From contig NC_088310.1 of the NCBI RefSeq assembly GCF_910592395.1, forward strand, positions 10,361,501-10,425,500: a stretch of 64,000 nt of DNA, given 5' to 3'. The notes beneath the pieces were generated by a model. That model ran no database searches. It worked only from the letters and a program-made list of their open reading frames with translations, and was not told the DNA's origin. This document shows positions 1 to 64,000 of the stretch, piece after piece. A program made the translations under genes and the position numbers. Origin of the DNA: Lineus longissimus (Eukaryota > Nemertea > Pilidiophora > Heteronemertea > Lineidae). Position 1 is the first letter of the stretch; each line of letters begins with the position of its first letter.

Positions 1-1060
1 TACCGATACAGTTTCGGATGCCAGTGCCAAGCGCTCGGCTCATGTCCACACTTCTTCGTCCGAATATACAATTGACTATTAAAAACTCCGGTTCTGACCA
101 AGAGCCGAGGCATCAGGTGCACTGCCGGCTGCAGTCATTGCAGACGACAATCTATGGGGATTACACAGTCACTCAGTTAATTAAAGAAGTCAATTTATTG
201 ACGTTACTTCAGACCATGTTATTGCCATAATCAATAGAAGGAGTATCTTTTCCCGTGCCAAACAAGAATCAATGTGGAAACCAGGAGATCGGGCATTTTA
301 TTTGACATAGCACTCACGTGGTTGAGGGGTATATTATGTTATCAAAATAACTCTTGGCATAGGGTTTTCCTTCCAGAAATAACGTAACCATGAAAACTGG
401 GTGGCTCAACAATATGGTGGTAAATAACAACGTCAACGGGTTTATATTAGCGCGGTGTATGTTTGGATGTCGAATGGCTCATGTATGGACACAAGGTTCT
501 TGTAGCTTGCTCTTACCAGCAGGGCAAACTTCGAACAACGCTAGTTCTTTCCTGCCTGTCGTGAATATGTCTCCAAATAAAACTGGAGGTGGACCTTGAA
601 AGAGGCCTCCCCAGGCTGATAATGCCAATCGGTGATGAGTCGACACCTTGAGACGACACGTATACAGAGGATTCTCCAGACAGAGTCACAGCCAACAAGA
701 CGAACTTTTTATGATGAGCGCTATATATCTAGCCTGCAGCTGGTTGTGAATTTGTCACCGATTCTGGCCACTGCACTGTGATTTATCGAAACTTGGGAAC
801 ACTTTCAAATACATCAGCCAATTCATGGACAAGATGTCATTAAAAAATTCGAAGTCGTATTATCCGTCTTTTACACGGATCTATCGCTAGATAAGATAGC
901 TGAAATTCAGTCTCAAAGCCTAATCGTACAGTCGAACACCTGAAAGGTGCACTGCCCCTGTACTACAGATTAATTGATGTACATGTACAATCACAGAAAA
1001 TGTTGGGGTTGGATAGGTGCAGTAAAATACTTTGAAACACATATTTCGCACTGCGCAGTC
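1..1060. other. No gene recognised, downstream flank of the PLC-like gene
   Basis: Only short open frames without recognisable domains or splice context are present. The segment lies 3' of the minus-strand PLC-like gene. I see no RNA gene, repeat array or transposon ends here. Confidence 0.5.
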
Positions 1061-1125
1061 AATACGTTTATTTGAAAGTGATTCTTACACTGATAAACAA
1101 CGAAGAAATCGACATTTTATTAAAC

Positions 1126-1290
1126 TTAATTTCCCATATTGAGCTGATTTAGTTCGTTGGCGACGGTGATGACATTTTCATTGGTATTGGCTTGGTTGAC
1201 GTAATCTGCCACCAGGAAGTTCACCGTCTGGCCTTGCTTCTTCCGTTCGTTGTAACAGGACATGGCACTGGGTCTGATGTACCGGTTACA
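1126..1290 (-). CDS. PLC-like gene, last coding exon
   Basis: Acceptor tttacttcag, 54 codons and a TAA stop. It encodes TVNFLVADYVNQ, the terminal strand and helix typical of the end of PLC X domains. AATAAA polyadenylation signals lie on the minus strand at 1116-1121 and 1067-1072. Confidence 0.75.
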   Translation of the reverse strand, partial: CNRYIRPSAMSCYNERKKQGQTVNFLVADYVNQANTNENVITVANELNQLNMGN

Positions 1291-4200
1291 CTGAAGTAAA
1301 TAAACAGAAACATTCAAGTAAGGTATATATAGCACTAACGCTCGGAGCACACGTACGTAAATGTAGGCGAGATCATGTCCCATAGATATCTATAATCCTA
1401 TCTATGTACAGCAAGTCTGTGTTTATAATTGAATACTTCAAATAAAATAGTGTTCTCGTACAAACTGTTGTTCCTAAATCAGATACGTTGACGTAGTTAC
1501 CAAAAGGATCTTAACTGAAATGATAGTTTAGTAGAAATTTTGCTCTGGTTAGTAGGTTCGGCCACCTATGAATCAATAGATTAACTAATATGTACTACTC
1601 TTGAAAATTCTCATGATTTAAGTCATAACATCCGGTTAACGTGCTTGGCGAGAAGTTTAGTTTTATGTGAAGTAAGCAAACTAAATTGTCACGATAAGAG
1701 GATCTGCTCCCAATGATTTGATGGGATAGAGTATTATGATAAGTGGATGTTGGAGCAATAAAAAGACAGATCACGTTCACAATGTGTATCGTTTTCAGGA
1801 ATTAAGTATAGTCCGCTTTATTTTCTTAAAACTAGCGAAGTAAGGCTTGTAGAGCTTTATCTGGTACCCAGTGCCTCAAATAATTTTGTAACCTACCAAC
1901 TTCTGCATGTCATTAACACACAGGCCTAAAGAGGCAAATGCTGAGACAATGATCATATCCTTGCTTATGCTTGCACACTTTCTTCTTGTATCTTCTGGCA
2001 TGCTACCACATGATGACGTCACCTTAAGATCTAGCCATGTGTCGCCGTAAAAATTAGCCTGAGTGAGAGAAAAAAATAGCAGTTTTGGAATGATGGCACT
2101 TCAATCGCATTTATATCTAAATAAACAATTGATTGTAATATATCGCTTTGCAAATTTTTATTCTTAAATATTGCAATTTGAAACCTTGAACATAGTATGG
2201 CCAAAATATGATTTGTCACGGTTTCCATAACAGCAAGGAAGTTTTATACATCCCCCCCGCGCAAAAATATGGATTGTTTAACAGCTGCGGATCCAGAAAT
2301 TCAGGGAGGCGGGGGGGGGGGCTGCTATCACACCTGTAGAGGATCGAATGTGATCTTGGAACGAGCGGGTCTTAAAGCCCCCCCCCCCTTTCGAAGCATT
2401 TGGAAATTTTGAGCGCTAAATATACGTTTCCGGGAATCTGGGGGGCTGAAAGAGCATTAAGTAGTTTTTTTGCTACCTTTTGAAGGGGCACCCTATGAAA
2501 AACCAAGTTTTCCCAACGGTGGCCAATTGATTCTCGAAAAGAAATTCGTTGTATTTGATGGTCATGTTGGTTGTTCGGTGGGGTACATGCACATACAATT
2601 TGTTGGTCACTAATATGTTGTATGTCATTGACAAATGCGCTACCTACCGAGTGGATGTAGGGGTGAGAACTCCTACAGCTGCTGTCACAAAGATGGTCCA
2701 CCATAAAAATGAACACACGCTTGTTTTGTGCCACTGCTTCTCCAAGAGTCGGCCAACTGCCCGTCACTGCATTGATGCCGACCTTCCCGTTTGCTCCAGT
2801 AAAGTAGTCTCTGAAGATGGGGATGAACCTGCCGAAGCCGGATGGCATTGTGGTGTCGTGGAATCGAATGGCAATAACCTCGTTCCTGTGCGATGGATTA
2901 TTCAACCAGTTGTCAATGTCTCGTATAATCTGAAATGATTTTTTTCCCTTATCAACAGAATGCACCCGATGGTCATTATTTGTGTTCCCATCAACGTATT
3001 GCAGCGTTAATAAGCTGGTTTGCTAGGAATGTCATCTTGATATACAGTCACCTTGATATACACTTATGTGTTGATATCTTATCTAATAATAATGTGTTTC
3101 AAATTTGCACTTGCCTCCCATAACTTTCGTCCGTAAGCTGTGTTGTGACTCGCGTAAGCGGTATCTCCCTTGGCACGAGTGTCAATGTCGAAAAATCGAA
3201 TTCCAAAATCCAATTGGGCTGTGAAAGTGTAATCTTGGTTCCTGTATGGGCAGGACAAAGCGGGAAAATATGGCCAACCACCATACTTCATGACCCTATT
3301 CGCCCCTGTAAAATAAGAAAAATAGGTAGATCTCTGTCCATAGTCAGACCTGGTTCACCCAAATCTAAAGACAGGTTAGATGTTATTACGAAAGCAAGCC
3401 AAACTAGAAATGTTTACCTCCCCGAAGGTTGAGATGGATAATTTTATAATGGGTGAGTTGTAATGGTGTGTGTAATGGTGAAGTTGCGATTAATGTTCAG
3501 AGACTTCAGCATTAGAGGGTGATGAAGTTAGTGTGATGTGATATTGTACAATGAAAATAACAACTATAAAACCGCCAAAGGCCACTACTGTCCTCACCGT
3601 ATAGATATTAGCTGAAAATTGATGCTGGTTAAGAAACGTGCAATTAGTTTATAGCCAAAGGGAAGAGTTATGCCATTTAACCCGTGTGACCTCGAAGAGT
3701 AGGGACCATATCAAAAACCCATGCAACACAAACATCGTGGTGGTTAGATGTACCCATGATATCAGATTGGTGGTAAGCGGGCAAGTAGTCAGGCGCGCAA
3801 TTATTACATTTTAATTTTTTTCTCGAATTTGGCCGCCTAGTGGCCAAGTGATGAATCAAATCGAATCGAACTTTTGGCCCTGAGATGACCTGACTAGATT
3901 AGGTACATGTGTACCAAATGTGAGATCACTGGTCACTGTACTTTTAGAAATATGCCATAATTTTAAAAGCATAACGACCAATTTACGCCATTTGAACTCT
4001 GTGACCTTTAAAGTAGGTCTAATCAAAAACATTTTAAACTTATGATGTATCCTTGCTTGGAGTAGATGCCATAAAAAAATATCAAAAACAAATTACCGTT
4101 AAGTGAGATATTGCACGTTTTACCTTTTCAGTTTTGCCCTCTGGTGGTTAATTTGAAAATCAGATCGGACTGAAATTGGGTGTCAGGGGTTATCTGACAT

Positions 4201-7200
4201 AGGGCGTCATTTTCACCAAGCTTCAAGTTCATACCTTTGTGGTTAAGAAATGTGCCATAGTTAGACATAGACGGTCAATTTAAACCATTTGCCCTCCGTA
4301 ACCTTGAAAAGTAGGTCTAATCGGAAACTCATACGATATGTGATGTATCCTAGCAAGAAGTAGGCCTACCTTTTTTATCAAAAATGAATCACTAATAAGC
4401 GAAATATCGCACTTAGTTTGTTTTCACATATCGCCCCCTGGTGGTAACAGATTGAGTCCGATCAACATCCCCAGGGTGTTGTTCACATATTAGTGGAGGA
4501 GTACCAAACATGTACCAATAATTTGTGATGATACGGTAAGATGACATTTAACTATATTAGTGTTAAACAGAAAATAACGAAACTGATGATACTTGGGTTT
4601 GCAAAGACTTTTGCTGAATTAGTCAACATATCACTACATTAAGTTCTACGGTTTCATTATTATGTTGGCCTCGAAAAACAATATTTTGTTTCGTTTGCTG
4701 ATTTCGATGCTGTAAATTTCATTTATCATAATTTGAAATCTCGAATTCAGAAACTCTATCCCTTATGAATATATGTTTTTGCTTTATATTACAAATAAGT
4801 TTATAATGTTGTTATAACCACTTTGTTTAAACATACAAAATATGTTTAGTATCATCAGTGCAGTGCCCTAGTAAGCGCGCAGCGCCTTTAGGTTTGGGGA
4901 AACCGCCCCTAACCCCCTGGTTGGGAACCAGCTGTAGTTTCTTCCGGCAATTTTATGTTTTGATAGACGGTTTTCTCCGTTTAGGCTATCTCTTTAGCAG
5001 TACCTCAACTGCATCATCAAAATAGTCAAATGACGGTGTAGAAATGGAACATGTCCCCTGGAAAGGTGTCCGGACTATCGTAGTCTGGCACTCTGACAGA
5101 TTCATATTTAAAGTGCAAGCTCTAGTAAACTCACGCAGCTGTTGACATGGGGAAGACCCCCCAAACTCCGCCTTCTGACATGTTTTAGCCAGGGCATTGG
5201 ATGGAATCCCCCCCTCCCCCCCATCCCCCATTGGCCTCTCAATAAGTTTGTTCAGAGAACACGAGAAAAAAGAACCCTCTTTATATCTGGGAGCATAAAA
5301 AGCCTGCTAGCGAATATTGATAACTCTTTCGGAAAAACTAGAAGATATGCAAAACCAGAATGAAAACATCTATTCCTCCATAATCTGTCTTCGTGTCCCA
5401 CCACGGCCGATTTGGATTCGTTCTGAAGGTAAATTGAAATCTCAAAAAAAATGTTTTTTTCGAACGCCCGCCCGGTGTTTTCTTGATCAATTCGGGATTA
5501 TATCAATTTTAAGTGTCTTTTGGATATTACTGAAGTTTCAAAGACCAAAACACATATGTCGGGGGGGGGGGGGGGGGGGGGTACCACCGAACCCCCTTTT
5601 GATTAAAAAACAGTGCATATTCATGTGGTTCTCTCTCGAAGCTCATAACAGTCGAGTTGCTTCATTCACTATCAACATTTGATAGTTTCAGTCCGTATTT
5701 GGTGCATATCCGAAAGGTTGCGGCAAACGCCTCGTCATCCTTTGACACTATCTGTCCCACTTCATTGTTTAAGTGACTTACCTGAGTTGTGAGTTCCAGG
5801 AAATGTTACTTTGTCAAATGTGAGTTTGCAGAGTCCCGCGTGGCCGTTGCAAATCTCTTAAATGTTAAAAAATAAACAAATACGTGTCAGACCACGTTGC
5901 CAATGTTATTTCTCTAAATTCTAGTTCTTGGCCACAAATAAAGACTCGCCGGTATATCCATCCTGGCTGGTGAAATGGAGGGGAGAAATGAACTGAAAGG
6001 GAGTGCATTTGACTCATTTTGACAAAGGATTCCGACGAGTTATTGTGGAATCATTGCAGCCTCGAAAATACAGCAGCTGCCTAATAGGTTTTCAATGTTA
6101 GGAAAATAAGACAAATATTATACCATCTTATCACATCGAATACCGGCTATCTACCAAATACTGACGGTATAACAAGAAAACAAAACGTTTGATTTTCAGG
6201 CTACTAGAACACTCGCTTGGGTCTTGCGATCAAGCCAGTGCTACCAACTCCGCGATTTTCGCAATTGCCTTTTTTATTGTGGTATTCAGTATTATCATCA
6301 TATCAAATTACAAAAAGTTGCAACTGTCAGTTAATCTTTTAATGCCTCCATTTGGTAATGTTATCAAAAGGTATTTTAGATTAACAAAATCTTTACGCAG
6401 ATAACGACGTAACATACGAGTAATCATTTAAATGATGATCTGGTGAATACATTGGATTGGACTGGATTCTGTCCGCTCACTAAATGGGGCTAAAATCTGT
6501 TCTATCTGGAATCTGTTCTCGTTCTTCTCAGATTTATCCTAAATATGGCAAAGAAACTACCCTCATATTTATTAGCTAGTTTGTTACGAATTATTTACGT
6601 TATGTACTCAAACACTATAAAAAGATGCAATGCCGTATTCTTTAGCATAGCCCGAAAGTTTACATACACTTCAAAATTTGAATAAATTCAAAAATTCTCA
6701 CCAAGACTACTTTATTTACAAAAGGTTGCATTCCGTGCCTCTTCTTTCTGTGGCTACATTCAAAAATTCACATCGCGAGCAAAATAACATGAATCCGCAA
6801 TATCAAAATATCAAAATAGCACGAAAGATCCTATTTTTTTAAAAACTTACCGTTGTACCGTTCTGTACAAAAGCTTACCGTTGGGGGCAGGATTCACTTG
6901 ACGTGAAGTAACAAAAAAAACACAATATAGATGAGGTATTATAATGATAGGCCAATAAAAACATGTACGAGTCTCGGAGGACACTTTCAACTCCAAGGCT
7001 TCTACTGCGGGGTTGAAACTGGATGCGACATAAATGCTATCATAAACCGGGGAGACGTTTACAGTCCTCAAAAAGACTACCAACCCTGATTACAGTGATC
7101 CGGTCGTCCTTTGAGAAGGCCTATCTTTATTTTCTTACACTTTAGTTCACTTGTGAATATTCGACTTATAACAGTGGAAATCATAAAGAGTATACACGTG

Positions 7201-8937
7201 TTACAAATAAAATTGGACTCGTGAGAATATTTATTTACAGTGTTAACGTGGAACCAACCAAAAATGTGCAACAGACATCTTGTCGCCCGGTCTTTGGGAT
7301 AATATCGGCGTATAAAATTGACCGGGCACTTTTAAATTTTTTCAATTTTTAGAGTCGCAAATAGACAGATTTCTTCGAATCCTTTTACTGTAAGTCATGA
7401 TCAAAACGTCAAAGAACGGACCACAATATGATTATGTTCTCTCTGAATACTGATAACTGCAGGGTTTAAAAAGGTAGTATTTTCGTGATATTTTGTTGTC
7501 TGGATATTTTCATGCAATCATTTAATTAAAGGAAACTGGTATGGCATTCACCCTTTATTAAATAAAGTAGCTTTGGTAAGAATTAAAAATTTTATTCAGA
7601 ATTTCCTTCAGACCTTTCTTCAGACTCCATGATCTCCTTCCTCCGGTATTTGTTGTACGAGGGCGGATCAATAAGTCTTGACAACAGGGCATTCATTTCA
7701 AAAGGGATTATCACAGACTTTTGACAACACGTTTACTCCAAATATGCATCTTTCATGAGCACATGTTTGTAAAATTGTCCTCATACTTCTACATTTACGG
7801 GAATTGCAGCCTGTTTAAAAGAGATCGGTACATGCCACTGAATTTGCTGGTTTTATCATGACGTTGAGCATGAAAAAGCGTCATAAAATAGATGCGAATA
7901 TTTTTTAAAGGCAAAGAGTTGGGTTGGTAAGTTTAACCAATCATCTAATCATAAAGTACGGTGAAAATCTGGAAAAATCTATCGGTCACAAACGGGATGC
8001 TTGTCAAAACCACCTATCCTTGACTAACGTTAATATATAAGACAATTTTTAAATATTGCAATATTTCTGTAATTATTAAAAGAACGGTGCTCTGGTATGT
8101 TGATAAATATGTCTTCAGAGAAAATGTAGTTGTCATTTAGAATTCTGGAAATATGTATAACAAGTATATGTTGTCGAAAAGCCAAATGCTGACAGAATTC
8201 TTTTTTTTCATAGTTAAATTGCCCTTCAACGGTTAACGGATAACGATTAAACCCCGATTTTTATGTGTAAGCTGCCAAAGAGTGGTATCAGCAATGTGCT
8301 GAGATTTCAGCAGGACGCAACTTCTTGTTTTGCCGCAAACAGTGTCAAAACTTATTGATTCGCCCTCGTATATTACATGCATTAGATGTTTTTCTATAGG
8401 CATTTGAACACTTCTGCAGCCGTGCAAGTTTTAAATATTTTGGTGGGATTGGTTACCGATCAATCTCTCAGACCCAAGAAAGAACCTAGCCATGATCGCT
8501 TTGATGTTCTGTGTAACATGGAAGTTTTCTTATCTTTTGTCAGATGAATCAAGACAGCCATAGCCATGATCGCCACCAACAGAAATTCAAAACAACAAGG
8601 GATGCATTGGCACTGTTCCTTGGTTTGGTAGCTTTATCACAGCCCATTTCATCCAATTAATTCTGCTTGCGTGCTTAAGTGTCGAAAAATGTAATTGTCT
8701 ATTATATACACTAATAATGCAGGTACTGAAATCGAATAAACTTAATAGAAGTATCTCTAGCTACACGTTGTCGGAATTCGGTAAATTCACGATTCACATT
8801 ATGGGAGTATTTCAAGATCAAAAGTATGTAATTTTGTTCATCTTAAGCTGGTCGAGTAAGTCGAAAGATGTCTTACCTTGTGTTGCCGCCAACTGCATCA
8901 ACCCAATCAGGGTGAGAATCAGGGGACGTTTTACCAT
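1126..8937 (-). CDS. Predicted secreted PI-PLC X-domain phosphodiesterase, six coding exons
   Basis: Six minus-strand exons (8877-8937, 5782-5856, 3115-3305, 2648-3022, 1897-2058, 1126-1290) join in consistent phases (1,1,0,0,0) to an open frame of 342 residues. Residues 1-20 form a signal peptide (MVKRPLILTLIGLMQLAATQ). An X-domain follows: FPGTHNSG gives the first catalytic-type His at about residue 43, IRFFDIDTR supplies the Arg/Asp cluster at 82-89, ASHNTAYG the second His at about 99, then IRDIDNWLNNP, EVIAIRFHD and the closing strand VNFLVADYV. This is the layout of bacterial-type PI-PLC X domains; no EF-hand, C2 or Y domain is seen, so it is not a classical signalling PLC. Many cysteines fit secretion. 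The substrate (phosphatidylinositol, GPI anchor or other) cannot be told from sequence. Exon 4 could start at 2929 instead of 3022; I prefer 3022 because it keeps the helix before IRDIDNWL. Confidence 0.82.
1897..2058 (-). CDS. PLC-like gene, coding exon 5
   Basis: Acceptor ctctcactcag, donor AAGTTG/gtaggt, 162 nt, phase 0. It encodes a cysteine-containing stretch with DTWLDLKVTSSC and MIIVSAFASLGLCVND. The exon was found from splice signals and frame, not from a long open frame. Confidence 0.7.
2311..2388. repeat. G and C homopolymer pair in intron
   Basis: A run of 11 G (2311-2321) is followed by a run of 11 C (2378-2388), so this intron stretch can fold back on itself. Similar runs recur in the window. 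Confidence 0.7.
2648..3022 (-). CDS. PLC-like gene, coding exon 4
   Basis: Acceptor attcctag (3022), donor CACTCG/gtaggt (2648), 375 nt, phase 0 at both ends. It encodes IRDIDNWLNNP, EVIAIRFHD and VFIFMVDHLC. An alternative acceptor atttcag would start it at 2929 in the same frame. Confidence 0.72.
3115..3305 (-). CDS. PLC-like gene, coding exon 3, GC donor
   Basis: The acceptor is ttattttacag. The exon ends in GGGAG/gcaagt, a GC-AG donor; using the nearby GT would break the frame. It encodes IRFFDIDTR and ASHNTAYG, the core of the X domain. Confidence 0.78.
3660..4500 (+). repeat. Three diverged copies of a ~300-bp repeat in intron 2
   Basis: Three units begin near 3670, 3985 and 4280. Each starts with a form of GCCATTTgaac..gtgacct..aagtaggtctaatc and carries the phrase gccctctggtggt (or a variant) near its end. 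They lie head to tail and are strongly diverged, as expected for an old tandem or dispersed repeat inside an intron. Confidence 0.6.
5561..5581 (+). repeat. G21 homopolymer in intron 2
   Basis: Twenty-one consecutive G residues. It could form a quadruplex; it is also an assembly-error hotspot. Confidence 0.8.
5782..5856 (-). CDS. PLC-like gene, coding exon 2
   Basis: The exon runs from the acceptor tttaag to the donor ACTCAG/gtaagt, 75 nt. It encodes the first catalytic-histidine motif FPGTHNSG. Phase 1 at both ends matches its neighbours. Confidence 0.78.
7658..8368. mobile_element. Degenerate Tc1/mariner-like element
   Basis: Imperfect inverted ends of about 28 bp (left cgagggcggatcaataagtc, right its reverse complement with a few changes) are each bounded by TA (7656-7657 and 8369-8370), the mariner target dinucleotide. 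The 711-bp interior has no intact transposase. It sits in the first coding intron of the PLC-like gene. Confidence 0.7.
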
Positions 8938-8939
8938 GT
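8877..8939 (-). CDS. PLC-like gene, exon with start codon and signal peptide
   Basis: The acceptor gtttcag precedes AC-ATG; the ATG is at 8937. The exon encodes a hydrophobic signal peptide and ends at the donor CAAG/gtaaga, leaving phase 1. Confidence 0.78.
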
Positions 8940-9051
8940 CTGAAACTAACAATCGGGTTCAGGCCTTATAGCGTTGCCCATCATCGGGTATCTATCATGT
9001 CGTGGAAAACTCACAAAAATACGAGGTGGGTTGCAAGCTTAATTTACTTAC

Positions 9052-9127
9052 CAATATTGCCTTTGGTTCCAAGCGCAAGTCTTCGGGTGAATGGTGATTG
9101 TGCCTACCTTCCCCGGTTTCTTATATA
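9052..9127 (-). promoter_or_regulatory. TATA box and 5' untranslated exon of the PLC-like gene
   Basis: A TATATAAG box reads on the minus strand at 9120-9127. About 70 nt downstream a good donor (AATATTG/gtaagt, exon end 9052) would splice to the acceptor at 8940, just before the ATG. This gives a non-coding first exon starting near 9095. Inferred from position and motifs only. Confidence 0.6.
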
Positions 9128-9400
9128 GATGGATATCTGATGACGTCACAAAAACGTGTTATTGCGTTCCACGAGCACTCCAGGTGCTCTTCAACGGTGT
9201 TGGCTGAATCCGATAGCCAGGCAGTACGCATTAGTGGTTTAGTTAAATTCATATACTGTAGTTGGCTTATACTGTAGATGGCTCTGTAGTATAGTACAGT
9301 GTAGGACAGTACGCGAGGGCGGATTGGGGATAGGGGTAAGGGTAGCACTATATAATGATAAGGATCAGTGGATAATCAGAAGAAAATTTCGTTTGTCGGC

Positions 9401-9472
9401 TAGCTGCCTCAGTGGCCTAATGCCCCTGCCTATCACTCTGACCACCCGGGTACGATTCCCACTCGATCCGCT
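9401..9472 (+). repeat. tRNA-like SINE head
   Basis: An A-box-like CTCAGTGGCC and, about 35 nt later, a B-box-like GGGTACGATTCCC have the spacing of a tRNA gene. The cloverleaf is imperfect, so a tRNA-derived SINE is more likely than a functional tRNA. Confidence 0.5.
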
Positions 9473-9475
9473 TAC

Positions 9476-12400
9476 TATTTTTCACTTGTGCACTATTGTA
9501 CTCTAAGTTTTACTGTCGTACTGCCTGGTTATCCGATTTAGCACCTACCAAAAATTCTTTTTGGCTAATATCATCGGGCACCACGTGTGGCGCTAAGGCA
9601 GCCACTACTAACCGTTTTTTCTTGTGGGCTGAGATCACTATTAACTGTTTAGTGCTATCAAATAATTATAAAGTGCCTAAAAAGTCATATTATGCCTAAC
9701 TACCACCGGGAATGTTAGTTATTAAGTTTGAAAACATCATTTTTGGCTTTCTGATTGTAAATAATATCAACTAACAGAGTTCAGGTCGATTTTGAAATAT
9801 GAACTCTTTTGGAGTTTACTGGGTCGGAAAGATATTCTCTCACTGGCAGTAGCCATGGCCACGTATCGTATTAACTTCTGATATAGCTCTTGAAATCACT
9901 AATAAAACTATTTAGAATCATTGGAACTTTTTCAAATTCATTTATGGCATTGACAAAATATAGGACTACACTTCTGCAAATGTTGATGAAAATCCCAGCA
10001 TTGATTTCTTTTAAATCACGAAAATGTATGTATATATAATGTATGCGGACCCTATTGCAGATATAATTGGGGATGTGTACTGAGCCCTTGTGTTATCTGC
10101 GACAGGATTATGTCGTCGCACGATCTTCTGATAAGTTTTGAATGTTCTATACGACGCGAAAAAATTGCTAACTCTTAATTTTTCATATGGATTTTCTGTT
10201 TCATTCATAAATTACACGAATTTTATCCTTGTTATGCACTTGCAAATATAATTCAATAAATTATTTCATGATAAGAAAGTGGACGACCATACGCTGTAAT
10301 ATTTGTTGTCCCTTCCGATAGGTGGCCAGTGTGCAACTACTGTTGGCAAATCTCAAGCTGACTCACAAATGTAATGCATGAGTCTGCACGTGACAGACTA
10401 ACATCATTTTCGTTGAGAAAAGCTTCACCAAATCGGCATTCTGTAGATATTTCTCTCGATAACATTATGATGTTTCATCCACACCCTGTGGAAACAGCTG
10501 CAACCTCTCCCACCTCTTTGAGTGCTGGCTAAAACCTCTCCAAACGTTTCAAATCCAGCACATTTTTCAAAATACATGTACCACTTATGATTCTACATGT
10601 ACGCCGTGCATTTCCTACATAACATGTATCTAAACAGTCTTGCAGTATAAAACAGTCTAAACAGTCTGCTATAGGCGCACTGTGGTTTGATACGTGTACA
10701 ATATAAATATGTATAGTTAACAATTTGAGCATAATTTCTCTCGTCTTTCTAATGTTGCTAACTTAGCTACATTGCAACACACAACTTTTAATAATTTTCT
10801 AATATCAATCAATCGCGTTCGAAGTACCATTCCGGTACACTTTTAAGAGTTGACTTACCTCACAACAACTTTGACATCATGTCTAAATCAATATCGTCAA
10901 TAATATCGTTTAGATGGGGCCTATCGCAATTTTATCAGGTCCAAGATGTAGTTGGATATCTGTCCTTCAAATCCCCCCCCCCCCCCAACCGCTTTCCACA
11001 TTGATGAGTCCATTAAATACAGATGAATCAACGCCAAATCTACAAAAAGGATGCAGGAGGTGTATAATAGTCAGTATGTTTGTTTTTTTTGGGGGGGGGG
11101 GGGCAACGCTAGGTCATACTTTATAGTGTGACGGACAATAGAGTAACCAGCCTCTATGGACGGTACTATGGCCTGCGCATCAAATCATTGTGATTGTCCC
11201 GTCTAATTAATTAATTTCATTTGGTGGAACGTGATGCAGCTGGGGAGGAGGAGGGAGGGGGGGGGACGGCGGTGGCGGAGGCAGGAAACATCGTAGGTGT
11301 TAGTATTCGTTATCCAAACAAGAGTCGAAATTAGGCGCGATTTGGATGCGAATACATCCAGTAGGGGGCTTTTTCCGACTTATTAGTGGTTTCTCTAACT
11401 TTTTCCTGATTTTTTGCCAAAAAGGTCGGATTTTCAGAAAAGATGTAAAAAATAATAGGGCTTCCTCAATCTGGCCATTAAAGATCAAAGGCCTTAGTGA
11501 AAGAATAAGTAGATTATAGCCACACTGCTTTTCATTACAATTTAAAACGACCCAGAAACTTCTGAGCGGATATTAGGACGTTTATGACAACTATGAGCCC
11601 ATTTATGCTTGGCTGGCCATTCCCATGGTTAGAAGAGCGATTCAAGACATGCGACGTGGTTGTGAACTATGTTAACAAAGAGGTGGAGCGGGTCATGTTA
11701 AAGGTGTTGGCGCTTAATAAACTGATAATCTGGTAAGACATGTAATTCATGTACGTATTCAAAATGCACCAGGGATACGCCTACATAGAGTCGGAGTGTC
11801 ACGTAGTATTACATCGTGATTGAAATGAACATGTCGTGTTGGATTGCCTATCCCTGATTGTCGAATGAAGGTCTCTTAATTCTGTTATTTTCGTTTGAAA
11901 AGAATTAATTTAAATCAACACAATGATCATTGTCAACATAATTAAAGAAATTTGCCGAAATATCGCGCGTTTGTATGGCGAGCTGTAATTGGCCACAAGG
12001 CACTGGTGGAGTTCAATCCGCATTCATGTTACATTATTGAGCCCCTTGAAGGACTCTAACGACATTAACAAATAAAAAAGACCGTACTCAAAAAAACATA
12101 TACCGATAACCTTTCAAAATTATTCCACCCTTATACTCGAGAGGATTGTGAAAGAAATATACGGTTGATCCGCTAAAGAAAACTGTAGGCATTTAGATGT
12201 TAACTCTTTGCATCGCGCTATTGGTACAATGTTGATCAAAAATACTCCATTGATGAGAAAAAAAGGCCCCAGCCCAAAGCGCAAAAAAATTGAAAAATGT
12301 CCGAGCTGTCCACCATTTTGGACGTACTCAACTCTCCTCACGCAAGACCAGAACCCAATTTATCCATGACGTCGTTTTGCCGCTGCTTAAATTGCCGCCA

Positions 12401-13395
12401 TGTTTGCCGAAACATTGGCTTTCTAACATGGATGCCAATGCTGGCAGGGAGAATATGCTTGAATATCAATTGAATATCATCAAATTTCGTCACTGTGCGG
12501 GTTTGGAGAATGCATTGCACTGGGCAGCTCTAAATTGCGGAGTGGACTACAGGAACGAAAGCCAACTTCTTGGTCTTTCTCCAATTCACTGAAACTAGCC
12601 AGATTCCAAAGCAAACTGACGTTAACAATGATATATGACTAAAATTTGTTACAAAACATTTGACACCAAAGTTTCTACGCTTGTTATCACATCATCATAT
12701 TTTTTTCAATTTTGCAATACGGGAAGAGCAAGGTGACACACGAACGAGGCCAAAAGAGGACATGTGAATCGTGAATCGTGAAACGTGAAGACCGCGTTTA
12801 ACAGTGACAATGAACACTCTGTATAAACCTCAGTTTTTTTGGTACAATGGTTTTGAGATCGTGAACAACCTCTTAAGTCAAATTATTTTTTCACTTTCTT
12901 TGAGAAGGGTGTCGCAGCAACTTTAATGTGTAATTTCATTGTAAAATATTATTTCTCCCACTTTTGGGGGTTTAGAGCGAGACAAAAGAAAATTATTTGG
13001 TCAAATTCAATCCATTATTTACCATGATTAATGACTTAGACCATGGTGCCATCCATGCAAGTATGAAAAAATTCACCATGGTAGTTTTGCATACAATCAC
13101 AATCCAAGGGATGGATCCTTAAGCAATCATCCCCTTTAATCGTATTACCTTGTACGCCTATGTTTTTATGCGATATGGATTTTGACTTCCAAGTTTGATC
13201 GAGCGTGCAAACGTTTTACCAACATAATAGACCGGACCATTTCATGTTGAAGTGATGAATATTCTGCAATTCAATTTGATATCTACTTGTAGACACATGC
13301 TAAATACTTTCGAAACAGATGTGAAAATTTTCCTACTGATATCTGAAGCAAATTTGCATTGATAACGTGACATACACACTAATACCATACTAAAT
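9476..13395. other. No gene recognised
   Basis: AT-rich sequence with short open frames only. It contains homopolymers C14 (10973-10986) and G13 (11091-11103) and a purine-rich G tract near 11,240-11,280. I see no domain, transposon end or RNA gene that I can support. Confidence 0.5.
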
Positions 13396-13400
13396 CAGTT

Positions 13401-13590
13401 TATGCCTGTTTCGCCTATTCCTGTTTCGCCTATTCCTGTTTCGCCTACAAAATTCCTGTTTCGCCTATTCCTGTTTCGCCTATTCCTGTTCCGCCTATTC
13501 CTGTTTGGCCTATTCCTGTTTCGCCTATTTCCTGTTTGGCCTATTCCTGTTTCGCCTACTTCCTGTTTCGCCTACTTTCCAGTACCCCTA
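13401..13590 (+). repeat. Minisatellite, unit cctgtttcgcctatt
   Basis: About 12 imperfect copies of a 15-bp unit (cctgtttcgcctatt and variants with tttggcc, ttccgcc or a longer spacer). The same unit reappears in reverse orientation at 14,292-14,430. Confidence 0.85.
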
Positions 13591-14291
13591 CAATAAATCG
13601 ACTCTCCCAGGGGGAACCTTAGGGATGCATGTCCATTTTATGGGGAAATGTGAGGGGACAATTGGATGATGTTAACGATGTGATGACTATTTGACTAATC
13701 AAATGCCATCAACTTTATTAACAAACCATGCCATGACCGTTTTGAAAGAGTCACCTTGAAAGCGGGGACAGTCCGGGACTTATTTGACCATATGACCATA
13801 CTGACACATAGTAAAAACTAATAGAAGTAGCAGTCGCTTATTTTATAAAAACAGGAATTCATGAGTTTTTGATAAAAATACATAATACTGTACATTCTCA
13901 TAATTATTTGATCGAAATCAGCTGTAAAACCCATGTCATAATAAAGAACAATGTAGATATAGGTATTCTTTCTATTACGAAGCCAGTTACTGACTAAGAC
14001 AAAAGAAAGATAATCCACAATATAAAATGCAATCCTGAGAAACCTTTCTCAAATCTAATGAAAGGGTAAAACTTTCTTACTATTTTATTTCTTGCCTTTG
14101 AAAATAAGCTGAAACATAAGCCGATGTAAGCTATGTATAATTTTCCAAAGTTATTCCGAATAATACTGAAATAATTGACATGTTGCTGAATCCATTATTT
14201 CAGACTTTATTTTTAATGATAGCCTTTAACACTATAGTAAGGGACGGTTCATATTCCTACGTCTGTGGGGAGGTGAGCAATACATTTGAAT

Positions 14292-14430
14292 AGGCGAAAC
14301 AGGAATAGGCAAAACAGGAATTAGGCGAAACAGGAAGTAGGCCAACCAGGAATAGGCGAATAAAGAATTAGGCGAAACAGGATTAGGCGGAACAGGAATA
14401 GGCGGAAAAGGAATAGGCGAAACAGGAAAA
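14292..14430 (-). repeat. Inverted copy of the 15-bp minisatellite
   Basis: About nine copies of aataggcgaaacagg, the reverse complement of the unit at 13,401-13,590. The two arrays face each other across about 700 bp and could pair. Confidence 0.85.
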
Positions 14431-16949
14431 CACCACTAAATCTACATAAATCACTAGAAACAAAAAACGCTTTGATTATACGCTTGCAAAATACGTGTAC
14501 ATGTTACATCTTGTTTATTATAGAACTTCAGTTGTTAGATTCGATCAAATAGATTTTCGTGTGCGAAAGTATTCTGCTGACGACAGCAATTACGGGTCAG
14601 GCTTCTACTTGGCATGACTATATCAAAGACGTCAAGATCATTATCGCGGGTTCTTGATGACAATGCTGTGAGAGAAGACTTCTTTATATTTACAGTAGCC
14701 GTTTCCTTTGTACGGATAGTGCTATACAATTACATTGTACAGTATCAATAACTGGTAAACTAATTTCAGGTCAATTATACTATAAATAAAGATTTTTTAC
14801 ATTGTTTTCATCCAAGTTTATTTAAAATGTTTGGTAAGATGAAGGCACCTTCTCCATCCATCATGACAATAACAGATATTTCACCGGCTTTGCAACAGAT
14901 GCATCATCACTTCTCTTAACCAGATGTTGATTAGATAAAAACACTTTCACCATTCAGCATACACGGCAGCCGTAAGTACTTTGAAGTACACGTATCATCA
15001 TTTCGTCGTACTTTTGTAAAGGTATATTATTTCGACGTATTCTTTCGTCATCCGTCACAGATAAAGATAACCCTATCTCGCCGTAAGTGTTTACAAGGGT
15101 AGTTTCTATTCTAGCGTAGTTATTGGCAGCAATTTTGTAAGTGCCCCAGTTTTACAATTCGTTGTAGACCCTTGATCGACCAATGTCATCACACTGGATA
15201 ATGGCGGCATGATTCTCGTCTGTTTGAACTTGAATTCGGCCACGGGAAAAGTCCAAACTAACGTGCGCCGCACACGATGCCTTTATGTTGTACAAAATTT
15301 TGGTACGATTTTTCGTTAAATTATAATGGAAGAAAGTATCGCGTTTCCCGCCCTAAACGATCAAATTTATTTCTCGGGCAATATACTCTATCTAGACTCA
15401 CCGATCTAAGACCGTTTTTGAATATGAAAACCAAGCCCCATGTCATAATTTTGTATCTCGTGCGCTGATCAGAACGCTGCATAAAAAATTATGGATTTTT
15501 CATGAATGAGTCATATATGTATTTATTCTCGCCTCCGATCCAGTCTTGGCATGCTTCCAGTATACACTTTCGACACAGCATTTTTGAACGTAGAAGACCA
15601 GAATCGAGGTTGTTTAGATCGTGATCAAAGTTCGCTCTTGTTACAGGCTTTCTGAATGGTTAATATCGGCGGTAGCGTGCGATCTAGTGAGGAATAACAG
15701 AACCAACTTATACTGGCAAATTGCATCAAGGGTTGGTGTAACGGAGTCTGGGTCAGCGGACCGGAGTGGATCCAAGGCTTGAGGGTCAATATGGTTCAGC
15801 GCCGGAAAGTCGCCGGCAAAAGCCTCCATAGATATTATGGGCATTGTTGTTCGATGCCAATTCAACCTTGTTCAGTCTGGTTGGACAATGGGTAAGCGTC
15901 ATCACGGATTTGTCGAATAGTTATGTCATCATGTTCTACTCCTTCGCGTTTGCGTCAATTTCATAGGGGTTTAGAATGGCAGGTCAACGAGGACTTCACT
16001 TTATTATACATGTAGTTGTTTTACTGGTGATTGCTCACCTTTAGACCTTGTACTATAGAAATTGATCGATCGCACAACCACTGTATGACGTAAGGTGATC
16101 AGGTCCAAGTGATCAGTTATTTCTCAATGGCAACCATTGTCCATCAGCTTCGAATTCTACAAATTGAAAATACCGACAGGTTTAAGGGAAAATCCAACAT
16201 GGCGAAAGAACGGGGGTGTTGGCATAAAACTAGGACTTTGCCTTCAAAAACTGAAACAAATATAGCAGGTAATGTTATGTTTTATATTGTTAACGCTATC
16301 GACAATTCATTCGAATTCGATCATCATTTTGAAAAAGATTGACAACGTTGGCTGAGTTGTGTAGGCCCTTTGCACGTTAAGCTTCATGTCGAATGTCTAC
16401 CGCTGTGTCGAAACTTGCTGGACGGCTAGTGCTGCCGTCATGGCATTGGAGTGAGATGTCGAAATAAGAGTAGGACCCAGCAGAAAATGCAATGCACTAT
16501 CAGCGCACAATGGGGTTAAAGCTATGTAAATTGGACTATTTATGGTAAGATTTATTTGGTATAGCATTTTATTGTAGACGAATTAGCCAGGACAAAACGT
16601 ATTTGTGGGTTCATTTTCTAAACGACAAGATGGGACGATGTTCTCGGTCATAAAATAAATTCCCTGCGAAATCATGTACGGCGGGCTGATCATGAACTAC
16701 CTAATGTTTGTCAGTTCTTTTCGTCGTCAACGAATAGCAAATACCATTTTCGAAAAGATCATGCTGGCACTTTCTAATGTTATTTGTTCTAATCCATGAT
16801 ATGCTTCATCAACCTTGGACGGTACTCAGTCTCTGCGTGTGAAATTAACCTATAATTCTGGTCATCATAATCATACTTTCAGCAACAAACTGTAGCTTCT
16901 TTGAAGAAATGTCACGATAGGGACATATACATTGTACTGTATGCGATGA
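14431..16949. other. No gene recognised
   Basis: Only short frames without domain signals. I see nothing that I can assign. Confidence 0.45.
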
Positions 16950-17530
16950 CTTAAGGCGGATTCATATTCTGACGCACTACCAACGGCGTCCGACGCACGA
17001 TTAAAATCTGGACGCCGCCAATGTCGTGATGATTCATACTCCAGCGTGCGACAGCGTCGGTCATCGGCGTCAGGTCGCGCGTCTGATCGGCGTGCTATTT
17101 TCAAGAGTTCAACAAATTTGAACACTCAGCGTCAGATCGCGGCGTCCTACCAATGAATGAGGGGTTTTGTGTTCATGGTTTACGCGTACTTTCAAAGGCG
17201 CCAAATTAAAACGAGAAGGGGACGGGGAGTAGAAATTATGTCGCTGTTACGAAATGACTCATGTGACTAAAATGTCGGATGCGGAAGAGGTCCTCATGCA
17301 TGCGAGGGACGTCTCCTCCTTATCCTATACAACACAGCAATGGCCGGTACATTTAAAAGCAGAAGTGCAGATCCTCTTCTTTCATTTTGAAGTGGCAGAT
17401 ACATATTATTGCGAGAGCATTCACAGTCTCTCGATAAGACGCCGACAAAATCGTGCGGCCGGGTCAGCGTCGAACGCAGCGTCGTGCATCGGTCGCCGGC
17501 GATTGTCGCCCATCGGAGTATGAACTCGCG
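16950..17530. repeat. CG-rich inverted-repeat element, MITE-like
   Basis: Two CG-rich arms with many gcgtcg words face each other. The left side holds ggattcatattctgacgc and gattcatactcc; the right arm ends in ggagtatgaactcgcg, so ttcatactcc is inverted at the two sides. The CpG-rich arms and the phrase resemble ends of non-autonomous DNA transposons, possibly Harbinger-like; the family is not certain. Confidence 0.4.
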
Positions 17531-17929
17531 TTTATCCGGCCACCACGACCAACTTGTCTAACATGCAGGTTATTGAATATACACATTCCAGGCCAAGTTA
17601 TGAAAGGCTTGATTAGGGTTACATGCTCATGGAAATCGTCCAAGGCGTACATTGTAATGGTTATCCCATGGTGATGTCACTTTATAGAAATGACATGACA
17701 TTCATTAACCCTCGCCTGCGATTAACGGACCTACAGGGAAACAGCTTCTGATTTCAACCAAAACAATTTCAATGCCTCTTTGGTCAAACGACAACTCAAA
17801 ACGCATGGACCCTTCGCAAGTAGTACAAAAACCTGAAATCACTCAATATCGTTATTCATATCCAAGGATCATCCCATCTTCACTACCTTCATCGTCTATG
17901 GTAGGCCGTAGTGGACATAAATGCCGATT

Positions 17930-18180
17930 CATGTTCTAGAACATAATTATTAGTGTTCTAGAACATAATTTGACCAATAGGAGAACAGGAATATTGTTCT
18001 AGACCGTAATCAACCAATCATTGACCAGGAATAATGGTCTAGATTCCTGGCCAGTGCTTGGTCGATTAATGGTCTAGAACATAATTCCTGTACTGTGATT
18101 GGCTGATTTATGTTCACGTGACACCTGCCAGCGATCACGTGACCCCTGCCAGTGATCATGTGACCTCAGACGATGAACAT
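17930..18180. repeat. Cluster of TTCTAGAA/GTCTAGA palindromes and CACGTG-containing repeats
   Basis: Copies of gttctagaacataat (17,933; 17,950), gttctagacc, ggtctagatt and ggtctagaacataattcct follow one another, then three 22-bp units with gatcacgtgac. TTCTAGAA fits the heat-shock-element core nTTCnnGAAn and CACGTG is an E-box, but a decayed short tandem repeat explains the pattern equally well. Confidence 0.5.
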
Positions 18181-18241
18181 GAGGCTGATCCACGATTCTC
18201 GACACAAGGTCGCGAACACCATCCGGAGAACCGGATGTGTT

Positions 18242-19167
18242 TGTGGCGGCATTAGCCCAGTAACTTAACAATTCTCATTTCGTTTACATGGTTTATTATT
18301 TACGTCATTCCACAGATCACGTAAAAACTGAAAGATACAAAAATATAGGGAAGATAAGTAAAATGCAACACAGCCAGATACCAAGGATACAAAAGAAAGG
18401 AAATCTACAGGGAGCCTAGCTGAAAGGACGAAACTGTCATGGAAAATTTGGGCATGACCTGTAGCCTAATTCACTTTAAAGTCCAAGGAACTATTTGACA
18501 GTCTCAAGGATTACCTAACATCCCTCTAAATTACCAAGGGATGGTCTATACATTGATGCATTGAACAACACACACAATGCATGTGATCCGAGTACACAAC
18601 CTTGTGTACTGCAGCCATTACAGCAGAAATCCGCTATAAACACTTGAATATTCCTCGTATTCACTAATTACCTTGACTGGGCCTAAGTACAGAGCAAGTA
18701 AATGTCATTAAAGTACCATAAAGGTGTAGTAAAGTGTACAGAAATCTATTTCTAGCAATTTCGTTTCTTGTTTACATTCTGTCACTTCAATTCCGTTTCC
18801 GGAAGGTGCTGTCATCTGTCGTTGCCATTAGAAACCAATTCGCTTCAGGCTATGCTCAAGGCACCTCATAAAACACCTGATTAAGACCACCTGCGGTCCG
18901 TAGTGATTTCTATCATATTATTCAGTGCAGCCTATATACATTCGTAATGCATTTACCTCTGTTGCCTCCGTCAGTAGCTTTGATAACAATGAATAAACGG
19001 GAAAGAAGGGCGGACTGGCCCCGGAATACGACTCTGTCTCTCAAGAGAATCGGGCAAAAGCGTGCTCGAGATGGCGTCGTCACGTGACATCAAAAGGCGC
19101 GAATCTACTCAAGGCGCCAAGTTCTAAACTTAAAAAACTTAGCTGTTTCAACTTGAAAACAGTGACA
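18242..19167 (-). repeat. BEL/Pao 3' LTR
   Basis: Near-identical to 44,434-45,359, same length, TG...CA ends. It is the downstream LTR for the minus-strand element and lies left of the Polinton because that element inserted between pol and this LTR. Confidence 0.93.
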
Positions 19168-19384
19168 TGGCTCTCCTAAATTATTCATTAATTCAAACCA
19201 ACAATACACAAATCTCAACCATGGTAACCATTGCAACTACGCTTAGGCCTATGGTATATGGCACAAGACAACTTGAAGTAAAACTTCGAACAGAAATACA
19301 CCCTTCGTTACAATCTTGGGACGAATATTTCAGACGGATACACCACATGACTTGGATCAGCCTTGAACTTGCTATCACAACGCT
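19168..19384 (-). mobile_element. BEL/Pao internal 3' segment left of the Polinton
   Basis: Sequence between the 3' LTR and the Polinton end. It was contiguous with 38,267 onward before the Polinton inserted. Bases 19379-19384 (aacgct) are one copy of the Polinton target duplication. Confidence 0.85.
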
Positions 19385-19595
19385 AGAAAGTGTATATTGC
19401 GATGGTAGGAACTAGGTTATGTTTTAGGCCCTTTTGACCAAAGACCTTACAGGTCTTTTGCCCCAAATAAGCCTACAACCCCCAAAGAACCATCCACCAC
19501 AATACACACTTTCTATCATTCATGAGATTCCCAGTGAAGCGTTGCAATGAAATGGTCAGTGAAATGGTGAGGGAATACTAGAGCTCAATGGGTTA
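19385..19595 (+). repeat. Polinton left terminal inverted repeat
   Basis: 211 bp, matching 38,050-38,260 in reverse complement with one mismatch. It contains the palindrome AAGACCT-TAC-AGGTCTT (19441-19457) and an inner inverted copy of its own terminus (19494-19514), so its outer 130 bp can fold back. Confidence 0.95.
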
Positions 19596-19609
19596 TTCCA
19601 TTAAAATAA

Positions 19610-21079
19610 ATGGCCTTTTTACTGTCTTCATTATCCAAAACTGAAGTTAAAACCAAACATAATTATTCATCAGCTTCTGGAGTAATAAAGTATTATCCAA
19701 TAGCAAATCAACATAAAAGTAAATTCACCTATGACTTCTTTAATTTAGAAGTAACTGTTAATACTAATAACTTCTTCAGACTACAAGAAACTAAGATAAC
19801 ACCTGGGTTTTTGAGCCTGAAAAATAAGAAAGACTGCCTGCGACTGGAAAAGAATCCATTATCGTTTTACCAGAACCAATTTAACATGGCTGTTTGGTTT
19901 GCTACAACAGGTTGTGGTATTTCAATAGACGATCACTTGAATCACAGTGACCCATTGTTAAGGTCAATTTACAGGTTTCATGTTTACTATCAAATATTGA
20001 AGATCATGAAGAATCTAGAGATACCAATTCCAGGTGAAAGTGATTTTAATGAGACAAACAATAACATTAACCGTAGGAAACTAGGAGGGTTATTGAGTGA
20101 ATTTGGTTTAAAAGACGAGTACGATTTCTCGGTGTTTGAAAATAATGGTGGTTGGAGGTCATGGAGTGTACCGGATTACAACCCGAACATAACTGATCCC
20201 GGATATTACATCAATGATTCTAAAATCAATTTCTTCCTCATGCAAGTTCATGAAAATAGAATGCCACCGATGTTCAGTAAAGACTGGGATGCTGGAATGG
20301 CTAATTTCAAATATCCTGATACCTTCATTAAGTATCATGTGAAACAACACAAGAATGTATTTGATGTAATTACACAAAATGAATGTCAAACCTATCAACA
20401 ATTCATGATATTTAAATCAAATGGTTTCTTTAATCCTGGAATAGAGAGGTTGAATGACACAATAAGAACATATGTTTACTGTATTCTGGGTGCTCAGGCG
20501 TTGACCAGAACACCAATAATTGGAGTACCGGGTACAGAATTGGATGCTCAGAAGGAATTTAACAAACTATTAAAGGACTCGATTAATCAACATCCTGATA
20601 TTCCCACTTCAATTCAAAGATACCAAAAAGCAGTGAGTGACACTCATACAAGACTAGATTATGTAATAGCACCAGGATTGTATGTCATAGGATCAAATAT
20701 GGTACTCGTTATTGGTAAGCTGGATAACTACAATAATAACATTTTAATAGCACCAAAAAATGCTAAACCCGGTAAGAATGACATTAACCACAAAAAGACC
20801 TTACCACCACCACTGATGGAAGGAAATAGTTCTAAGAAAATAAGAGTTAAGAGTAGCGTTGGTACTGTCAAGACGGACTTCGTCCTGAGAGCAAAGCTCG
20901 AGACCAGTCATACACCAAAGAGTAATGTTGTTACACCAAAAACAACTGAAACCTCAAAGAATACTCCTACTACTACTAAACTTGACACCAAAGTTGAGAA
21001 GGTGGATGATACTCATGAAACAATTAAATTCATGCTTTACTCAGTTGTTGGTACATTGATTGTTTTTATGGTTAGATAA
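19610..21079 (+). CDS. Polinton conserved protein with QNQFNMAVWFATTGCG motif, tail-anchored
   Basis: 489 residues. I recognise the type as a protein common in metazoan Polintons, of unknown function, by NQFNMAVWFATTGCGISI (about residues 90-107), then SIYRFHVYYQI and ERLNDTIRTYVYCILGAQA (about 280-300). The last 18 residues are hydrophobic and could anchor the tail in a membrane. Near residue 420 a double-hairpin unit adds TDFVLRAKLE. It is the first gene inside the left repeat, 14 bp after it. The start ATG follows taaaataa. No catalytic motif is visible. The next gene starts 10 bp after the stop, so they may share a transcript. Confidence 0.8.
   Translation: MAFLLSSLSKTEVKTKHNYSSASGVIKYYPIANQHKSKFTYDFFNLEVTVNTNNFFRLQETKITPGFLSLKNKKDCLRLEKNPLSFYQNQFNMAVWFATTGCGISIDDHLNHSDPLLRSIYRFHVYYQILKIMKNLEIPIPGESDFNETNNNINRRKLGGLLSEFGLKDEYDFSVFENNGGWRSWSVPDYNPNITDPGYYINDSKINFFLMQVHENRMPPMFSKDWDAGMANFKYPDTFIKYHVKQHKNVFDVITQNECQTYQQFMIFKSNGFFNPGIERLNDTIRTYVYCILGAQALTRTPIIGVPGTELDAQKEFNKLLKDSINQHPDIPTSIQRYQKAVSDTHTRLDYVIAPGLYVIGSNMVLVIGKLDNYNNNILIAPKNAKPGKNDINHKKTLPPPLMEGNSSKKIRVKSSVGTVKTDFVLRAKLETSHTPKSNVVTPKTTETSKNTPTTTKLDTKVEKVDDTHETIKFMLYSVVGTLIVFMVR
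20875..20902 (+). repeat. Double-hairpin unit inside the 489-residue gene
   Basis: GGAC-TTC-GTCC, TGA, GAGC-AAA-GCTC, GA. In frame; encodes DFVLRAKLE. Confidence 0.9.
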
Positions 21080-21089
21080 ATAAGTAATT

Positions 21090-22733
21090 ATGGCTGAAGG
21101 AGGTGAAAATTATGAAATGAGTGATTACTATCCACATTACGATCCTGATTACGATCCTGATTACGAACCTGATTACAAACCTGAGGATTATGTTGATATC
21201 TTTGGTTTTAATAAAAAGCCTCGATATGATGACACAACATACAACACAGGAGGTGAAGATTATGCTGATATCTTTGGTTTTAATAAAAAGCCTCGATATG
21301 ATGACACAACATACAACACAGGAGGTGAAGATTATGCTGATATCTTTGGTTTTAATAAAAAGCCTCGAGATTATGACACAAAATACAACACAGGAGGTGA
21401 AAATCTTACTGATGAAACTTCATTCAGTACACCAGAAAGAGTAAGAGGTATTGTCCCTGAATTGATGGAAAAGGAGTTAAGTTACGATACAATAGAGGAT
21501 AAACTTGATACAGCATTGGGAGGATCAAACTGGAAGTATGACAAGAAAAAATTGAGTAATCTTTCACCACACATTAGTTACAAAGGTAACAAACTTTATT
21601 ACAATCCGACAAATTCTGAATTTGATTTGATAAAAGATAAACTAGGAAACAAAAATTTATTTGAATATCCTGATAAAAATGGAGAAAAGATAAAGTTTAT
21701 TCCTTTAACTAAGGATAATGGAAGCTTCTATGCTGAAGGCACATTAAAGACTAAGTTTGGTACTAGATTTGCTGACATGATTAAAGATATGATTGCACCT
21801 GAACCACCAGTAAGGGAACCTAAATCTGCATCCACTCAAACAGATATATTAATTAATGAGGTAAACAGTTCAAACAAACCAATAGATAAACTGATAGATG
21901 CTACTGATGATGAACTTAAATCACTGGGTTTTACTGAATATGCCTTGAGAGAACTTAGAGGGTTAAAACACGCTGGTGATGATCTAGCTGCAGTAAAGAT
22001 GGATAAGGACATGCAAATAGAGGAATTAAAAGATCAGCTTCATAATTTAACAAGAGACTATGTAAAGTCTGTAGAAGAAGATACTGAAGATAAAGGAGAG
22101 TTGAAAAAGCAAATAGATGAACTAAATGACAAATTGTATGAGGAACAGTCAAAGGTATGGAGGTTAGACAATGACAGGGAGTCACAAACTAGAAGAATTA
22201 AACGTTTAATTGTTGATGTTCTAAAGAAACCAGATTCAACTATTCCTCTGAAGGACAGAATAAAGTTACTTTTTAAGACGTATGGTGTAACTATTAGCGC
22301 CATAATAACAGCTGTTGTAATGACATTTACAACTCTAGGTCTCAGTATCAGTAGTGTTTTAAGTGGTGCCACTAAATCTGTAAAACCAACTCCAGGACCA
22401 GACCCAACTCCAGGACCAGACCCAACTCCAGGACCTACACCAGAACCTGGACCAGGACCAAAACCATCAATACCAGATAAAGTAAAAGAAGGTCTCAAGA
22501 AGTTTGCTGAATGGCTGAAAGAACTAGCCAAGAAATCAGCTGCGGCTTTACCGGGAATCATCGGTTCTATCGTATCATTTCTCCTGAAAACAATTGGTGC
22601 AGTTGTTGGCTTTCTAGCTGAACATCTGATCATAGCAGTTATTGCTATTGTTAGTTCCATAATCTATGGTTTAATAGAGGGTGTTAAAGCCTTAAAATCA
22701 CGTAAAGCCTTAAAATCACGTAAAAGGTCTTAG
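21090..22733 (+). CDS. Polinton conserved membrane protein, repeats and coiled coil
   Basis: 547 residues. The acidic N-terminus carries short DPDY repeats and then three copies of a 24-residue repeat (core ADIFGFNKKPRYDD, residues about 33-104). A globular part follows, then a coiled coil (about 310-370, MQIEELKDQLHNL onward). A hydrophobic segment (about 393-420), a Pro/Gly-rich linker (PTPGPDPTPGP) and two C-terminal hydrophobic segments (AALPGIIGSIVSFLL and HLIIAVIAIVSSIIYGLI) complete it. A membrane protein with this C-terminal layout is common in metazoan Polintons; its function is unknown. The repeats make this copy longer at the N-terminus. Confidence 0.78.
   Translation: MAEGGENYEMSDYYPHYDPDYDPDYEPDYKPEDYVDIFGFNKKPRYDDTTYNTGGEDYADIFGFNKKPRYDDTTYNTGGEDYADIFGFNKKPRDYDTKYNTGGENLTDETSFSTPERVRGIVPELMEKELSYDTIEDKLDTALGGSNWKYDKKKLSNLSPHISYKGNKLYYNPTNSEFDLIKDKLGNKNLFEYPDKNGEKIKFIPLTKDNGSFYAEGTLKTKFGTRFADMIKDMIAPEPPVREPKSASTQTDILINEVNSSNKPIDKLIDATDDELKSLGFTEYALRELRGLKHAGDDLAAVKMDKDMQIEELKDQLHNLTRDYVKSVEEDTEDKGELKKQIDELNDKLYEEQSKVWRLDNDRESQTRRIKRLIVDVLKKPDSTIPLKDRIKLLFKTYGVTISAIITAVVMTFTTLGLSISSVLSGATKSVKPTPGPDPTPGPDPTPGPTPEPGPGPKPSIPDKVKEGLKKFAEWLKELAKKSAAALPGIIGSIVSFLLKTIGAVVGFLAEHLIIAVIAIVSSIIYGLIEGVKALKSRKALKSRKRS
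21186..21401 (+). repeat. 72-bp tandem repeat, three copies, coding
   Basis: Units start at 21186, 21258 and 21330 and are 24 codons each, so gain or loss of a unit keeps the frame. Copies are nearly identical, which suggests recent expansion. Confidence 0.92.
22384..22460 (+). repeat. Pro-rich coding repeat (CCAGGACCAGACCCAACT)
   Basis: An 18-bp unit repeated with variants inside the 547-residue gene; encodes PTPGPD repeats between membrane segments. Confidence 0.8.
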
Positions 22734-22894
22734 GTGAACTTCTATCAAAACAATGTTTAAAAAATAATTATTATGTAAATATGAATAAATACATCTCATT
22801 AAAATACTATTTTAGTAAATGTAGCAATGAAAATCTTACTGGATTCCTTTGTCCTAGGGTTATGGATCGAGCTCTGCCTAGGAGGGGAGAGTGT

Positions 22895-22920
22895 TGTCCT
22901 AGTCGAGTCCGACTAGGACA
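22895..22920. repeat. Perfect 11-bp hairpin
   Basis: Arms TGTCCTAGTCG (22895-22905) and CGACTAGGACA (22910-22920) around AGTC, directly next to double-hairpin units. Confidence 0.9.
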
Positions 22921-22971
22921 AAGTCCCGAGAGCAAAGCTCGACTCGAGCAGAGCTCTCAGGACGAAGTCTG
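22915..22971. repeat. Two double-hairpin units, opposite orientation, noncoding
   Basis: GGAC-AAA-GTCC, CGA, GAGC-AAA-GCTC, followed by the inverted order GAGC-AGA-GCTC, TCA, GGAC-GAA-GTCT. Confidence 0.88.
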
Positions 22972-23001
22972 ACTGAGACAGGCAAAGTAGTCCTGCCAAG
23001 A

Positions 23002-23934
23002 ATGAAAGAATATGACGTCAGTACCAACACTAATGCCCAATTCTGCCGTAATTGTAAAAGGTGGACCCTTTTTGAGTATCAAAAAAACTTGAATTCAGCA
23101 AGGTACGCAGCTAAAACTGTGAAGTATCAATTCTGCACCAATTGCAATTCGACTACTTACGATGATGATTTTAAAACTCTTGAGATCAATATTGACAACA
23201 AGACACGTTACTTTGACAGTATTCTAAGGAAACTTGGATGGAGGCGGCTGTCCGAATCGGCAGTTAAGTATTTAAAGGACTTTGTGAAAGGGTATTTACA
23301 GTGCTACTTTTCAAGTCACAGAAAATGTCTTAGTAAGCAGAGATATGAAAGTACTCTTCAGTCAGCCCTAAAAATGGGTATTAACACTCTCCCCTCTAAG
23401 TTATGTAACCAAGGGTTACATGGTGAAGCCATGCTTTTTAAATTTCACTGTGGGGAATATGATTGGTTTCTTGCCATTGAATTTATTAACAGGGCAATTG
23501 GTAAACCGCAATTAACCGATGAGAATATCACTGACCTTAGACTAGTGTACTATGCTTTCCTTAGATTTCTGCATTACTGTGGTGTCAAGGTCACCATTAA
23601 CTACAAGGTATTTTTACACCAAGCCTTTAAAACGCTGAAAATTGATTATGTAATATTTACACCTTTTTTAACCAACAAGGAGCGAGTTAATGATTTGGAG
23701 AGATTATGGTATGATTTCACTCAAAGTATTTTCTTCCAGAATTACAAGGTTGAGAAGGAATATGACCAGGATATTGACAAGCAGTTTGACGTTTTACTGA
23801 GTGCCAGTGCAGGTAGAGACAATAACTGCATCAGTAGTATTAAGTTTACACCAGCCGGACTTCGTCCTGAGAGCAGAGCTCGAGCCGGACTTCATCCTGA
23901 GAGCATAGCTCGAGCTAGTGTTAAGATGCAATAA
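23002..23934 (+). CDS. Polinton protein with N-terminal zinc ribbon, function unknown
   Basis: 310 residues. The N-terminus has FCRNC and FCTNC pairs (about residues 14-51), a likely zinc ribbon. The rest is helical with many aromatic and basic residues and no catalytic motif that I recognise. A zinc ribbon before helical repeats would suit a transcription-factor-like protein, but that is speculation. Two tandem double-hairpin units supply residues near the C-terminus (GLRPESRARAGLHPESIAR), so the natural end may have been earlier. It lies between the 547- and 273-residue genes in the same direction. Confidence 0.65.
   Translation: MKEYDVSTNTNAQFCRNCKRWTLFEYQKNLNSARYAAKTVKYQFCTNCNSTTYDDDFKTLEINIDNKTRYFDSILRKLGWRRLSESAVKYLKDFVKGYLQCYFSSHRKCLSKQRYESTLQSALKMGINTLPSKLCNQGLHGEAMLFKFHCGEYDWFLAIEFINRAIGKPQLTDENITDLRLVYYAFLRFLHYCGVKVTINYKVFLHQAFKTLKIDYVIFTPFLTNKERVNDLERLWYDFTQSIFFQNYKVEKEYDQDIDKQFDVLLSASAGRDNNCISSIKFTPAGLRPESRARAGLHPESIARASVKMQ
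23857..23913 (+). repeat. Two tandem double-hairpin units in the 310-residue gene
   Basis: GGAC-TTC-GTCC / GAGC-AGA-GCTC followed by GGAC-TTC-ATCC / GAGC-ATA-GCTC; translated as GLRPESRAR and GLHPESIAR. Confidence 0.9.
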
Positions 23935-23985
23935 AGTTGTGAAAACAGCATTTTGCACTTAACAGTCATTTTTCCATAATTTTAA

Positions 23986-24807
23986 ATGAATAATCAGCAA
24001 ATGAATAGTCAGACATCTGCAGTGATTGAACAACAGATGAAACAGATTGGTGTTATGAGTCCTGAGAGCTTAGCTCGAGTTGGGGCTTCTAACCAACAGA
24101 ACACTGGTAGTTACCAACAAAACAGAACTAACTTTCAACAGAACTGCTCTACAAATCAACAAGTTTCAAACAAGCAGTTGAATAGTTCAAATTTTGTTAC
24201 TCCTAGTCAGGGAATAGTTAATTCTAGTTGCCAACTAGGATTAACTAGCAATCAACAAGGTTCAAGTAGCAATCAACAAAATTTGAACTATTTGACTGAT
24301 AGTGGCCTTAAAGCCAAACAAGACTTAGAAATTTTAATTGCAACTGGTAAAAGCAAGGATTTCCTTAATAAACAAATAACTTTTAATGACTTAGATAATA
24401 TGACTGAAAAAGAAATCTTAAAACACCATAGAATGTATGAAACAAAGATGGCTGCCAGACTTAATGATTCTTTGGGTAAGACAGTACTTAAAGCTTACAC
24501 TAAATTATCAAGGTGGTTATTACCAATAGATGATGAAGATGATCTTTATCATGATCTTAGAAATGATTATTTGATAACTAACGAGTTGGATAAATGGCTT
24601 GGATGGTTGAGTTTGAGAATGGGTGCACTAACTGCACTTGCCTCAACAACACTTATTACTTTAGGTCATTGTCATGAGGAATCATCTATGAATACATCGA
24701 GTATGACTGCATCAAATATGAATACACCAAATATGACTGTCTCTGAATGTGACAAACCAATAGATGAAAGTCAAGATATCACAGGTGGTGATGATAAAGA
24801 AGACTAA
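23986..24807 (+). CDS. Polinton conserved protein with Gln/Asn-rich N-terminus and membrane segment
   Basis: 273 residues. The first ~105 residues are Gln/Asn-rich low complexity. A conserved-looking middle follows (DLEILIATGKSKDFLNKQIT, then WLLPIDDEDDLYHDLRNDYL), then a hydrophobic stretch (about 202-226, LSLRMGALTALASTTLITLG) and an acidic tail. The middle plus membrane segment resembles a protein found in other metazoan Polintons; no function is known to me. The start follows attttaaATG. Half a double-hairpin unit (24,058-24,080) gives SPESLAR near residue 25. Confidence 0.72.
   Translation: MNNQQMNSQTSAVIEQQMKQIGVMSPESLARVGASNQQNTGSYQQNRTNFQQNCSTNQQVSNKQLNSSNFVTPSQGIVNSSCQLGLTSNQQGSSSNQQNLNYLTDSGLKAKQDLEILIATGKSKDFLNKQITFNDLDNMTEKEILKHHRMYETKMAARLNDSLGKTVLKAYTKLSRWLLPIDDEDDLYHDLRNDYLITNELDKWLGWLSLRMGALTALASTTLITLGHCHEESSMNTSSMTASNMNTPNMTVSECDKPIDESQDITGGDDKED
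24058..24080 (+). repeat. Partial double-hairpin unit
   Basis: Only the second hairpin, GAGC-TTA-GCTC, with flanking AGTCCTGA; in frame in the 273-residue gene. Confidence 0.8.
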
Positions 24808-24855
24808 ATTAACCTGGTTATGAGAACATAGTTCCAATTAATTTGAGCAAGATAA

Positions 24856-25392
24856 ATGGAACTTGAAACTGTAACTGATACTACTCGAGCTATGCTCTCA
24901 GGACAAAGTCCGACTAAAGTTTCAGTGTCTAAGAAACCTCGATCAGAGAAACAATTAGCATGGTCTAGAGAACTGGGTAGAAGATCTAAGGAATTTAAGA
25001 GGATAAAAAAGGATAAGACGACATTTAAAGTACAGGACTCTGTCCCAAAAAACAGAGTTATGGAAAAGGAGGAAGAAGAAGTAGAGGAAGAAGAACCACA
25101 ATCTCAAAATACTGATGTATCACTGCGTGAATCTAGTAGTAATACCTATGTCTATGTACTAGGTTTAGGTGCCGTTATTTTAGCAGCATTCATTATGTTT
25201 AAGAAACTTCCTAAAAAAGTAAGTAAAGAGCAGCGATCAGGCTTGAATCGAACTTTGTTCTCTGGACGTAGTCCTAATCGAGCTATGCTCTCAGGACAAA
25301 GTCCGAATGAAGCAGTCATGAAGGGATCAATTAACCCTCTTGTTAAACCTGTAGTTAAAGAGAAGAAATGTACTATTCCTTTAATGGAATGA
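24856..25392 (+). CDS. Polinton small basic protein with one membrane segment
   Basis: 178 residues. A basic region (KKPRSEKQLAWSRELGRR, about 25-45), an acidic stretch (KEEEEVEEEEP), then one transmembrane segment (YVYVLGLGAVILAAFIMF, about 97-114) and a Lys-rich tail. Basic domain plus single membrane helix is a layout seen in Polinton small proteins; it might bind DNA or anchor in a virion membrane, which is inference. Three double-hairpin units are read in frame (RAMLSGQSPT, RTLFSGRSPN, RAMLSGQSPN), over 15% of the protein. Confidence 0.72.
   Translation: MELETVTDTTRAMLSGQSPTKVSVSKKPRSEKQLAWSRELGRRSKEFKRIKKDKTTFKVQDSVPKNRVMEKEEEEVEEEEPQSQNTDVSLRESSSNTYVYVLGLGAVILAAFIMFKKLPKKVSKEQRSGLNRTLFSGRSPNRAMLSGQSPNEAVMKGSINPLVKPVVKEKKCTIPLME
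24885..24913 (-). repeat. Double-hairpin unit in the 178-residue gene
   Basis: GAGC-TAT-GCTC then GGAC-AAA-GTCC; encodes RAMLSGQSP. Confidence 0.9.
25248..25306 (-). repeat. Two double-hairpin units in the 178-residue gene
   Basis: First unit GAAC-TTT-GTTC / GGAC-GTA-GTCC, second GAGC-TAT-GCTC / GGAC-AAA-GTCC. The first shows the paired change GAGC/GCTC to GAAC/GTTC. Confidence 0.9.
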
Positions 25393-25402
25393 TCTCATCA
25401 GG

Positions 25403-25565
25403 TGGTCGAACCTTGTTCTCGGGACTTTGTCCTAGTCAGACTTCGTCCTGAGAGCAGAGCTCGAGTCCGAGGTGCTTGTCTTCACCACAAGAGTTTAACT
25501 CTATTCGGACTTTGTCCTGAGAGTTTAACTCTATTCGGACTTCGTCCTGAGAGCATAGCTCGATT
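25403..25565. repeat. Cluster of at least four double-hairpin units
   Basis: Includes GAAC-CTT-GTTC / GGGAC-TTT-GTCC, GAC-TTC-GTCC / GAGC-AGA-GCTC, GGAC-TTT-GTCC / GAGT-TTA-ACTC and GGAC-TTC-GTCC / GAGC-ATA-GCTC. It lies between the 178-residue gene and the body of the 353-residue gene and forms the C-terminus of the latter. Confidence 0.9.
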
Positions 25566-26497
25566 CTTAACTCTAAAGAAACCTCTGTTCCTCTGAAATT
25601 AACTAGCTTACCATTCTCATCAGTGATTTCGAATTTTATGTGATTAGTACACTTATTTATCGTTTTCTTACAATTCGGTTCGTATCGCTGCATTTTTATT
25701 TGGTCACCATCTTCTACAGGTATGATGCAGAAAATGTTAGATGGTTTATTGTTGTAGAGGGTCTTAGCTTTGTCAACCAAATTAGCTTGCAGGAATAGAT
25801 ATTTCCTGTAAAAGTTGAGTGGTCTTGTGGAGTAGTATTTTCCATTCTTTGTGAATTTAGTTTGCTTAAAGCCAAACCACTCATTCACCACTGTGAGCTG
25901 TTTTTCTATCACCTCTCTTATGGTTTTTCTTATTTGAAAACCTTCTGTGTTTCTCTCAATCTTGATTTTTTCATATTTATCTAACTTGTATACTTTCAGA
26001 GGGTACTCTTTATCCTCTGTAAGTTCAAGGGTTATGTAATTATTGTTATCACAGTTGATCTTAATGTGGCTAATTCCAATTTCTTTTATGTATTTTTGCC
26101 ATACCTCACAAAACTCACTTAAACTAAAATGTCGAGAGTATGGAAATGTGTATTGAGTAATGGTGTCTTTAGTTGTGGTAGATTCATTTTCCAAATACCG
26201 TTCGCAAACTTTCATGACTTCCTTTTCAAGTGTATCTGTTTCAAGTCCAGGAGCAAATAATGTCCTAAATACATCCATACACCATAATTGTTTATCTAAG
26301 GGCTCATTTGTTGTAATTCTGGTTATTTCGACTAGAAATGAGAAAATCCTGACTCCCTCTGGTAGAAAATCACCTGTCCACCATGAATTGTAAAAGGTTA
26401 TCGATTTCAAAGTAATGGATTTTATGTCTAATTGGTATGTTAAGTAGTAATCAAATTTGGCTTCATTACATTCTTGTTCATTGATTATGAAGTCCAT
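25436..26497 (-). CDS. Polinton protein, possible capsid-related, C-terminus made of repeats
   Basis: 353 residues, minus strand between the 178-residue gene and PolB. Predicted beta-rich, with many aromatic residues. Near residue 300 it has IKFEITDENGKLVNFRG, close in form and position to the end of the minor capsid protein (LNIRLTDEKGDIIDLNG). I infer a jelly-roll or fibre/penton-related protein, at moderate-to-low confidence. The last ~45 residues (ELCSQDEVRIELNSQDKV and similar) are translated double-hairpin units, so the original stop was probably lost or displaced by repeat insertion. The start region is divergent from PolB, with related leader motifs (ttaaatagaaATG, aataaatagaATG). Confidence 0.65.
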   Translation of the reverse strand: MDFIINEQECNEAKFDYYLTYQLDIKSITLKSITFYNSWWTGDFLPEGVRIFSFLVEITRITTNEPLDKQLWCMDVFRTLFAPGLETDTLEKEVMKVCERYLENESTTTKDTITQYTFPYSRHFSLSEFCEVWQKYIKEIGISHIKINCDNNNYITLELTEDKEYPLKVYKLDKYEKIKIERNTEGFQIRKTIREVIEKQLTVVNEWFGFKQTKFTKNGKYYSTRPLNFYRKYLFLQANLVDKAKTLYNNKPSNIFCIIPVEDGDQIKMQRYEPNCKKTINKCTNHIKFEITDENGKLVNFRGTEVSLELRIELCSQDEVRIELNSQDKVRIELNSCGEDKHLGLELCSQDEV

Positions 26498-26553
26498 TTC
26501 TATTTAATTCAAGAGATTAATTGAATTTAATAAATTTTAATCTAATAAATAGA
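26498..26553. promoter_or_regulatory. Divergent leader between the 353-residue gene and PolB
   Basis: Only 56 bp separate the two start codons. Each start is preceded by an A/T motif, AATAAATAGA on the plus side and TTAAATAGAA on the minus side. This likely serves as a two-way promoter. Confidence 0.5.
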
Positions 26554-29500
26554 ATGACTGATAAGAATCAGAAAATACTTTGCACTACATGTGACAAGTA
26601 CATATCCTACAATAATATAGCTATTCACAGGAGAACCAAAGGTCACTTAAGTAAATTAAATCCGGATTATGTGCCTCTTGCTCAACCCCGAGCCCCATCA
26701 CTGATCCCTAAAACTATGGATAAGAAACTTGCATTTGAGGAAAATGAGCTAGATGGCATAAAGAAAGTGAGTGGAATAGAAATAGTAAAACAATTTGGAA
26801 AGCCTGTAGTCACCATTAGTTTGAAGATTGACAGAGAAGCTAAACAAGTGTATGAATACAGAGATAAATTAGAGGAGGTATTATTTCAACTCAATGATTA
26901 CCATCACAAAATTAGCATACCAGTATTTGCTCAGTTTGATCGACCTTTGGTCGAAGAGCAGAGCATTGATCGTCAGGGTGAAAGTGTAACCCGGACAAAG
27001 TCCCGAGAACAAAGTTCGACACACCCCATACAGTCTCCAATGGAAAGCATAATTTCAAGGAACCAGGCAATTTATGCCATAACCAACCAGTTAAACTACA
27101 TTAAGACACAGATTGAGGAAAGGTACTTTCAAGGTTCTGGACTTACTTTAAATAAAATAGAGTCTTGTAACATGACCATCTGTTCTTACAAGAGGTGTAA
27201 AGGTGGTCATTACACTAAATTACCATTTAAAACAAAAGCAGTAATAAATGTGGAATCAAATGACAATAAATGTTTTCTCTGGTCTTTATTGGCCGCTAAA
27301 TATCTGAAAGAAAATCCAGAGACGGACTTTGTCCTGAGAGCAGAGCTCGAGAGTACATTAAATATTACTACCGATATGCTAGAAATGACTTCGTCACGAG
27401 AACAGAGTTCGAAAACTACTGATATCAAAATCAAATCATTTCCTGTATGTATTCAAAAGGATATCCCTAAGATAGAGAGTGATAATAATCTCAAAATTAA
27501 TGTGTTCAAGTTAGAGAACGAATGGGCTAAAAGCACCTGTGAGGCAAAACTAGAACCTCTCTACCTGTCCAAGAATCATGATGATGATGATGTCATCGAT
27601 CTGCTGTATTTCAAGGACCATTTCATGTACATAAGAGACATCAATCTTTTCTTCAGGACACTAGCTCATAGAGTGTATCTTTGCAGGAGATGCATGAATT
27701 ACTTTTACAGGAAGTCAACACTAGATAAGCATAAAAAGAAATGTGGAGAACACGATTACTGTAAGATTACTTTGCCTCCACCTAACAGTAAATGGTCACA
27801 AATTAAATTTGAAAAACACTCATTCAAAAATAGAGTTCCGTTTGTGATCTATGCTGATTTCGAAGCGATAAGCACAACAGTCAATGATAACTCGAGCTCT
27901 GCTCTCAGGACGAAGTCCGACACAACTCAGAGCAGAGCTCGAGTCGGACTTCGTCCTCAGACAGATACCACTGTTACCACTAAAAAACTTTTTAAACAAA
28001 ATGCATCAGCTGTTGGTGTTTATGTTCACTCAGACTACGAACACCTTTACAGTAGCCAGTATGTGTCTCACAGGGGTGCTGATGTTGTAGATGTGTTCTG
28101 TAATTGGTTAATCAGGATGGAAGAACAATTCTCTAATTTATTGAACTGTAACTTTCCTCTAACAATGACAGATGAAGACTGGCATAAATATCAATTAGAA
28201 ACACATTGTTACTATTGTAATCAACCTTTGGGATATGACAAGGTCAAGGATCATGATCACTACTGTGGTAGATATCGAGGTGCTGCTCACAACTCGTGTA
28301 ATTTGAATGAAAAGAAAGCTATGTTTGTTCCAGTGTTTTTTCACAATCTCAGTAATTACGATTCTCACTTATTTATTAAAGAATTAATGACTAAGCTACC
28401 GAAGTACAAGAAACTGAAAATACTTGCCAAAACATCAGAGGAATACATTTCATTTCAGTTCGGTTGTTTCAGGTTTTTGGACTCGTACAGATTCCTGCAG
28501 TCCAGTTTAGACAACATAACCAAATCAATGTTGGATGATGATTTTAAAATTACCAGACAGCTGTTCCCAAATACCACTGACTTTAAGCTATTGAGGAAGA
28601 AGGGTTCAGTACCTTACTCTTTTTACACATCACATGAAAGCTACAATGTTACTTACCTAGAAAAGTCTATGTTTTTTGACGAATTGAAAAATGAAATGGC
28701 ACCTGATTCTGCCTATGATGAGGCTAAGGTAATATGGGATCATTTCAAGATCAGGAATCACGGTGAGTTCATTGACCTCTACCTCAAAACTGATGTGATC
28801 CTTTTAGCTGATTTATTTGAGAAATTCAGGGATGTCAATTTGAACTACTTTCAGATAGATCCATGTCACTGTTACTCGGCACCAGGCCTAACCTGGCAAG
28901 CTGGTTTGAAGTACACAGGAATAAACCTAGAACTACTGACTGATACCAACATCTTACTTACTTTTGAAAAAGCAATACGAGGTGGAATTTCGGGTGTTAT
29001 GGGAACAAGACATGTCAAGGCAGATGAACACCACAAACTACTCTACGTAGACGCAAATAATCTCTACGGCTGGTCCATGATGGAACCTCAACCTTATGGT
29101 AGTTTTGAAATGATAGATATTGATCCACTCGAGCTATGCTCTCAGGACAAAGTCCGACTTAACATGAATGTTATCAGTAAAGAGCAGATTATGGCAATTC
29201 CAAGTGATAGTGAAGTAGGCTACTTCTTAGAGGTGGATTTGGAGTATCCAGGAAATATTAAATTTAAGTCAAGGAACTTTCCATTCTGTCCCGAATCTCT
29301 CTTTATTGAAGATGATGAATTAAGTCCTTACCAGAGAGAGTTACTGGGCGATGATAAAAGATCAAATGTAGAGAAACTAATACTAACACAAAAGGATAAA
29401 ACTAATTACATAGTGCATTACAGAATGCTACAATTTTACCTCAAGCACGAAATGGTACTTAAGAGGGTTCATTCAGTGATAAGCTTTAAACAATCAAAGT

Positions 29501-30378
29501 GGTTAGCACCATACATTGATTTTAACACTAAAAGACGTATGGATTCTAAGACTGATTTTGAGAAAGACTATTTTAAGCTCATGAATAATGCGTTCTACGG
29601 AAAGACTTGTGAGAATGTAAGGAACAGGGTTGAAATTGAATTTGTATTGGACGGGGAGAGAGCCAGGAATGTAATGGCCAATCCCAGGTTTTCATCGATA
29701 TGCGTATTTGACGAACATAATGCTGCTATTAGCATGAGGAAAACATCAATGAAATTCAACAAACCAATCTACATAGGAGCTTCAGTACTTGAATTGTCTA
29801 AATTATTAATGTATGAATTCTATTATGAAGTTCTTCAACCGTACTTTGGTGAGAAAAATATTGAACTACTGTATCTAGATACAGATTCCTTTGTACTTAA
29901 CATTAATACTGATGACTTAACTAAAGACTTAAAGGAGTTGAAACACTATTTTGACTTCAGTAATTATCCAAAAGATCATACACTCTATGACACCAGTAAG
30001 AAGAAGGTACCAGGCTACTTTAAGGATGAGCTAGGAGGAGTAGAGATGACTGAATTCATTGCCCTGAGAAGTAAGATGTACGCTTACAGGACAAAAAATT
30101 ACGATTCTAAGAAATTAAAGGGTATTGCCAAGAATGTAGTAAAGAGAAATATTTCATTTGATGACTATGTTGATTGTCTTGAAAAGAGTAGGTCATTTTA
30201 CCACAAGATGAGACACTTAAGATCAGATAAACACCAAATCTATTTGGAAGAAGTTGACAAAAAAAGCCTCAGTCCTTTTGATGACAAGAGGTTCATACTT
30301 GAAGATGGAATAAGCACCTTACCATTTGGAATGTATTATGAAGGCTACATAGATTACAGCGATTCAAACTTCGCTTGA
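26554..30378 (+). CDS. polB: Protein-primed family B DNA polymerase (Polinton PolB)
   Basis: 1274 residues from the ATG at 26554 (the frame opens upstream at a TTG that I do not use). N-terminal C2H2-type finger (CTTCDKYISYNNIAIHRR) and a second near residue 390 (CRRCMNYFYRKSTLDKHKKK). Exonuclease motifs: Exo I YADFEA (D435, E437), Exo II NLSNYDSH (N598, D603), Exo III YLKTDV (D747). A Cys/His cluster (C552, CNQPLG, DHDHYCGRYRG) lies between Exo I and II, as in Polinton enzymes. Polymerase motif A YVDANNLYG (D833), motif B KLMNNAFYGK (K1008-Y1015), motif C YLDTDS (D1109, D1111), then LRSKMYAY. All catalytic residues are present. At least six double-hairpin units lie in frame, outside these motifs. 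It replicates the element. Confidence 0.97.
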   Translation: MTDKNQKILCTTCDKYISYNNIAIHRRTKGHLSKLNPDYVPLAQPRAPSLIPKTMDKKLAFEENELDGIKKVSGIEIVKQFGKPVVTISLKIDREAKQVYEYRDKLEEVLFQLNDYHHKISIPVFAQFDRPLVEEQSIDRQGESVTRTKSREQSSTHPIQSPMESIISRNQAIYAITNQLNYIKTQIEERYFQGSGLTLNKIESCNMTICSYKRCKGGHYTKLPFKTKAVINVESNDNKCFLWSLLAAKYLKENPETDFVLRAELESTLNITTDMLEMTSSREQSSKTTDIKIKSFPVCIQKDIPKIESDNNLKINVFKLENEWAKSTCEAKLEPLYLSKNHDDDDVIDLLYFKDHFMYIRDINLFFRTLAHRVYLCRRCMNYFYRKSTLDKHKKKCGEHDYCKITLPPPNSKWSQIKFEKHSFKNRVPFVIYADFEAISTTVNDNSSSALRTKSDTTQSRARVGLRPQTDTTVTTKKLFKQNASAVGVYVHSDYEHLYSSQYVSHRGADVVDVFCNWLIRMEEQFSNLLNCNFPLTMTDEDWHKYQLETHCYYCNQPLGYDKVKDHDHYCGRYRGAAHNSCNLNEKKAMFVPVFFHNLSNYDSHLFIKELMTKLPKYKKLKILAKTSEEYISFQFGCFRFLDSYRFLQSSLDNITKSMLDDDFKITRQLFPNTTDFKLLRKKGSVPYSFYTSHESYNVTYLEKSMFFDELKNEMAPDSAYDEAKVIWDHFKIRNHGEFIDLYLKTDVILLADLFEKFRDVNLNYFQIDPCHCYSAPGLTWQAGLKYTGINLELLTDTNILLTFEKAIRGGISGVMGTRHVKADEHHKLLYVDANNLYGWSMMEPQPYGSFEMIDIDPLELCSQDKVRLNMNVISKEQIMAIPSDSEVGYFLEVDLEYPGNIKFKSRNFPFCPESLFIEDDELSPYQRELLGDDKRSNVEKLILTQKDKTNYIVHYRMLQFYLKHEMVLKRVHSVISFKQSKWLAPYIDFNTKRRMDSKTDFEKDYFKLMNNAFYGKTCENVRNRVEIEFVLDGERARNVMANPRFSSICVFDEHNAAISMRKTSMKFNKPIYIGASVLELSKLLMYEFYYEVLQPYFGEKNIELLYLDTDSFVLNINTDDLTKDLKELKHYFDFSNYPKDHTLYDTSKKKVPGYFKDELGGVEMTEFIALRSKMYAYRTKNYDSKKLKGIAKNVVKRNISFDDYVDCLEKSRSFYHKMRHLRSDKHQIYLEEVDKKSLSPFDDKRFILEDGISTLPFGMYYEGYIDYSDSNFA
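26992..27020 (+). repeat. Double-hairpin unit in polB, first
   Basis: GGAC-AAA-GTCC, CGA, GAAC-AAA-GTTC; encodes TKSREQSS near residue 150. Confidence 0.9.
27322..27412 (+). repeat. Two double-hairpin units in polB
   Basis: 27,322-27,350: GGAC-TTT-GTCC / GAGC-AGA-GCTC, read as DFVLRAELE. 27,386-27,412: TGAC-TTC-GTCA / GAAC-AGA-GTTC, read as TSSREQSS; both stems carry paired changes. Confidence 0.9.
27890..27960. repeat. Two double-hairpin units in polB, opposite orientation
   Basis: GAGC-TCT-GCTC / GGAC-GAA-GTCC followed by GAGC-AGA-GCTC / GGAC-TTC-GTCC; read as SSSALRTKSD and SRARVGLRPQ, just after the Exo I motif. Confidence 0.9.
29128..29157 (-). repeat. Double-hairpin unit in polB after motif A
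   Basis: GAGC-TAT-GCTC / GGAC-AAA-GTCC, read as LELCSQDKVR about 30 residues after motif A. Confidence 0.9.
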
Positions 30379-30395
30379 GTTGCAAAAATCATTAT

Positions 30396-30440
30396 TCGGA
30401 CTTTGTCCTAGTCGAGCTTTGTCCTGAGAGCATAGCTCGA
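30396..30440. repeat. Double-hairpin units between converging genes
   Basis: GGAC-TTT-GTCC, then a unit with GAGC-TTT-GTCC degenerate and GAGC-ATA-GCTC. They fill the gap between the PolB stop and the stop of the 292-residue gene and could act as a two-way terminator. Confidence 0.8.
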
Positions 30441-31319
30441 TTAAATTAATGAATAGGGTGGTGCTGATGGTAGTGTTACTTGGTGAAATTCATCCCTAAC
30501 ACCAAAGTAATGATAATAGTGATAGTGATACACCACATTAGGATTAGGACTATTTAGTCGGACTTCGTCCTCGGGACCTTGTCCTAGTCCGACTTCGTCT
30601 TGAGAGCATAGCTCGAGTCGAACTTTGTTCTCTGGACGTAGTCCGGGTCCTGTTTGATTTACTGAACTTTTAGTTTTTCTAGCATCTCTGTCTGTGCTAG
30701 TTTTTTTCCTTCTTCTAAAAAAGTCTTCTTTTAAGGACTCTACATCAACAGCTGAACTTGCCTCCCTTTGTTTTTTCCTAATGGCATTTTTCATCGAAAT
30801 GTATTTCTCCTTCTCCTTGAGAATCAAAGTAAACTCATCTGTAGATATGTGAGAATCGGTTAAGGCTTTACTAACCAAATCATTGATTGTGTTCAGTTTT
30901 GAAATTGCCAACATTCTGATATTCTCATGCTTTTCAATTTTCCTTAGAATATTCTTTTTCTCCCAGCCTAAGGCTGATGAAATAATGGCACTACCTATTG
31001 TTACGCCACCCAAAGCTAAGCCTATCGGTGCCGTGATGACACCAGCTAGAGCGGAAACACCAACAGATCCGGCTGCTACGCTAGTTAAGTTAAGGAAATG
31101 GCTAATGCCAGTAATTACGCTAAATGCTTTTTTGTACTTTGAAAATATCTTTCTTCTAAATTCAATCTCGCTTTCTAAGAAACTCTTAACCTCACATATT
31201 TGTTGTAGTCTGAAAGCCTGAGGGTTACTTTCTGTATGCTTTTCAGACCTTTCATAGTTCAATTGACTTTCAGAGTTTAAATTACTTAAATCTGGATAAA
31301 CCTTATTGTCTCCATCCAT
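30441..31319 (-). CDS. Polinton conserved membrane-active protein
   Basis: 292 residues. N-terminal amphipathic region, then KKAFSVITGISHFLNLTSVAAG and a Gly/Ala-rich hydrophobic hairpin (about 80-115, with GVITAPIGLALGGVTIGSAI), then helices (KHENIRMLAISKLNTINDLV; STDEFTLILKEKEKY) and a basic stretch (RRRKKTSTDRDARKTK). The family is common in Polinton-bearing animal genomes; function unknown, perhaps membrane insertion like an entry or core protein (inference). Three double-hairpin units follow at about residues 225-255 (GLRPENKVR, LELCSQDEV). The tail is His/Tyr-rich and ends PSAPPYSLI, containing a PSAP tetrapeptide. The start follows taattaaATG. Confidence 0.75.
   Translation of the reverse strand: MDGDNKVYPDLSNLNSESQLNYERSEKHTESNPQAFRLQQICEVKSFLESEIEFRRKIFSKYKKAFSVITGISHFLNLTSVAAGSVGVSALAGVITAPIGLALGGVTIGSAIISSALGWEKKNILRKIEKHENIRMLAISKLNTINDLVSKALTDSHISTDEFTLILKEKEKYISMKNAIRKKQREASSAVDVESLKEDFFRRRKKTSTDRDARKTKSSVNQTGPGLRPENKVRLELCSQDEVGLGQGPEDEVRLNSPNPNVVYHYHYYHYFGVRDEFHQVTLPSAPPYSLI
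30556..30648. repeat. Three double-hairpin units in the 292-residue gene
   Basis: GGAC-TTC-GTCC / GGAC-CTT-GTCC, CGAC-TTC-GTCT / GAGC-ATA-GCTC and GAAC-TTT-GTTC / GGAC-GTA-GTCC lie head to tail. Confidence 0.88.
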
Positions 31320-31323
31320 TTAA

Positions 31324-31575
31324 TTAGTGGGAATAACTAGAATCAGTTGTTCTGTCATTTCTAGTGTTTAGTGTTGATCCTACAGACACTACAGGTTTTT
31401 GAAGTACATTAAATTTTAAAGGTTTTTCTGTCCCAGCAGGCCCAGCAGGTTTTAAAGGTTTTTCGGGACCAGGCTCCAACTTTGACTCTACTTCTGCCTC
31501 TAATTCTCTATGAAATCGTTCTAATCTTTCTTTCCAATTACGTGGTCATTTTGTGTAACCCCAAGTTCTATTCAT
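31324..31575 (-). pseudogene. Small Polinton ORF broken by an in-frame TGA
   Basis: Starting at ATG 31575 after attaaATG, the frame reads MNRTWGYTK, meets TGA at 31546-31548, then stays open for 73 more codons (PRNWKERLERFHRELEAEVE, a Pro/Lys-rich middle with KPLKPAGPAG) to a stop at 31324. The start context matches the neighbouring genes, so I take it as a real small gene with a recent nonsense change, a recoded stop, or a sequence error. Function unknown. Confidence 0.55.
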
Positions 31576-31594
31576 TTAATTAAGTAAAATAAAA

Positions 31595-32704
31595 TCAATT
31601 CACTGCAAAGAGTAAATTTCTTTCAAGTCTATTATTCAACTTAATCATCTCGTTTATGATTTCTGTCTGACTACATATGTTAATGTTCTGGTTCATTCTC
31701 ATGTTATTATTTAAATTCGATAATCTATCAAGCAGAATCATATTTTCATCACGAAGATAATCCCCGAAATGCTGTGATATCACTATTTTCCAATTTGGTA
31801 TTACATCCTGGTCTCGAAAGACAAACCAGTTTTCACTTCTCATCTTTACCATGAAATCCATTGACCTATCCAATTGATCCTTAAATAGTGTGTAGTCTAC
31901 TTTAGCACTCTTCTGTCTGTTTTCTGTCTTTTCCATTTGTCTCATGTTAAACCAAGCAAAGCACAGTTCAGGTTTATCTTTGAATTCCTTGATTGGTAAG
32001 ACATGATCCAACTCTTCTTCTACTATTCGAACTCTGTTCTCGGGACTTTGTCCTATTGGAGATAGACTCCTCTGGTACTCTAACCACTGTGAGAAGAAAC
32101 TGTCTGTACATCCTAGATTGAATGATGAATTACCAGTCGGACTTCGTCCTGAGAGCAGAGCTCGATTACACTCTCCCTTAGAAATGCGGTTTAGACCAAC
32201 TCTAATTTTGTGTCTGTCTCTATTACCATTTTGGTCAAGGTAATCCTTTTTGTAATATGAATTAAAACATGATCTGCAGTTACCTCTATTTCCGTCTTTA
32301 CCAAATTCAACATCACTTAGTAATTTAATTTCATAACATTTATTACATCCCTTGATTTTACTTGAACCACATTCTTTACAGTAATCAAGTAGTTTATTAC
32401 GCCTGTTCTTTTCAAAATTAATTTCAGGTTTCTTTTCACAGCACTTAACACAATAAATTGTAGGTTGATTTTCCATATTTTGATTTTCCATGTTTTGATT
32501 TAAGATAAACTGATTTATCATATTTTGATTTAACATAATCTGATTTATCATATTTTGATTTAACATATTATTTTGATGCAAATAATACAAAAACTTCTGA
32601 ATATTCTGATTCATCATATTATCATGATTCATCATATTATTCTGATTCATCATACCATTTTGATTCATCATACCATTTTGATTATCAAATATTGCTCCAT
32701 CCAT
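31595..32704 (-). CDS. HNH-type endonuclease with zinc ribbons and Met/Asn/Gln repeats
   Basis: 369 residues. The first ~80 are repeats of MMNQN and related pentapeptides. Cys pairs follow: CVKCCEKKPEINF, CKECGSSKIKGCNKC and CRSCF (about 85-145), as in zinc-ribbon-plus-HNH proteins. The HNH-like core is EEELDHVLPIKEF, then CFAWFNMRQMEKTENRQKSA (about 225-265), with D-H, N and N in the expected order. Its likely role is DNA cleavage during replication, recombination or packaging (inference from the family). Two double-hairpin units interrupt the linker between ribbons and core (RALLSGRSPT, GQSPENRVR). Confidence 0.75.
   Translation of the reverse strand: MDGAIFDNQNGMMNQNGMMNQNNMMNHDNMMNQNIQKFLYYLHQNNMLNQNMINQIMLNQNMINQFILNQNMENQNMENQPTIYCVKCCEKKPEINFEKNRRNKLLDYCKECGSSKIKGCNKCYEIKLLSDVEFGKDGNRGNCRSCFNSYYKKDYLDQNGNRDRHKIRVGLNRISKGECNRALLSGRSPTGNSSFNLGCTDSFFSQWLEYQRSLSPIGQSPENRVRIVEEELDHVLPIKEFKDKPELCFAWFNMRQMEKTENRQKSAKVDYTLFKDQLDRSMDFMVKMRSENWFVFRDQDVIPNWKIVISQHFGDYLRDENMILLDRLSNLNNNMRMNQNINICSQTEIINEMIKLNNRLERNLLFAVN
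32026..32055. repeat. Double-hairpin unit in the HNH gene, first
   Basis: GAAC-TCT-GTTC / GGAC-TTT-GTCC, located just before the HNH core. Confidence 0.9.
32136..32165. repeat. Double-hairpin unit in the HNH gene, second
   Basis: GGAC-TTC-GTCC, TGA, GAGC-AGA-GCTC; read as RALLSGRSPT. Confidence 0.9.
32460..32704 (-). repeat. Low-complexity coding repeat for MMNQN and related units
   Basis: 15-bp units (atgatgaatcaaaat and variants) encode the Met/Asn/Gln-rich N-terminus of the HNH protein. Confidence 0.85.
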
Positions 32705-32792
32705 TTCTTTCTTTATTTAGTAGGACATTTTTTTTTAAAATTACGTTTTTCGAACTTGTTCTTGTGACTTAAGTCACTTTAGAGACTTTATT

Positions 32793-33914
32793 TCATTTCA
32801 ATGATTTGATATCAGAAACTGGTAACCATTCATTGAACTTATCACTGTAACCCTTCCACTTCACTAATCCGTATTTCTTGCCTTTACTGGTCTTGTACCT
32901 TAGGATTTTCTCGATCTTGTACTCTAGCTGGTCAGGATTAGGAACATAGCTCAATTCCTCTTCATAGAAATATCCTTGAATTTCTTCTTTGTGGTTATCC
33001 TCAAGCTGGTAGACGATAGGGTGAGTAAAGATGATCTGTTTGATTTGGAACACCTCCTCAGTGTAGTTGGGCATGTAACCTTTACCGAAAATGGACTTGT
33101 ACTTTGAAATTCTTACACTGTCACCTACTTTGTACTTTGGATTACCAAATGTCTCTTTGAGGTGAAGACCGTAAAGATTGTACCACACTGTTCCTTCGTT
33201 TTCCATCTTTCTGGCGTCTACAGGTTTCATACCTATTGATGAGTGAAATGTGTTATTGTAGCCGCTGACCAGGTCATCCAGAACGTCAATCCACTTGTCT
33301 GTCTCCTTAGCGGTGAAATAACGCCACATTTTTTCTTTAAGGGTTCTATTGAATCTCTCTACTACTGCTGCCTTCTTATCAGATTTTGTGGAGAACCATT
33401 CTATGTCATTTTCTGTTAAGAGTTCCTTGAAGTGTTTGTTGTAAAATTCTTTACCGTCATCAAACTGGATTTTCGTTGGTTTTGCTTCCTCAAATATCAC
33501 TTCAAATGCATCTCTGATTTCTTCTTCCCTCTTACTCTTAACTGCTAGAGCCCAAGAAAAACGACTAAATAGATCTATGACTGTTAAAATGAATCTGTTG
33601 CCTTTATTTTGTTTCTCGAATTTTTGCATGTCAACCAGATCTGCTTGCCATTGTTGATCGATGTACGATACCATTGTCTTCCGGAACGTAAATTTCTTAA
33701 TGGCCGGTTTGTGTAGTTGGTGAGTTGGTAGTGTTTCTAGAAATTCTTTCACTTCTTTTTGTTTAATAAGTTTTCCTGAGCTCTGCTCTCGTGACGAAGT
33801 CATATCTTCCTTGACCTGTTTCCAGATTTTACTCAAAGAACTGTAAGCCACGGGACTCTCGGGGTTGTAGTACAAATCCCTTAGATACTGCTGTGTGTCA
33901 TCCTTTACATTCAT
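32793..33914 (-). CDS. int: Polinton integrase (RVE type) with C-terminal chromodomain
   Basis: 373 residues. The RVE core has WQADLVDM (D92), IQFDDGKEF (D152/D153) and KAAVVERFNRTLKEKMW (E186), a D-D-E triad with slightly under 35 residues between the last two. A C-terminal chromodomain runs from about 332 to the end (EKILRY...YGLVKWKGYSDKFNEWLP), which in related integrases directs insertion to marked chromatin. One double-hairpin unit adds TSSREQSS at residues 39-46, in the linker before the core. It inserts the element and makes the 6-bp duplication. Its ATG and that of the ATPase are separated by only 4 bp. Confidence 0.95.
   Translation of the reverse strand: MNVKDDTQQYLRDLYYNPESPVAYSSLSKIWKQVKEDMTSSREQSSGKLIKQKEVKEFLETLPTHQLHKPAIKKFTFRKTMVSYIDQQWQADLVDMQKFEKQNKGNRFILTVIDLFSRFSWALAVKSKREEEIRDAFEVIFEEAKPTKIQFDDGKEFYNKHFKELLTENDIEWFSTKSDKKAAVVERFNRTLKEKMWRYFTAKETDKWIDVLDDLVSGYNNTFHSSIGMKPVDARKMENEGTVWYNLYGLHLKETFGNPKYKVGDSVRISKYKSIFGKGYMPNYTEEVFQIKQIIFTHPIVYQLEDNHKEEIQGYFYEEELSYVPNPDQLEYKIEKILRYKTSKGKKYGLVKWKGYSDKFNEWLPVSDIKSLK
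33776..33803 (-). repeat. Double-hairpin unit in the integrase gene
   Basis: Minus-strand reading TGAC-TTC-GTCA, CGA, GAGC-AGA-GCTC. The first stem has the paired change GGAC/GTCC to TGAC/GTCA. Confidence 0.88.
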
Positions 33915-33925
33915 TTAAATGAGTG
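33905..33925. promoter_or_regulatory. Shared start region of integrase and ATPase genes
   Basis: The two ATGs face apart with ttta between them. Both strands read TTTAAATG or similar, so promoters must lie inside the opposite gene or transcripts must be leaderless. Confidence 0.5.
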
Positions 33926-34539
33926 AAGTATTTATTTACGAGCCACACAATATGTTAATTTCTGGTGTTACCAATTGTGGTAAGACATATTTTGCCCTTG
34001 ACCTCTTAGAAAAGGAGTATCGGCACAAGTTCCAGAACATAGTCATTTTCTGTCCAACATATTTCAACAATAAGACATATGAAAGGAAATGGATTTACCA
34101 AGACAAGAACGTCTACATAGTTAATCCCGAAGCTGTGGCCAGTAATTTGGACCTTGTGCTTCAGTTTGCTACTCTGACCTTTGCTGGTTCTAACACATTA
34201 TTCCTCATTGATGACTGTGCTAATTTGAGAGACACAAAAAAGAAGGTGTCCGAGTTATGTAATCTTGCCTTTTCCGGCAGGCACTACAATCTCACTGTTT
34301 GGTTACTAGTTCAGAAGTACAATTCAGTTGTCAAGGACTACAGAGAGAACATAAGAATTTTAGTCCTGTTCTTTAACAAGGATGAATCAGCCATGAAAGA
34401 TGCCTTAGAAGAAAACAGTGTTATTCCTAAGGAGAAAAGACAGTACTACATAGAAGAACTTAAGATGAAAAAAGGATCAAAACTGATCATTAGACTACAA
34501 CATCCATTTGGATTTACTCTTTCCCATCAAAAATCTTAG
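33919..34539 (+). CDS. A32/FtsK-HerA-type genome-packaging ATPase
   Basis: 206 residues. Walker A GVTNCGKTYF (about 15-24), Walker B NTLFLIDDCANL (about 93-104) and NLTVWLLVQKYN (about 129-140) as sensor region. The length fits Polinton ATPases, which pump DNA into capsids. No double-hairpin unit lies inside. It is divergent from the integrase and converges on the 152-residue gene. Confidence 0.94.
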   Translation: MSEVFIYEPHNMLISGVTNCGKTYFALDLLEKEYRHKFQNIVIFCPTYFNNKTYERKWIYQDKNVYIVNPEAVASNLDLVLQFATLTFAGSNTLFLIDDCANLRDTKKKVSELCNLAFSGRHYNLTVWLLVQKYNSVVKDYRENIRILVLFFNKDESAMKDALEENSVIPKEKRQYYIEELKMKKGSKLIIRLQHPFGFTLSHQKS

Positions 34540-34547
34540 TCCCGCTT

Positions 34548-34612
34548 CTGATCATCAGGACTGTGTCCGATCATCAGGACTGTGTCCGATCATCAGGACT
34601 GTGTCCGATCAG
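34548..34612 (+). repeat. Three-copy 22-bp variant of the hairpin unit
   Basis: atcatcaggactgtgtccg is repeated three times with GGAC-TGT-GTCC hairpins. It lies between the converging ATPase and 152-residue genes and overlaps the end of the latter. Confidence 0.88.
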
Positions 34613-35051
34613 TGGTCTTAGTCTTTCTAACCCTAGTAAAATAATAAATTATTAACCCTAAACCACTAAGTCCTAGGATAATCCATAGGTATTCGTATTT
34701 CTTCATTTCATCACTAGGTTGGTAGTAATCACTTAATTGTGGTCGCTGAGGTAGTACAATAGTTCTTTCTGGATGTAAATGATTGTAAACAGTAAGTGCT
34801 GAATCAGTATTGTTAAAATCAATAGAAGCGTCTCTTTCTCTCTTTAATTCAAGGTTAACGAAGTCAATGGTACTTTTCCTATGTTCATCCCATTCTGTGG
34901 ATGCTCTTTGCAATTGCTCTTGAGCTAAATTATGTCTCTTCATTTCAGTCTCATAGCTATTCTTGTCTAGTTTTTTAAAAAGGTAACCGGATCCAGTGAA
35001 TGCTAATCCATTGATTATTGCAGATCCAAATAACATACCAATGCCAGCCAT
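34593..35051 (-). CDS. Polinton conserved two-membrane-segment protein
   Basis: 152 residues. The N-terminal segment GMLFGSAIINGLAFTGSGYLF (4-24) and C-terminal segment LWIILGLSGLGLIIYYF (about 122-138) are hydrophobic. Between them lie a charged helix and a Pro-rich stretch with HLHPERTIVLPQRPQL. A similar protein recurs in metazoan Polintons next to the capsid genes; a virion membrane role is inference. Its end overlaps the 22-bp hairpin repeats. The start follows gaattaaATG. Confidence 0.72.
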   Translation of the reverse strand: MAGIGMLFGSAIINGLAFTGSGYLFKKLDKNSYETEMKRHNLAQEQLQRASTEWDEHRKSTIDFVNLELKRERDASIDFNNTDSALTVYNHLHPERTIVLPQRPQLSDYYQPSDEMKKYEYLWIILGLSGLGLIIYYFTRVRKTKTTDRTQS

Positions 35052-35076
35052 TTAATTCCAGTGAATTTAATGATGT

Positions 35077-35107
35077 GTCGGACTTTGTCCTGAGAGCATA
35101 GCTCGAG
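35077..35107. repeat. Double-hairpin unit between the 152-residue and minor capsid genes
   Basis: GGAC-TTT-GTCC, TGA, GAGC-ATA-GCTC; noncoding, in a 72-bp intergenic spacer. Confidence 0.9.
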
Positions 35108-35123
35108 TTAATACCAATTGGTA

Positions 35124-35843
35124 CTATACATTATGACCATTAAGATCGATGATGTCACCTTTTTCATCAGTTAAGCGAATATTCAGCTTATTGAATCTTG
35201 GTTTACAGGGAATTGCTATTGGTTTCTCAAATGTGTATGCTATTAAATCTCCAAAATCAGCTTCCTTTATTGGTCTTGTGGTTAGCACATCAGATGCTTC
35301 ACCACTACTTAATACACTATTAGATTCGATTATGTCACAGTGAAAAACAAAATGGTTAATTGGTCTAAAATTGATGGGTTTCTCGCTTACAACATCATCC
35401 TTAATTTTATTGTCTAAAGGGTAAGGCCATTCTGATTTCATGCCAAATAACTCATTACTTTTACCAATAAAATAGATCTGATAATGCGCCTCATTGTTTC
35501 TCTTTAGGAAGTGTAAGACGGCCTTACCTGTTGGTTCTTCAAGGTCAAATCTGACAGCACCTCTACTCATACTATTTTCTTTCAACTTATCCGCAAATAC
35601 TTTTGAAAAGCTCTGTAGGTCATAGAGACCATCTGGTAGCGTAATCTCTGCCACATCAAACCCCTTAACTTTGATTCGGTTATTCTCCCTGGCTGCACTT
35701 ATGTTGTAGAATGTAAAAGGTATTACTGCAAAAGTTAAAGTGATGCTACATGCATCCTGAATTTCAGTCTTGAGATTGACTGTTAAATCACTTGAACTCT
35801 GATCTGGATAGTCACTTGAATCTATGTTCATTACAGTAACCAT
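35124..35843 (-). CDS. Minor capsid (penton-like, jelly-roll) protein
   Basis: 239 residues, beta-rich. Typical Polinton penton features are SSSDLTVNLKTEIQD near the start, ITLTFAVIPFTFYNI, then EITLPDGLYDLQSF (about 67-80) and the closing LNIRLTDEKGDIIDLNG. These suggest a single jelly roll at capsid vertices. No signal peptide, and free of double-hairpin units. It sits between the 152- and 78-residue genes and the major capsid gene, all on the minus strand. Assignment rests on recognised sequence style and gene order. Confidence 0.85.
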   Translation of the reverse strand: MVTVMNIDSSDYPDQSSSDLTVNLKTEIQDACSITLTFAVIPFTFYNISAARENNRIKVKGFDVAEITLPDGLYDLQSFSKVFADKLKENSMSRGAVRFDLEEPTGKAVLHFLKRNNEAHYQIYFIGKSNELFGMKSEWPYPLDNKIKDDVVSEKPINFRPINHFVFHCDIIESNSVLSSGEASDVLTTRPIKEADFGDLIAYTFEKPIAIPCKPRFNKLNIRLTDEKGDIIDLNGHNV

Positions 35844-35900
35844 TTACTTAAGCAAATTTTCGTTTTCAAATTTACCTTTTATCAAATAAGTAAATTATTC

Positions 35901-36137
35901 TTACTTCATAATATTTCTGGGTAGGATTCCTTGATCGTAAAGGTACTCTAATGTTCCATTACTAATAGCTACAGTTCCACCCAGTTTAAGAATTTCCTCT
36001 AGGTTGGCCTGACTTGGGGGACCAATATTGATTCTCAAGAACCTTTTCAGTAACATAGAGTAACCAATTGTTGTTGATGCCAACAGTAAACTTTGATACA
36101 GTGTATTTATGATATCTTTCTTTCCTGGTGTATCCAT
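35901..36137 (-). CDS. Small Polinton hydrophobic protein
   Basis: 78 residues. A hydrophobic stretch (LYQSLLLASTTIGYSMLL) and a second helix (LEEILKLGGTVAISNGTLEY), ending YDQGILPRNIMK. Small proteins of this build lie beside capsid genes in other Polintons; function unknown. The start follows gtaattaaATG. Confidence 0.65.
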   Translation of the reverse strand: MDTPGKKDIINTLYQSLLLASTTIGYSMLLKRFLRINIGPPSQANLEEILKLGGTVAISNGTLEYLYDQGILPRNIMK

Positions 36138-36189
36138 TTAATTACTTAGAAAATCACTAGTAAAACTCATTTATCTAGTATTCAGTGCT

Positions 36190-36206
36190 GGAGCGAACTT
36201 TGTTCT
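36190..36206. repeat. Half double-hairpin unit before the major capsid stop
   Basis: GAAC-TTT-GTTC next to a short ggtgtt-type inverted pair; only half of the usual unit remains. Confidence 0.6.
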
Positions 36207-36215
36207 TGCAACACC

Positions 36216-37472
36216 TTAGTGTTGGAGTGAAGCAATCTGAGAATTCTGGATGTTTACCTGGGCGTCAGAAACCACGAATATGTGCATTTTGTATGGTCCC
36301 TTTCCAGATTTCTTTGTAATAGATAATTGAATACCATCTTTTGTGTTCTGGAGCTTCTTTCCTGATCCGTGTAGACGATTATCTTCAGAAGTTCTCAGGT
36401 CCAACCATAAACCATAGTGATTAGAATCACCATAGTATTTCTCCATGGTCATGTTACAGTCATGAGTTTTCTTCAAATCTTCAGACATAAAATGTTTCTT
36501 GATCTCCTCCCATTGATCCATCATTCTCATTCCTTCTGGGAACACCTGATTGGCAACACCCTCTATTGTGATCTGCACTTTACTTATGTTAGGGTTTTCA
36601 AACTTCTCTGAATCTCTAGCTCCATCTACATAGTCAGACACAAATAGTAATAATAATCCTTTAATAGACATTCTTGGAAAGTTGATGTTCTCATTAATTA
36701 GTGTTTCATTAGCAGTAACATTGACTGTCTTAAAATGGTCTACCCAATCATAAAATATTGAGAATCCAGAATTGTACTTGTTACTCAATTGACTAGCAAT
36801 CATCTTATTAGTAACCGTGTCGTATTCAAAACAAATATTCTCTAGTTTGTAGCCCATACTTGCTGTGGTTGCGGTAACTATGATCTCTTCCTTTGGTGCT
36901 AATGTGATTTCAATGATAACATCTTCTTGAATTGGAAACTTGTAAAATGGAGCATGATGATGGAATAGTTCAAAATCTAATGGTATTTTGTACTTCTTGT
37001 CAAACACTTTCTTTAAAGTCTTTTCATTAGCTGTTTCTCCAGTGACATCAGCTTCAGCGACTCCTGATCTTAATTCTCTAAGATTTTTTGACTGAATACC
37101 CTGAAAAACTCTATCATTTCTTTCTTCTCCAGTTAGCCACAGATCTTTAAATGTAGAATAATGACTGTATTCGTCAAGGTCAAATATCTGCTCTGTTCCC
37201 CACTTAACCACCATCTTTGAAATCAAGTTTCTACCAAGATTATTTACAACACTATTTTTAGAATCACCAGAAATGGTTACATCAGCAGACAGATAAAGAG
37301 ATTTAGGTACAAAGAATGTATTCTCTCGCAATGCCGGTATTCTAACATACAGTGTTTCTTTGGGGTTAGCAGATGAGGGGTTATGAGTAATGATATGATG
37401 CTGCCTCTCAGCTTTCAAACCAAGTGGAATCTTATGTGCCCTTTCGGTATTTAATAAATATCCTGTTGCCAT
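36216..37472 (-). CDS. Major capsid protein (double jelly-roll type)
   Basis: 418 residues, beta-rich, no signal peptide. Recognised by Polinton-type stretches: NSVVNNLGRNLISKMVVKWG (about 72-91), FDLDEYSHYSTFKDLWLT, KIPLDFELF, then FPIQEDVIIEITLAP and ENICFEYD. The length is in the range of double jelly-roll capsid proteins. It would form trimers as the main capsid lattice. It is the last gene before the right repeat and contains no double-hairpin unit. The start ATGGC follows aaataaatagaa, the same leader type as PolB and the 353-residue gene. Confidence 0.9.
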   Translation of the reverse strand: MATGYLLNTERAHKIPLGLKAERQHHIITHNPSSANPKETLYVRIPALRENTFFVPKSLYLSADVTISGDSKNSVVNNLGRNLISKMVVKWGTEQIFDLDEYSHYSTFKDLWLTGEERNDRVFQGIQSKNLRELRSGVAEADVTGETANEKTLKKVFDKKYKIPLDFELFHHHAPFYKFPIQEDVIIEITLAPKEEIIVTATTASMGYKLENICFEYDTVTNKMIASQLSNKYNSGFSIFYDWVDHFKTVNVTANETLINENINFPRMSIKGLLLLFVSDYVDGARDSEKFENPNISKVQITIEGVANQVFPEGMRMMDQWEEIKKHFMSEDLKKTHDCNMTMEKYYGDSNHYGLWLDLRTSEDNRLHGSGKKLQNTKDGIQLSITKKSGKGPYKMHIFVVSDAQVNIQNSQIASLQH

Positions 37473-37501
37473 TTCTATTTATTTACTAGTAAAATTATGT
37501 A

Positions 37502-38049
37502 CATGCAGTGAACAGTGCCAACATCATATATCAGGTAAAATGCACGGAAACGAATGTACAGTGTACAATACTTACAATACTTACATTTTCCAGGCAAAAT
37601 TAAGGCCTCTAAAATTCATGGAGCGTGGCTTTATGCCACATATGGTAATTGATAAACTATTCTTTATTGTAATATTGATCGGCTCTCATTAGCAATTCAG
37701 TCATGCGCATTTTGGTCCAACGATCCCTGAGAGAAGGATGGTTGCTATGTACAAACACAAACTACCATCTTGTTGACCAGAACCGATTGCGACATCTTTC
37801 ATTGTAACATCTAACTAAACAAGCTTGACATAGGCCAGACTCGAACCCGGGTATTCTGCGTGGTAAGCATATGTTATCTCACTAGGCACGCGTCACAGCT
37901 GTCATGTGATATCTCATTCAGTGTGGCACATGCATGGGAATAGGGTCAATTTCTCTGCTATTTTTTAACGGATATTTGCCTTGATGAGGTATCCTTGGAA
38001 AGCTATTGACGTGTACTTTCTGTTGGAATACAGTAAGTCATGATTACAT
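37502..38049. other. Polinton right-end noncoding segment
   Basis: No open frame of note lies between the capsid gene leader and the right repeat. It contains a tRNA-like segment on the minus strand (37,838-37,895) and otherwise AT-rich sequence. Confidence 0.6.
37838..37895 (-). repeat. tRNA-like (SINE head) segment inside the Polinton
   Basis: Minus-strand B box GGGTTCGAGTC (37838-37848) and an A-box-like GTGCCTAGTGAG at 37879-37890, with tRNA spacing and a GCTTACCACGC anticodon-arm-like middle. The arms do not all pair, so a SINE head or tRNA relic is likelier than a working tRNA. Confidence 0.5.
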
Positions 38050-38260
38050 TAACCCATTGAACTCTAGTATTCCCTCACCATTTCACTGACCATTTCATTG
38101 CAACGCTTCACTGGGAATCTCATGAATGATAGAAAGTGTGTATTGTGGTGGATGGTTCTTTGGGGGTTGTAGGCTTATTTGGGGCAAAAGACCTGTAAGG
38201 TCTTTGGTCAAAAGGGCCTAAAACATAACCTAGTTCCTACCATCGCAATATACACTTTCT
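38050..38260 (-). repeat. Polinton right terminal inverted repeat
   Basis: Reverse-complement partner of 19,385-19,595. It ends ...TACACTTTCT immediately before the second aacgct duplication. Confidence 0.95.
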
Positions 38261-38799
38261 AACGCTACCGCAACACAGTTCAGCTTTAAGCCTGCTGAAG
38301 CCTTACAAACAGTCCATAAAACACGGTTCAGCTTTAAGTCTGCTGAAACATTAGCAACGCTTTGGATGGATGCGCCTCAAGATTTTGATCAACCTTAAAC
38401 TTGCTGACCAATGCTACAGTTAAGTAACGCAGTTACATATATATGATATATATTCAGCTTTAAACCCGCTGAAACAACAATTAAGACTCCAGAAGAATTC
38501 TTAAAGTTAGGCATTTTGCCTGCAATTCAACACACTTACAGTATGAAATCACAAGATCATATAAATGAATAATCTACGGATTTCAAACTCCTCTGGGCAA
38601 AGAAATTGAATCAGAGCCCAGACCCACAGTAAGGCATTTGGCCTAGATTCCAACAACATATTTACAAAGAGTTTGGAGGGCTATGAAATCACAAGATCAT
38701 GATGAATGATGAATAATCCTCAGATTTCAAAGCCCTCTGGGCAGAGAGTCTGTGCCGGGAATAGAATCCCACACTAGTACTGCTAAATTGTCCTTTAGT
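38261..38799 (-). mobile_element. BEL/Pao internal 3' segment right of the Polinton
   Basis: Begins with the second aacgct copy (38261-38266). It holds three near-palindromic TTCAGCTTTAAG-type units (38279, 38327, 38453) and two direct copies of a ~65-bp segment starting tatgaaatcacaagatcat (about 38,542 and 38,680). It lies between pol and the 3' LTR of the BEL element. Confidence 0.75.
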
Positions 38800-39747
38800 T
38801 TAGTTTGGCTCTCCATCCGGGACGTCCCGGGAAATAAGCGCGATTACCTTATGGATGGGGCGCTCAAGGTGGCCGTTTTTTACCTGTAGCTTTAGCGTTC
38901 TTACCAGGCCATCGTGGCTTTCGCGGGCGTCCAACACGCGGGCGAGAGGCCAGTCGCAACGTGGACGGGCGTCATCCATTATACAGACAATATCATCTTT
39001 GGTCAAGTTGCGCTGGACTTTGGTCCATTTTTTGCGTTGTTGCAGCGTGGGCAGAAATTCTTTCCTCCACCGGGTCCAAAATTGATTGGCTAAATGCTGA
39101 ACGGCGCGCCAACGTTTTCGACAATACAAATCCTGCTCTACAAATTTACCGGGGAGGGGCATGACGACCTTAGACTTGAGCGTCAGCAGTTGATTGGGAC
39201 ACAATGGCTCCAAGGAGTCTGGTGACTTCGTATCCACATATGTCAGGGGTCGGCTGTTGACAATCAATTCTACTTCAACTAGGAGAGTGTGTAACAGCTC
39301 ATCATCTAATCGATTCCCATGCTTTGCTAGTAAACTGGACAGCACATTTCGAGCACACCCAATCATCCTTTCCCAACTACCGCCCATGTGACTGGCGCTA
39401 GGAACATTCATATCAAATTGGACCCAGTCACAATTGTCTTTGAGTAACTCACGAGCTATTTTATCATTGTCCATTTCAGCCAATGCGGCGGCGAATTCGT
39501 TTCGTCCCCCTATGAAGTTTGTTCCGCGGTCGCAGCGCAATTTTCTGATTGGCCCCCTGCGGCAAGCGAAGCGACGGTATGCGTCGATGAACGAGGTTGT
39601 ATTCAGACTGTTAGCTACCTCTAGATGAATAGCTCTTGAGGACATACACGTAAAAAGAGCTACCCAGCGCTTGTTATCATTGCGACCAGATTTGACAATG
39701 AACGGCCCGAAGTAATCGACAGCGCTGTGCGTGAATGGAGCTGCGGG
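38800..39747 (-). pseudogene. BEL/Pao integrase core and C-terminal domain
   Basis: Same frame as the previous segment, after the stop; the first internal ATG is at 39645. The core has the first Asp in SAVDYFGPF, LRCDRGTNF with the second, and HMGGSWERMIG with the Glu. The C-terminal part (RWRAVQHLANQFWTRWRKEF; DARESHDGLVRTLKL) is typical for BEL/Pao. Confidence 0.88.
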
Positions 39748-41241
39748 CTAAAAGCGATCCTCTGGAAGATTGGCCATTTTTTGACCACATGGGGTTCCTC
39801 TTAATTTGCGACACGAAACACATTTCATGATGTAAGTGGTCATGGCGGCTCGCCCCCCGACAATCCAAAACCCAGCTTGCCTGGTGCTATTCAAAGTGAT
39901 GCCACGTCCTGCATGTCCTTCCATTTTGTGGTGATGGTCAATGATCAGATTGGTGATGTGGCTGCTTCGAGGCAATAGAATCGGCAGTCTCACTGACGAA
40001 GACACTTTGGCATGCTTGATTCTTCCTCCAACTCTCAAGATTGACTTGGCATCTAGGAATGGATCTAAGGAGACAAGACTGCTGTCTTTACCCACATGAT
40101 TGGTTCCTGTTGTCTTTTCTTTCCTTTGGGTTGGCTGGTTGGCTGTCATCAAGGTTTGAATCTCTCGTGGAAATGATTCGTTCTGTGTTATCTTCAGGAT
40201 TCTGTTCTGGGCCGTCTGCATTTCCTGGACTTTAACTGGTGTATATCCTTGAACTGCAGTGCTATTTTTTAGCAACTTGAAATAGCGCAAGCACAGAGCA
40301 ACAGCTCTTTTTAACCTAAACCAGTCGGAGAAATATTCAAATCTTTCAGTCATGCTTGCAAACTTGGCCGGATTCACAGACACAATCGTTTTATTCACAG
40401 TGACAGACCGTTTCACTTCTGGGTCGTCGTCTGCTATTGGGATCGGCTTCTTTGTCATCATAAGAGTGGAGCTTTCACTGTTTTGTAGGAACTCTGGACC
40501 TTTCCACCATAATCTGCTGTTTATGAGACCTTCAGCATTTGTACCACGCGATGCTATGTCTGCAGGGTTGCTTTCTGTAGCCACATGTCTCCACTGACCT
40601 GGTGTTGTGACATCACGGATTTGCTGTATTCTATTCGCTACAAACACATGGAATCGCTTGGAATCGTTTGAAATGTAACCCAACACAACCATGCTGTCTG
40701 TATGATACAGGGCTTCTATTTCTTGCATCTTAAGCTCTCTTTCCAAGAAGGCTCCAACTTTCACGGATGTTACAGCGGCGGGTAGCTCCAATCTTGGGAT
40801 CGTCATGGCCTTGGGTGGCGGAACTCTGGATTTTGACATAACCAATGCTGTTTCAACTCTCCCCTTGTCGTCCACCTGTTTGAGATAGCTACACTGACCA
40901 TATCCATTTTCACTGGCGTCTGAAAAGCAATGCAGCTCCGTACGCACTACTGGTCCAAGCTCCCTTGTTTTATAGCATCTTGGGATATTTGCTTGTGTGA
41001 GTTTCTCAAGTCTGATCGCCAATTTTCCCATTTCATACTGATGTCTTCTGGCACAGGATCGTCCCAATCGGCTTTCTGGCCACACAATTCCTGTAGGATC
41101 AATCGTCCCTTCAAAAGAACGGGTGCTACCAGACCTAGTGGGTCGAATATTGAAGAGACCGTTGATAGAATACCTCGGCGGGTGAGTGGTTTGTCCTTCA
41201 AACTGATCGAGAACTGGAAAATGTCGGACTGGACGTGCCAT
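39748..41241 (-). pseudogene. BEL/Pao RNase H and integrase zinc-binding segment
   Basis: Useful homology starts near 41,000 (the first ~70 residues are out-of-frame translation). RNase H has CFSDASENGYG and YHTDSMVV. The integrase H2C2 part has HHHKMEGHAGR and KCVSCRKLRG. It ends at the TAG at 39748. Confidence 0.88.
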
Positions 41242-41591
41242 CCTATTCCCAAGGTCCTTTCCATGGGCAATTCATCATGTCTCAGATCCAGACTTTGAAC
41301 ATTCTTTCCTCTCTCGGACTGTGGTACAGCTTTGAGTACTTCTTTCTCACTTGACACAAATTTGTGCAGGCGAAAACCCCGTTCTGAGCACAATGCAGTG
41401 GATTTTGTAACAATGTCAATAGTTTCAGTGATACCATCCAGGGACTTGGGCCCATCGTCTGCATAAAAGTCATCCCTCACATAGTCCGCAGCCTCCTTAC
41501 CACACTTGTCCTCCAGTTCATTAGCGGCAGCTTTCAATGCAAAATTTACGCATGCTGGGGACGAGGTGGCCCCAAAGGGATGAACGGTCAT
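40947..41591 (-). pseudogene. BEL/Pao RT palm segment
   Basis: Same frame as gag after the first stop. TVHPFGATSSPACVNFAL and the catalytic FYADDGPKS are present. The frame runs out at 40947 because of the frameshift before RNase H. Confidence 0.88.
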
Positions 41592-41630
41592 CCTGTATTC
41601 GCAAGGCGGATTGTCTAGGCAGCAGTTTTC

Positions 41631-44396
41631 CTACCACAAGAAGCGAAGGAAGTTTCTATGCTCCCTGTTTACTCCCACTTGGTGGAACATACCCTCTATA
41701 TCACAGGAGAAGGCTATCAGCCCTTTTCTGAACCTACACAATACGCCTGTAAGATTGTTGGTTATGTCGGGACCTTGCAATAATTGCTTATTCAGTACGG
41801 CGCCGTTGTACTCCGCGCTGCAATCGAACACAACCCGAATTTTTCCGGGCTTGTGCGGATGGTACACCCCATGGTGAGGTATGTACCAGATTTTACCATT
41901 GTTCATGTCAAGCTCGTCCTCGGGCACCCTTTCAGCAAACCCATTTTTAAGTAGGCCATCCATGAAAGCCTTATAATCTTCTCTGTATTGCTGATTCTTT
42001 GACAACCTCCCCTTCAGCTGCTTCAGTCTCTTCTCGACCATTGGTCGGTTGTTGGGCATTCTGACATCGTCCGGTAAAGGAAGGGGCGTCTCAAAATGGC
42101 CGTCATCTCGAACATGAATCTCATCTTTCATCAGTTGAATGAACCTTTTGTCGTTGACTGATGTCTTGGCATCTGGGTTGGTCTCCCTCTCATTAAACTC
42201 TAGCTGGAACATCTCAACAACTTGGCTGGGATTCATCTCTTTGGCACTAATAGAATAGACAAAATGACCTGAAACCGAATGATTGTTAGAATTTCCAACT
42301 CGACCGACGACCCCCCACCCCAAGGCGGTGCGGACGCCATAGGGATCATTATCGTCCCCAGGCACAATTTCTAGCGGTCTGATGGCCTTTGTGCAATTGT
42401 TGCCAATTATAATACCAACTTCAACTGAATCCAAGTACCTAGTCAATTCTTCTGCAATTTTCTCAAGGTGTTTCCATTTCCTGGCAGTTTCTGGTCTCGG
42501 TACTTGACTCGGGTCTGCAGGTATAGCTGCATGGGAAAGAACGGCAGGCAGATTCACTTCACTTGACTCGCGTAGTCCTCTTACCACCAATCCGTCTACT
42601 TTCTGGCATGCCACCATTTCCTCGCCCAATGCTGTCGACATCTTCACATTGACGGCGTCACCATGTACATTTAGTTTGTCCAATACCGAGTCAAGGACCA
42701 GGCAAGCGTTTGCCTGATCGTCTAGCAGTGCGTAAACCACAGTAGTTTCCAGCGGGTGGTCTTTGTGGTAAATTGAAACAGGTACTATCAATGAATGAGC
42801 GCAATCGCAACTAGTAGTATCTGAATCATATGTTTTAGTACAGCGCACAACGGCATTCTGATCTGTGGTACGCGAAGTGGTAGGTGCGGGCTGGCGCGAG
42901 TAATCATGTAGTAGGGTGGGATGTGTCAATTGACACACCTCGCATTTCATCTTGCTTAGGCACCGGAATTTTTTATGCCCTTTCTTGAAACACCCCAGAC
43001 ACAGACCCTTGCCCTTCACTAACTCCAACCTTTCGATCAAAGATTTGCCCCTGAACACTGCAAAAGATTCCAGTGAGTGGGCCCGCTGGCATAATAAACA
43101 AACAGCAGGTGCCCTCACCCCAGAATTATTACCAGTAGGTACATTCACCTGAGAATCATTACGCCCACCAGAAATATCAGAATTAGTTGCAAAGGCAGAA
43201 ACACTAAACCCCTTTGAAACATTCTGACTAGGCCCCTTTTGCACAGATTGAGGATCACGTTTAGCGCCATGATTGGGAACATTTACAACAGATGATTGTC
43301 GTTCAAGTAAAGGATTGCAAAGGATCCTTGCTTCCCTTTCGATAAATGCACACAATTTCGAGAAGGGCGGATGTTCATTTCTTGGTTCCCCACGACAGTT
43401 CTCAGAATCCTCGTATTGCCAGTTGTCGACGAACTTGATCCACCGGATCTGTAGACCTCTTGGCAGCTTGGTGAGTATGGTATCCTGTTCCAGGGAGTCG
43501 TTCAACACCGACAGTTGACCAAGGGTTGACATGGCGCCCTCGCATTGATTCAGGAAATCAGCGAACTCACGAAGAGATTTCCCAGTCTTCACTTGAGGCC
43601 ACTTTGCCAACTTTTCTCTAAAGTTCTGGGCCAATCGAATTTTGTTACCAAAACGATCCTGTAAAATGGCCTTGGCACGGACGTATGCATCGCTGCTGCT
43701 CATGAGAAGCAGTCCTTTGATGGCTTCCTTGGCTTCCTTGGCTTCTCCGGCTGTGTAGCGCCCAAGATAGTACATACGATCCGCGGCGTCTGGGTATCTA
43801 TCCTCAACAAGGACCTTGAATGAGTTCAGCCAGACTGGGAATTCAAATATGTCGCCTTGGAACCTTACAGTCTCCTTCTTTGGGAGACCATCTCCCTTTT
43901 TAGTGATCACATCGGCAAACATGGCCAATGCATCTGCCAAGCTAGTGTTCTGGGACAGTGGTGCCATAGCACCAATTTGTCCATTAGTATTTTCACGAAC
44001 AGTGTCACTAACGGCTGATCCCAAGCCAGCAGCAGGCCGGCTTGGTGGCATCACAACATCATCATCAATATTTTCAGTATTGAGAGTTCTTGATAACAGG
44101 GGGGAATCAGTCCCCACCCCAGCGTCCCTGGCCAAATTGACCGCATAGGCAGAGTCAGGCCTATGGGTCACGACGACTCGCTGAGGGACAGAGTCCGAGT
44201 TTCTTGAAGTTCGCCCTTTCACACTACGTTCCAACTCAAGCTGAGTTTTTATGAGCTCCTCAGTGAGTCTTTTGTTTTCTCTTTGGATTAAATGTAAATC
44301 CATTGAGCGTTGTTCCTCACGATGACGAAGACGTTCCATATCTGCGGCTTGCAGAAGTAGTTGGAGGGGATCTTGGCCCTCTTCACCATTCATCAT
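41631..44396 (-). CDS. BEL/Pao gag, aspartic protease and RT N-terminus
   Basis: 921 residues. Coiled coil (about 15-75), Gag capsid-like region of the DUF1759 type (FEFPVWLNSFKVLVEDRYPD and onward, about 168-310), Cys/His knuckles (CLLCQRAHSLESF; CLGCFKKGHKKFRC; CEVCQLTHPTLLHDY, about 430-505), protease with ALLDDQANACLV (about 560), and the start of RT (GKIRVVFDCSAEYNG, about 855). It ends at the TAG at 41631. The start ATG is 37 bp inside the 5' LTR. Confidence 0.9.
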   Translation of the reverse strand: MMNGEEGQDPLQLLLQAADMERLRHREEQRSMDLHLIQRENKRLTEELIKTQLELERSVKGRTSRNSDSVPQRVVVTHRPDSAYAVNLARDAGVGTDSPLLSRTLNTENIDDDVVMPPSRPAAGLGSAVSDTVRENTNGQIGAMAPLSQNTSLADALAMFADVITKKGDGLPKKETVRFQGDIFEFPVWLNSFKVLVEDRYPDAADRMYYLGRYTAGEAKEAKEAIKGLLLMSSSDAYVRAKAILQDRFGNKIRLAQNFREKLAKWPQVKTGKSLREFADFLNQCEGAMSTLGQLSVLNDSLEQDTILTKLPRGLQIRWIKFVDNWQYEDSENCRGEPRNEHPPFSKLCAFIEREARILCNPLLERQSSVVNVPNHGAKRDPQSVQKGPSQNVSKGFSVSAFATNSDISGGRNDSQVNVPTGNNSGVRAPAVCLLCQRAHSLESFAVFRGKSLIERLELVKGKGLCLGCFKKGHKKFRCLSKMKCEVCQLTHPTLLHDYSRQPAPTTSRTTDQNAVVRCTKTYDSDTTSCDCAHSLIVPVSIYHKDHPLETTVVYALLDDQANACLVLDSVLDKLNVHGDAVNVKMSTALGEEMVACQKVDGLVVRGLRESSEVNLPAVLSHAAIPADPSQVPRPETARKWKHLEKIAEELTRYLDSVEVGIIIGNNCTKAIRPLEIVPGDDNDPYGVRTALGWGVVGRVGNSNNHSVSGHFVYSISAKEMNPSQVVEMFQLEFNERETNPDAKTSVNDKRFIQLMKDEIHVRDDGHFETPLPLPDDVRMPNNRPMVEKRLKQLKGRLSKNQQYREDYKAFMDGLLKNGFAERVPEDELDMNNGKIWYIPHHGVYHPHKPGKIRVVFDCSAEYNGAVLNKQLLQGPDITNNLTGVLCRFRKGLIAFSCDIEGMFHQVGVNREHRNFLRFLW

Positions 44397-44433
44397 TGTT
44401 GGCGTTGATCGTTATCGTAGGCAGAGTTTTTAC

Positions 44434-45359
44434 TGTGGCGGCATTAGCCCAGTAACTTAACAATTCTCATTTCGTTTACATGGTTTATTATTTACGTCAT
44501 TCCACAGATCACGTAAAAACTGAAAGATACAAAAATATAGGGAAGATAAGTAAAATGCAACACAGCCAGATACCAAGGATACAAAAGAAAGGAAATCTAC
44601 AGGGAGCCTAGCTGAAAGGACGAAACTGTCATGGAAAATTTGGGCATGACCTGTAGCCTAATTCACTTTAAAGTCCAAGGAACTATTTGACAGTCTCAAG
44701 GATTACCTAACATCCCTCTAAATTACCAAGGGATGGTCTATACATTGATACATTGAACAACACACACAATGCATGTGATCCGAGTACACAACCTTGTGTA
44801 CTGCAGCCATTACAGCAGAAATCCGCTATAAACACTTGAATATTCCTCGTATTCACTAATTACCTTGACTGGGCCTAAGTACAGAGCAAGTAAATGTCAT
44901 TAAAGTACCATAAAGGTGTAGTAAAGTGTACAGAAATCTATTTCTAGCAATTTCGTTTCTTGTTTACATTCTGTCACTTCAATTCCGGTTCCGGAAGGTG
45001 CTGTCATCTGTCGTTGCCATTAGAAACCAATTCGCTTCAGGCTATGCTCAAGGCACCTCATAAAACACCTGATTAAGACCACCTGCGGTCCGTAGTGATT
45101 TCTATCATATTATTCAGTGCAGCCTATATACATTCGTAATTCATTTACCTCTGTTGCCTCCGTCAGTAGCTTTGATAACAATGAATAAACGGGAAAGAAG
45201 AACGGACTGGCCCCGGAATACGACTCTGTCTCTCAAGAGAATCGGGCAAAAGCGTGCTCGAGATGGCGTCGTCACGTGACATCAAAAGGCGCGAATCTAC
45301 TCAAGGCGCCAAGTTCTAAACTTAAAAAACTTCGCTGTTTCAACTTGAAAACAGTGACA
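44434..45359 (-). repeat. BEL/Pao 5' LTR
   Basis: 926 bp, TG...CA on the plus strand, matching 18,242-19,167 with about six substitutions that I can count. Followed by gtgtt, the second target duplication. Confidence 0.93.
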
Positions 45360-45364
45360 GTGTT

Positions 45365-46828
45365 CCTCCGTAGATCTCTCAAGAGATCCTCAAAATTGCT
45401 AAAACAATTGTTCAATTCGTGTGCTCGATTTGATGTCATGATGCAGAACAAAATCGCCAACTTCGAAAAAGTGCGGGAGTGGAGAAAAGTAGATTATATG
45501 ACATCAGCAGTTTAAGTGGTCACGTGCGTTCTGGCAGGAGTCACGTGAGTGCTGTTGTCGTTAAAATTCGGAAGGAAAAAAATCCTGCCGTGTCTTTCGT
45601 TCTGACCAAAAAAATGTTTGAAACATGCAAATGAATGAATTATTATGAAGGAAAAAAATACACGGATCGGAATCTTTAACTTGTTGTTGTCAAATTTCGG
45701 TCCTGAGATAAATTTTTATACAGTTTCGCAATTTGTAGCGTGATTCTGGCGTAAAATTGTGTCCTGATGTAAAAAAATCGGTCCTGAATAAATTCCGCTT
45801 TGTCATGCCATAATGCAGGTCGGATCGAAGAATTACAAATGCTTTTTTTGAAAGATCAAGTGGTTGAGGAAAACGACAGGCAATTACATCGTTAATTAAG
45901 AGGCACTTTTTTAAAGATCAGTACTGAGGTAAAAACTCATCATCTCCGATATCGTTTACATATCACAGTTTTGAAGTACTCCGATTAACCCCTCCCCTAC
46001 GAAGTTAGCCACACGAACGTTTTGGTCATTTTACAACCTTAGCATTTCGATTGCATTTATTTTTGATGAACAGAACTGTCATTCCATGGTTTCAACATTT
46101 GTAGGGCACAACAATGGCCAAGGTGTACCATTTTCAAAAATAAAACTAATGGGCACATGCTTCTGTTTAATTGACGTTAGCGCCACCTCATGGATTACCC
46201 GAAAGTGTGAATTGTGCAGCCCATATATTTGACCGTAACTAAGGGCAGAATGGCGTGCCCATGAAATTTCTGGCTGTTTTTCAATAAGGAGGTGTCTCTT
46301 AACAATAAATATGGGTAAGTTCCTTGGCTACGTACTCTGCAAGGAGAAAGAGGGTCCCGGATTATGGATGGTGGGCGACCACACCCATTTCTGAACTATG
46401 CCAATTTCATGCAAAATCGCTCCCCATGACAAAAACTCAGGGTAGGATGCAGCTTTGATACCTTAACTTTTGATAAAAAGAACAAAATCCATGGGTAATT
46501 GATAGAGAATGTCATATCTAACCCATTTAGACCATGGTTTTACCGTGTATTAGCATAGAAATGTACATTATACACAGGTAATATGCAGCTCAGCCAGTTT
46601 ATGCACAATATGAGTTGTCCGACTTTACGAACTTCTTCCAGGATAAACACTTGTGCAGACCTTGTCTGGCTACAAAAGCATGCTTTAAATATCAAATAAC
46701 ATGAGTCAGAAGAAGAATCACAACTCACCAATGCGACCCCTTGTCCCAATGTAAAGGTGTCAAGTCCACATACATCAATCCAATCTCCAAGATCAGTGCA
46801 ACAAAACTTATAAAAATGCTGTTGATAG
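45365..46828. other. Host spacer between two retrotransposons, no gene recognised
   Basis: Unique-looking sequence. A 115-codon minus frame at 46,540-46,887 runs into the Gypsy LTR and is not called. I see no RNA gene. Confidence 0.45.
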
Positions 46829-48385
46829 TGTAACGGGAAAGCCGTTCCGAGCGGTCCAGGTGTCACTAGAGACAGGGACAAAGGCACAATCAGGAAGACA
46901 TTTCTGAATTCTTCAGGCAGGGACTTTCAAAAGGGATCAGGGCCATGGAGAATCGGAGGATATGAGTCAGGAAGATGAAGATGCTACTCTACCACAAAGG
47001 ACAGACACTTATATGTGATTATAGATTTTAATATCAACACTTGACTTCAACTATTTACAACTATTTACAACTACACAAATACAATGACACAACATGGAAC
47101 TCTTTAAACACAGCAATCAGCGCTTGGTCTGATTAAAACACTCCCCAAACAATCTCATATTTACAGTAACTGGTTGAGAGAAGGATATTGACTCATGTCA
47201 ATATCTTCGCCTTCTATAAGACGGACCAAGAGTTCAATTAACTCGTCCAAAAACTCAACTAGATCTTCTAGTTCTATAAAAGTGCCAATGATGATGATAT
47301 CATCTGGATATATGTGCACACTTGGTGCATTCAGGGGAACCGAAGGTTCTGGCATCTTTAGAATTGATTGTTTACCTCCCCAGAAATACCAATAGATTAG
47401 ATAGGATTGCTCAAATATAACCCTCCGGGTTTAGGAGCTGACTCAAGTCAATTTGGAGTTGGTACAACCAAAAAGATCAAGGCTACTGCCTTTGCTTTGT
47501 CTATAGATTAATCAAAGTACATTTATCCTCATGGATAACCAGCGCTGCTATTAGCAAGCTACACAATGCATGAACATGTGCGTGAAGAATCTGACAGAAT
47601 GTAAGACAGTACTAACCTTACCTAAATGATAATTCTCAGTGTACTAGTAAGAGTTCTACTAGGAGAACCGCTAGTTGGCTAATTGGTCTAATTGATGTAA
47701 TTGGTGTAATTGGGCCTGGTGTGCAGGCAATCTGATTGTTTTGGGGCTTACATGAGCTTTTATACCCCCCTACGGGGTCCTTCCACGGGCTACCCCGTCC
47801 CCAGATAATTCACGATCCTTGAAAGATGCTCGAAGTTTTGAAAGATGCACCAACTTTAGGCACAATTTGTGACCACACTTCAAAATCCAGAGCTTTGAAA
47901 TCGACATCCCCAGATGCTATAAACATAGTTTTACCACATGAAACACTTTAAAACACTTTATGCTCAAAATATCCTGCTTTTGAACCACTTTAAAACTTAC
48001 AACACGTGAAAACAAAGGTCCAGCTTCCAAACAAATTGATGAGAATGACGTCATCAAACATGGCGGACAAGTTTACAAAAGTCCGAAATTGCACCCATAA
48101 AAACACTTATTACAAATACACAGTTACTTATAAACTTACCAGGAAGCTCTAGATAAATTGGTCCTAAGGAGACAAAGGTCTCTCCAAAGTTTGATGATCT
48201 AACACCACACAGTTTTGTGTAAAATTGTCTTCAAACACGAAAATCTGCTCCGGTAAAAATCTTCTAGGTACACATAAAATGCAAACCCGAAGAACGAGTA
48301 CTGACGGCACAGCGGTTGTATGTAAAATGCGGACTTAAACAGGTCCCAAGACGAAACGAAGGAGCTAAAGGTTAATTTTGTTACA
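46829..48385 (-). repeat. Gypsy 3' LTR, 1,557 bp
   Basis: Starts TGTAACGGG and ends TTTTGTTACA. The polypurine tract adjoins it on the minus strand. The first 1,225 bp match the right copy closely. A 64-codon acidic, Leu/Ile-rich minus frame (47,161-47,355) is open in both LTR copies. Confidence 0.88.
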
Positions 48386-49213
48386 TTACCCCCCCCCCCG
48401 GTTGAAACATTGACGCCCTCGTCAATAACTTCTTTGCCTCAAACAAAATTAAACTACATAAGTAAAAGCTGTCTTAAAACCAAAGTTCCAAAAGTTTCAA
48501 TTACCCTATGCACAATATACTACACAAACTTCAACAGTACAGTACGGTATCAAATAAAATCTTATGTACCCAATAAAACACACATCATCTCCCAACTGTT
48601 CTTATCACATCCTGACTTCATAACTTGAGACATTCCCAAGAGCACCTTTCCCATTCTCAACTTTTTCTGACGGTGATCAATCTAAAACATACAGCACCTG
48701 CACAGTGCAAGACCACTGCAACACCAAAATATCCGACTAGTAAAACACAGGTATATAAATGTACAACAAATGGTTCAAAATACTTATAAAATTTGTTTAC
48801 CCGAGAAAACCAGTTCAAATTGAAACATTCAACACTTGCAATATTCCACTACTCACAATCTCAAAATATCGTATCTAAATAACGCTGTCAAAGTTGAGAT
48901 TCAAGCATCAAGGCTAAAATAACTGTTCATGGACAGCGCTTAAAATCTCAATCGGCAGGTCGGGTTGCTATATACACAATATTATAAGCGGTTATCAAAA
49001 ATACTTGGAATGCACCGTTATCAAAATACTCTTAAATGCACAACAGTCACATAAACTTTGAAATGAAACAACATGTAATGGCAGTCAACCTAAACTTTGA
49101 AAAAACTAGTTTCTACTTAAATTGGTTTATACAACAGGCTTCATATCACCTCACGAACAATCCTTAAGCTAGATGAGTAAGTTTACACTCACGAGAAACA
49201 GAGTCAAAGTCAT
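48386..49213 (-). other. Gypsy polypurine tract and 3' noncoding region
   Basis: Minus strand reads CCGGGGGGGGGGGTAA directly before the 3' LTR (48386-48401), the polypurine primer. The rest is AT-rich and shows no frame. Confidence 0.7.
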
Positions 49214-49762
49214 TTATTTAAACATTTCAAAAATACTGTCCAGCGAGTCGTTGTCATCACGCTCGTTGGTGAACTTGGAAAATCGTATATCTGCACCGGA
49301 TTCCTCCTCGTTTTCTGCAGGGCGAGTTTCCACTGTTTGGGCCGAAGTGCAAGTGCAACTACACTTCCTATTCACCAGTTCCTCTAGCAGCGCGGTCTGC
49401 CTGTCCAGCTGGGACTTGATTAGTGGCCAGTTGTCCTCTAGTGGCGACGGTCGTCGTTCGGCTACCAATACCTCTTTTACTATACTCAATATATTCTGCT
49501 TCAGCTCAGCTGATACCTCTGAACTGATAGCACTTCCCTTGTTGGACTCGTTGCCCAAAACAGGGTCAGGTCGCGTCTCCTCGGTATTACGGCTATTGTC
49601 GGCAACTGGATGGACAGTCAAGTCCAGGGGTTCGCAGTTGTCCCCAATTACTGTGTGTTGCCTGAGGCAACTGTGCCGGCGTGTAACTTGCCTTAGCAAA
49701 GGGAATGCAGACAGCACTCCCAAGCCGCGGTGTCGAGCCAAAATTCTTGAACAGCACTCCAC
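49214..49762 (-). pseudogene. Open frame at the 3' end of the Gypsy element, unknown
   Basis: 182 residues with an acidic, helical second half (AELKQNILSIVKEVL; KCSCTCTSAQTVETRP; DDNDSLDSIFEMF). No integrase or envelope motif is visible. It overlaps the end of the RT-RNase H frame in another frame and probably lies across a deletion joint. Confidence 0.45.
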
Positions 49763-50852
49763 TTCTCATACATAAACTACTCCAGTAATTCCAGTAATGG
49801 CGTGTGGTCTGACTGGATTCACACACTTCATTGCCATAAGGGCGGACACCATTCTCTTGCCACTTCATCAGAGGTGCTAAGTCTGGATCTTTGAGCTGCT
49901 TAGCTCTAAGTTCTTCCAGATCTTCATTCACTGGGACAGACACAGACTGGTGTTGATTTTCTGACCTCAAGGTGACACGTTTAACTTCACTGTGGTCATA
50001 CCAGTCACTCAACATATTCATGGCCCTCTTTTGGCACTTATTACAAGGCCCACATGGTATTGTGTCATTTGTGTCTACACATTGACAATCCCGAGGGTTG
50101 GGACACCTAGACATGCTGTCAGCATTTTGATGGTTTTTTCCTGCTCTGTACTGAATTTCAAAGGAATATTGAGACAGCGTTTCAATCCACCTGGCTATTC
50201 TGTCTTTGGGCTCTTTTAGTGAGTAGAGCCATAATATAGCCTGATGGTCAGTTCTTACAGTAAAAGTAGGTTGGCCCAACAAGTAATATTTGTAGTACTC
50301 TATGAAGAATTTGACCGCCAGTAGCTCACGGTCTGTCACGCAGTAGTTTTTCTCTGCTTTGTTCAGTGTCCTGGACCCATATGCTATGACTCGCTCCTCA
50401 CCGTCCTGAATCTGGGACAGAACCCCACCAATTGTCTCCCCACTGGCATCACAGTCCAGTATATATTTGCAGTTGGGCTTTGGATAAGCCATCACTGGTG
50501 GACTAGTAAGTTTCTGCTTGAGGTCATCAAACGCCTCTTGGCACTTGTCTGTCCATGCAAATCTCTTGTCCTTTTTGGTTAATTCTGTGAGGGGTCGCAC
50601 TATTTCTGAAAAGCCTTTAATATGGTGGCGGTAATAGGAGGCTAGCCCCAGTACTGCACGAACATCGGTCTGATTCTTTGGAGTTGGCCAGTTGACTAGC
50701 TTCATGACATTGTCTGGATTCGGTCTGATGCCAGATTTGTTGACCAAGTGGCCTAAGAATAATACTTCAGTTTGAAGGAAAGCACATTTTGCTGGCTTCA
50801 GTTTCAACCCTGCATCACTTAGACGCTGAAAGACCTCATGGAGTCTCGCCAA
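49593..50852 (-). pseudogene. Gypsy RT thumb and RNase H, integrase lost
   Basis: 419 residues. RT thumb (KCAFLQTEVLFLGHLV; TDVRAVLGLASYYRHHI) is followed by RNase H (YILDCDASGETIGGVL; YCVTDRELLAVKFF; VRTDHQAILWL). After RMPSRC-like linker residues (DSMSRCPNPRDCQC) it reaches SGVLFKNFG, then unrelated sequence and a stop. The H2C2 finger and integrase core that should follow are absent. Confidence 0.87.
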
Positions 50853-51329
50853 GTGTGTGTCAAAATTGGTCGCGTGGCAGATAGTGTCATAGAGCTACAA
50901 GACCACGGAAATCCACTGCATGGCTCCCAAAACTATCTCAATGAGTCTTTGAAAAGTCTGCGCTGAGTTGGCGCTGCCAAACGGCATGTATAGGAACTCG
51001 TAGAGTCAATACCTTGAACAAATTGCCGTTTTTGGAATGTCTGATTCCCTTACTGGCACATTGTTATAAGCGCTCGTGACGTCCATAGTGGAGAACAGTG
51101 TTGCTCCACTCAGTGCACTAAGACAATCTGCAACACGTGGCAAAGGTGTTGCTTCGCTTATTGGCTTGATTATTTTATTTACCCGTCACAACAGGGACGC
51201 ACTGTACCGTCCTTTTTCTTGACTAAAACAATCGGGGAAGCCCAAGGAGAGGTGGAAGGGCGTATTGTCCCTTGTTTTAGCAGCTTTTGAATGCTTTTCC
51301 GCTCATCATCTTGATACGCCAGCGGTACT
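50853..51329 (-). pseudogene. Gypsy RT palm, heavily damaged
   Basis: Pieces in changing frames: QGTIRPSTSPWASPIVLVKK, then VTSAYNNVPVRESDIPKTA, FLYMPFGSANSAQTFQRL. The catalytic YxDD box is replaced by LYDT next to a stop codon, so the enzyme cannot be active. Confidence 0.82.
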
Positions 51330-52137
51330 TTATGTGGATTTTGTTTTATGTGCATCCCCTGTATCGATTACATGCTCAACTAAATTGGTTTGCCCAATAT
51401 CATTCTCGTCTTTGGAGAAAACATGTTGGAATTCAAGTAACAGCTTTGCCAATTCCACTCTCTGTGGTTGGGTCAAGTTGATTGACGAGCGCTCAAACAA
51501 GTCTATGAGGTGTTCCGGTAACTCGGGAATTTCCTCGGTTACCTTGGGCTTCTCACTCTCTGATGGCCCTTTTCTGTCCTTCGTCAATTTACGTTTATTC
51601 CCCCCTTCCTCTACCGTCACTTTTCTCAACCCTCCATGCTCAGCCTCAGTGTCTTCTTTGACACTCATAATATCTGGGGTCTCTACTTTTAAGCGGCGTG
51701 TGCACGCATAGTCATCCCTCACTTCAGGGTCTTCCTCTTCACAAATTACCTCTAATGGCTCACTCACATCATTAGCCATGCCCATCGTCATATCCTGTTT
51801 GATAGACTTGGGTACCCTGTCTGGGTTCAAAACTCTCACTTTTATAGTCGCATTGTCCAATGCATTCACCAAGCATGGTGCTACAAGAACTCCCAATGTT
51901 TCAGTTGTTCTTTCTAAATTCTCTACCAACAAACAACGGTCACAGCTTTCTGGACCCCCTCTCTGGGCTCAACAAAACAGTCTACTATACACTCATTTAG
52001 TGCAGGCACCAGTGTATGGTCTGCAGCATAGACTCTTCTAGCTTTGGCTTGTACTCCAACAAGCTTCAAGGGTACTTCAACCCCATTAACTAGAATTGTC
52101 AGTTGAGTCTTAGCAGACTCTGGAGTCTCCGCCTCAT
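51330..52137 (-). pseudogene. Gypsy pol linker and RT N-terminus
   Basis: The open part (51,330-51,932) has VAPCLVNALDN and LLLEFQHVFSKDENDIGQTN, leading to VEHVIDTGDAH, the usual entry to Gypsy RT. Upstream to 52,137 the frame is broken but recognisable (VNGVEVPLKLVGVQ). Confidence 0.8.
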
Positions 52138-53650
52138 TGTAGGGGTATTGTTCGCATTGTGAATGGAAGGGGGATTGAGAAATTGTCTGGGTGAGAGTGG
52201 ATGTTGGGATAAGACGATCGATTTGGTTGATTGGAGGGGAAAAAGACGAAATAATGTGGTCTTAGTGGTAGGGAGGGGGTTGAGAGTGATATAAATTTAT
52301 GTTCTGAAGAATTATGGGACATTTGTTTAGTTTTGTTGCAAGAGCGGGGAGGGGTGAAGGGGGAGACCGAATTATGTCGTCTTTTTCATAAGGACATTTT
52401 GAGATGAGCCCTTGAGGAAGGGATGTGAAGCCGCAGTTGAATGTGCGCTTCGTATGAATGGAAGGAATGAATGAATAAATATAAATGAATAATATTAATT
52501 TTGTTTATTGATTGCTGGTGTATTTCAAGCAATATATATCATTGACAATAGTTATGATTGCGATTAGGTTTGCAGTATACTCATCCCGAAAATGTTTGGG
52601 TGGCTTTTATTGTTTTTATTGCCATTTGGTTGAAATGGCCCGTTTGTTGTTATGCTGCGTTCCAACGACAACTTCCTGTTTGCTTGGCGTGGCTGGTGAC
52701 GATGACGACGACGACGTTTTCTTCGAAGGGGTAGTGTGATTTGAGCTTGTGGACGATCTCTTCAAGGGTGATGGGGATGATGTCATTGAAGTTGGTGATG
52801 AAGTTTACTTTGAAGGGGTGGTGTAATTTGTGGTTGTGGAGTACGTTATCTTCAAGGGTGAAGCTGATGATGATGATGATGATGGCGGCGATGACATCGT
52901 TACTGCAAGAGGTAAATAAAGATATGAGCCACAGGCCGACTTAAATTCGCCACATACTGTGGAAAGTGCTATAGATCCACGTCGGTAGGCCTACAGCACA
53001 TTTTCACCGAATAACGTGGACTAACTATATGTTCAGCAGGAACTAAAAATGCTCTCCGACCAAAATCCAGTGCATGGATGATCAGCCGTGAATGCACACA
53101 GCCAGGCATGTTGACAAAAACAAAACAAAAACATCGCACTTTCACTTCAGCGGAGCGATGGTTTATGTGCGAAATACGACTGATCAAGGCAACATAAAGT
53201 GTCCAGAAGGGAAGAACACATTCTTGAAACTCAGCCGCTTTAATTCACTGCCGTTTTTCTTATTTCATAGCCCATAAACTCCAAATATTATATTATATTT
53301 ACCGGTATTATAGAAAAATGCTTCGATGGTGTAGACTAGTCCCTGGTCTTTATCCATTATGTTCCTCCATATGTGCAGCCAATATGTAATACACATAACG
53401 CGGGGCACCAGTCATCGTGCCGGTATGGCGAGGTTTATTGGTTAAAAATTTACATGTATTGCGCTATGCATGCCCATAGCACTTTCGCGGCTGTAACCCA
53501 GATTGACTTCTTAGTTCATGGACACCCTCGTTTTATCGATGTTTTGCAATGCATTGCCGTGTTCATGTAGATATGAAGCTTTCACCTGGAGACGAGAGTT
53601 TGCTGGAATAATTTCTTGAGGAGAATAACTTGAGGAGAATAACTTGAGGA
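52138..53650. mobile_element. Insertion of ~1.5 kb within Gypsy pol
   Basis: Gypsy protease (ends ...MIISSAIG) and the pol linker (begins near 52,137) are separated here by unrelated sequence. The first part ends in a gaatgaatgaataaat tail like a non-LTR retroposon 3' end (52,440-52,500). Then come gat/gac trinucleotide runs (52,695-52,715; 52,868-52,885) and a 15-bp unit cttgaggagaataa repeated about three times (53,613-53,655). Ends are approximate, and target duplications were not resolved. Confidence 0.6.
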
Positions 53651-53674
53651 GAATAATACCCTAGTACAAAAGTC

Positions 53675-54201
53675 TCAGCCGATGGCGGAGCTAATAATCA
53701 TCACTTTGTCTTTTAACAACAAGTTTGCAGGCCCTTCTGGCTCTTTTAATAAAATATCTGCCCCTAGCAGTATATCATCCTCTATCTCTGCCACAATAAT
53801 TTCTCTTTGAATTGTGAGTGGGCCGAGTTTCAGTTCAAACTTTGCTTTCCCAAGTCGCGATATAGGATTCCCGTCAGCACCTGTCATTATCTCAGGTTTC
53901 TCTTCTATATCTAATATAGGTCGCTGTTCTTTCTCAATCTGTTCGTAAATTTTCTCAGACATGAATGTACTGGCCCCAGAATCTACAGTTACTAAAACTT
54001 CTTTGTTTTGCACTGTACCTATTACATAAACCCCACAAGGCAGAGACTTCTGTTGCCTTACTTTTTCATCTTTTTCAATGCCACTCTCAACTTCAATTTT
54101 ACCACTAATTTTACCAGTTTTTAGCCCTATTTTATCGCAACTTTTTGTCAGCTCAACCGAACTTTTGCAGACCGTTTCTTTGCCCTTAGGAACGGCCTGA
54201 T
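53675..54201 (-). pseudogene. Gypsy aspartic protease
   Basis: The catalytic VTVDSGASTF and the flap/closing ILLGADILLKEP are present. The first ATG is at 54013, but the frame is open upstream into the gag end (VPKGKETVCKSS). It is in a different frame from gag, consistent with frameshifted gag-pro translation. Confidence 0.85.
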
Positions 54202-55269
54202 CTAGTTTTCCTGGTGTCGAGGGGAGTTTTGCGAGCGTGGTCGCCCTTCCTCATTATTGCCCCGGTTACCAGAAGGGTGCGGTGATTGTGGCCTACTGCC
54301 GTCCATGCTTTGCATGTGAGGTTGCGGTGGTCCTCTTTGCCTATACTCGTCTTTCATGCTGTACATGCTGTACGAGCGCTGGTGTTCGGTACACTCATAT
54401 TGCCTATGGCCATACCGCCCACACTTCCAACAAATGTCGTGCTGACCCATACGAGAACCGCGGTTTGGTGGTGCTTGCCCTTGTGTCCTTGAGACATAAT
54501 TGTTATTATTTCCCCGTGGTTTATCATAGTGGTCTGAGCGAGAGTTTGGGTGCAAAACTTGCGATTTCTGTATTACCGCTATTAACTCATCTTTAATAAT
54601 GTCTCTCATACCACCAGCAGTCAGCGGCTCTATCTCCTTACTATCGGCTGGAGCGACTGTGGCCTTACCTGTCTTATCAGTGCCTTGGCTCTTGGGGGCG
54701 TCAAATGAGACCTTCTTAGAGCGGGTCTGCCCTGGAGCATGTGTGCCGACTTTGGTCTGCCTTACAATTGGCTGAGGCTCTTCGTCCTCCGACTCTTCAC
54801 TTTCGGATACTACCACCATGTCATCCGAAGTCCTAGAATGATACCCATACACTGGCCTATTTCTGTTTGCGCGCGATTTCCTGAGCGCCTTAGACTCTCT
54901 GTAGTTGACTACATGAGTTACTGCCTCGTCAACTGTCACTGGGCATTTCAAGAATTCCACTTGATGTTGGCATTTACCATCCCATAGGCCGTCTAAAAAT
55001 CGGCGGAGTATATCCGCTTCACGGACTTCAGTGTCCCTACCAGGGTATGCCTTATCATAGTACTTCTTTAGATCAGCACAGTAGGCTTCTGCCGATTCTT
55101 CCGGCTTTTGTACACGGTTTGTAAATTTCTTGCCGTATGTGGTGCTTAACTCGATCCTTTTGAATCGACTACCCAACTCCCTTACTAACTTATGATAGTC
55201 CAGACGGGTACTTTCAGAAAGCTGGCCGAATACAAATTCACCTGCGTCACCCTCTAGTCGAGGTATCAA
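54202..55269 (-). pseudogene. Gypsy gag, capsid and nucleocapsid part
   Basis: 355 residues. Capsid start IPRLEGDAGEFVFGQL, DLKKYYDKAYPGRD, an acidic/basic linker, and the zinc knuckle CWKCGRYGHRQYEC near residue 280. A frameshift near 55,360 separates it from the N-terminal part. Confidence 0.85.
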
Positions 55270-55310
55270 TTCATCTAATTTGACCTCATTTGACCAACTG
55301 CCACGTTTTG

Positions 55311-56399
55311 CTACCGCTGAGAATCGGTTGAACCAAATCTCCCATGTCTCAGACCCTTTGCCAGAAATGGCGACAATTTAGGGCGTTTACTCGCACCTAC
55401 TCTTTCTTTAGCTACAGTATCTGTAGTAGTGGCTTGCGATATTGATCGAGGGGTTGACGTAACCAATTTGGGTGAGTCACCAAGATGTGTGAGGTCGCTG
55501 TAGCTGCTCAGTTCTAACGGTTTAGCACTCTTAGCATTTGTTGCTTCAATGACCTGTGCTTTGTGCTCTTTGTCATTGCTGGACTGTAATTCATAAAGTC
55601 CTTTGGTCAGAACCCCTGTAACTATGGCGCTTTCAGCATTAATTTTGTCATTGGTCTCACCCATAGATTGCTGTAAGTTAGCCGTGACCGATTCCCCTTG
55701 AGAATTGATAGCCCCCTCTATTTCATCACAAAATCTGACAAGTGTTACTTTTTGATCGAGCCTAACATCGTCTAATGCGGGAAATATTTCTTTCACGTCT
55801 TGTGTTAACGAAGGCAAATGATCTTGCAGCAAATTGTGCATCACTGACACTTTTTCAATGTGTTCGCTCATCTTACCCATAACCTTATCACATATTTCAT
55901 TTACTAACTGCATGAACTGGTTACCCATAATCTTATCACATATTTCATTCACCAACTGAGAGATGATTGCGGCTGTAATCGGTTGTGGATTATCCACATG
56001 ATCATCTGGCAACTTTGGCCTAGAACCGCCAGCTTTCGCCCCTAAATTTGGTACAGATTTTGTACGTTTTCCTTTTGTGGTGGTAAGAGTAGACTGTTCA
56101 TCTGGATCTATTATAACTGTTTGACTCATATCTCCTGGCTCACTTTTTTCATTTTTATACTTGGGACCCAAAAATTCTACCTCCAGATCACTGGGTTCAT
56201 CTTCAAACAAGGGTCTACTTGTACCTGGCATCTCGCCATCAGATACATCAACATTGTATGCCTCGTTTATCATGTCTTTGCTAGTCTTATTAGCACTACT
56301 GGTGGTCAGCCCAGCGTTTCTCTTAGCCTGTGCCTTCCCTTTACTTTTACCTCTGCCTTTAGCCATTTTCACTTTGTGAAAGGGCAAGGTTCGAATCAC
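55311..56399 (-). pseudogene. Gypsy gag N-terminal part
   Basis: 362 residues. A basic start (MAKGRGKSKGKAQAKR), long charged middle, and a helical region with two near-copies of QLVNEICDKIMG/QLVNEICDKVMG at about residues 145-170. It leaves the capsid frame near 55,360. Confidence 0.75.
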
Positions 56400-56439
56400 T
56401 GAATTGAAATATCAGTATAATACCTGGTGAAATTCAATT

Positions 56440-56456
56440 CCACAGCCGGTCACCAA
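56440..56456 (-). promoter_or_regulatory. Gypsy primer-binding site
   Basis: The minus strand reads TTGGTGACCGGCTGTGG directly after the 5' LTR, the expected place for tRNA primer binding. Confidence 0.55.
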
Positions 56457-57173
56457 TGTAACGGGAAAGCCGTTCCGAGCGGTCCAGGTGTCACTAGAGA
56501 CAGGGACAAAGGCACAATCAGGAAGACATTTCTGAATTCTTCAGGCAGGGACTTTCAAAAGGGATCAGGGCCATGGAGAATCGGAGGATATGAGTCAGGA
56601 AGATGAAGATGCTACTCTACCACAAAGGACAGACACTTATATGTGATTATAGATTTTAATATCAACACTTGACTTCAACTATTTACAACTATTTACAACT
56701 ACACAAATACAATGACACAACATGGAACTCTTTAAACACAGCAATCAGCGCTTGGTCTGATTAAAACACTCCCCAAACAATCTCATATTTACAGTAACTG
56801 GTTGAGAGTAGGATATTGACTCATGTCAATATCTTCGCCTTCTATAAGACGGACTAAGAGTTCAATTAACTCGTCCAAAAACTCAACTAGATCTTCTAGT
56901 TCTATAAAAGTGCCAATGATGATGATATCATCTGGATATATGTGCACACTTGGTGCATTCAGGGAAACCGAAGGTTCTGGCATCTTTAGAATTGATTGTT
57001 TACCTCCCCAGAAATACCAATAGATTAGATAGGATTGCTCAAATATTATAACCCTCCGGGTTTAGGAGCTGACTCAAGTCAATTTGGAGTTGGTACAACC
57101 AAAAAGATCAAGGCTATTGCCTTTGCTTTGTCTATAGATTAATCAAAGTACATTTATCCTCATGGATAACCAG
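56457..57173 (-). repeat. Gypsy 5' LTR, inner part
   Basis: Matches 46,829 onward up to ataaccag, where another element interrupts it. It includes the same 64-codon minus frame (56,789-56,983). Confidence 0.9.
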
Positions 57174-57236
57174 AAGTATTAAGGTAGCAGGAAGGGTTGG
57201 GCGTTTGTGGTTTCTGAGTCTGAGGGGGTTGGTGTC

Positions 57237-57299
57237 TGTTGACTGTGCTTTAAGAGAGACTAGGCATGGGGCCAGTCTCTCTTAAAGCACAGTCAACAG
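57237..57299. repeat. Perfect 25-bp hairpin in the unclassified element
   Basis: TGTTGACTGTGCTTTAAGAG continuing to AGACT, a spacer of about 12 nt (ggcatggggcc), then its exact reverse complement. The same hairpin is in copy 2 near 61,730-61,791. Confidence 0.9.
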
Positions 57300-57697
57300 G
57301 CATTTGGTCTCAGTATTTGGGTTTTGATTGCCATGACTGTACCCCTGTAAAAGTCAGAGGAGGAGAAGTTTGGAATGATGAAAGCATTGAAGAAGAAGAA
57401 ATGTTATTATTGAGGAAAGCAAAATTTATTATGAGACTAGAAGGCAGTGTCCTGACTTGATTATTTTGAAAATGGCGGTCTGAACACATTAAAAGGTGGA
57501 ACATGGCATTTTATCGACTTTGAAGTGTTCCGCAGTTAAAGGGAGACTATAGGCAGCAGCTAGGTAGGCAAGATAAAGTCATACATTGGCCAATAGGGGT
57601 CAGTCATATCTCTAGGCATGGCGCTAGTCTCTCTTAAAGCACAGTCAACAGGCATTTGGTCTTAGTATTTGGGTAAGTACAGAATCAAGGCAGCTCA

Positions 57698-58123
57698 GAG
57701 AGCAATGATTGAACGATGCTGTGGACAAGTCCAAGGATACTGCATCAGTCACGACCAACTTCTCATCAGAAAGCGTCACCACCAGCATATTCAATGTTCA
57801 GTTCCAACCTGTACCAGTCCAATGCACGCCTGTCATGGTCAGCAGTGGTCAGCTTAGCGCGATATGGAACATTCTTCCGAAACTCAAGCGAGGGAAGTCT
57901 GCTCATTAGCCTATCTCGCGCACTGCTCCTTCTTGTCAAACATCGTAGTGAAATCGTGGTGCAGTGGGGCGTCCTCGAGGATTGCAGCTGGTCGGACAGA
58001 CGTGAGGTGGAATGTGGGCGGCTGCACTTCTTCGTTGATGTGCGATGGCAGATAGCACAGTTGTTGCGTTGCATGACAGCTGAAAGTGAATGTGATATCA
58101 TAGAACTGAGGCGTTTGCAATGA
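57698..58123. other. Open region conserved between copies of the unclassified element
   Basis: Frames on both strands (135 codons plus, 111 codons minus) are open in both long copies, and a shorter third copy of part of it lies at 59,288-59,420. I recognise no domain. Which strand, if any, is coding is unclear. Confidence 0.4.
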
Positions 58124-59824
58124 GACTATAGGTGAAGTAGAAGGAAGGAGTGAAATGGGCCATCTTCCAGTGACTAATATACAGAGTAAGGGCACTGGGT
58201 GTTGTTAGATTCAGCATTGAATGTATTCCTCGTACAAGCGTGAATAGTGTGGACATACAGTGAGAGGTGAGAGACCCCTATTGACTACTTCTTGTAACTT
58301 TATCTTGGATAGTGCCCCTTTATCAAGACTGAAACCCACTGTGCGGGGCTAAGAAATTACCTTTATAATCCTAGTTGGATAACCACTGTGTAGATGATTT
58401 GAAGAGTGCTCTGTGGATGTGTGCCTGTAATGTCAATGAAAGTATGATGAGGTGATGACGATAGTGGAATGACGAAATATTGGAAAGAGATCTATTCCTA
58501 GAAGAACATATGTCCTGTTTTGACTAGGTGGCGCATTTTAGAATCAGCAGTGAGCACTGTGTGTAACATGGTGGAGGCAGCGGAGATAATAACTGTGTCG
58601 AAAGTATTGTTATAGGGCCTTCCCTAGGCCCATGGGGTTAAATTTACAATCCACGATTGAAAAGACGTAGTTTGATCGCATTCAACTATAAATACATTGA
58701 ACAGTTGTGTTCCTTTAGTCAACCGATGACCTTTTGTTGGGCCATGATCGGGGATTGTAAACTGTAAATGTATTATGGACTGGGAGACGGGGGAAACACA
58801 AGTGAAACTGAAATAGACCAAAACAAGTGATTTTGGGGCTTTGGTTTAGACGCATGCCCCACATGGGATTATTATATACGGTTCATGTGAACTTGTTGAC
58901 ATCTACATGATCTAGTGCTGATATTGGTCATGGTACATGGTAGGCCTAATTATCATGGCTATATGTTTCAGGAAAAGCTCGGAGTAAAATGAACTGCCGA
59001 TGAATAATGATGTTGTTCATGTTTACAATGTTTACTAGTACATAGCCATAGGATATGCACTGGCCAGTGCACTTTCTGCACGTCGTCATGGTCATGTACG
59101 TGATACCTTGCATATTTTGTTTTTTGAATGCGCATGCTTTTTGGGCAAAATCACTTGTACCAACACTAATGAATAATGTCTTCTTATCCCTATGACTCCA
59201 TACACAGTGAGGGCATTGTCCCATTCCCATCAAATGGTAACTTATTGTACCGTATTAGGGTGGAAGTTGGGGAGCAGATACCTACCGTTGCACGCCTGTC
59301 ATAATCAGTAGTGATGAGCTTAGCGCGATATGGAACATTCTTCAGAAACTCAAGCGAGGGAAGTCTGCTCATTAGCATATCTCGCGCACTGCTCCTTCTT
59401 GTCAAACATCGTAGTGAAATCGTAATGGAAAACGTCTGGCTTTGCGCCAGACGTTGAGACTAATAAGTGAAGAACTAATAGGTGAAGAACTTCTACTTGC
59501 GCGAGACTGCTCTGATAAAATTATCATTGCAGAGACTACGGTGACGTACACATATATTTTTTACAATCAAAAATGCCCTCAAAAGACGAAATGGAATGAT
59601 TATTTTATTGATATTTCCTACTATATACCTTCCAATTATCACTTTATACAAATAGATCGGCGTTAGGTCGCATGCTTTTCTTTCCTGGTGACACTATAAA
59701 GCAAAATAGTTGCAACCCCGTAAATGCGCTATAAGTCCAATAATAAGTGACGGTGACCCGTTATAAATGTTTCGCCAGCTTCGCTTTTTTGCCGCTACGC
59801 GGCGCGTTGGGCCCTTGCGTCCAG

Positions 59825-60335
59825 CGCTGCTATTAGCAAGCTACACAATGCATGAACATGTGCGTGAAGAATCTGACAGAATGTAAGACAGTACTAACCT
59901 TACCTAAATGATAATTCTCAGTGTACTAGAAATAGTTCTACTAGGAGAACCGCTAGTTGGCTAATTGGTCTAATTGATGTAATTGGTGTAATTTGGCCTG
60001 GTGTGCAGGCAATCTGATTGTTTTGGGGCTTACATGAGCTTTTATACCCCCCTACGGGGTCCTTCCACGGGCTACCCCGTCCCCAGATAATTCACGATCC
60101 TTGAAAGATGCTCGAAGTTTTGAAAGATGCACCAACTTTAGGCACAATTTGTGACCACACTTCAAAATCCAGAGCTTTGAAATCGACATCCCCAGATGCT
60201 ATAAACATAGTTTTACCACATGAAACACTTTAAAACACTTTATGCTCAAAATATCCTGCTTTTGAACCACTTTAAAACTTACAACACGTGAAAACAAAGG
60301 TCCAGCTTCCAAACAAATTGATGAGAATGACGTCA
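59825..60335 (-). repeat. Gypsy 5' LTR, outer part, truncated
   Basis: Continues the LTR after the insertion (cgctgctattagcaag...gagaatgacgtca) and stops at the base equivalent to 48,053. The last 332 bp of the LTR are missing, so no target duplication can be seen. Confidence 0.88.
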
Positions 60336-61661
60336 GCGAGCTTTATGGTTAAGTGTCGAATGTGTGTGTGTATACCGTCAACGAAAAAAACTTGACCCGG
60401 TTGACCGGAACCAGAAAACCTCTGCACCCAGGTGACATTTTTGCACGTGAATCGTATACGCTAATGCACAGCAATTTACCTGGGGAGAGATTTTCTTTTT
60501 CTAAACAATTCAGCGGGACGCTACGATGTTTACGCAGAGAAGCCGCTGTTCGGTTGAAGATTTCGTCAAAACAGGGCCGAATCAAAGTGTAACGATACCC
60601 TGGGGCGAATCGAAATGCATTAAACAACAAGCTGCATCGCTGCCAGAGATTATTTTTCTCTTTCCGCGACGAAATCGTGCTTTGAACTGGCAAAATTTTC
60701 CGCAAAAGATTTTCCGTCTGCTAACTTTTCCGTAGTTTCAAGCGCACCAACATGATCGGTCCGGGGCTGCCCGTTTCGACGACGATTTCGTCAATATCAT
60801 GGGGTGTGACAATATGTCAACGGTCTGGTTCCATTAATAATGCAATAATCTTGAAAGTACATTGGTCTCAATGTCTATTTCCCCGTTTCCATGTCAAAAT
60901 CCTACCGTGAAACCTGAAACCACTCGTCCACAACACTGGCCATTTTAATTTTCCGTAGAAAGCGCATGCGCACTTAACTCAAACGCACGCGCTACCCTCA
61001 GGTCTCACAAGCCGGTGCGGAGGCCAGGCTTACCTGCCTCCAAAAATGACGCGACGTCATTTCATGCATACCCCTGTTCCAGCGGCTGTAGACTTGGCAG
61101 TACGTTACTCTCACACAAACCAATACATTTCTGAATAGCATGTCTCTTGTATTGTAGAATACATCTGACCAAGTTTGACCAAGTGATCAGGTGTTAATCT
61201 TAAAGTTATAAGGCATAGAGGTGAAATTTTTTCAAATTTGCGTTATACAGGGTGTCTCATGCATTGTGCTACATCAGTCTATGCATGACTGTATGTCTAG
61301 GCGACGTTGGTCTTTTTGAATTAGAATATAAATCTTAATTACACTTGGGTCTTGGGATCATTATGCTTATCTCCGGGCAAAAATACCTATCCTTCTCCTG
61401 TTGTGTTTAGTTTCCCAAATTCTCCCCACTTATTTTCTATACTGCGACAGCGTCTATTGGGTCAACTGCCATGATGGCATCATCCTAACTATATCCCCCC
61501 TCTCCCACCCACCAACTACTCGCCATCAATCATTGACATTGTGTGCTAGCCAACTGCTTCTTCGGTAAACTGCCATGATGGCATCATCCTAACTATATAA
61601 CCCCCCCCCCCCCCCACCGAGTCTTCTCGCTCACCAGCCCTATTAACGAAGAGCTCCCTAT
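60336..61661. other. Spacer, no gene recognised
   Basis: Contains two direct copies of a 31-bp segment (aactgccatgatggcatcat and onward; 61,464 and 61,568) each followed by a C-rich run, and C15 at 61,601-61,615. A minus frame of 118 codons (60,349-60,705) has no domain and is not called. Confidence 0.45.
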
Positions 61662-61665
61662 CCAG

Positions 61666-64000
61666 AAGTATTAAGGTAGCAGGAAGGGTTGGGCGTTTGT
61701 GGTTTCTGAGTCTGAGGGGGTTGGTGTCTGTTGACTGTGCTTTAAGAGAGACTAGGCATGGCGCCAGTCTCTCTTAAAGCACAGTCAACAGGCATTTGGT
61801 CTCAGTATTTGGGTTTTGATTGCCATGACTGTACCCCTGTAAAAGTCAGAGGAGGAGAAGTTTGGAATGATGAAAGCATTGAAGAAGAAGAAATGTTATT
61901 ATTGAGGAAAGCAAAATTTATTATGAGACTAGAAGGCAGTGTCCTGACTTGATTATTTTGAAAATGGCGGTCTGAACACATTAAAAGGTGGAACATGGCA
62001 TTTTATCGACTTTGAAGTGTTCCGCAGTTAAAGGGAGACTATAGGCAGCAGCTAGGTAGGCAAGATAAAGTCATACAAATTTGCCAATAGGGGTCAGTCA
62101 TATCTCTAGGCATGGCGCCAGTCTCTCTTAAAGCACAGTCAACAGGCATTTGGTCTTAGTATTTGGGTAAGTACAGAATTAAGGCAGCTCAGAGAGCAAT
62201 GATTGAACGATGCTGTGGACAAGTCCAAGGATACTGCATCAGTCACGACCAACTTTTCATCAGAAAGCGTCACCACCAGCATATTCAATGTTTAGTTCCA
62301 ACCTGTACCAGTCCAATGCACGCCTGTCATGGTCAGCAGTGGTCAGCTTAGCGCGATATGGAACATTCTTCCGAAACTCAAGCGAGGGAAGTCTACTCAT
62401 TAGCCTATCTCGCGCACTGCTCCTTCTTGTCAAACATCGTAGTGAAATCGTGGTACAGTGGGGCGTCCTCGAGGATTGCAGCTGGTCGGACAGACGTGAG
62501 GTGGAATGTGGGCGGCTGCACTTCTTCGTTGATGTGCGATCGCAGATAGCACAGTTGTTGCGTTGCATGACAGCTGAAAGTGAATGTGATATCATAGAAC
62601 TGAGGCGTTTGCAATGAGACTATAGGCGAAGTAGAAGCAAGGAGTGAAATGGGCCATCTTCCAGTGACTAATATACAGAGTAAGGGCACTGGGTGTTGTT
62701 AGATTCAGCATTGAATGTATTCCTCGTACAAGCGTGAATAGTGTGGACATACAGTGAGAGGTGAGAGACCCCTATTGTCAGTATTGACTACTTCTTGTAA
62801 CTTTATCTTGGATATTATATTAGTATTGAACTTCTAGCCATGGAATATGAAGAAATTGAAGTTGTACTTGTAGGCATGGAATATGAAAAATTATTCAACG
62901 GTGAAAGACATTATTCCATGAGGCTTTGCCGTGATCGCAAAGGACGCGACGTGATTGGTTCACATGCTAATGAGGTATGATAATGATAATTACCTCTATA
63001 ATGCTACTTGGATAGCGACTGTGTCATTGACTGCAACAGTGGTCAATGTCAATGTGTGCCTGTAATGTCAATGAAGTATGATGAGGTGATGACGATAGTG
63101 CAATTATTAAATATTGGCAAGAGATCATACTGCAACATAGGTCTTGTTTTTGACAGATGACTGTGCGACATTCCCATTGGGTCTTGTTAGAGTCAGCGCT
63201 GCATGTATTCCTTGTACAAGCTTGAATAGTTGTGACGGACTTTGAGGGGTGAGAGACCCCTATCGGCTACTTCGTCTAACTTTATCTTACCTACCTAGCT
63301 GCTAGCAATAGTGCCCCTTTATCAAGACTGAAACCCACTGTGTGGGGCTAAGAAATTACCTTTATAATCCTAGTTGGATAACCACTGCGTAGATGATTTG
63401 AAGAGTGCTCTGTGGATGTGTGCCTGTAATGTCAATGAAAGTATGATGAGGTGATGACGATAGTGGAATGACGAAATATTGGAAAGAGATCTATTCCTAG
63501 AAGAACATATGTCCTGTTTTGACTAGGTGGCGCATTTTAGAATCAGCAGTGAGCACTGTGTGTAACATGGTGGAGGCACCGGAGATAATAACTGTGTCGA
63601 AAGTATTGTTATAGGGCCTTCCCTAGGCCCATGGGGTTAAATTTACAATCCACGATTGAAAAGACGTAGTTTGATCGCATTCAACTATAAATCCATTGAA
63701 CAGTTGTGTTCCTTTAGTCAACCGATGACCTTTTGTTGGGCCATGATCGGGGATTGTAAACTGTAAATGTATTATGGACTGGGAGACGGGGGAAACACAA
63801 GTGAAACTGAAATAGACCAAAACAAGTGATTTTGGGGCTTTGGTTTAGACGCATGCCCCACATGCGCTATGCGGGATTATACGGTTCATGTGAACTTGTT
63901 GACATCCACATGATCTAGTGCTGTTATTGGTCATGGTACATGGTAGGCCTAATCATCATGGTTATATGTTTCAGGAAAAGCTCGGAGTAAAATGAACTGC
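61666..64000. mobile_element. Unclassified repeat element, copy 2, cut by window end
   Basis: Starts after CCAG (61662-61665) with the same AAGTATTAAGG as copy 1 and follows it closely. It carries an extra ~550 bp (about 62,775-63,300), a diverged tandem copy of 58,190-58,500-type sequence, so copy 1 is probably a contracted form. The right end is outside the window. Confidence 0.75.

Follow-up and report, generated by a model that had tools for sequence, protein, structure and literature searches.

A 27-nucleotide double-hairpin element inserted at many sites in Polintons of the nemertean Lineus longissimus

Polintons of Lineus longissimus carry a short double-hairpin unit that has inserted at many sites, in both orientations, in nested arrangements and at low divergence between Polinton copies. 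The pairing in its stems is conserved, and in the sample of genomic sites examined the unit was restricted to Polinton DNA. We are inclined to regard these units as a family of selfish mobile elements, only 27 nt in length, that are confined to Polintons and copied on replicating Polinton DNA. The units were characterized in a window of 64 kb, which is the whole stretch of DNA analyzed, and in the genome at large.

The units of the window reside in an element of 18.9 kb (positions 19385-38260) that begins with AGAAAG, ends with CTTTCT, has inverted arms that are 99% identical (19381-19595 and 38050-38264) and is flanked by a 6-bp target duplication, AACGCT (19379-19384 on the left and 38261-38266 on the right); 6 bp is the usual target duplication of Polintons. 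With a PolB, an rve integrase, an A32 ATPase, TIRs and this duplication, the carrier is a Polinton/Maverick. Its polymerase gene (pPolB; 26521-30378, + strand), which we take to encode a protein-primed enzyme, matched DNA_pol_B_2 (1e-17), includes an Endonuclease_7-like stretch (6e-4, below the Pfam cut-off) and holds five units in frame. One unit, encoding the peptide MTSSREQSSGK, is located in the integrase gene (32793-33914, - strand), which has rve (1.3e-11) and chromodomain (Chromo, 1e-7) matches, and two lie inside ORF369 (31595-32704, - strand), an endonuclease VII-like candidate nuclease that matched phrog_1035 endonuclease VII (1.8e-5) and had no match in Pfam or NCBIfam. The covariance model described below detected no unit in the window's genes for the A32-type packaging ATPase (33919-34539, + strand; Pox_A32, 6.8e-15) and the major capsid protein (36216-37472, - strand); for the latter, the Capsid_N match was below the Pfam cut-off (E = 0.013) and 2 of 116 homologues had a precomputed Pfam capsid domain (PF16903). 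A BEL/Pao coding sequence adjoins the Polinton, and a different, 34-nt palindromic repeat, distinct from the double-hairpin units, is present at about 36.19-36.23 kb.

Each unit consists of two 11-nt hairpins, with 4-bp stems closed by C-G and 3-nt loops, joined by a 3-nt link, mostly NGA, to give a core of 25 nt; the element comprises 27 nt, and the inserted length is usually 30 nt (the element and a junction of 3 nt). A covariance model derived from 89 distinct units and run without filters on the 64-kb window returned 54 matches, 27 of which were units (E <= 3.5e-5; 16 on the + strand and 11 on the - strand), all at 20874-35105. The remaining 27 (E = 0.011 to 0.89) were for the most part half hairpins or true units read on the reverse strand. 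No credible unit was found by this model elsewhere in the window, the sole match outside the Polinton being at 18213-18243 (E = 0.89). The strict pattern GGACNNNGTCCNNNGAGCNNNGCTC occurred 11 times in the window (7 +, 4 -), all at 20875-35104, and misses some units because the stems vary by compensating changes (TGAC/GTCA, AGAC/GTCT, GTAC/GTAC and GAAC/GTTC). A looser search requiring at least 14 of the 18 fixed positions gave 26 matches, all between 20 and 37 kb, and the same threshold gave 0, 1, 0, 0 and 0 matches in five mononucleotide shuffles of the window. Units were present singly, in tandem with a 30-nt period and on opposite strands, and the GC content of the 27 window units ranged from 37 to 63%. 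The preliminary description had placed 25 to 30 copies of a unit of about 29 nt, single, in tandem and in both orientations, between 20.9 and 36.2 kb and nowhere else. Copy number, arrangement, the two 11-nt hairpins and confinement were borne out, whereas the units end at 35.1 kb and the lengths are those given above. The stems that it named, GGAC/GTCC and GAGC/GCTC, are those of the strict pattern and leave out the compensated variants. Its links, TGA and CGA, account for 53 and 17 of 107 distinct units, with AGA in 21 and GGA in 3, and the TC/GA that it took to close the unit consists of the final G of the element together with the junction.

The closing C-G was present in 86 and 87 of 89 units. 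Across the full set of 95 units, chosen only by sequence score, 91.7% of cells in the stems were paired versus 85.7% after shuffling, and 45 double-sided changes were counted versus 9.0 in shuffled sets, the highest of 500 shuffles reaching 17. One unit, as single-stranded DNA, is predicted to fold only moderately well (-2.8 to -4.1 kcal/mol; z from -0.6 to -1.9). Palindromes that are corrected against a template could account for the conserved pairing without its being required for movement.

Among the 27 window copies, 21 lie inside ORFs, where all six relative frames are used, and 6 are intergenic; density is twofold higher between ORFs than inside them (2.5 versus 1.3 per kb). The window copies in ORFs preserve the reading frame, and coding frames survive insertion because the inserted length is usually 30 nt; the lengths of integrase frames peak at 373 and 383 aa, and 364 and 393 aa also occur. 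The peptides obtained from one DNA unit are unrelated: DFVLRAKL in ORF489 (20874-20900, +; flanks AGA/AGA), GLRPESRA in ORF310 (23856-23882, +, the first of a 30-nt tandem pair with 23886-23912, +), RAMLSGQSP in ORF178 (24886-24912, -; clean empty site in Polinton copies L016, L019 and L027), ELCSQDEV at the C terminus of ORF353 (25437-25463, +), and RTKSREQSS (26992-27018, +; absent in L010, L013, L016 and L025) and SSALRTKS (27893-27919, -; absent in L019 and L024) in PolB. Also in PolB are DFVLRAEL (27323-27349, +; absent in L019), ELCSQDKV (29130-29156, -; absent in L019 and L021) and MTSSREQSS (27385-27411, +), the last from a unit of stem type TGAC/GTCA plus GAAC/GTTC, which has 69+63 occurrences genome-wide. 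Further genic units are a decayed copy in ORF273 (24051-24077, +; 24.8 bits), tandem copies in ORF178 (25249-25275 and 25279-25305, both -) and ORF353 (25506-25532 and 25536-25562, both +), three in ORF292 (30559-30585, -, with GGAC/GTCC in both hairpins; 30589-30615, +; and 30619-30645, -, absent in L010, L024, L025 and L027) and two in ORF369 (32028-32054, -, absent in L018, AAT duplicated; and 32138-32164, +, absent in L010, L016, L018, L021 and L024). The integrase unit (33777-33803, -) has a second unit nested inside its hairpin (33780) in L010, L012, L016 and L025. Between genes are units at 22915-22941 (+) and, adjoining it, 22945-22971 (-), a divergent unit with TAAC/GTTA plus GAAC/GTTC (24809-24835, +; 24.7 bits), and units at 25407-25433 (-; absent in L013, L019 and L023), 30413-30439 (+) and 35079-35105 (+). 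A circularly permuted unit (27930-27956, +) reads hairpin B, 5-nt junction, hairpin A; its site is cleanly empty in L019 and L024.

Comparison of Polinton copies yielded 150 distinct clean 30-nt indel contexts, versus no more than 30 contexts at every other length between 12 and 51 nt. Double hairpins (at least 7 of 8 pairs) made up 113 of the 150, compared with 20 of 3,000 shuffles, and 81 of these 113 had a junction repeat of at least 3 nt, compared with 539 of 6,193 (8.7%) random 30-nt blocks of the window Polinton. The 37 indels with fewer than 7 pairs were protein tandem repeats, off-register tandem units or decayed units. Indels of other lengths (26 to 60 nt) also reached 7 or 8 pairs in 19 of 55 cases, among them an indel of 27 nt at 33777 and another of 29 nt near 34.55 kb. 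In 37 target contexts, the left, right and empty trinucleotides were identical in 25, one junction copy departed from the target in 8, and 4 were otherwise; 22 had no unit directly upstream. In these 22, a pyrimidine stood at -2 in 20 and YYYY preceded the insertion in 9 (versus 7%), both features having been chosen post hoc, and the preferred target was A-N-T after a pyrimidine-rich stretch. Of 21 distinct B-A arrangements, 1 was an isolated permuted insertion; no poly-A and no 5' truncation were seen in the insertions listed. In each of the three classes of lowest divergence (<3%), one 30-nt indel was counted per 42 to 43 substitutions, and stretches <1% diverged still showed three in 15 kb, the pairs compared overlapping in both cases. 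Losses, or exchange between Polintons, may underlie some of the presence/absence differences. In the 391-Mb genome, 1,960 exact-stem copies were found versus 0 in the reversed control, and all 119 sites checked (the first 100 listed and 19 chosen) were Polinton sequence, distant Polintons included, on contigs of 15.9-29.4 Mb and not in mitochondrial DNA.

The units probably spread by template switching or through a 30-nt circular or tandem intermediate during Polinton replication. Copying would take place on the DNA of the replicating Polinton itself: protein-primed strand displacement would expose single strands, the hairpins could fold on these, and either a nascent strand or a tandem or circular intermediate of 30 nt would be joined via 3 to 5 nt of microhomology. 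An endonuclease VII-like enzyme, for which ORF369 and the PolB domain are candidates, may make a cut beforehand. A typical insertion comprises the 27-nt element and a 3-nt junction that is mostly a duplicate of the target. The prevailing 30-nt step, the junction letters that at times depart from the target and the permuted insertion fit a periodic or circular donor. Against this model, the permuted insertion was seen at one site only, steps of other lengths exist beside the 30-nt one, and 25 of 37 junctions are clean target duplications such as an ordinary transposase leaves; in this sequence analysis no intermediate was observed and no enzyme was tied to the units. Only tentatively do we suggest a gene-less 27-nt hyperparasite that moves solely on replicating virus-like transposon DNA via a single-stranded hairpin intermediate, circular or periodic and 30 nt in length, that carries its own 3-nt junction; it would be, as far as we are aware, the smallest kind of nuclear mobile DNA. 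Its 30-nt step would then amount to ten extra codons that nearly any frame can accommodate.

The exact 3-nt duplications and the A-N-T preference after pyrimidines would also suit a MITE-like element mobilized in trans, its transposase recognizing the hairpins and generating target duplications of a constant 3 bp. We consider this unlikely: a nuclear transposase is expected to act in host DNA too, yet every site checked was Polinton; the ends of the commonest type (CGGAC and CGAGC) are poor inverted repeats; and the eight one-sided junctions and the permuted insertion count against it. The 6-bp duplication around the Polinton makes its own integrase improbable as the agent. The ends of the commonest type also differ from the Polinton ends AGAAAG. 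Reverse transcription of a transcribed hairpin RNA into nicked Polinton DNA, a route suggested for Allomyces double-hairpin elements in passages of PMC2800124, is improbable. The YYYY/A target resembles, in our interpretation, a nick-primed site, and the adjoining BEL/Pao sequence would be in its favor, but the insertions listed lack poly-A and 5' truncation, the 30-nt steps are mostly fixed, and a reverse transcriptase would be expected to reach host DNA as well, where none of the 119 sites lay.

About as improbable is a functional Polinton signal (packaging, replication or transcript end) multiplied by selection. It would draw on the conserved pairing, on the higher density between ORFs and on the hairpins that mark polyadenylation sites in Mimiviridae (excerpts of PMC4402537). 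However, units differ between Polinton stretches <1% diverged and are mostly in ORFs, in all relative frames and both orientations, and purifying selection against genic insertions would give the same density difference. Slipped-strand duplication with recombination among old copies, creating no new sites, is very improbable. It explains the 30-nt-period arrays, which reach 7 exact copies at C1:13018055-13018259, but not the single insertions in the 22 contexts without an upstream unit, the clean empty alleles, the nested copies or both orientations; it is refuted as a full account, tandem growth being a side process. Least credible of all is a 10-residue peptide repeat under selection, to which the in-frame copies in ORFs would point. 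That reading is refuted by the use of all relative frames, and the unrelated peptides and intergenic copies also oppose it. The preliminary description had left open a parasite of a virus-like transposon or a functional signal, with copies at different sites in related Polintons as the proof of mobility. Such copies were found, which supports the parasite; the signal is less likely on the grounds given above. Of its two counter-possibilities, a single tandem burst is ruled out by the 37 target contexts, the use of both orientations and the nested copies, and common host sequence by the 119 sites examined.

Some 2,000 exact-stem copies are spread over many near-identical Polintons of one genome, with clean empty sites at a divergence of no more than a few per cent. 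This allows donors, targets and junctions to be read off directly and mechanisms to be put to the test. Confinement to Polintons, if genome-wide, would record the replication of Polinton DNA apart from the chromosome. Moreover, the in-frame copies represent parasitism at the DNA level that gives viral proteins ten-residue inserts, which a peptide-only view would misread as protein repeats.

A literature search found no report of such double-hairpin elements in Polintons. Rickettsia palindromic elements, with which the preliminary description had compared the units, likewise place palindromic DNA in frame inside protein genes; the likeness ends there, the bacterial elements being about 150 bp long with a conserved peptide (in the sections of PMC10969869 that describe them) and the units 27 nt long and in all frames. 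PARCEL repeats are coding palindromic repeats of suspected mobility, but they form a 25-residue amphipathic tandem protein motif (PMC2996958), whereas no peptide is conserved among the units. REP/BIME sequences, which RAYT transposases mobilize, are also small multi-copy hairpins, though prokaryotic (cf. PMC3733652); family searches that covered part of the combinations of the window Polinton's ORFs and the libraries gave no RAYT-type transposase. How gene-less hairpin mini-elements spread is an open question for the mitochondrial examples too, according to portions of PMC4478555 and PMC2800124. In behavior, mitochondrial GC clusters and double-hairpin elements come closest, and the earlier comparison with the latter was apt in this respect. 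Double-hairpin elements of Allomyces mitochondria have, by their name, two adjacent hairpins and are optional between close species, but in the excerpts of PMC2800124 they lack flanking duplications, whereas junction repeats are the rule for the units. Yeast mitochondrial GC clusters of the GC42 family share short direct repeats at the flanks and optional copies; they differ in being mitochondrial, 42 nt long in the case studied and GC-rich within AT-rich DNA, whereas the units, 27 nt long and of variable GC content, sit largely in frame inside the genes of a nuclear virus-like transposon.

The window spans positions 10361501-10425500 of contig C3. Its Polinton (19385-38260) has terminal inverted arms that measure 215 nt, counting flank letters, and are 99% alike, and it has a 6-bp target duplication, AACGCT. 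Family searches showed that it encodes PolB, an rve integrase with a chromodomain, and an A32-type ATPase; its capsid protein had 116 relatives. A covariance model of the unit, run over the whole window, placed 27 copies between 20874 and 35105, 16 on the plus strand and 11 on the minus strand, with no credible match elsewhere in the window, which bore out the scatter of about 25 to 30 copies, in both orientations and confined to one Polinton, that had been claimed from the sequence alone. The architecture claimed at the same time, two 11-nt hairpins joined by a 3-nt link, also stood, but the unit length of about 29 nt had to be corrected to 27 nt. The element consists of a 25-nt core, two hairpins (each a 4-bp stem with a 3-nt loop) joined by a 3-nt link that is mostly NGA, with one extra base on each side. 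The leading base was mostly C or A, and of 107 distinct units, 84 ended in G.

The stems of the unit are paired. Among 95 units that reached 13 of 18 fixed positions, nine that appeared to be decayed copies, halves, or chance matches were dropped, and three units with other stems, partly found through their pairing, were taken in; in the resulting 89 distinct units, 94.5% of cells were paired compared with 87.4% after shuffling, and double-sided changes numbered 49 versus 10.5. Since this selection biased the rows toward pairing, the count was repeated on all 95 unselected rows, giving 91.7% versus 85.7% and 45 versus 9.0 double-sided changes, with a maximum of 17 in 500 shuffles. The covariation effect therefore holds without row selection, at slightly lower strength. 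The inner C-G pair was nearly invariant in both hairpins (86 and 87 of 89), and the outer pairs were variable; DNA C-NNN-G triloops are stable. Folding energies of the hairpins were not convincing taken alone.

Twenty 10-kb stretches around strict matches (the exact-stem pattern GGAC/GTCC plus GAGC/GCTC) on contig C1 contained Polinton copies mostly 85 to 98% identical to that of the window, with one at about 75%. When these copies were compared with the Polinton of the window, 152 gaps measured 12 to 80 nt, and 71 of them were exactly 30 nt long. Among all the stretches fetched around unit matches (L009-L044), 150 distinct contexts of clean 30-nt indels were found (one place may give several), compared with 30 contexts for the runner-up length, 18 nt. 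At least 7 of the 8 hairpin pairs were present in 113 of these 150 contexts (all 8 in 87), versus 20 of 3,000 shuffled sequences; the remaining 37 were protein tandem repeats, tandem units at a shifted register, or decayed units. The 30-nt length is usual but not absolute, since 19 of 55 indels of other lengths between 26 and 60 nt also had 7 or 8 pairs, 27-nt and 29-nt cases among them. Nor is the step purely a reading-frame effect, because 30-nt insertions were also intergenic (22.8 kb, 22975, 25405, and 30437). Indels of 15, 18, 33, and 36 nt mostly reflected tandem repeats in proteins or variation in length inside ORFs. In four stretches (L010, L012, L016, and L025), a second unit was nested within a hairpin of the integrase unit, and integrase frame lengths genome-wide formed clusters at 373 and 383 amino acids; a few frames had 364 or 393, and others had 367, 369, 374, 380, 382, 384, or 394. 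In the three classes below 3% divergence there was one 30-nt indel per 42 to 43 substitutions, and in higher classes one per 46 to 352, from overlapping, nonindependent pairs. These comparisons demonstrated insertion at differing sites in related Polintons, in both orientations and with nesting, which is the mobility that the preliminary description had suspected.

A direct repeat of at least 3 nt was present at the junction in 81 of the 113 double-hairpin contexts, compared with 539 of 6,193 (8.7%) random 30-nt blocks of the window's Polinton; examples are GACT at 28181 (in L010), ACT at 24244 (in L022), and AAT at 32028. Fifty-five clean events fell into 37 target contexts, a few of which correspond to one site seen again in a different Polinton lineage or adjoin another unit, and 31 of the 37 had such a repeat. 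Read in the direction of the element, empty sites had A as the first junction base in 32 of the 37 contexts and T as the third in 27. The left, right, and empty trinucleotides were identical in 25 contexts; only the right copy matched the empty site in 6 and only the left in 2, in 1 the two copies were equal and unlike the empty allele, and 3 fit nothing. For the 22 contexts without a unit directly upstream, a test devised after the sites had been seen gave a pyrimidine at position -2 in 20 and YYYY in 9, versus rates of 51% and 7% for ANT trinucleotides throughout the Polinton of the window. A permuted unit at 27930-27956, one copy beyond the 27, lies in a 30-nt insertion that starts with hairpin B and closes with hairpin A; it was shared by L022, the site was cleanly empty in L019 and L024, and among 21 distinct B-A arrangements it was the only one without regular neighbors on both sides.

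Within the window, 21 of the 27 units lay in ORFs (1.3 units per kb, versus 2.5 outside), and the covariance model found none in the ATPase and capsid genes. All six relative frames were used (sense-phase peptides DFVLRAKL, GLRPESRA, and RTKSREQSS; antisense-phase peptides ELCSQDEV, RAMLSGQSP, and SSALRTKS), so that it is the DNA of the unit that is kept, and a protein repeat was ruled out.

Genome-wide (391 Mb, 30 contigs), strict matches numbered 985 + 975, compared with 0 for the reversed control; matches of the TGAC/GAAC type (stems TGAC/GTCA and GAAC/GTTC) numbered 69 + 63, and strict matches lacking the final G numbered 34 + 35. A sample of 119 sites combined the 100 strict matches at the top of the list, every one on C1, with 19 picked by hand on other contigs (nine TGAC type and ten atypical strict), and was thus not a random draw from the 1,960. 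Of the 100, 93 lay in fetched stretches, each with a Polinton protein match no more than 1.5 kb away, and the other 7 were among Polinton protein matches as well (L043 and L044); each of the 19 had a Polinton protein match in the 1 to 2 kb fetched. With all 119 sampled sites in Polintons, the reading of the unit as common host sequence, which the preliminary description had named as a refuting outcome, was rejected. Three apparently isolated strict matches on C1 also proved to lie in divergent Polintons. Distant carriers (L029-L031) shared mostly 66 to 80% DNA identity with other copies (short stretches up to 90%), 71% in the integrase and 38 to 68% in PolB, and TGAC-type units were carried by L034 and L035. 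Three stem variants searched in viral contigs gave 0 matches each. Among 197 homologous proteins fetched, one (P0186, 95% identical) contained a unit peptide; this protein may come from the species of the window or from a sister species.

We favor, with moderate confidence, the explanation that the unit is a selfish mini-element multiplying only on Polinton DNA, by template switching or through a 30-nt circular or tandem intermediate. Copying would take place on Polinton DNA that is separate from the chromosome, since a nuclear transposase or reverse transcriptase would be expected to strike host DNA too. That expectation also bears on the alternative of a transposase moving the unit in trans as a MITE-like element, which we consider unlikely; the 19 double hairpins at other indel lengths raise its standing slightly and lower that of the selfish mini-element slightly. 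For the latter, three observations suggest a donor that would be circular or periodic at 30 nt: the step is mostly constant while the junction register shifts, junction letters are at times unlike the target, and one insertion is permuted. Endonuclease VII of phages cleaves branched DNA, and the candidate enzymes, judged by similarity, are ORF369 (31595-32704, minus strand) and an Endonuclease_7-like part of PolB. ORF369 matched the endonuclease VII family phrog_1035 (1.8e-5), and PolB gave a weak Endonuclease_7 match (6e-4) below Pfam's cutoff. NCBIfam gave no match for either, a PDB sequence search gave two matches only (E 1.4), and an alignment-free structure prediction for ORF369 was unusable (mean pLDDT, 34). 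ORF369 is itself host to two units.

Of 1,281 integrase candidates genome-wide, 110 scored matches were 95 to 100% identical to that of the window, most without stops; by these sequences, the Polinton population appears to be large and recently active. The capsid had no relative across viral contigs, nor the integrase among phage records. The Polinton proteins P0002, P0124, and P0193 stand under bacterial names (Bartonella, Sulfurimonas, and Omnitrophica), and these records are likely animal contigs within bacterial assemblies; a 95% capsid relative is filed under Bartonella sp. CL32QHWL-2, in a record that is probably, at a guess, a contaminating animal contig.

Other repeats were observed in the window. 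Just upstream of the capsid gene (36187-36226, and in L011, L017, and L028) is a distinct palindromic repeat with a 34-nt step, GAACTTTGTTC then CAACACCTTAGTGTTG, whose copy number varies among Polinton copies and which may be a second hairpin element. At 34550-34611, in the gap separating the ATPase gene from ORF152, lies a 19-nt tandem repeat with the hairpin GGACTGTGTCC, which varies in L011, L017, and L021. A BEL/Pao-type retrotransposon coding sequence (38800-44396, minus strand) adjoins the Polinton. Arrays of a 15-nt repeat occupy 13401-13574 and 14288-14428 in opposite orientations (TATTCCTGTTTCGCC and GAATAGGCGAAACAG), and 57386-58123 and 61878-62617 seem to be a duplication, with a common tandem repeat and ORF pairs of equal lengths.

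In the titles and abstract openings of the top-ranked papers on hairpins or palindromes in Polintons and virophages, and on double-hairpin elements, no account of such units in Polintons was found. Yeast mitochondrial GC clusters have AG or ACT flanks and spread fast (PMC4478555), and PARCELs are 25-residue repeats (PMC2996958). The elements of Rickettsia share with the Polinton unit an in-frame location within genes, but they are about 150 bp long (PMC10969869) compared with 27 nt. The double-hairpin elements of Allomyces reportedly lack flanking duplications (PMC2800124), whereas the Polinton unit is accompanied by a junction repeat of at least 3 nt in 81 of 113 contexts.
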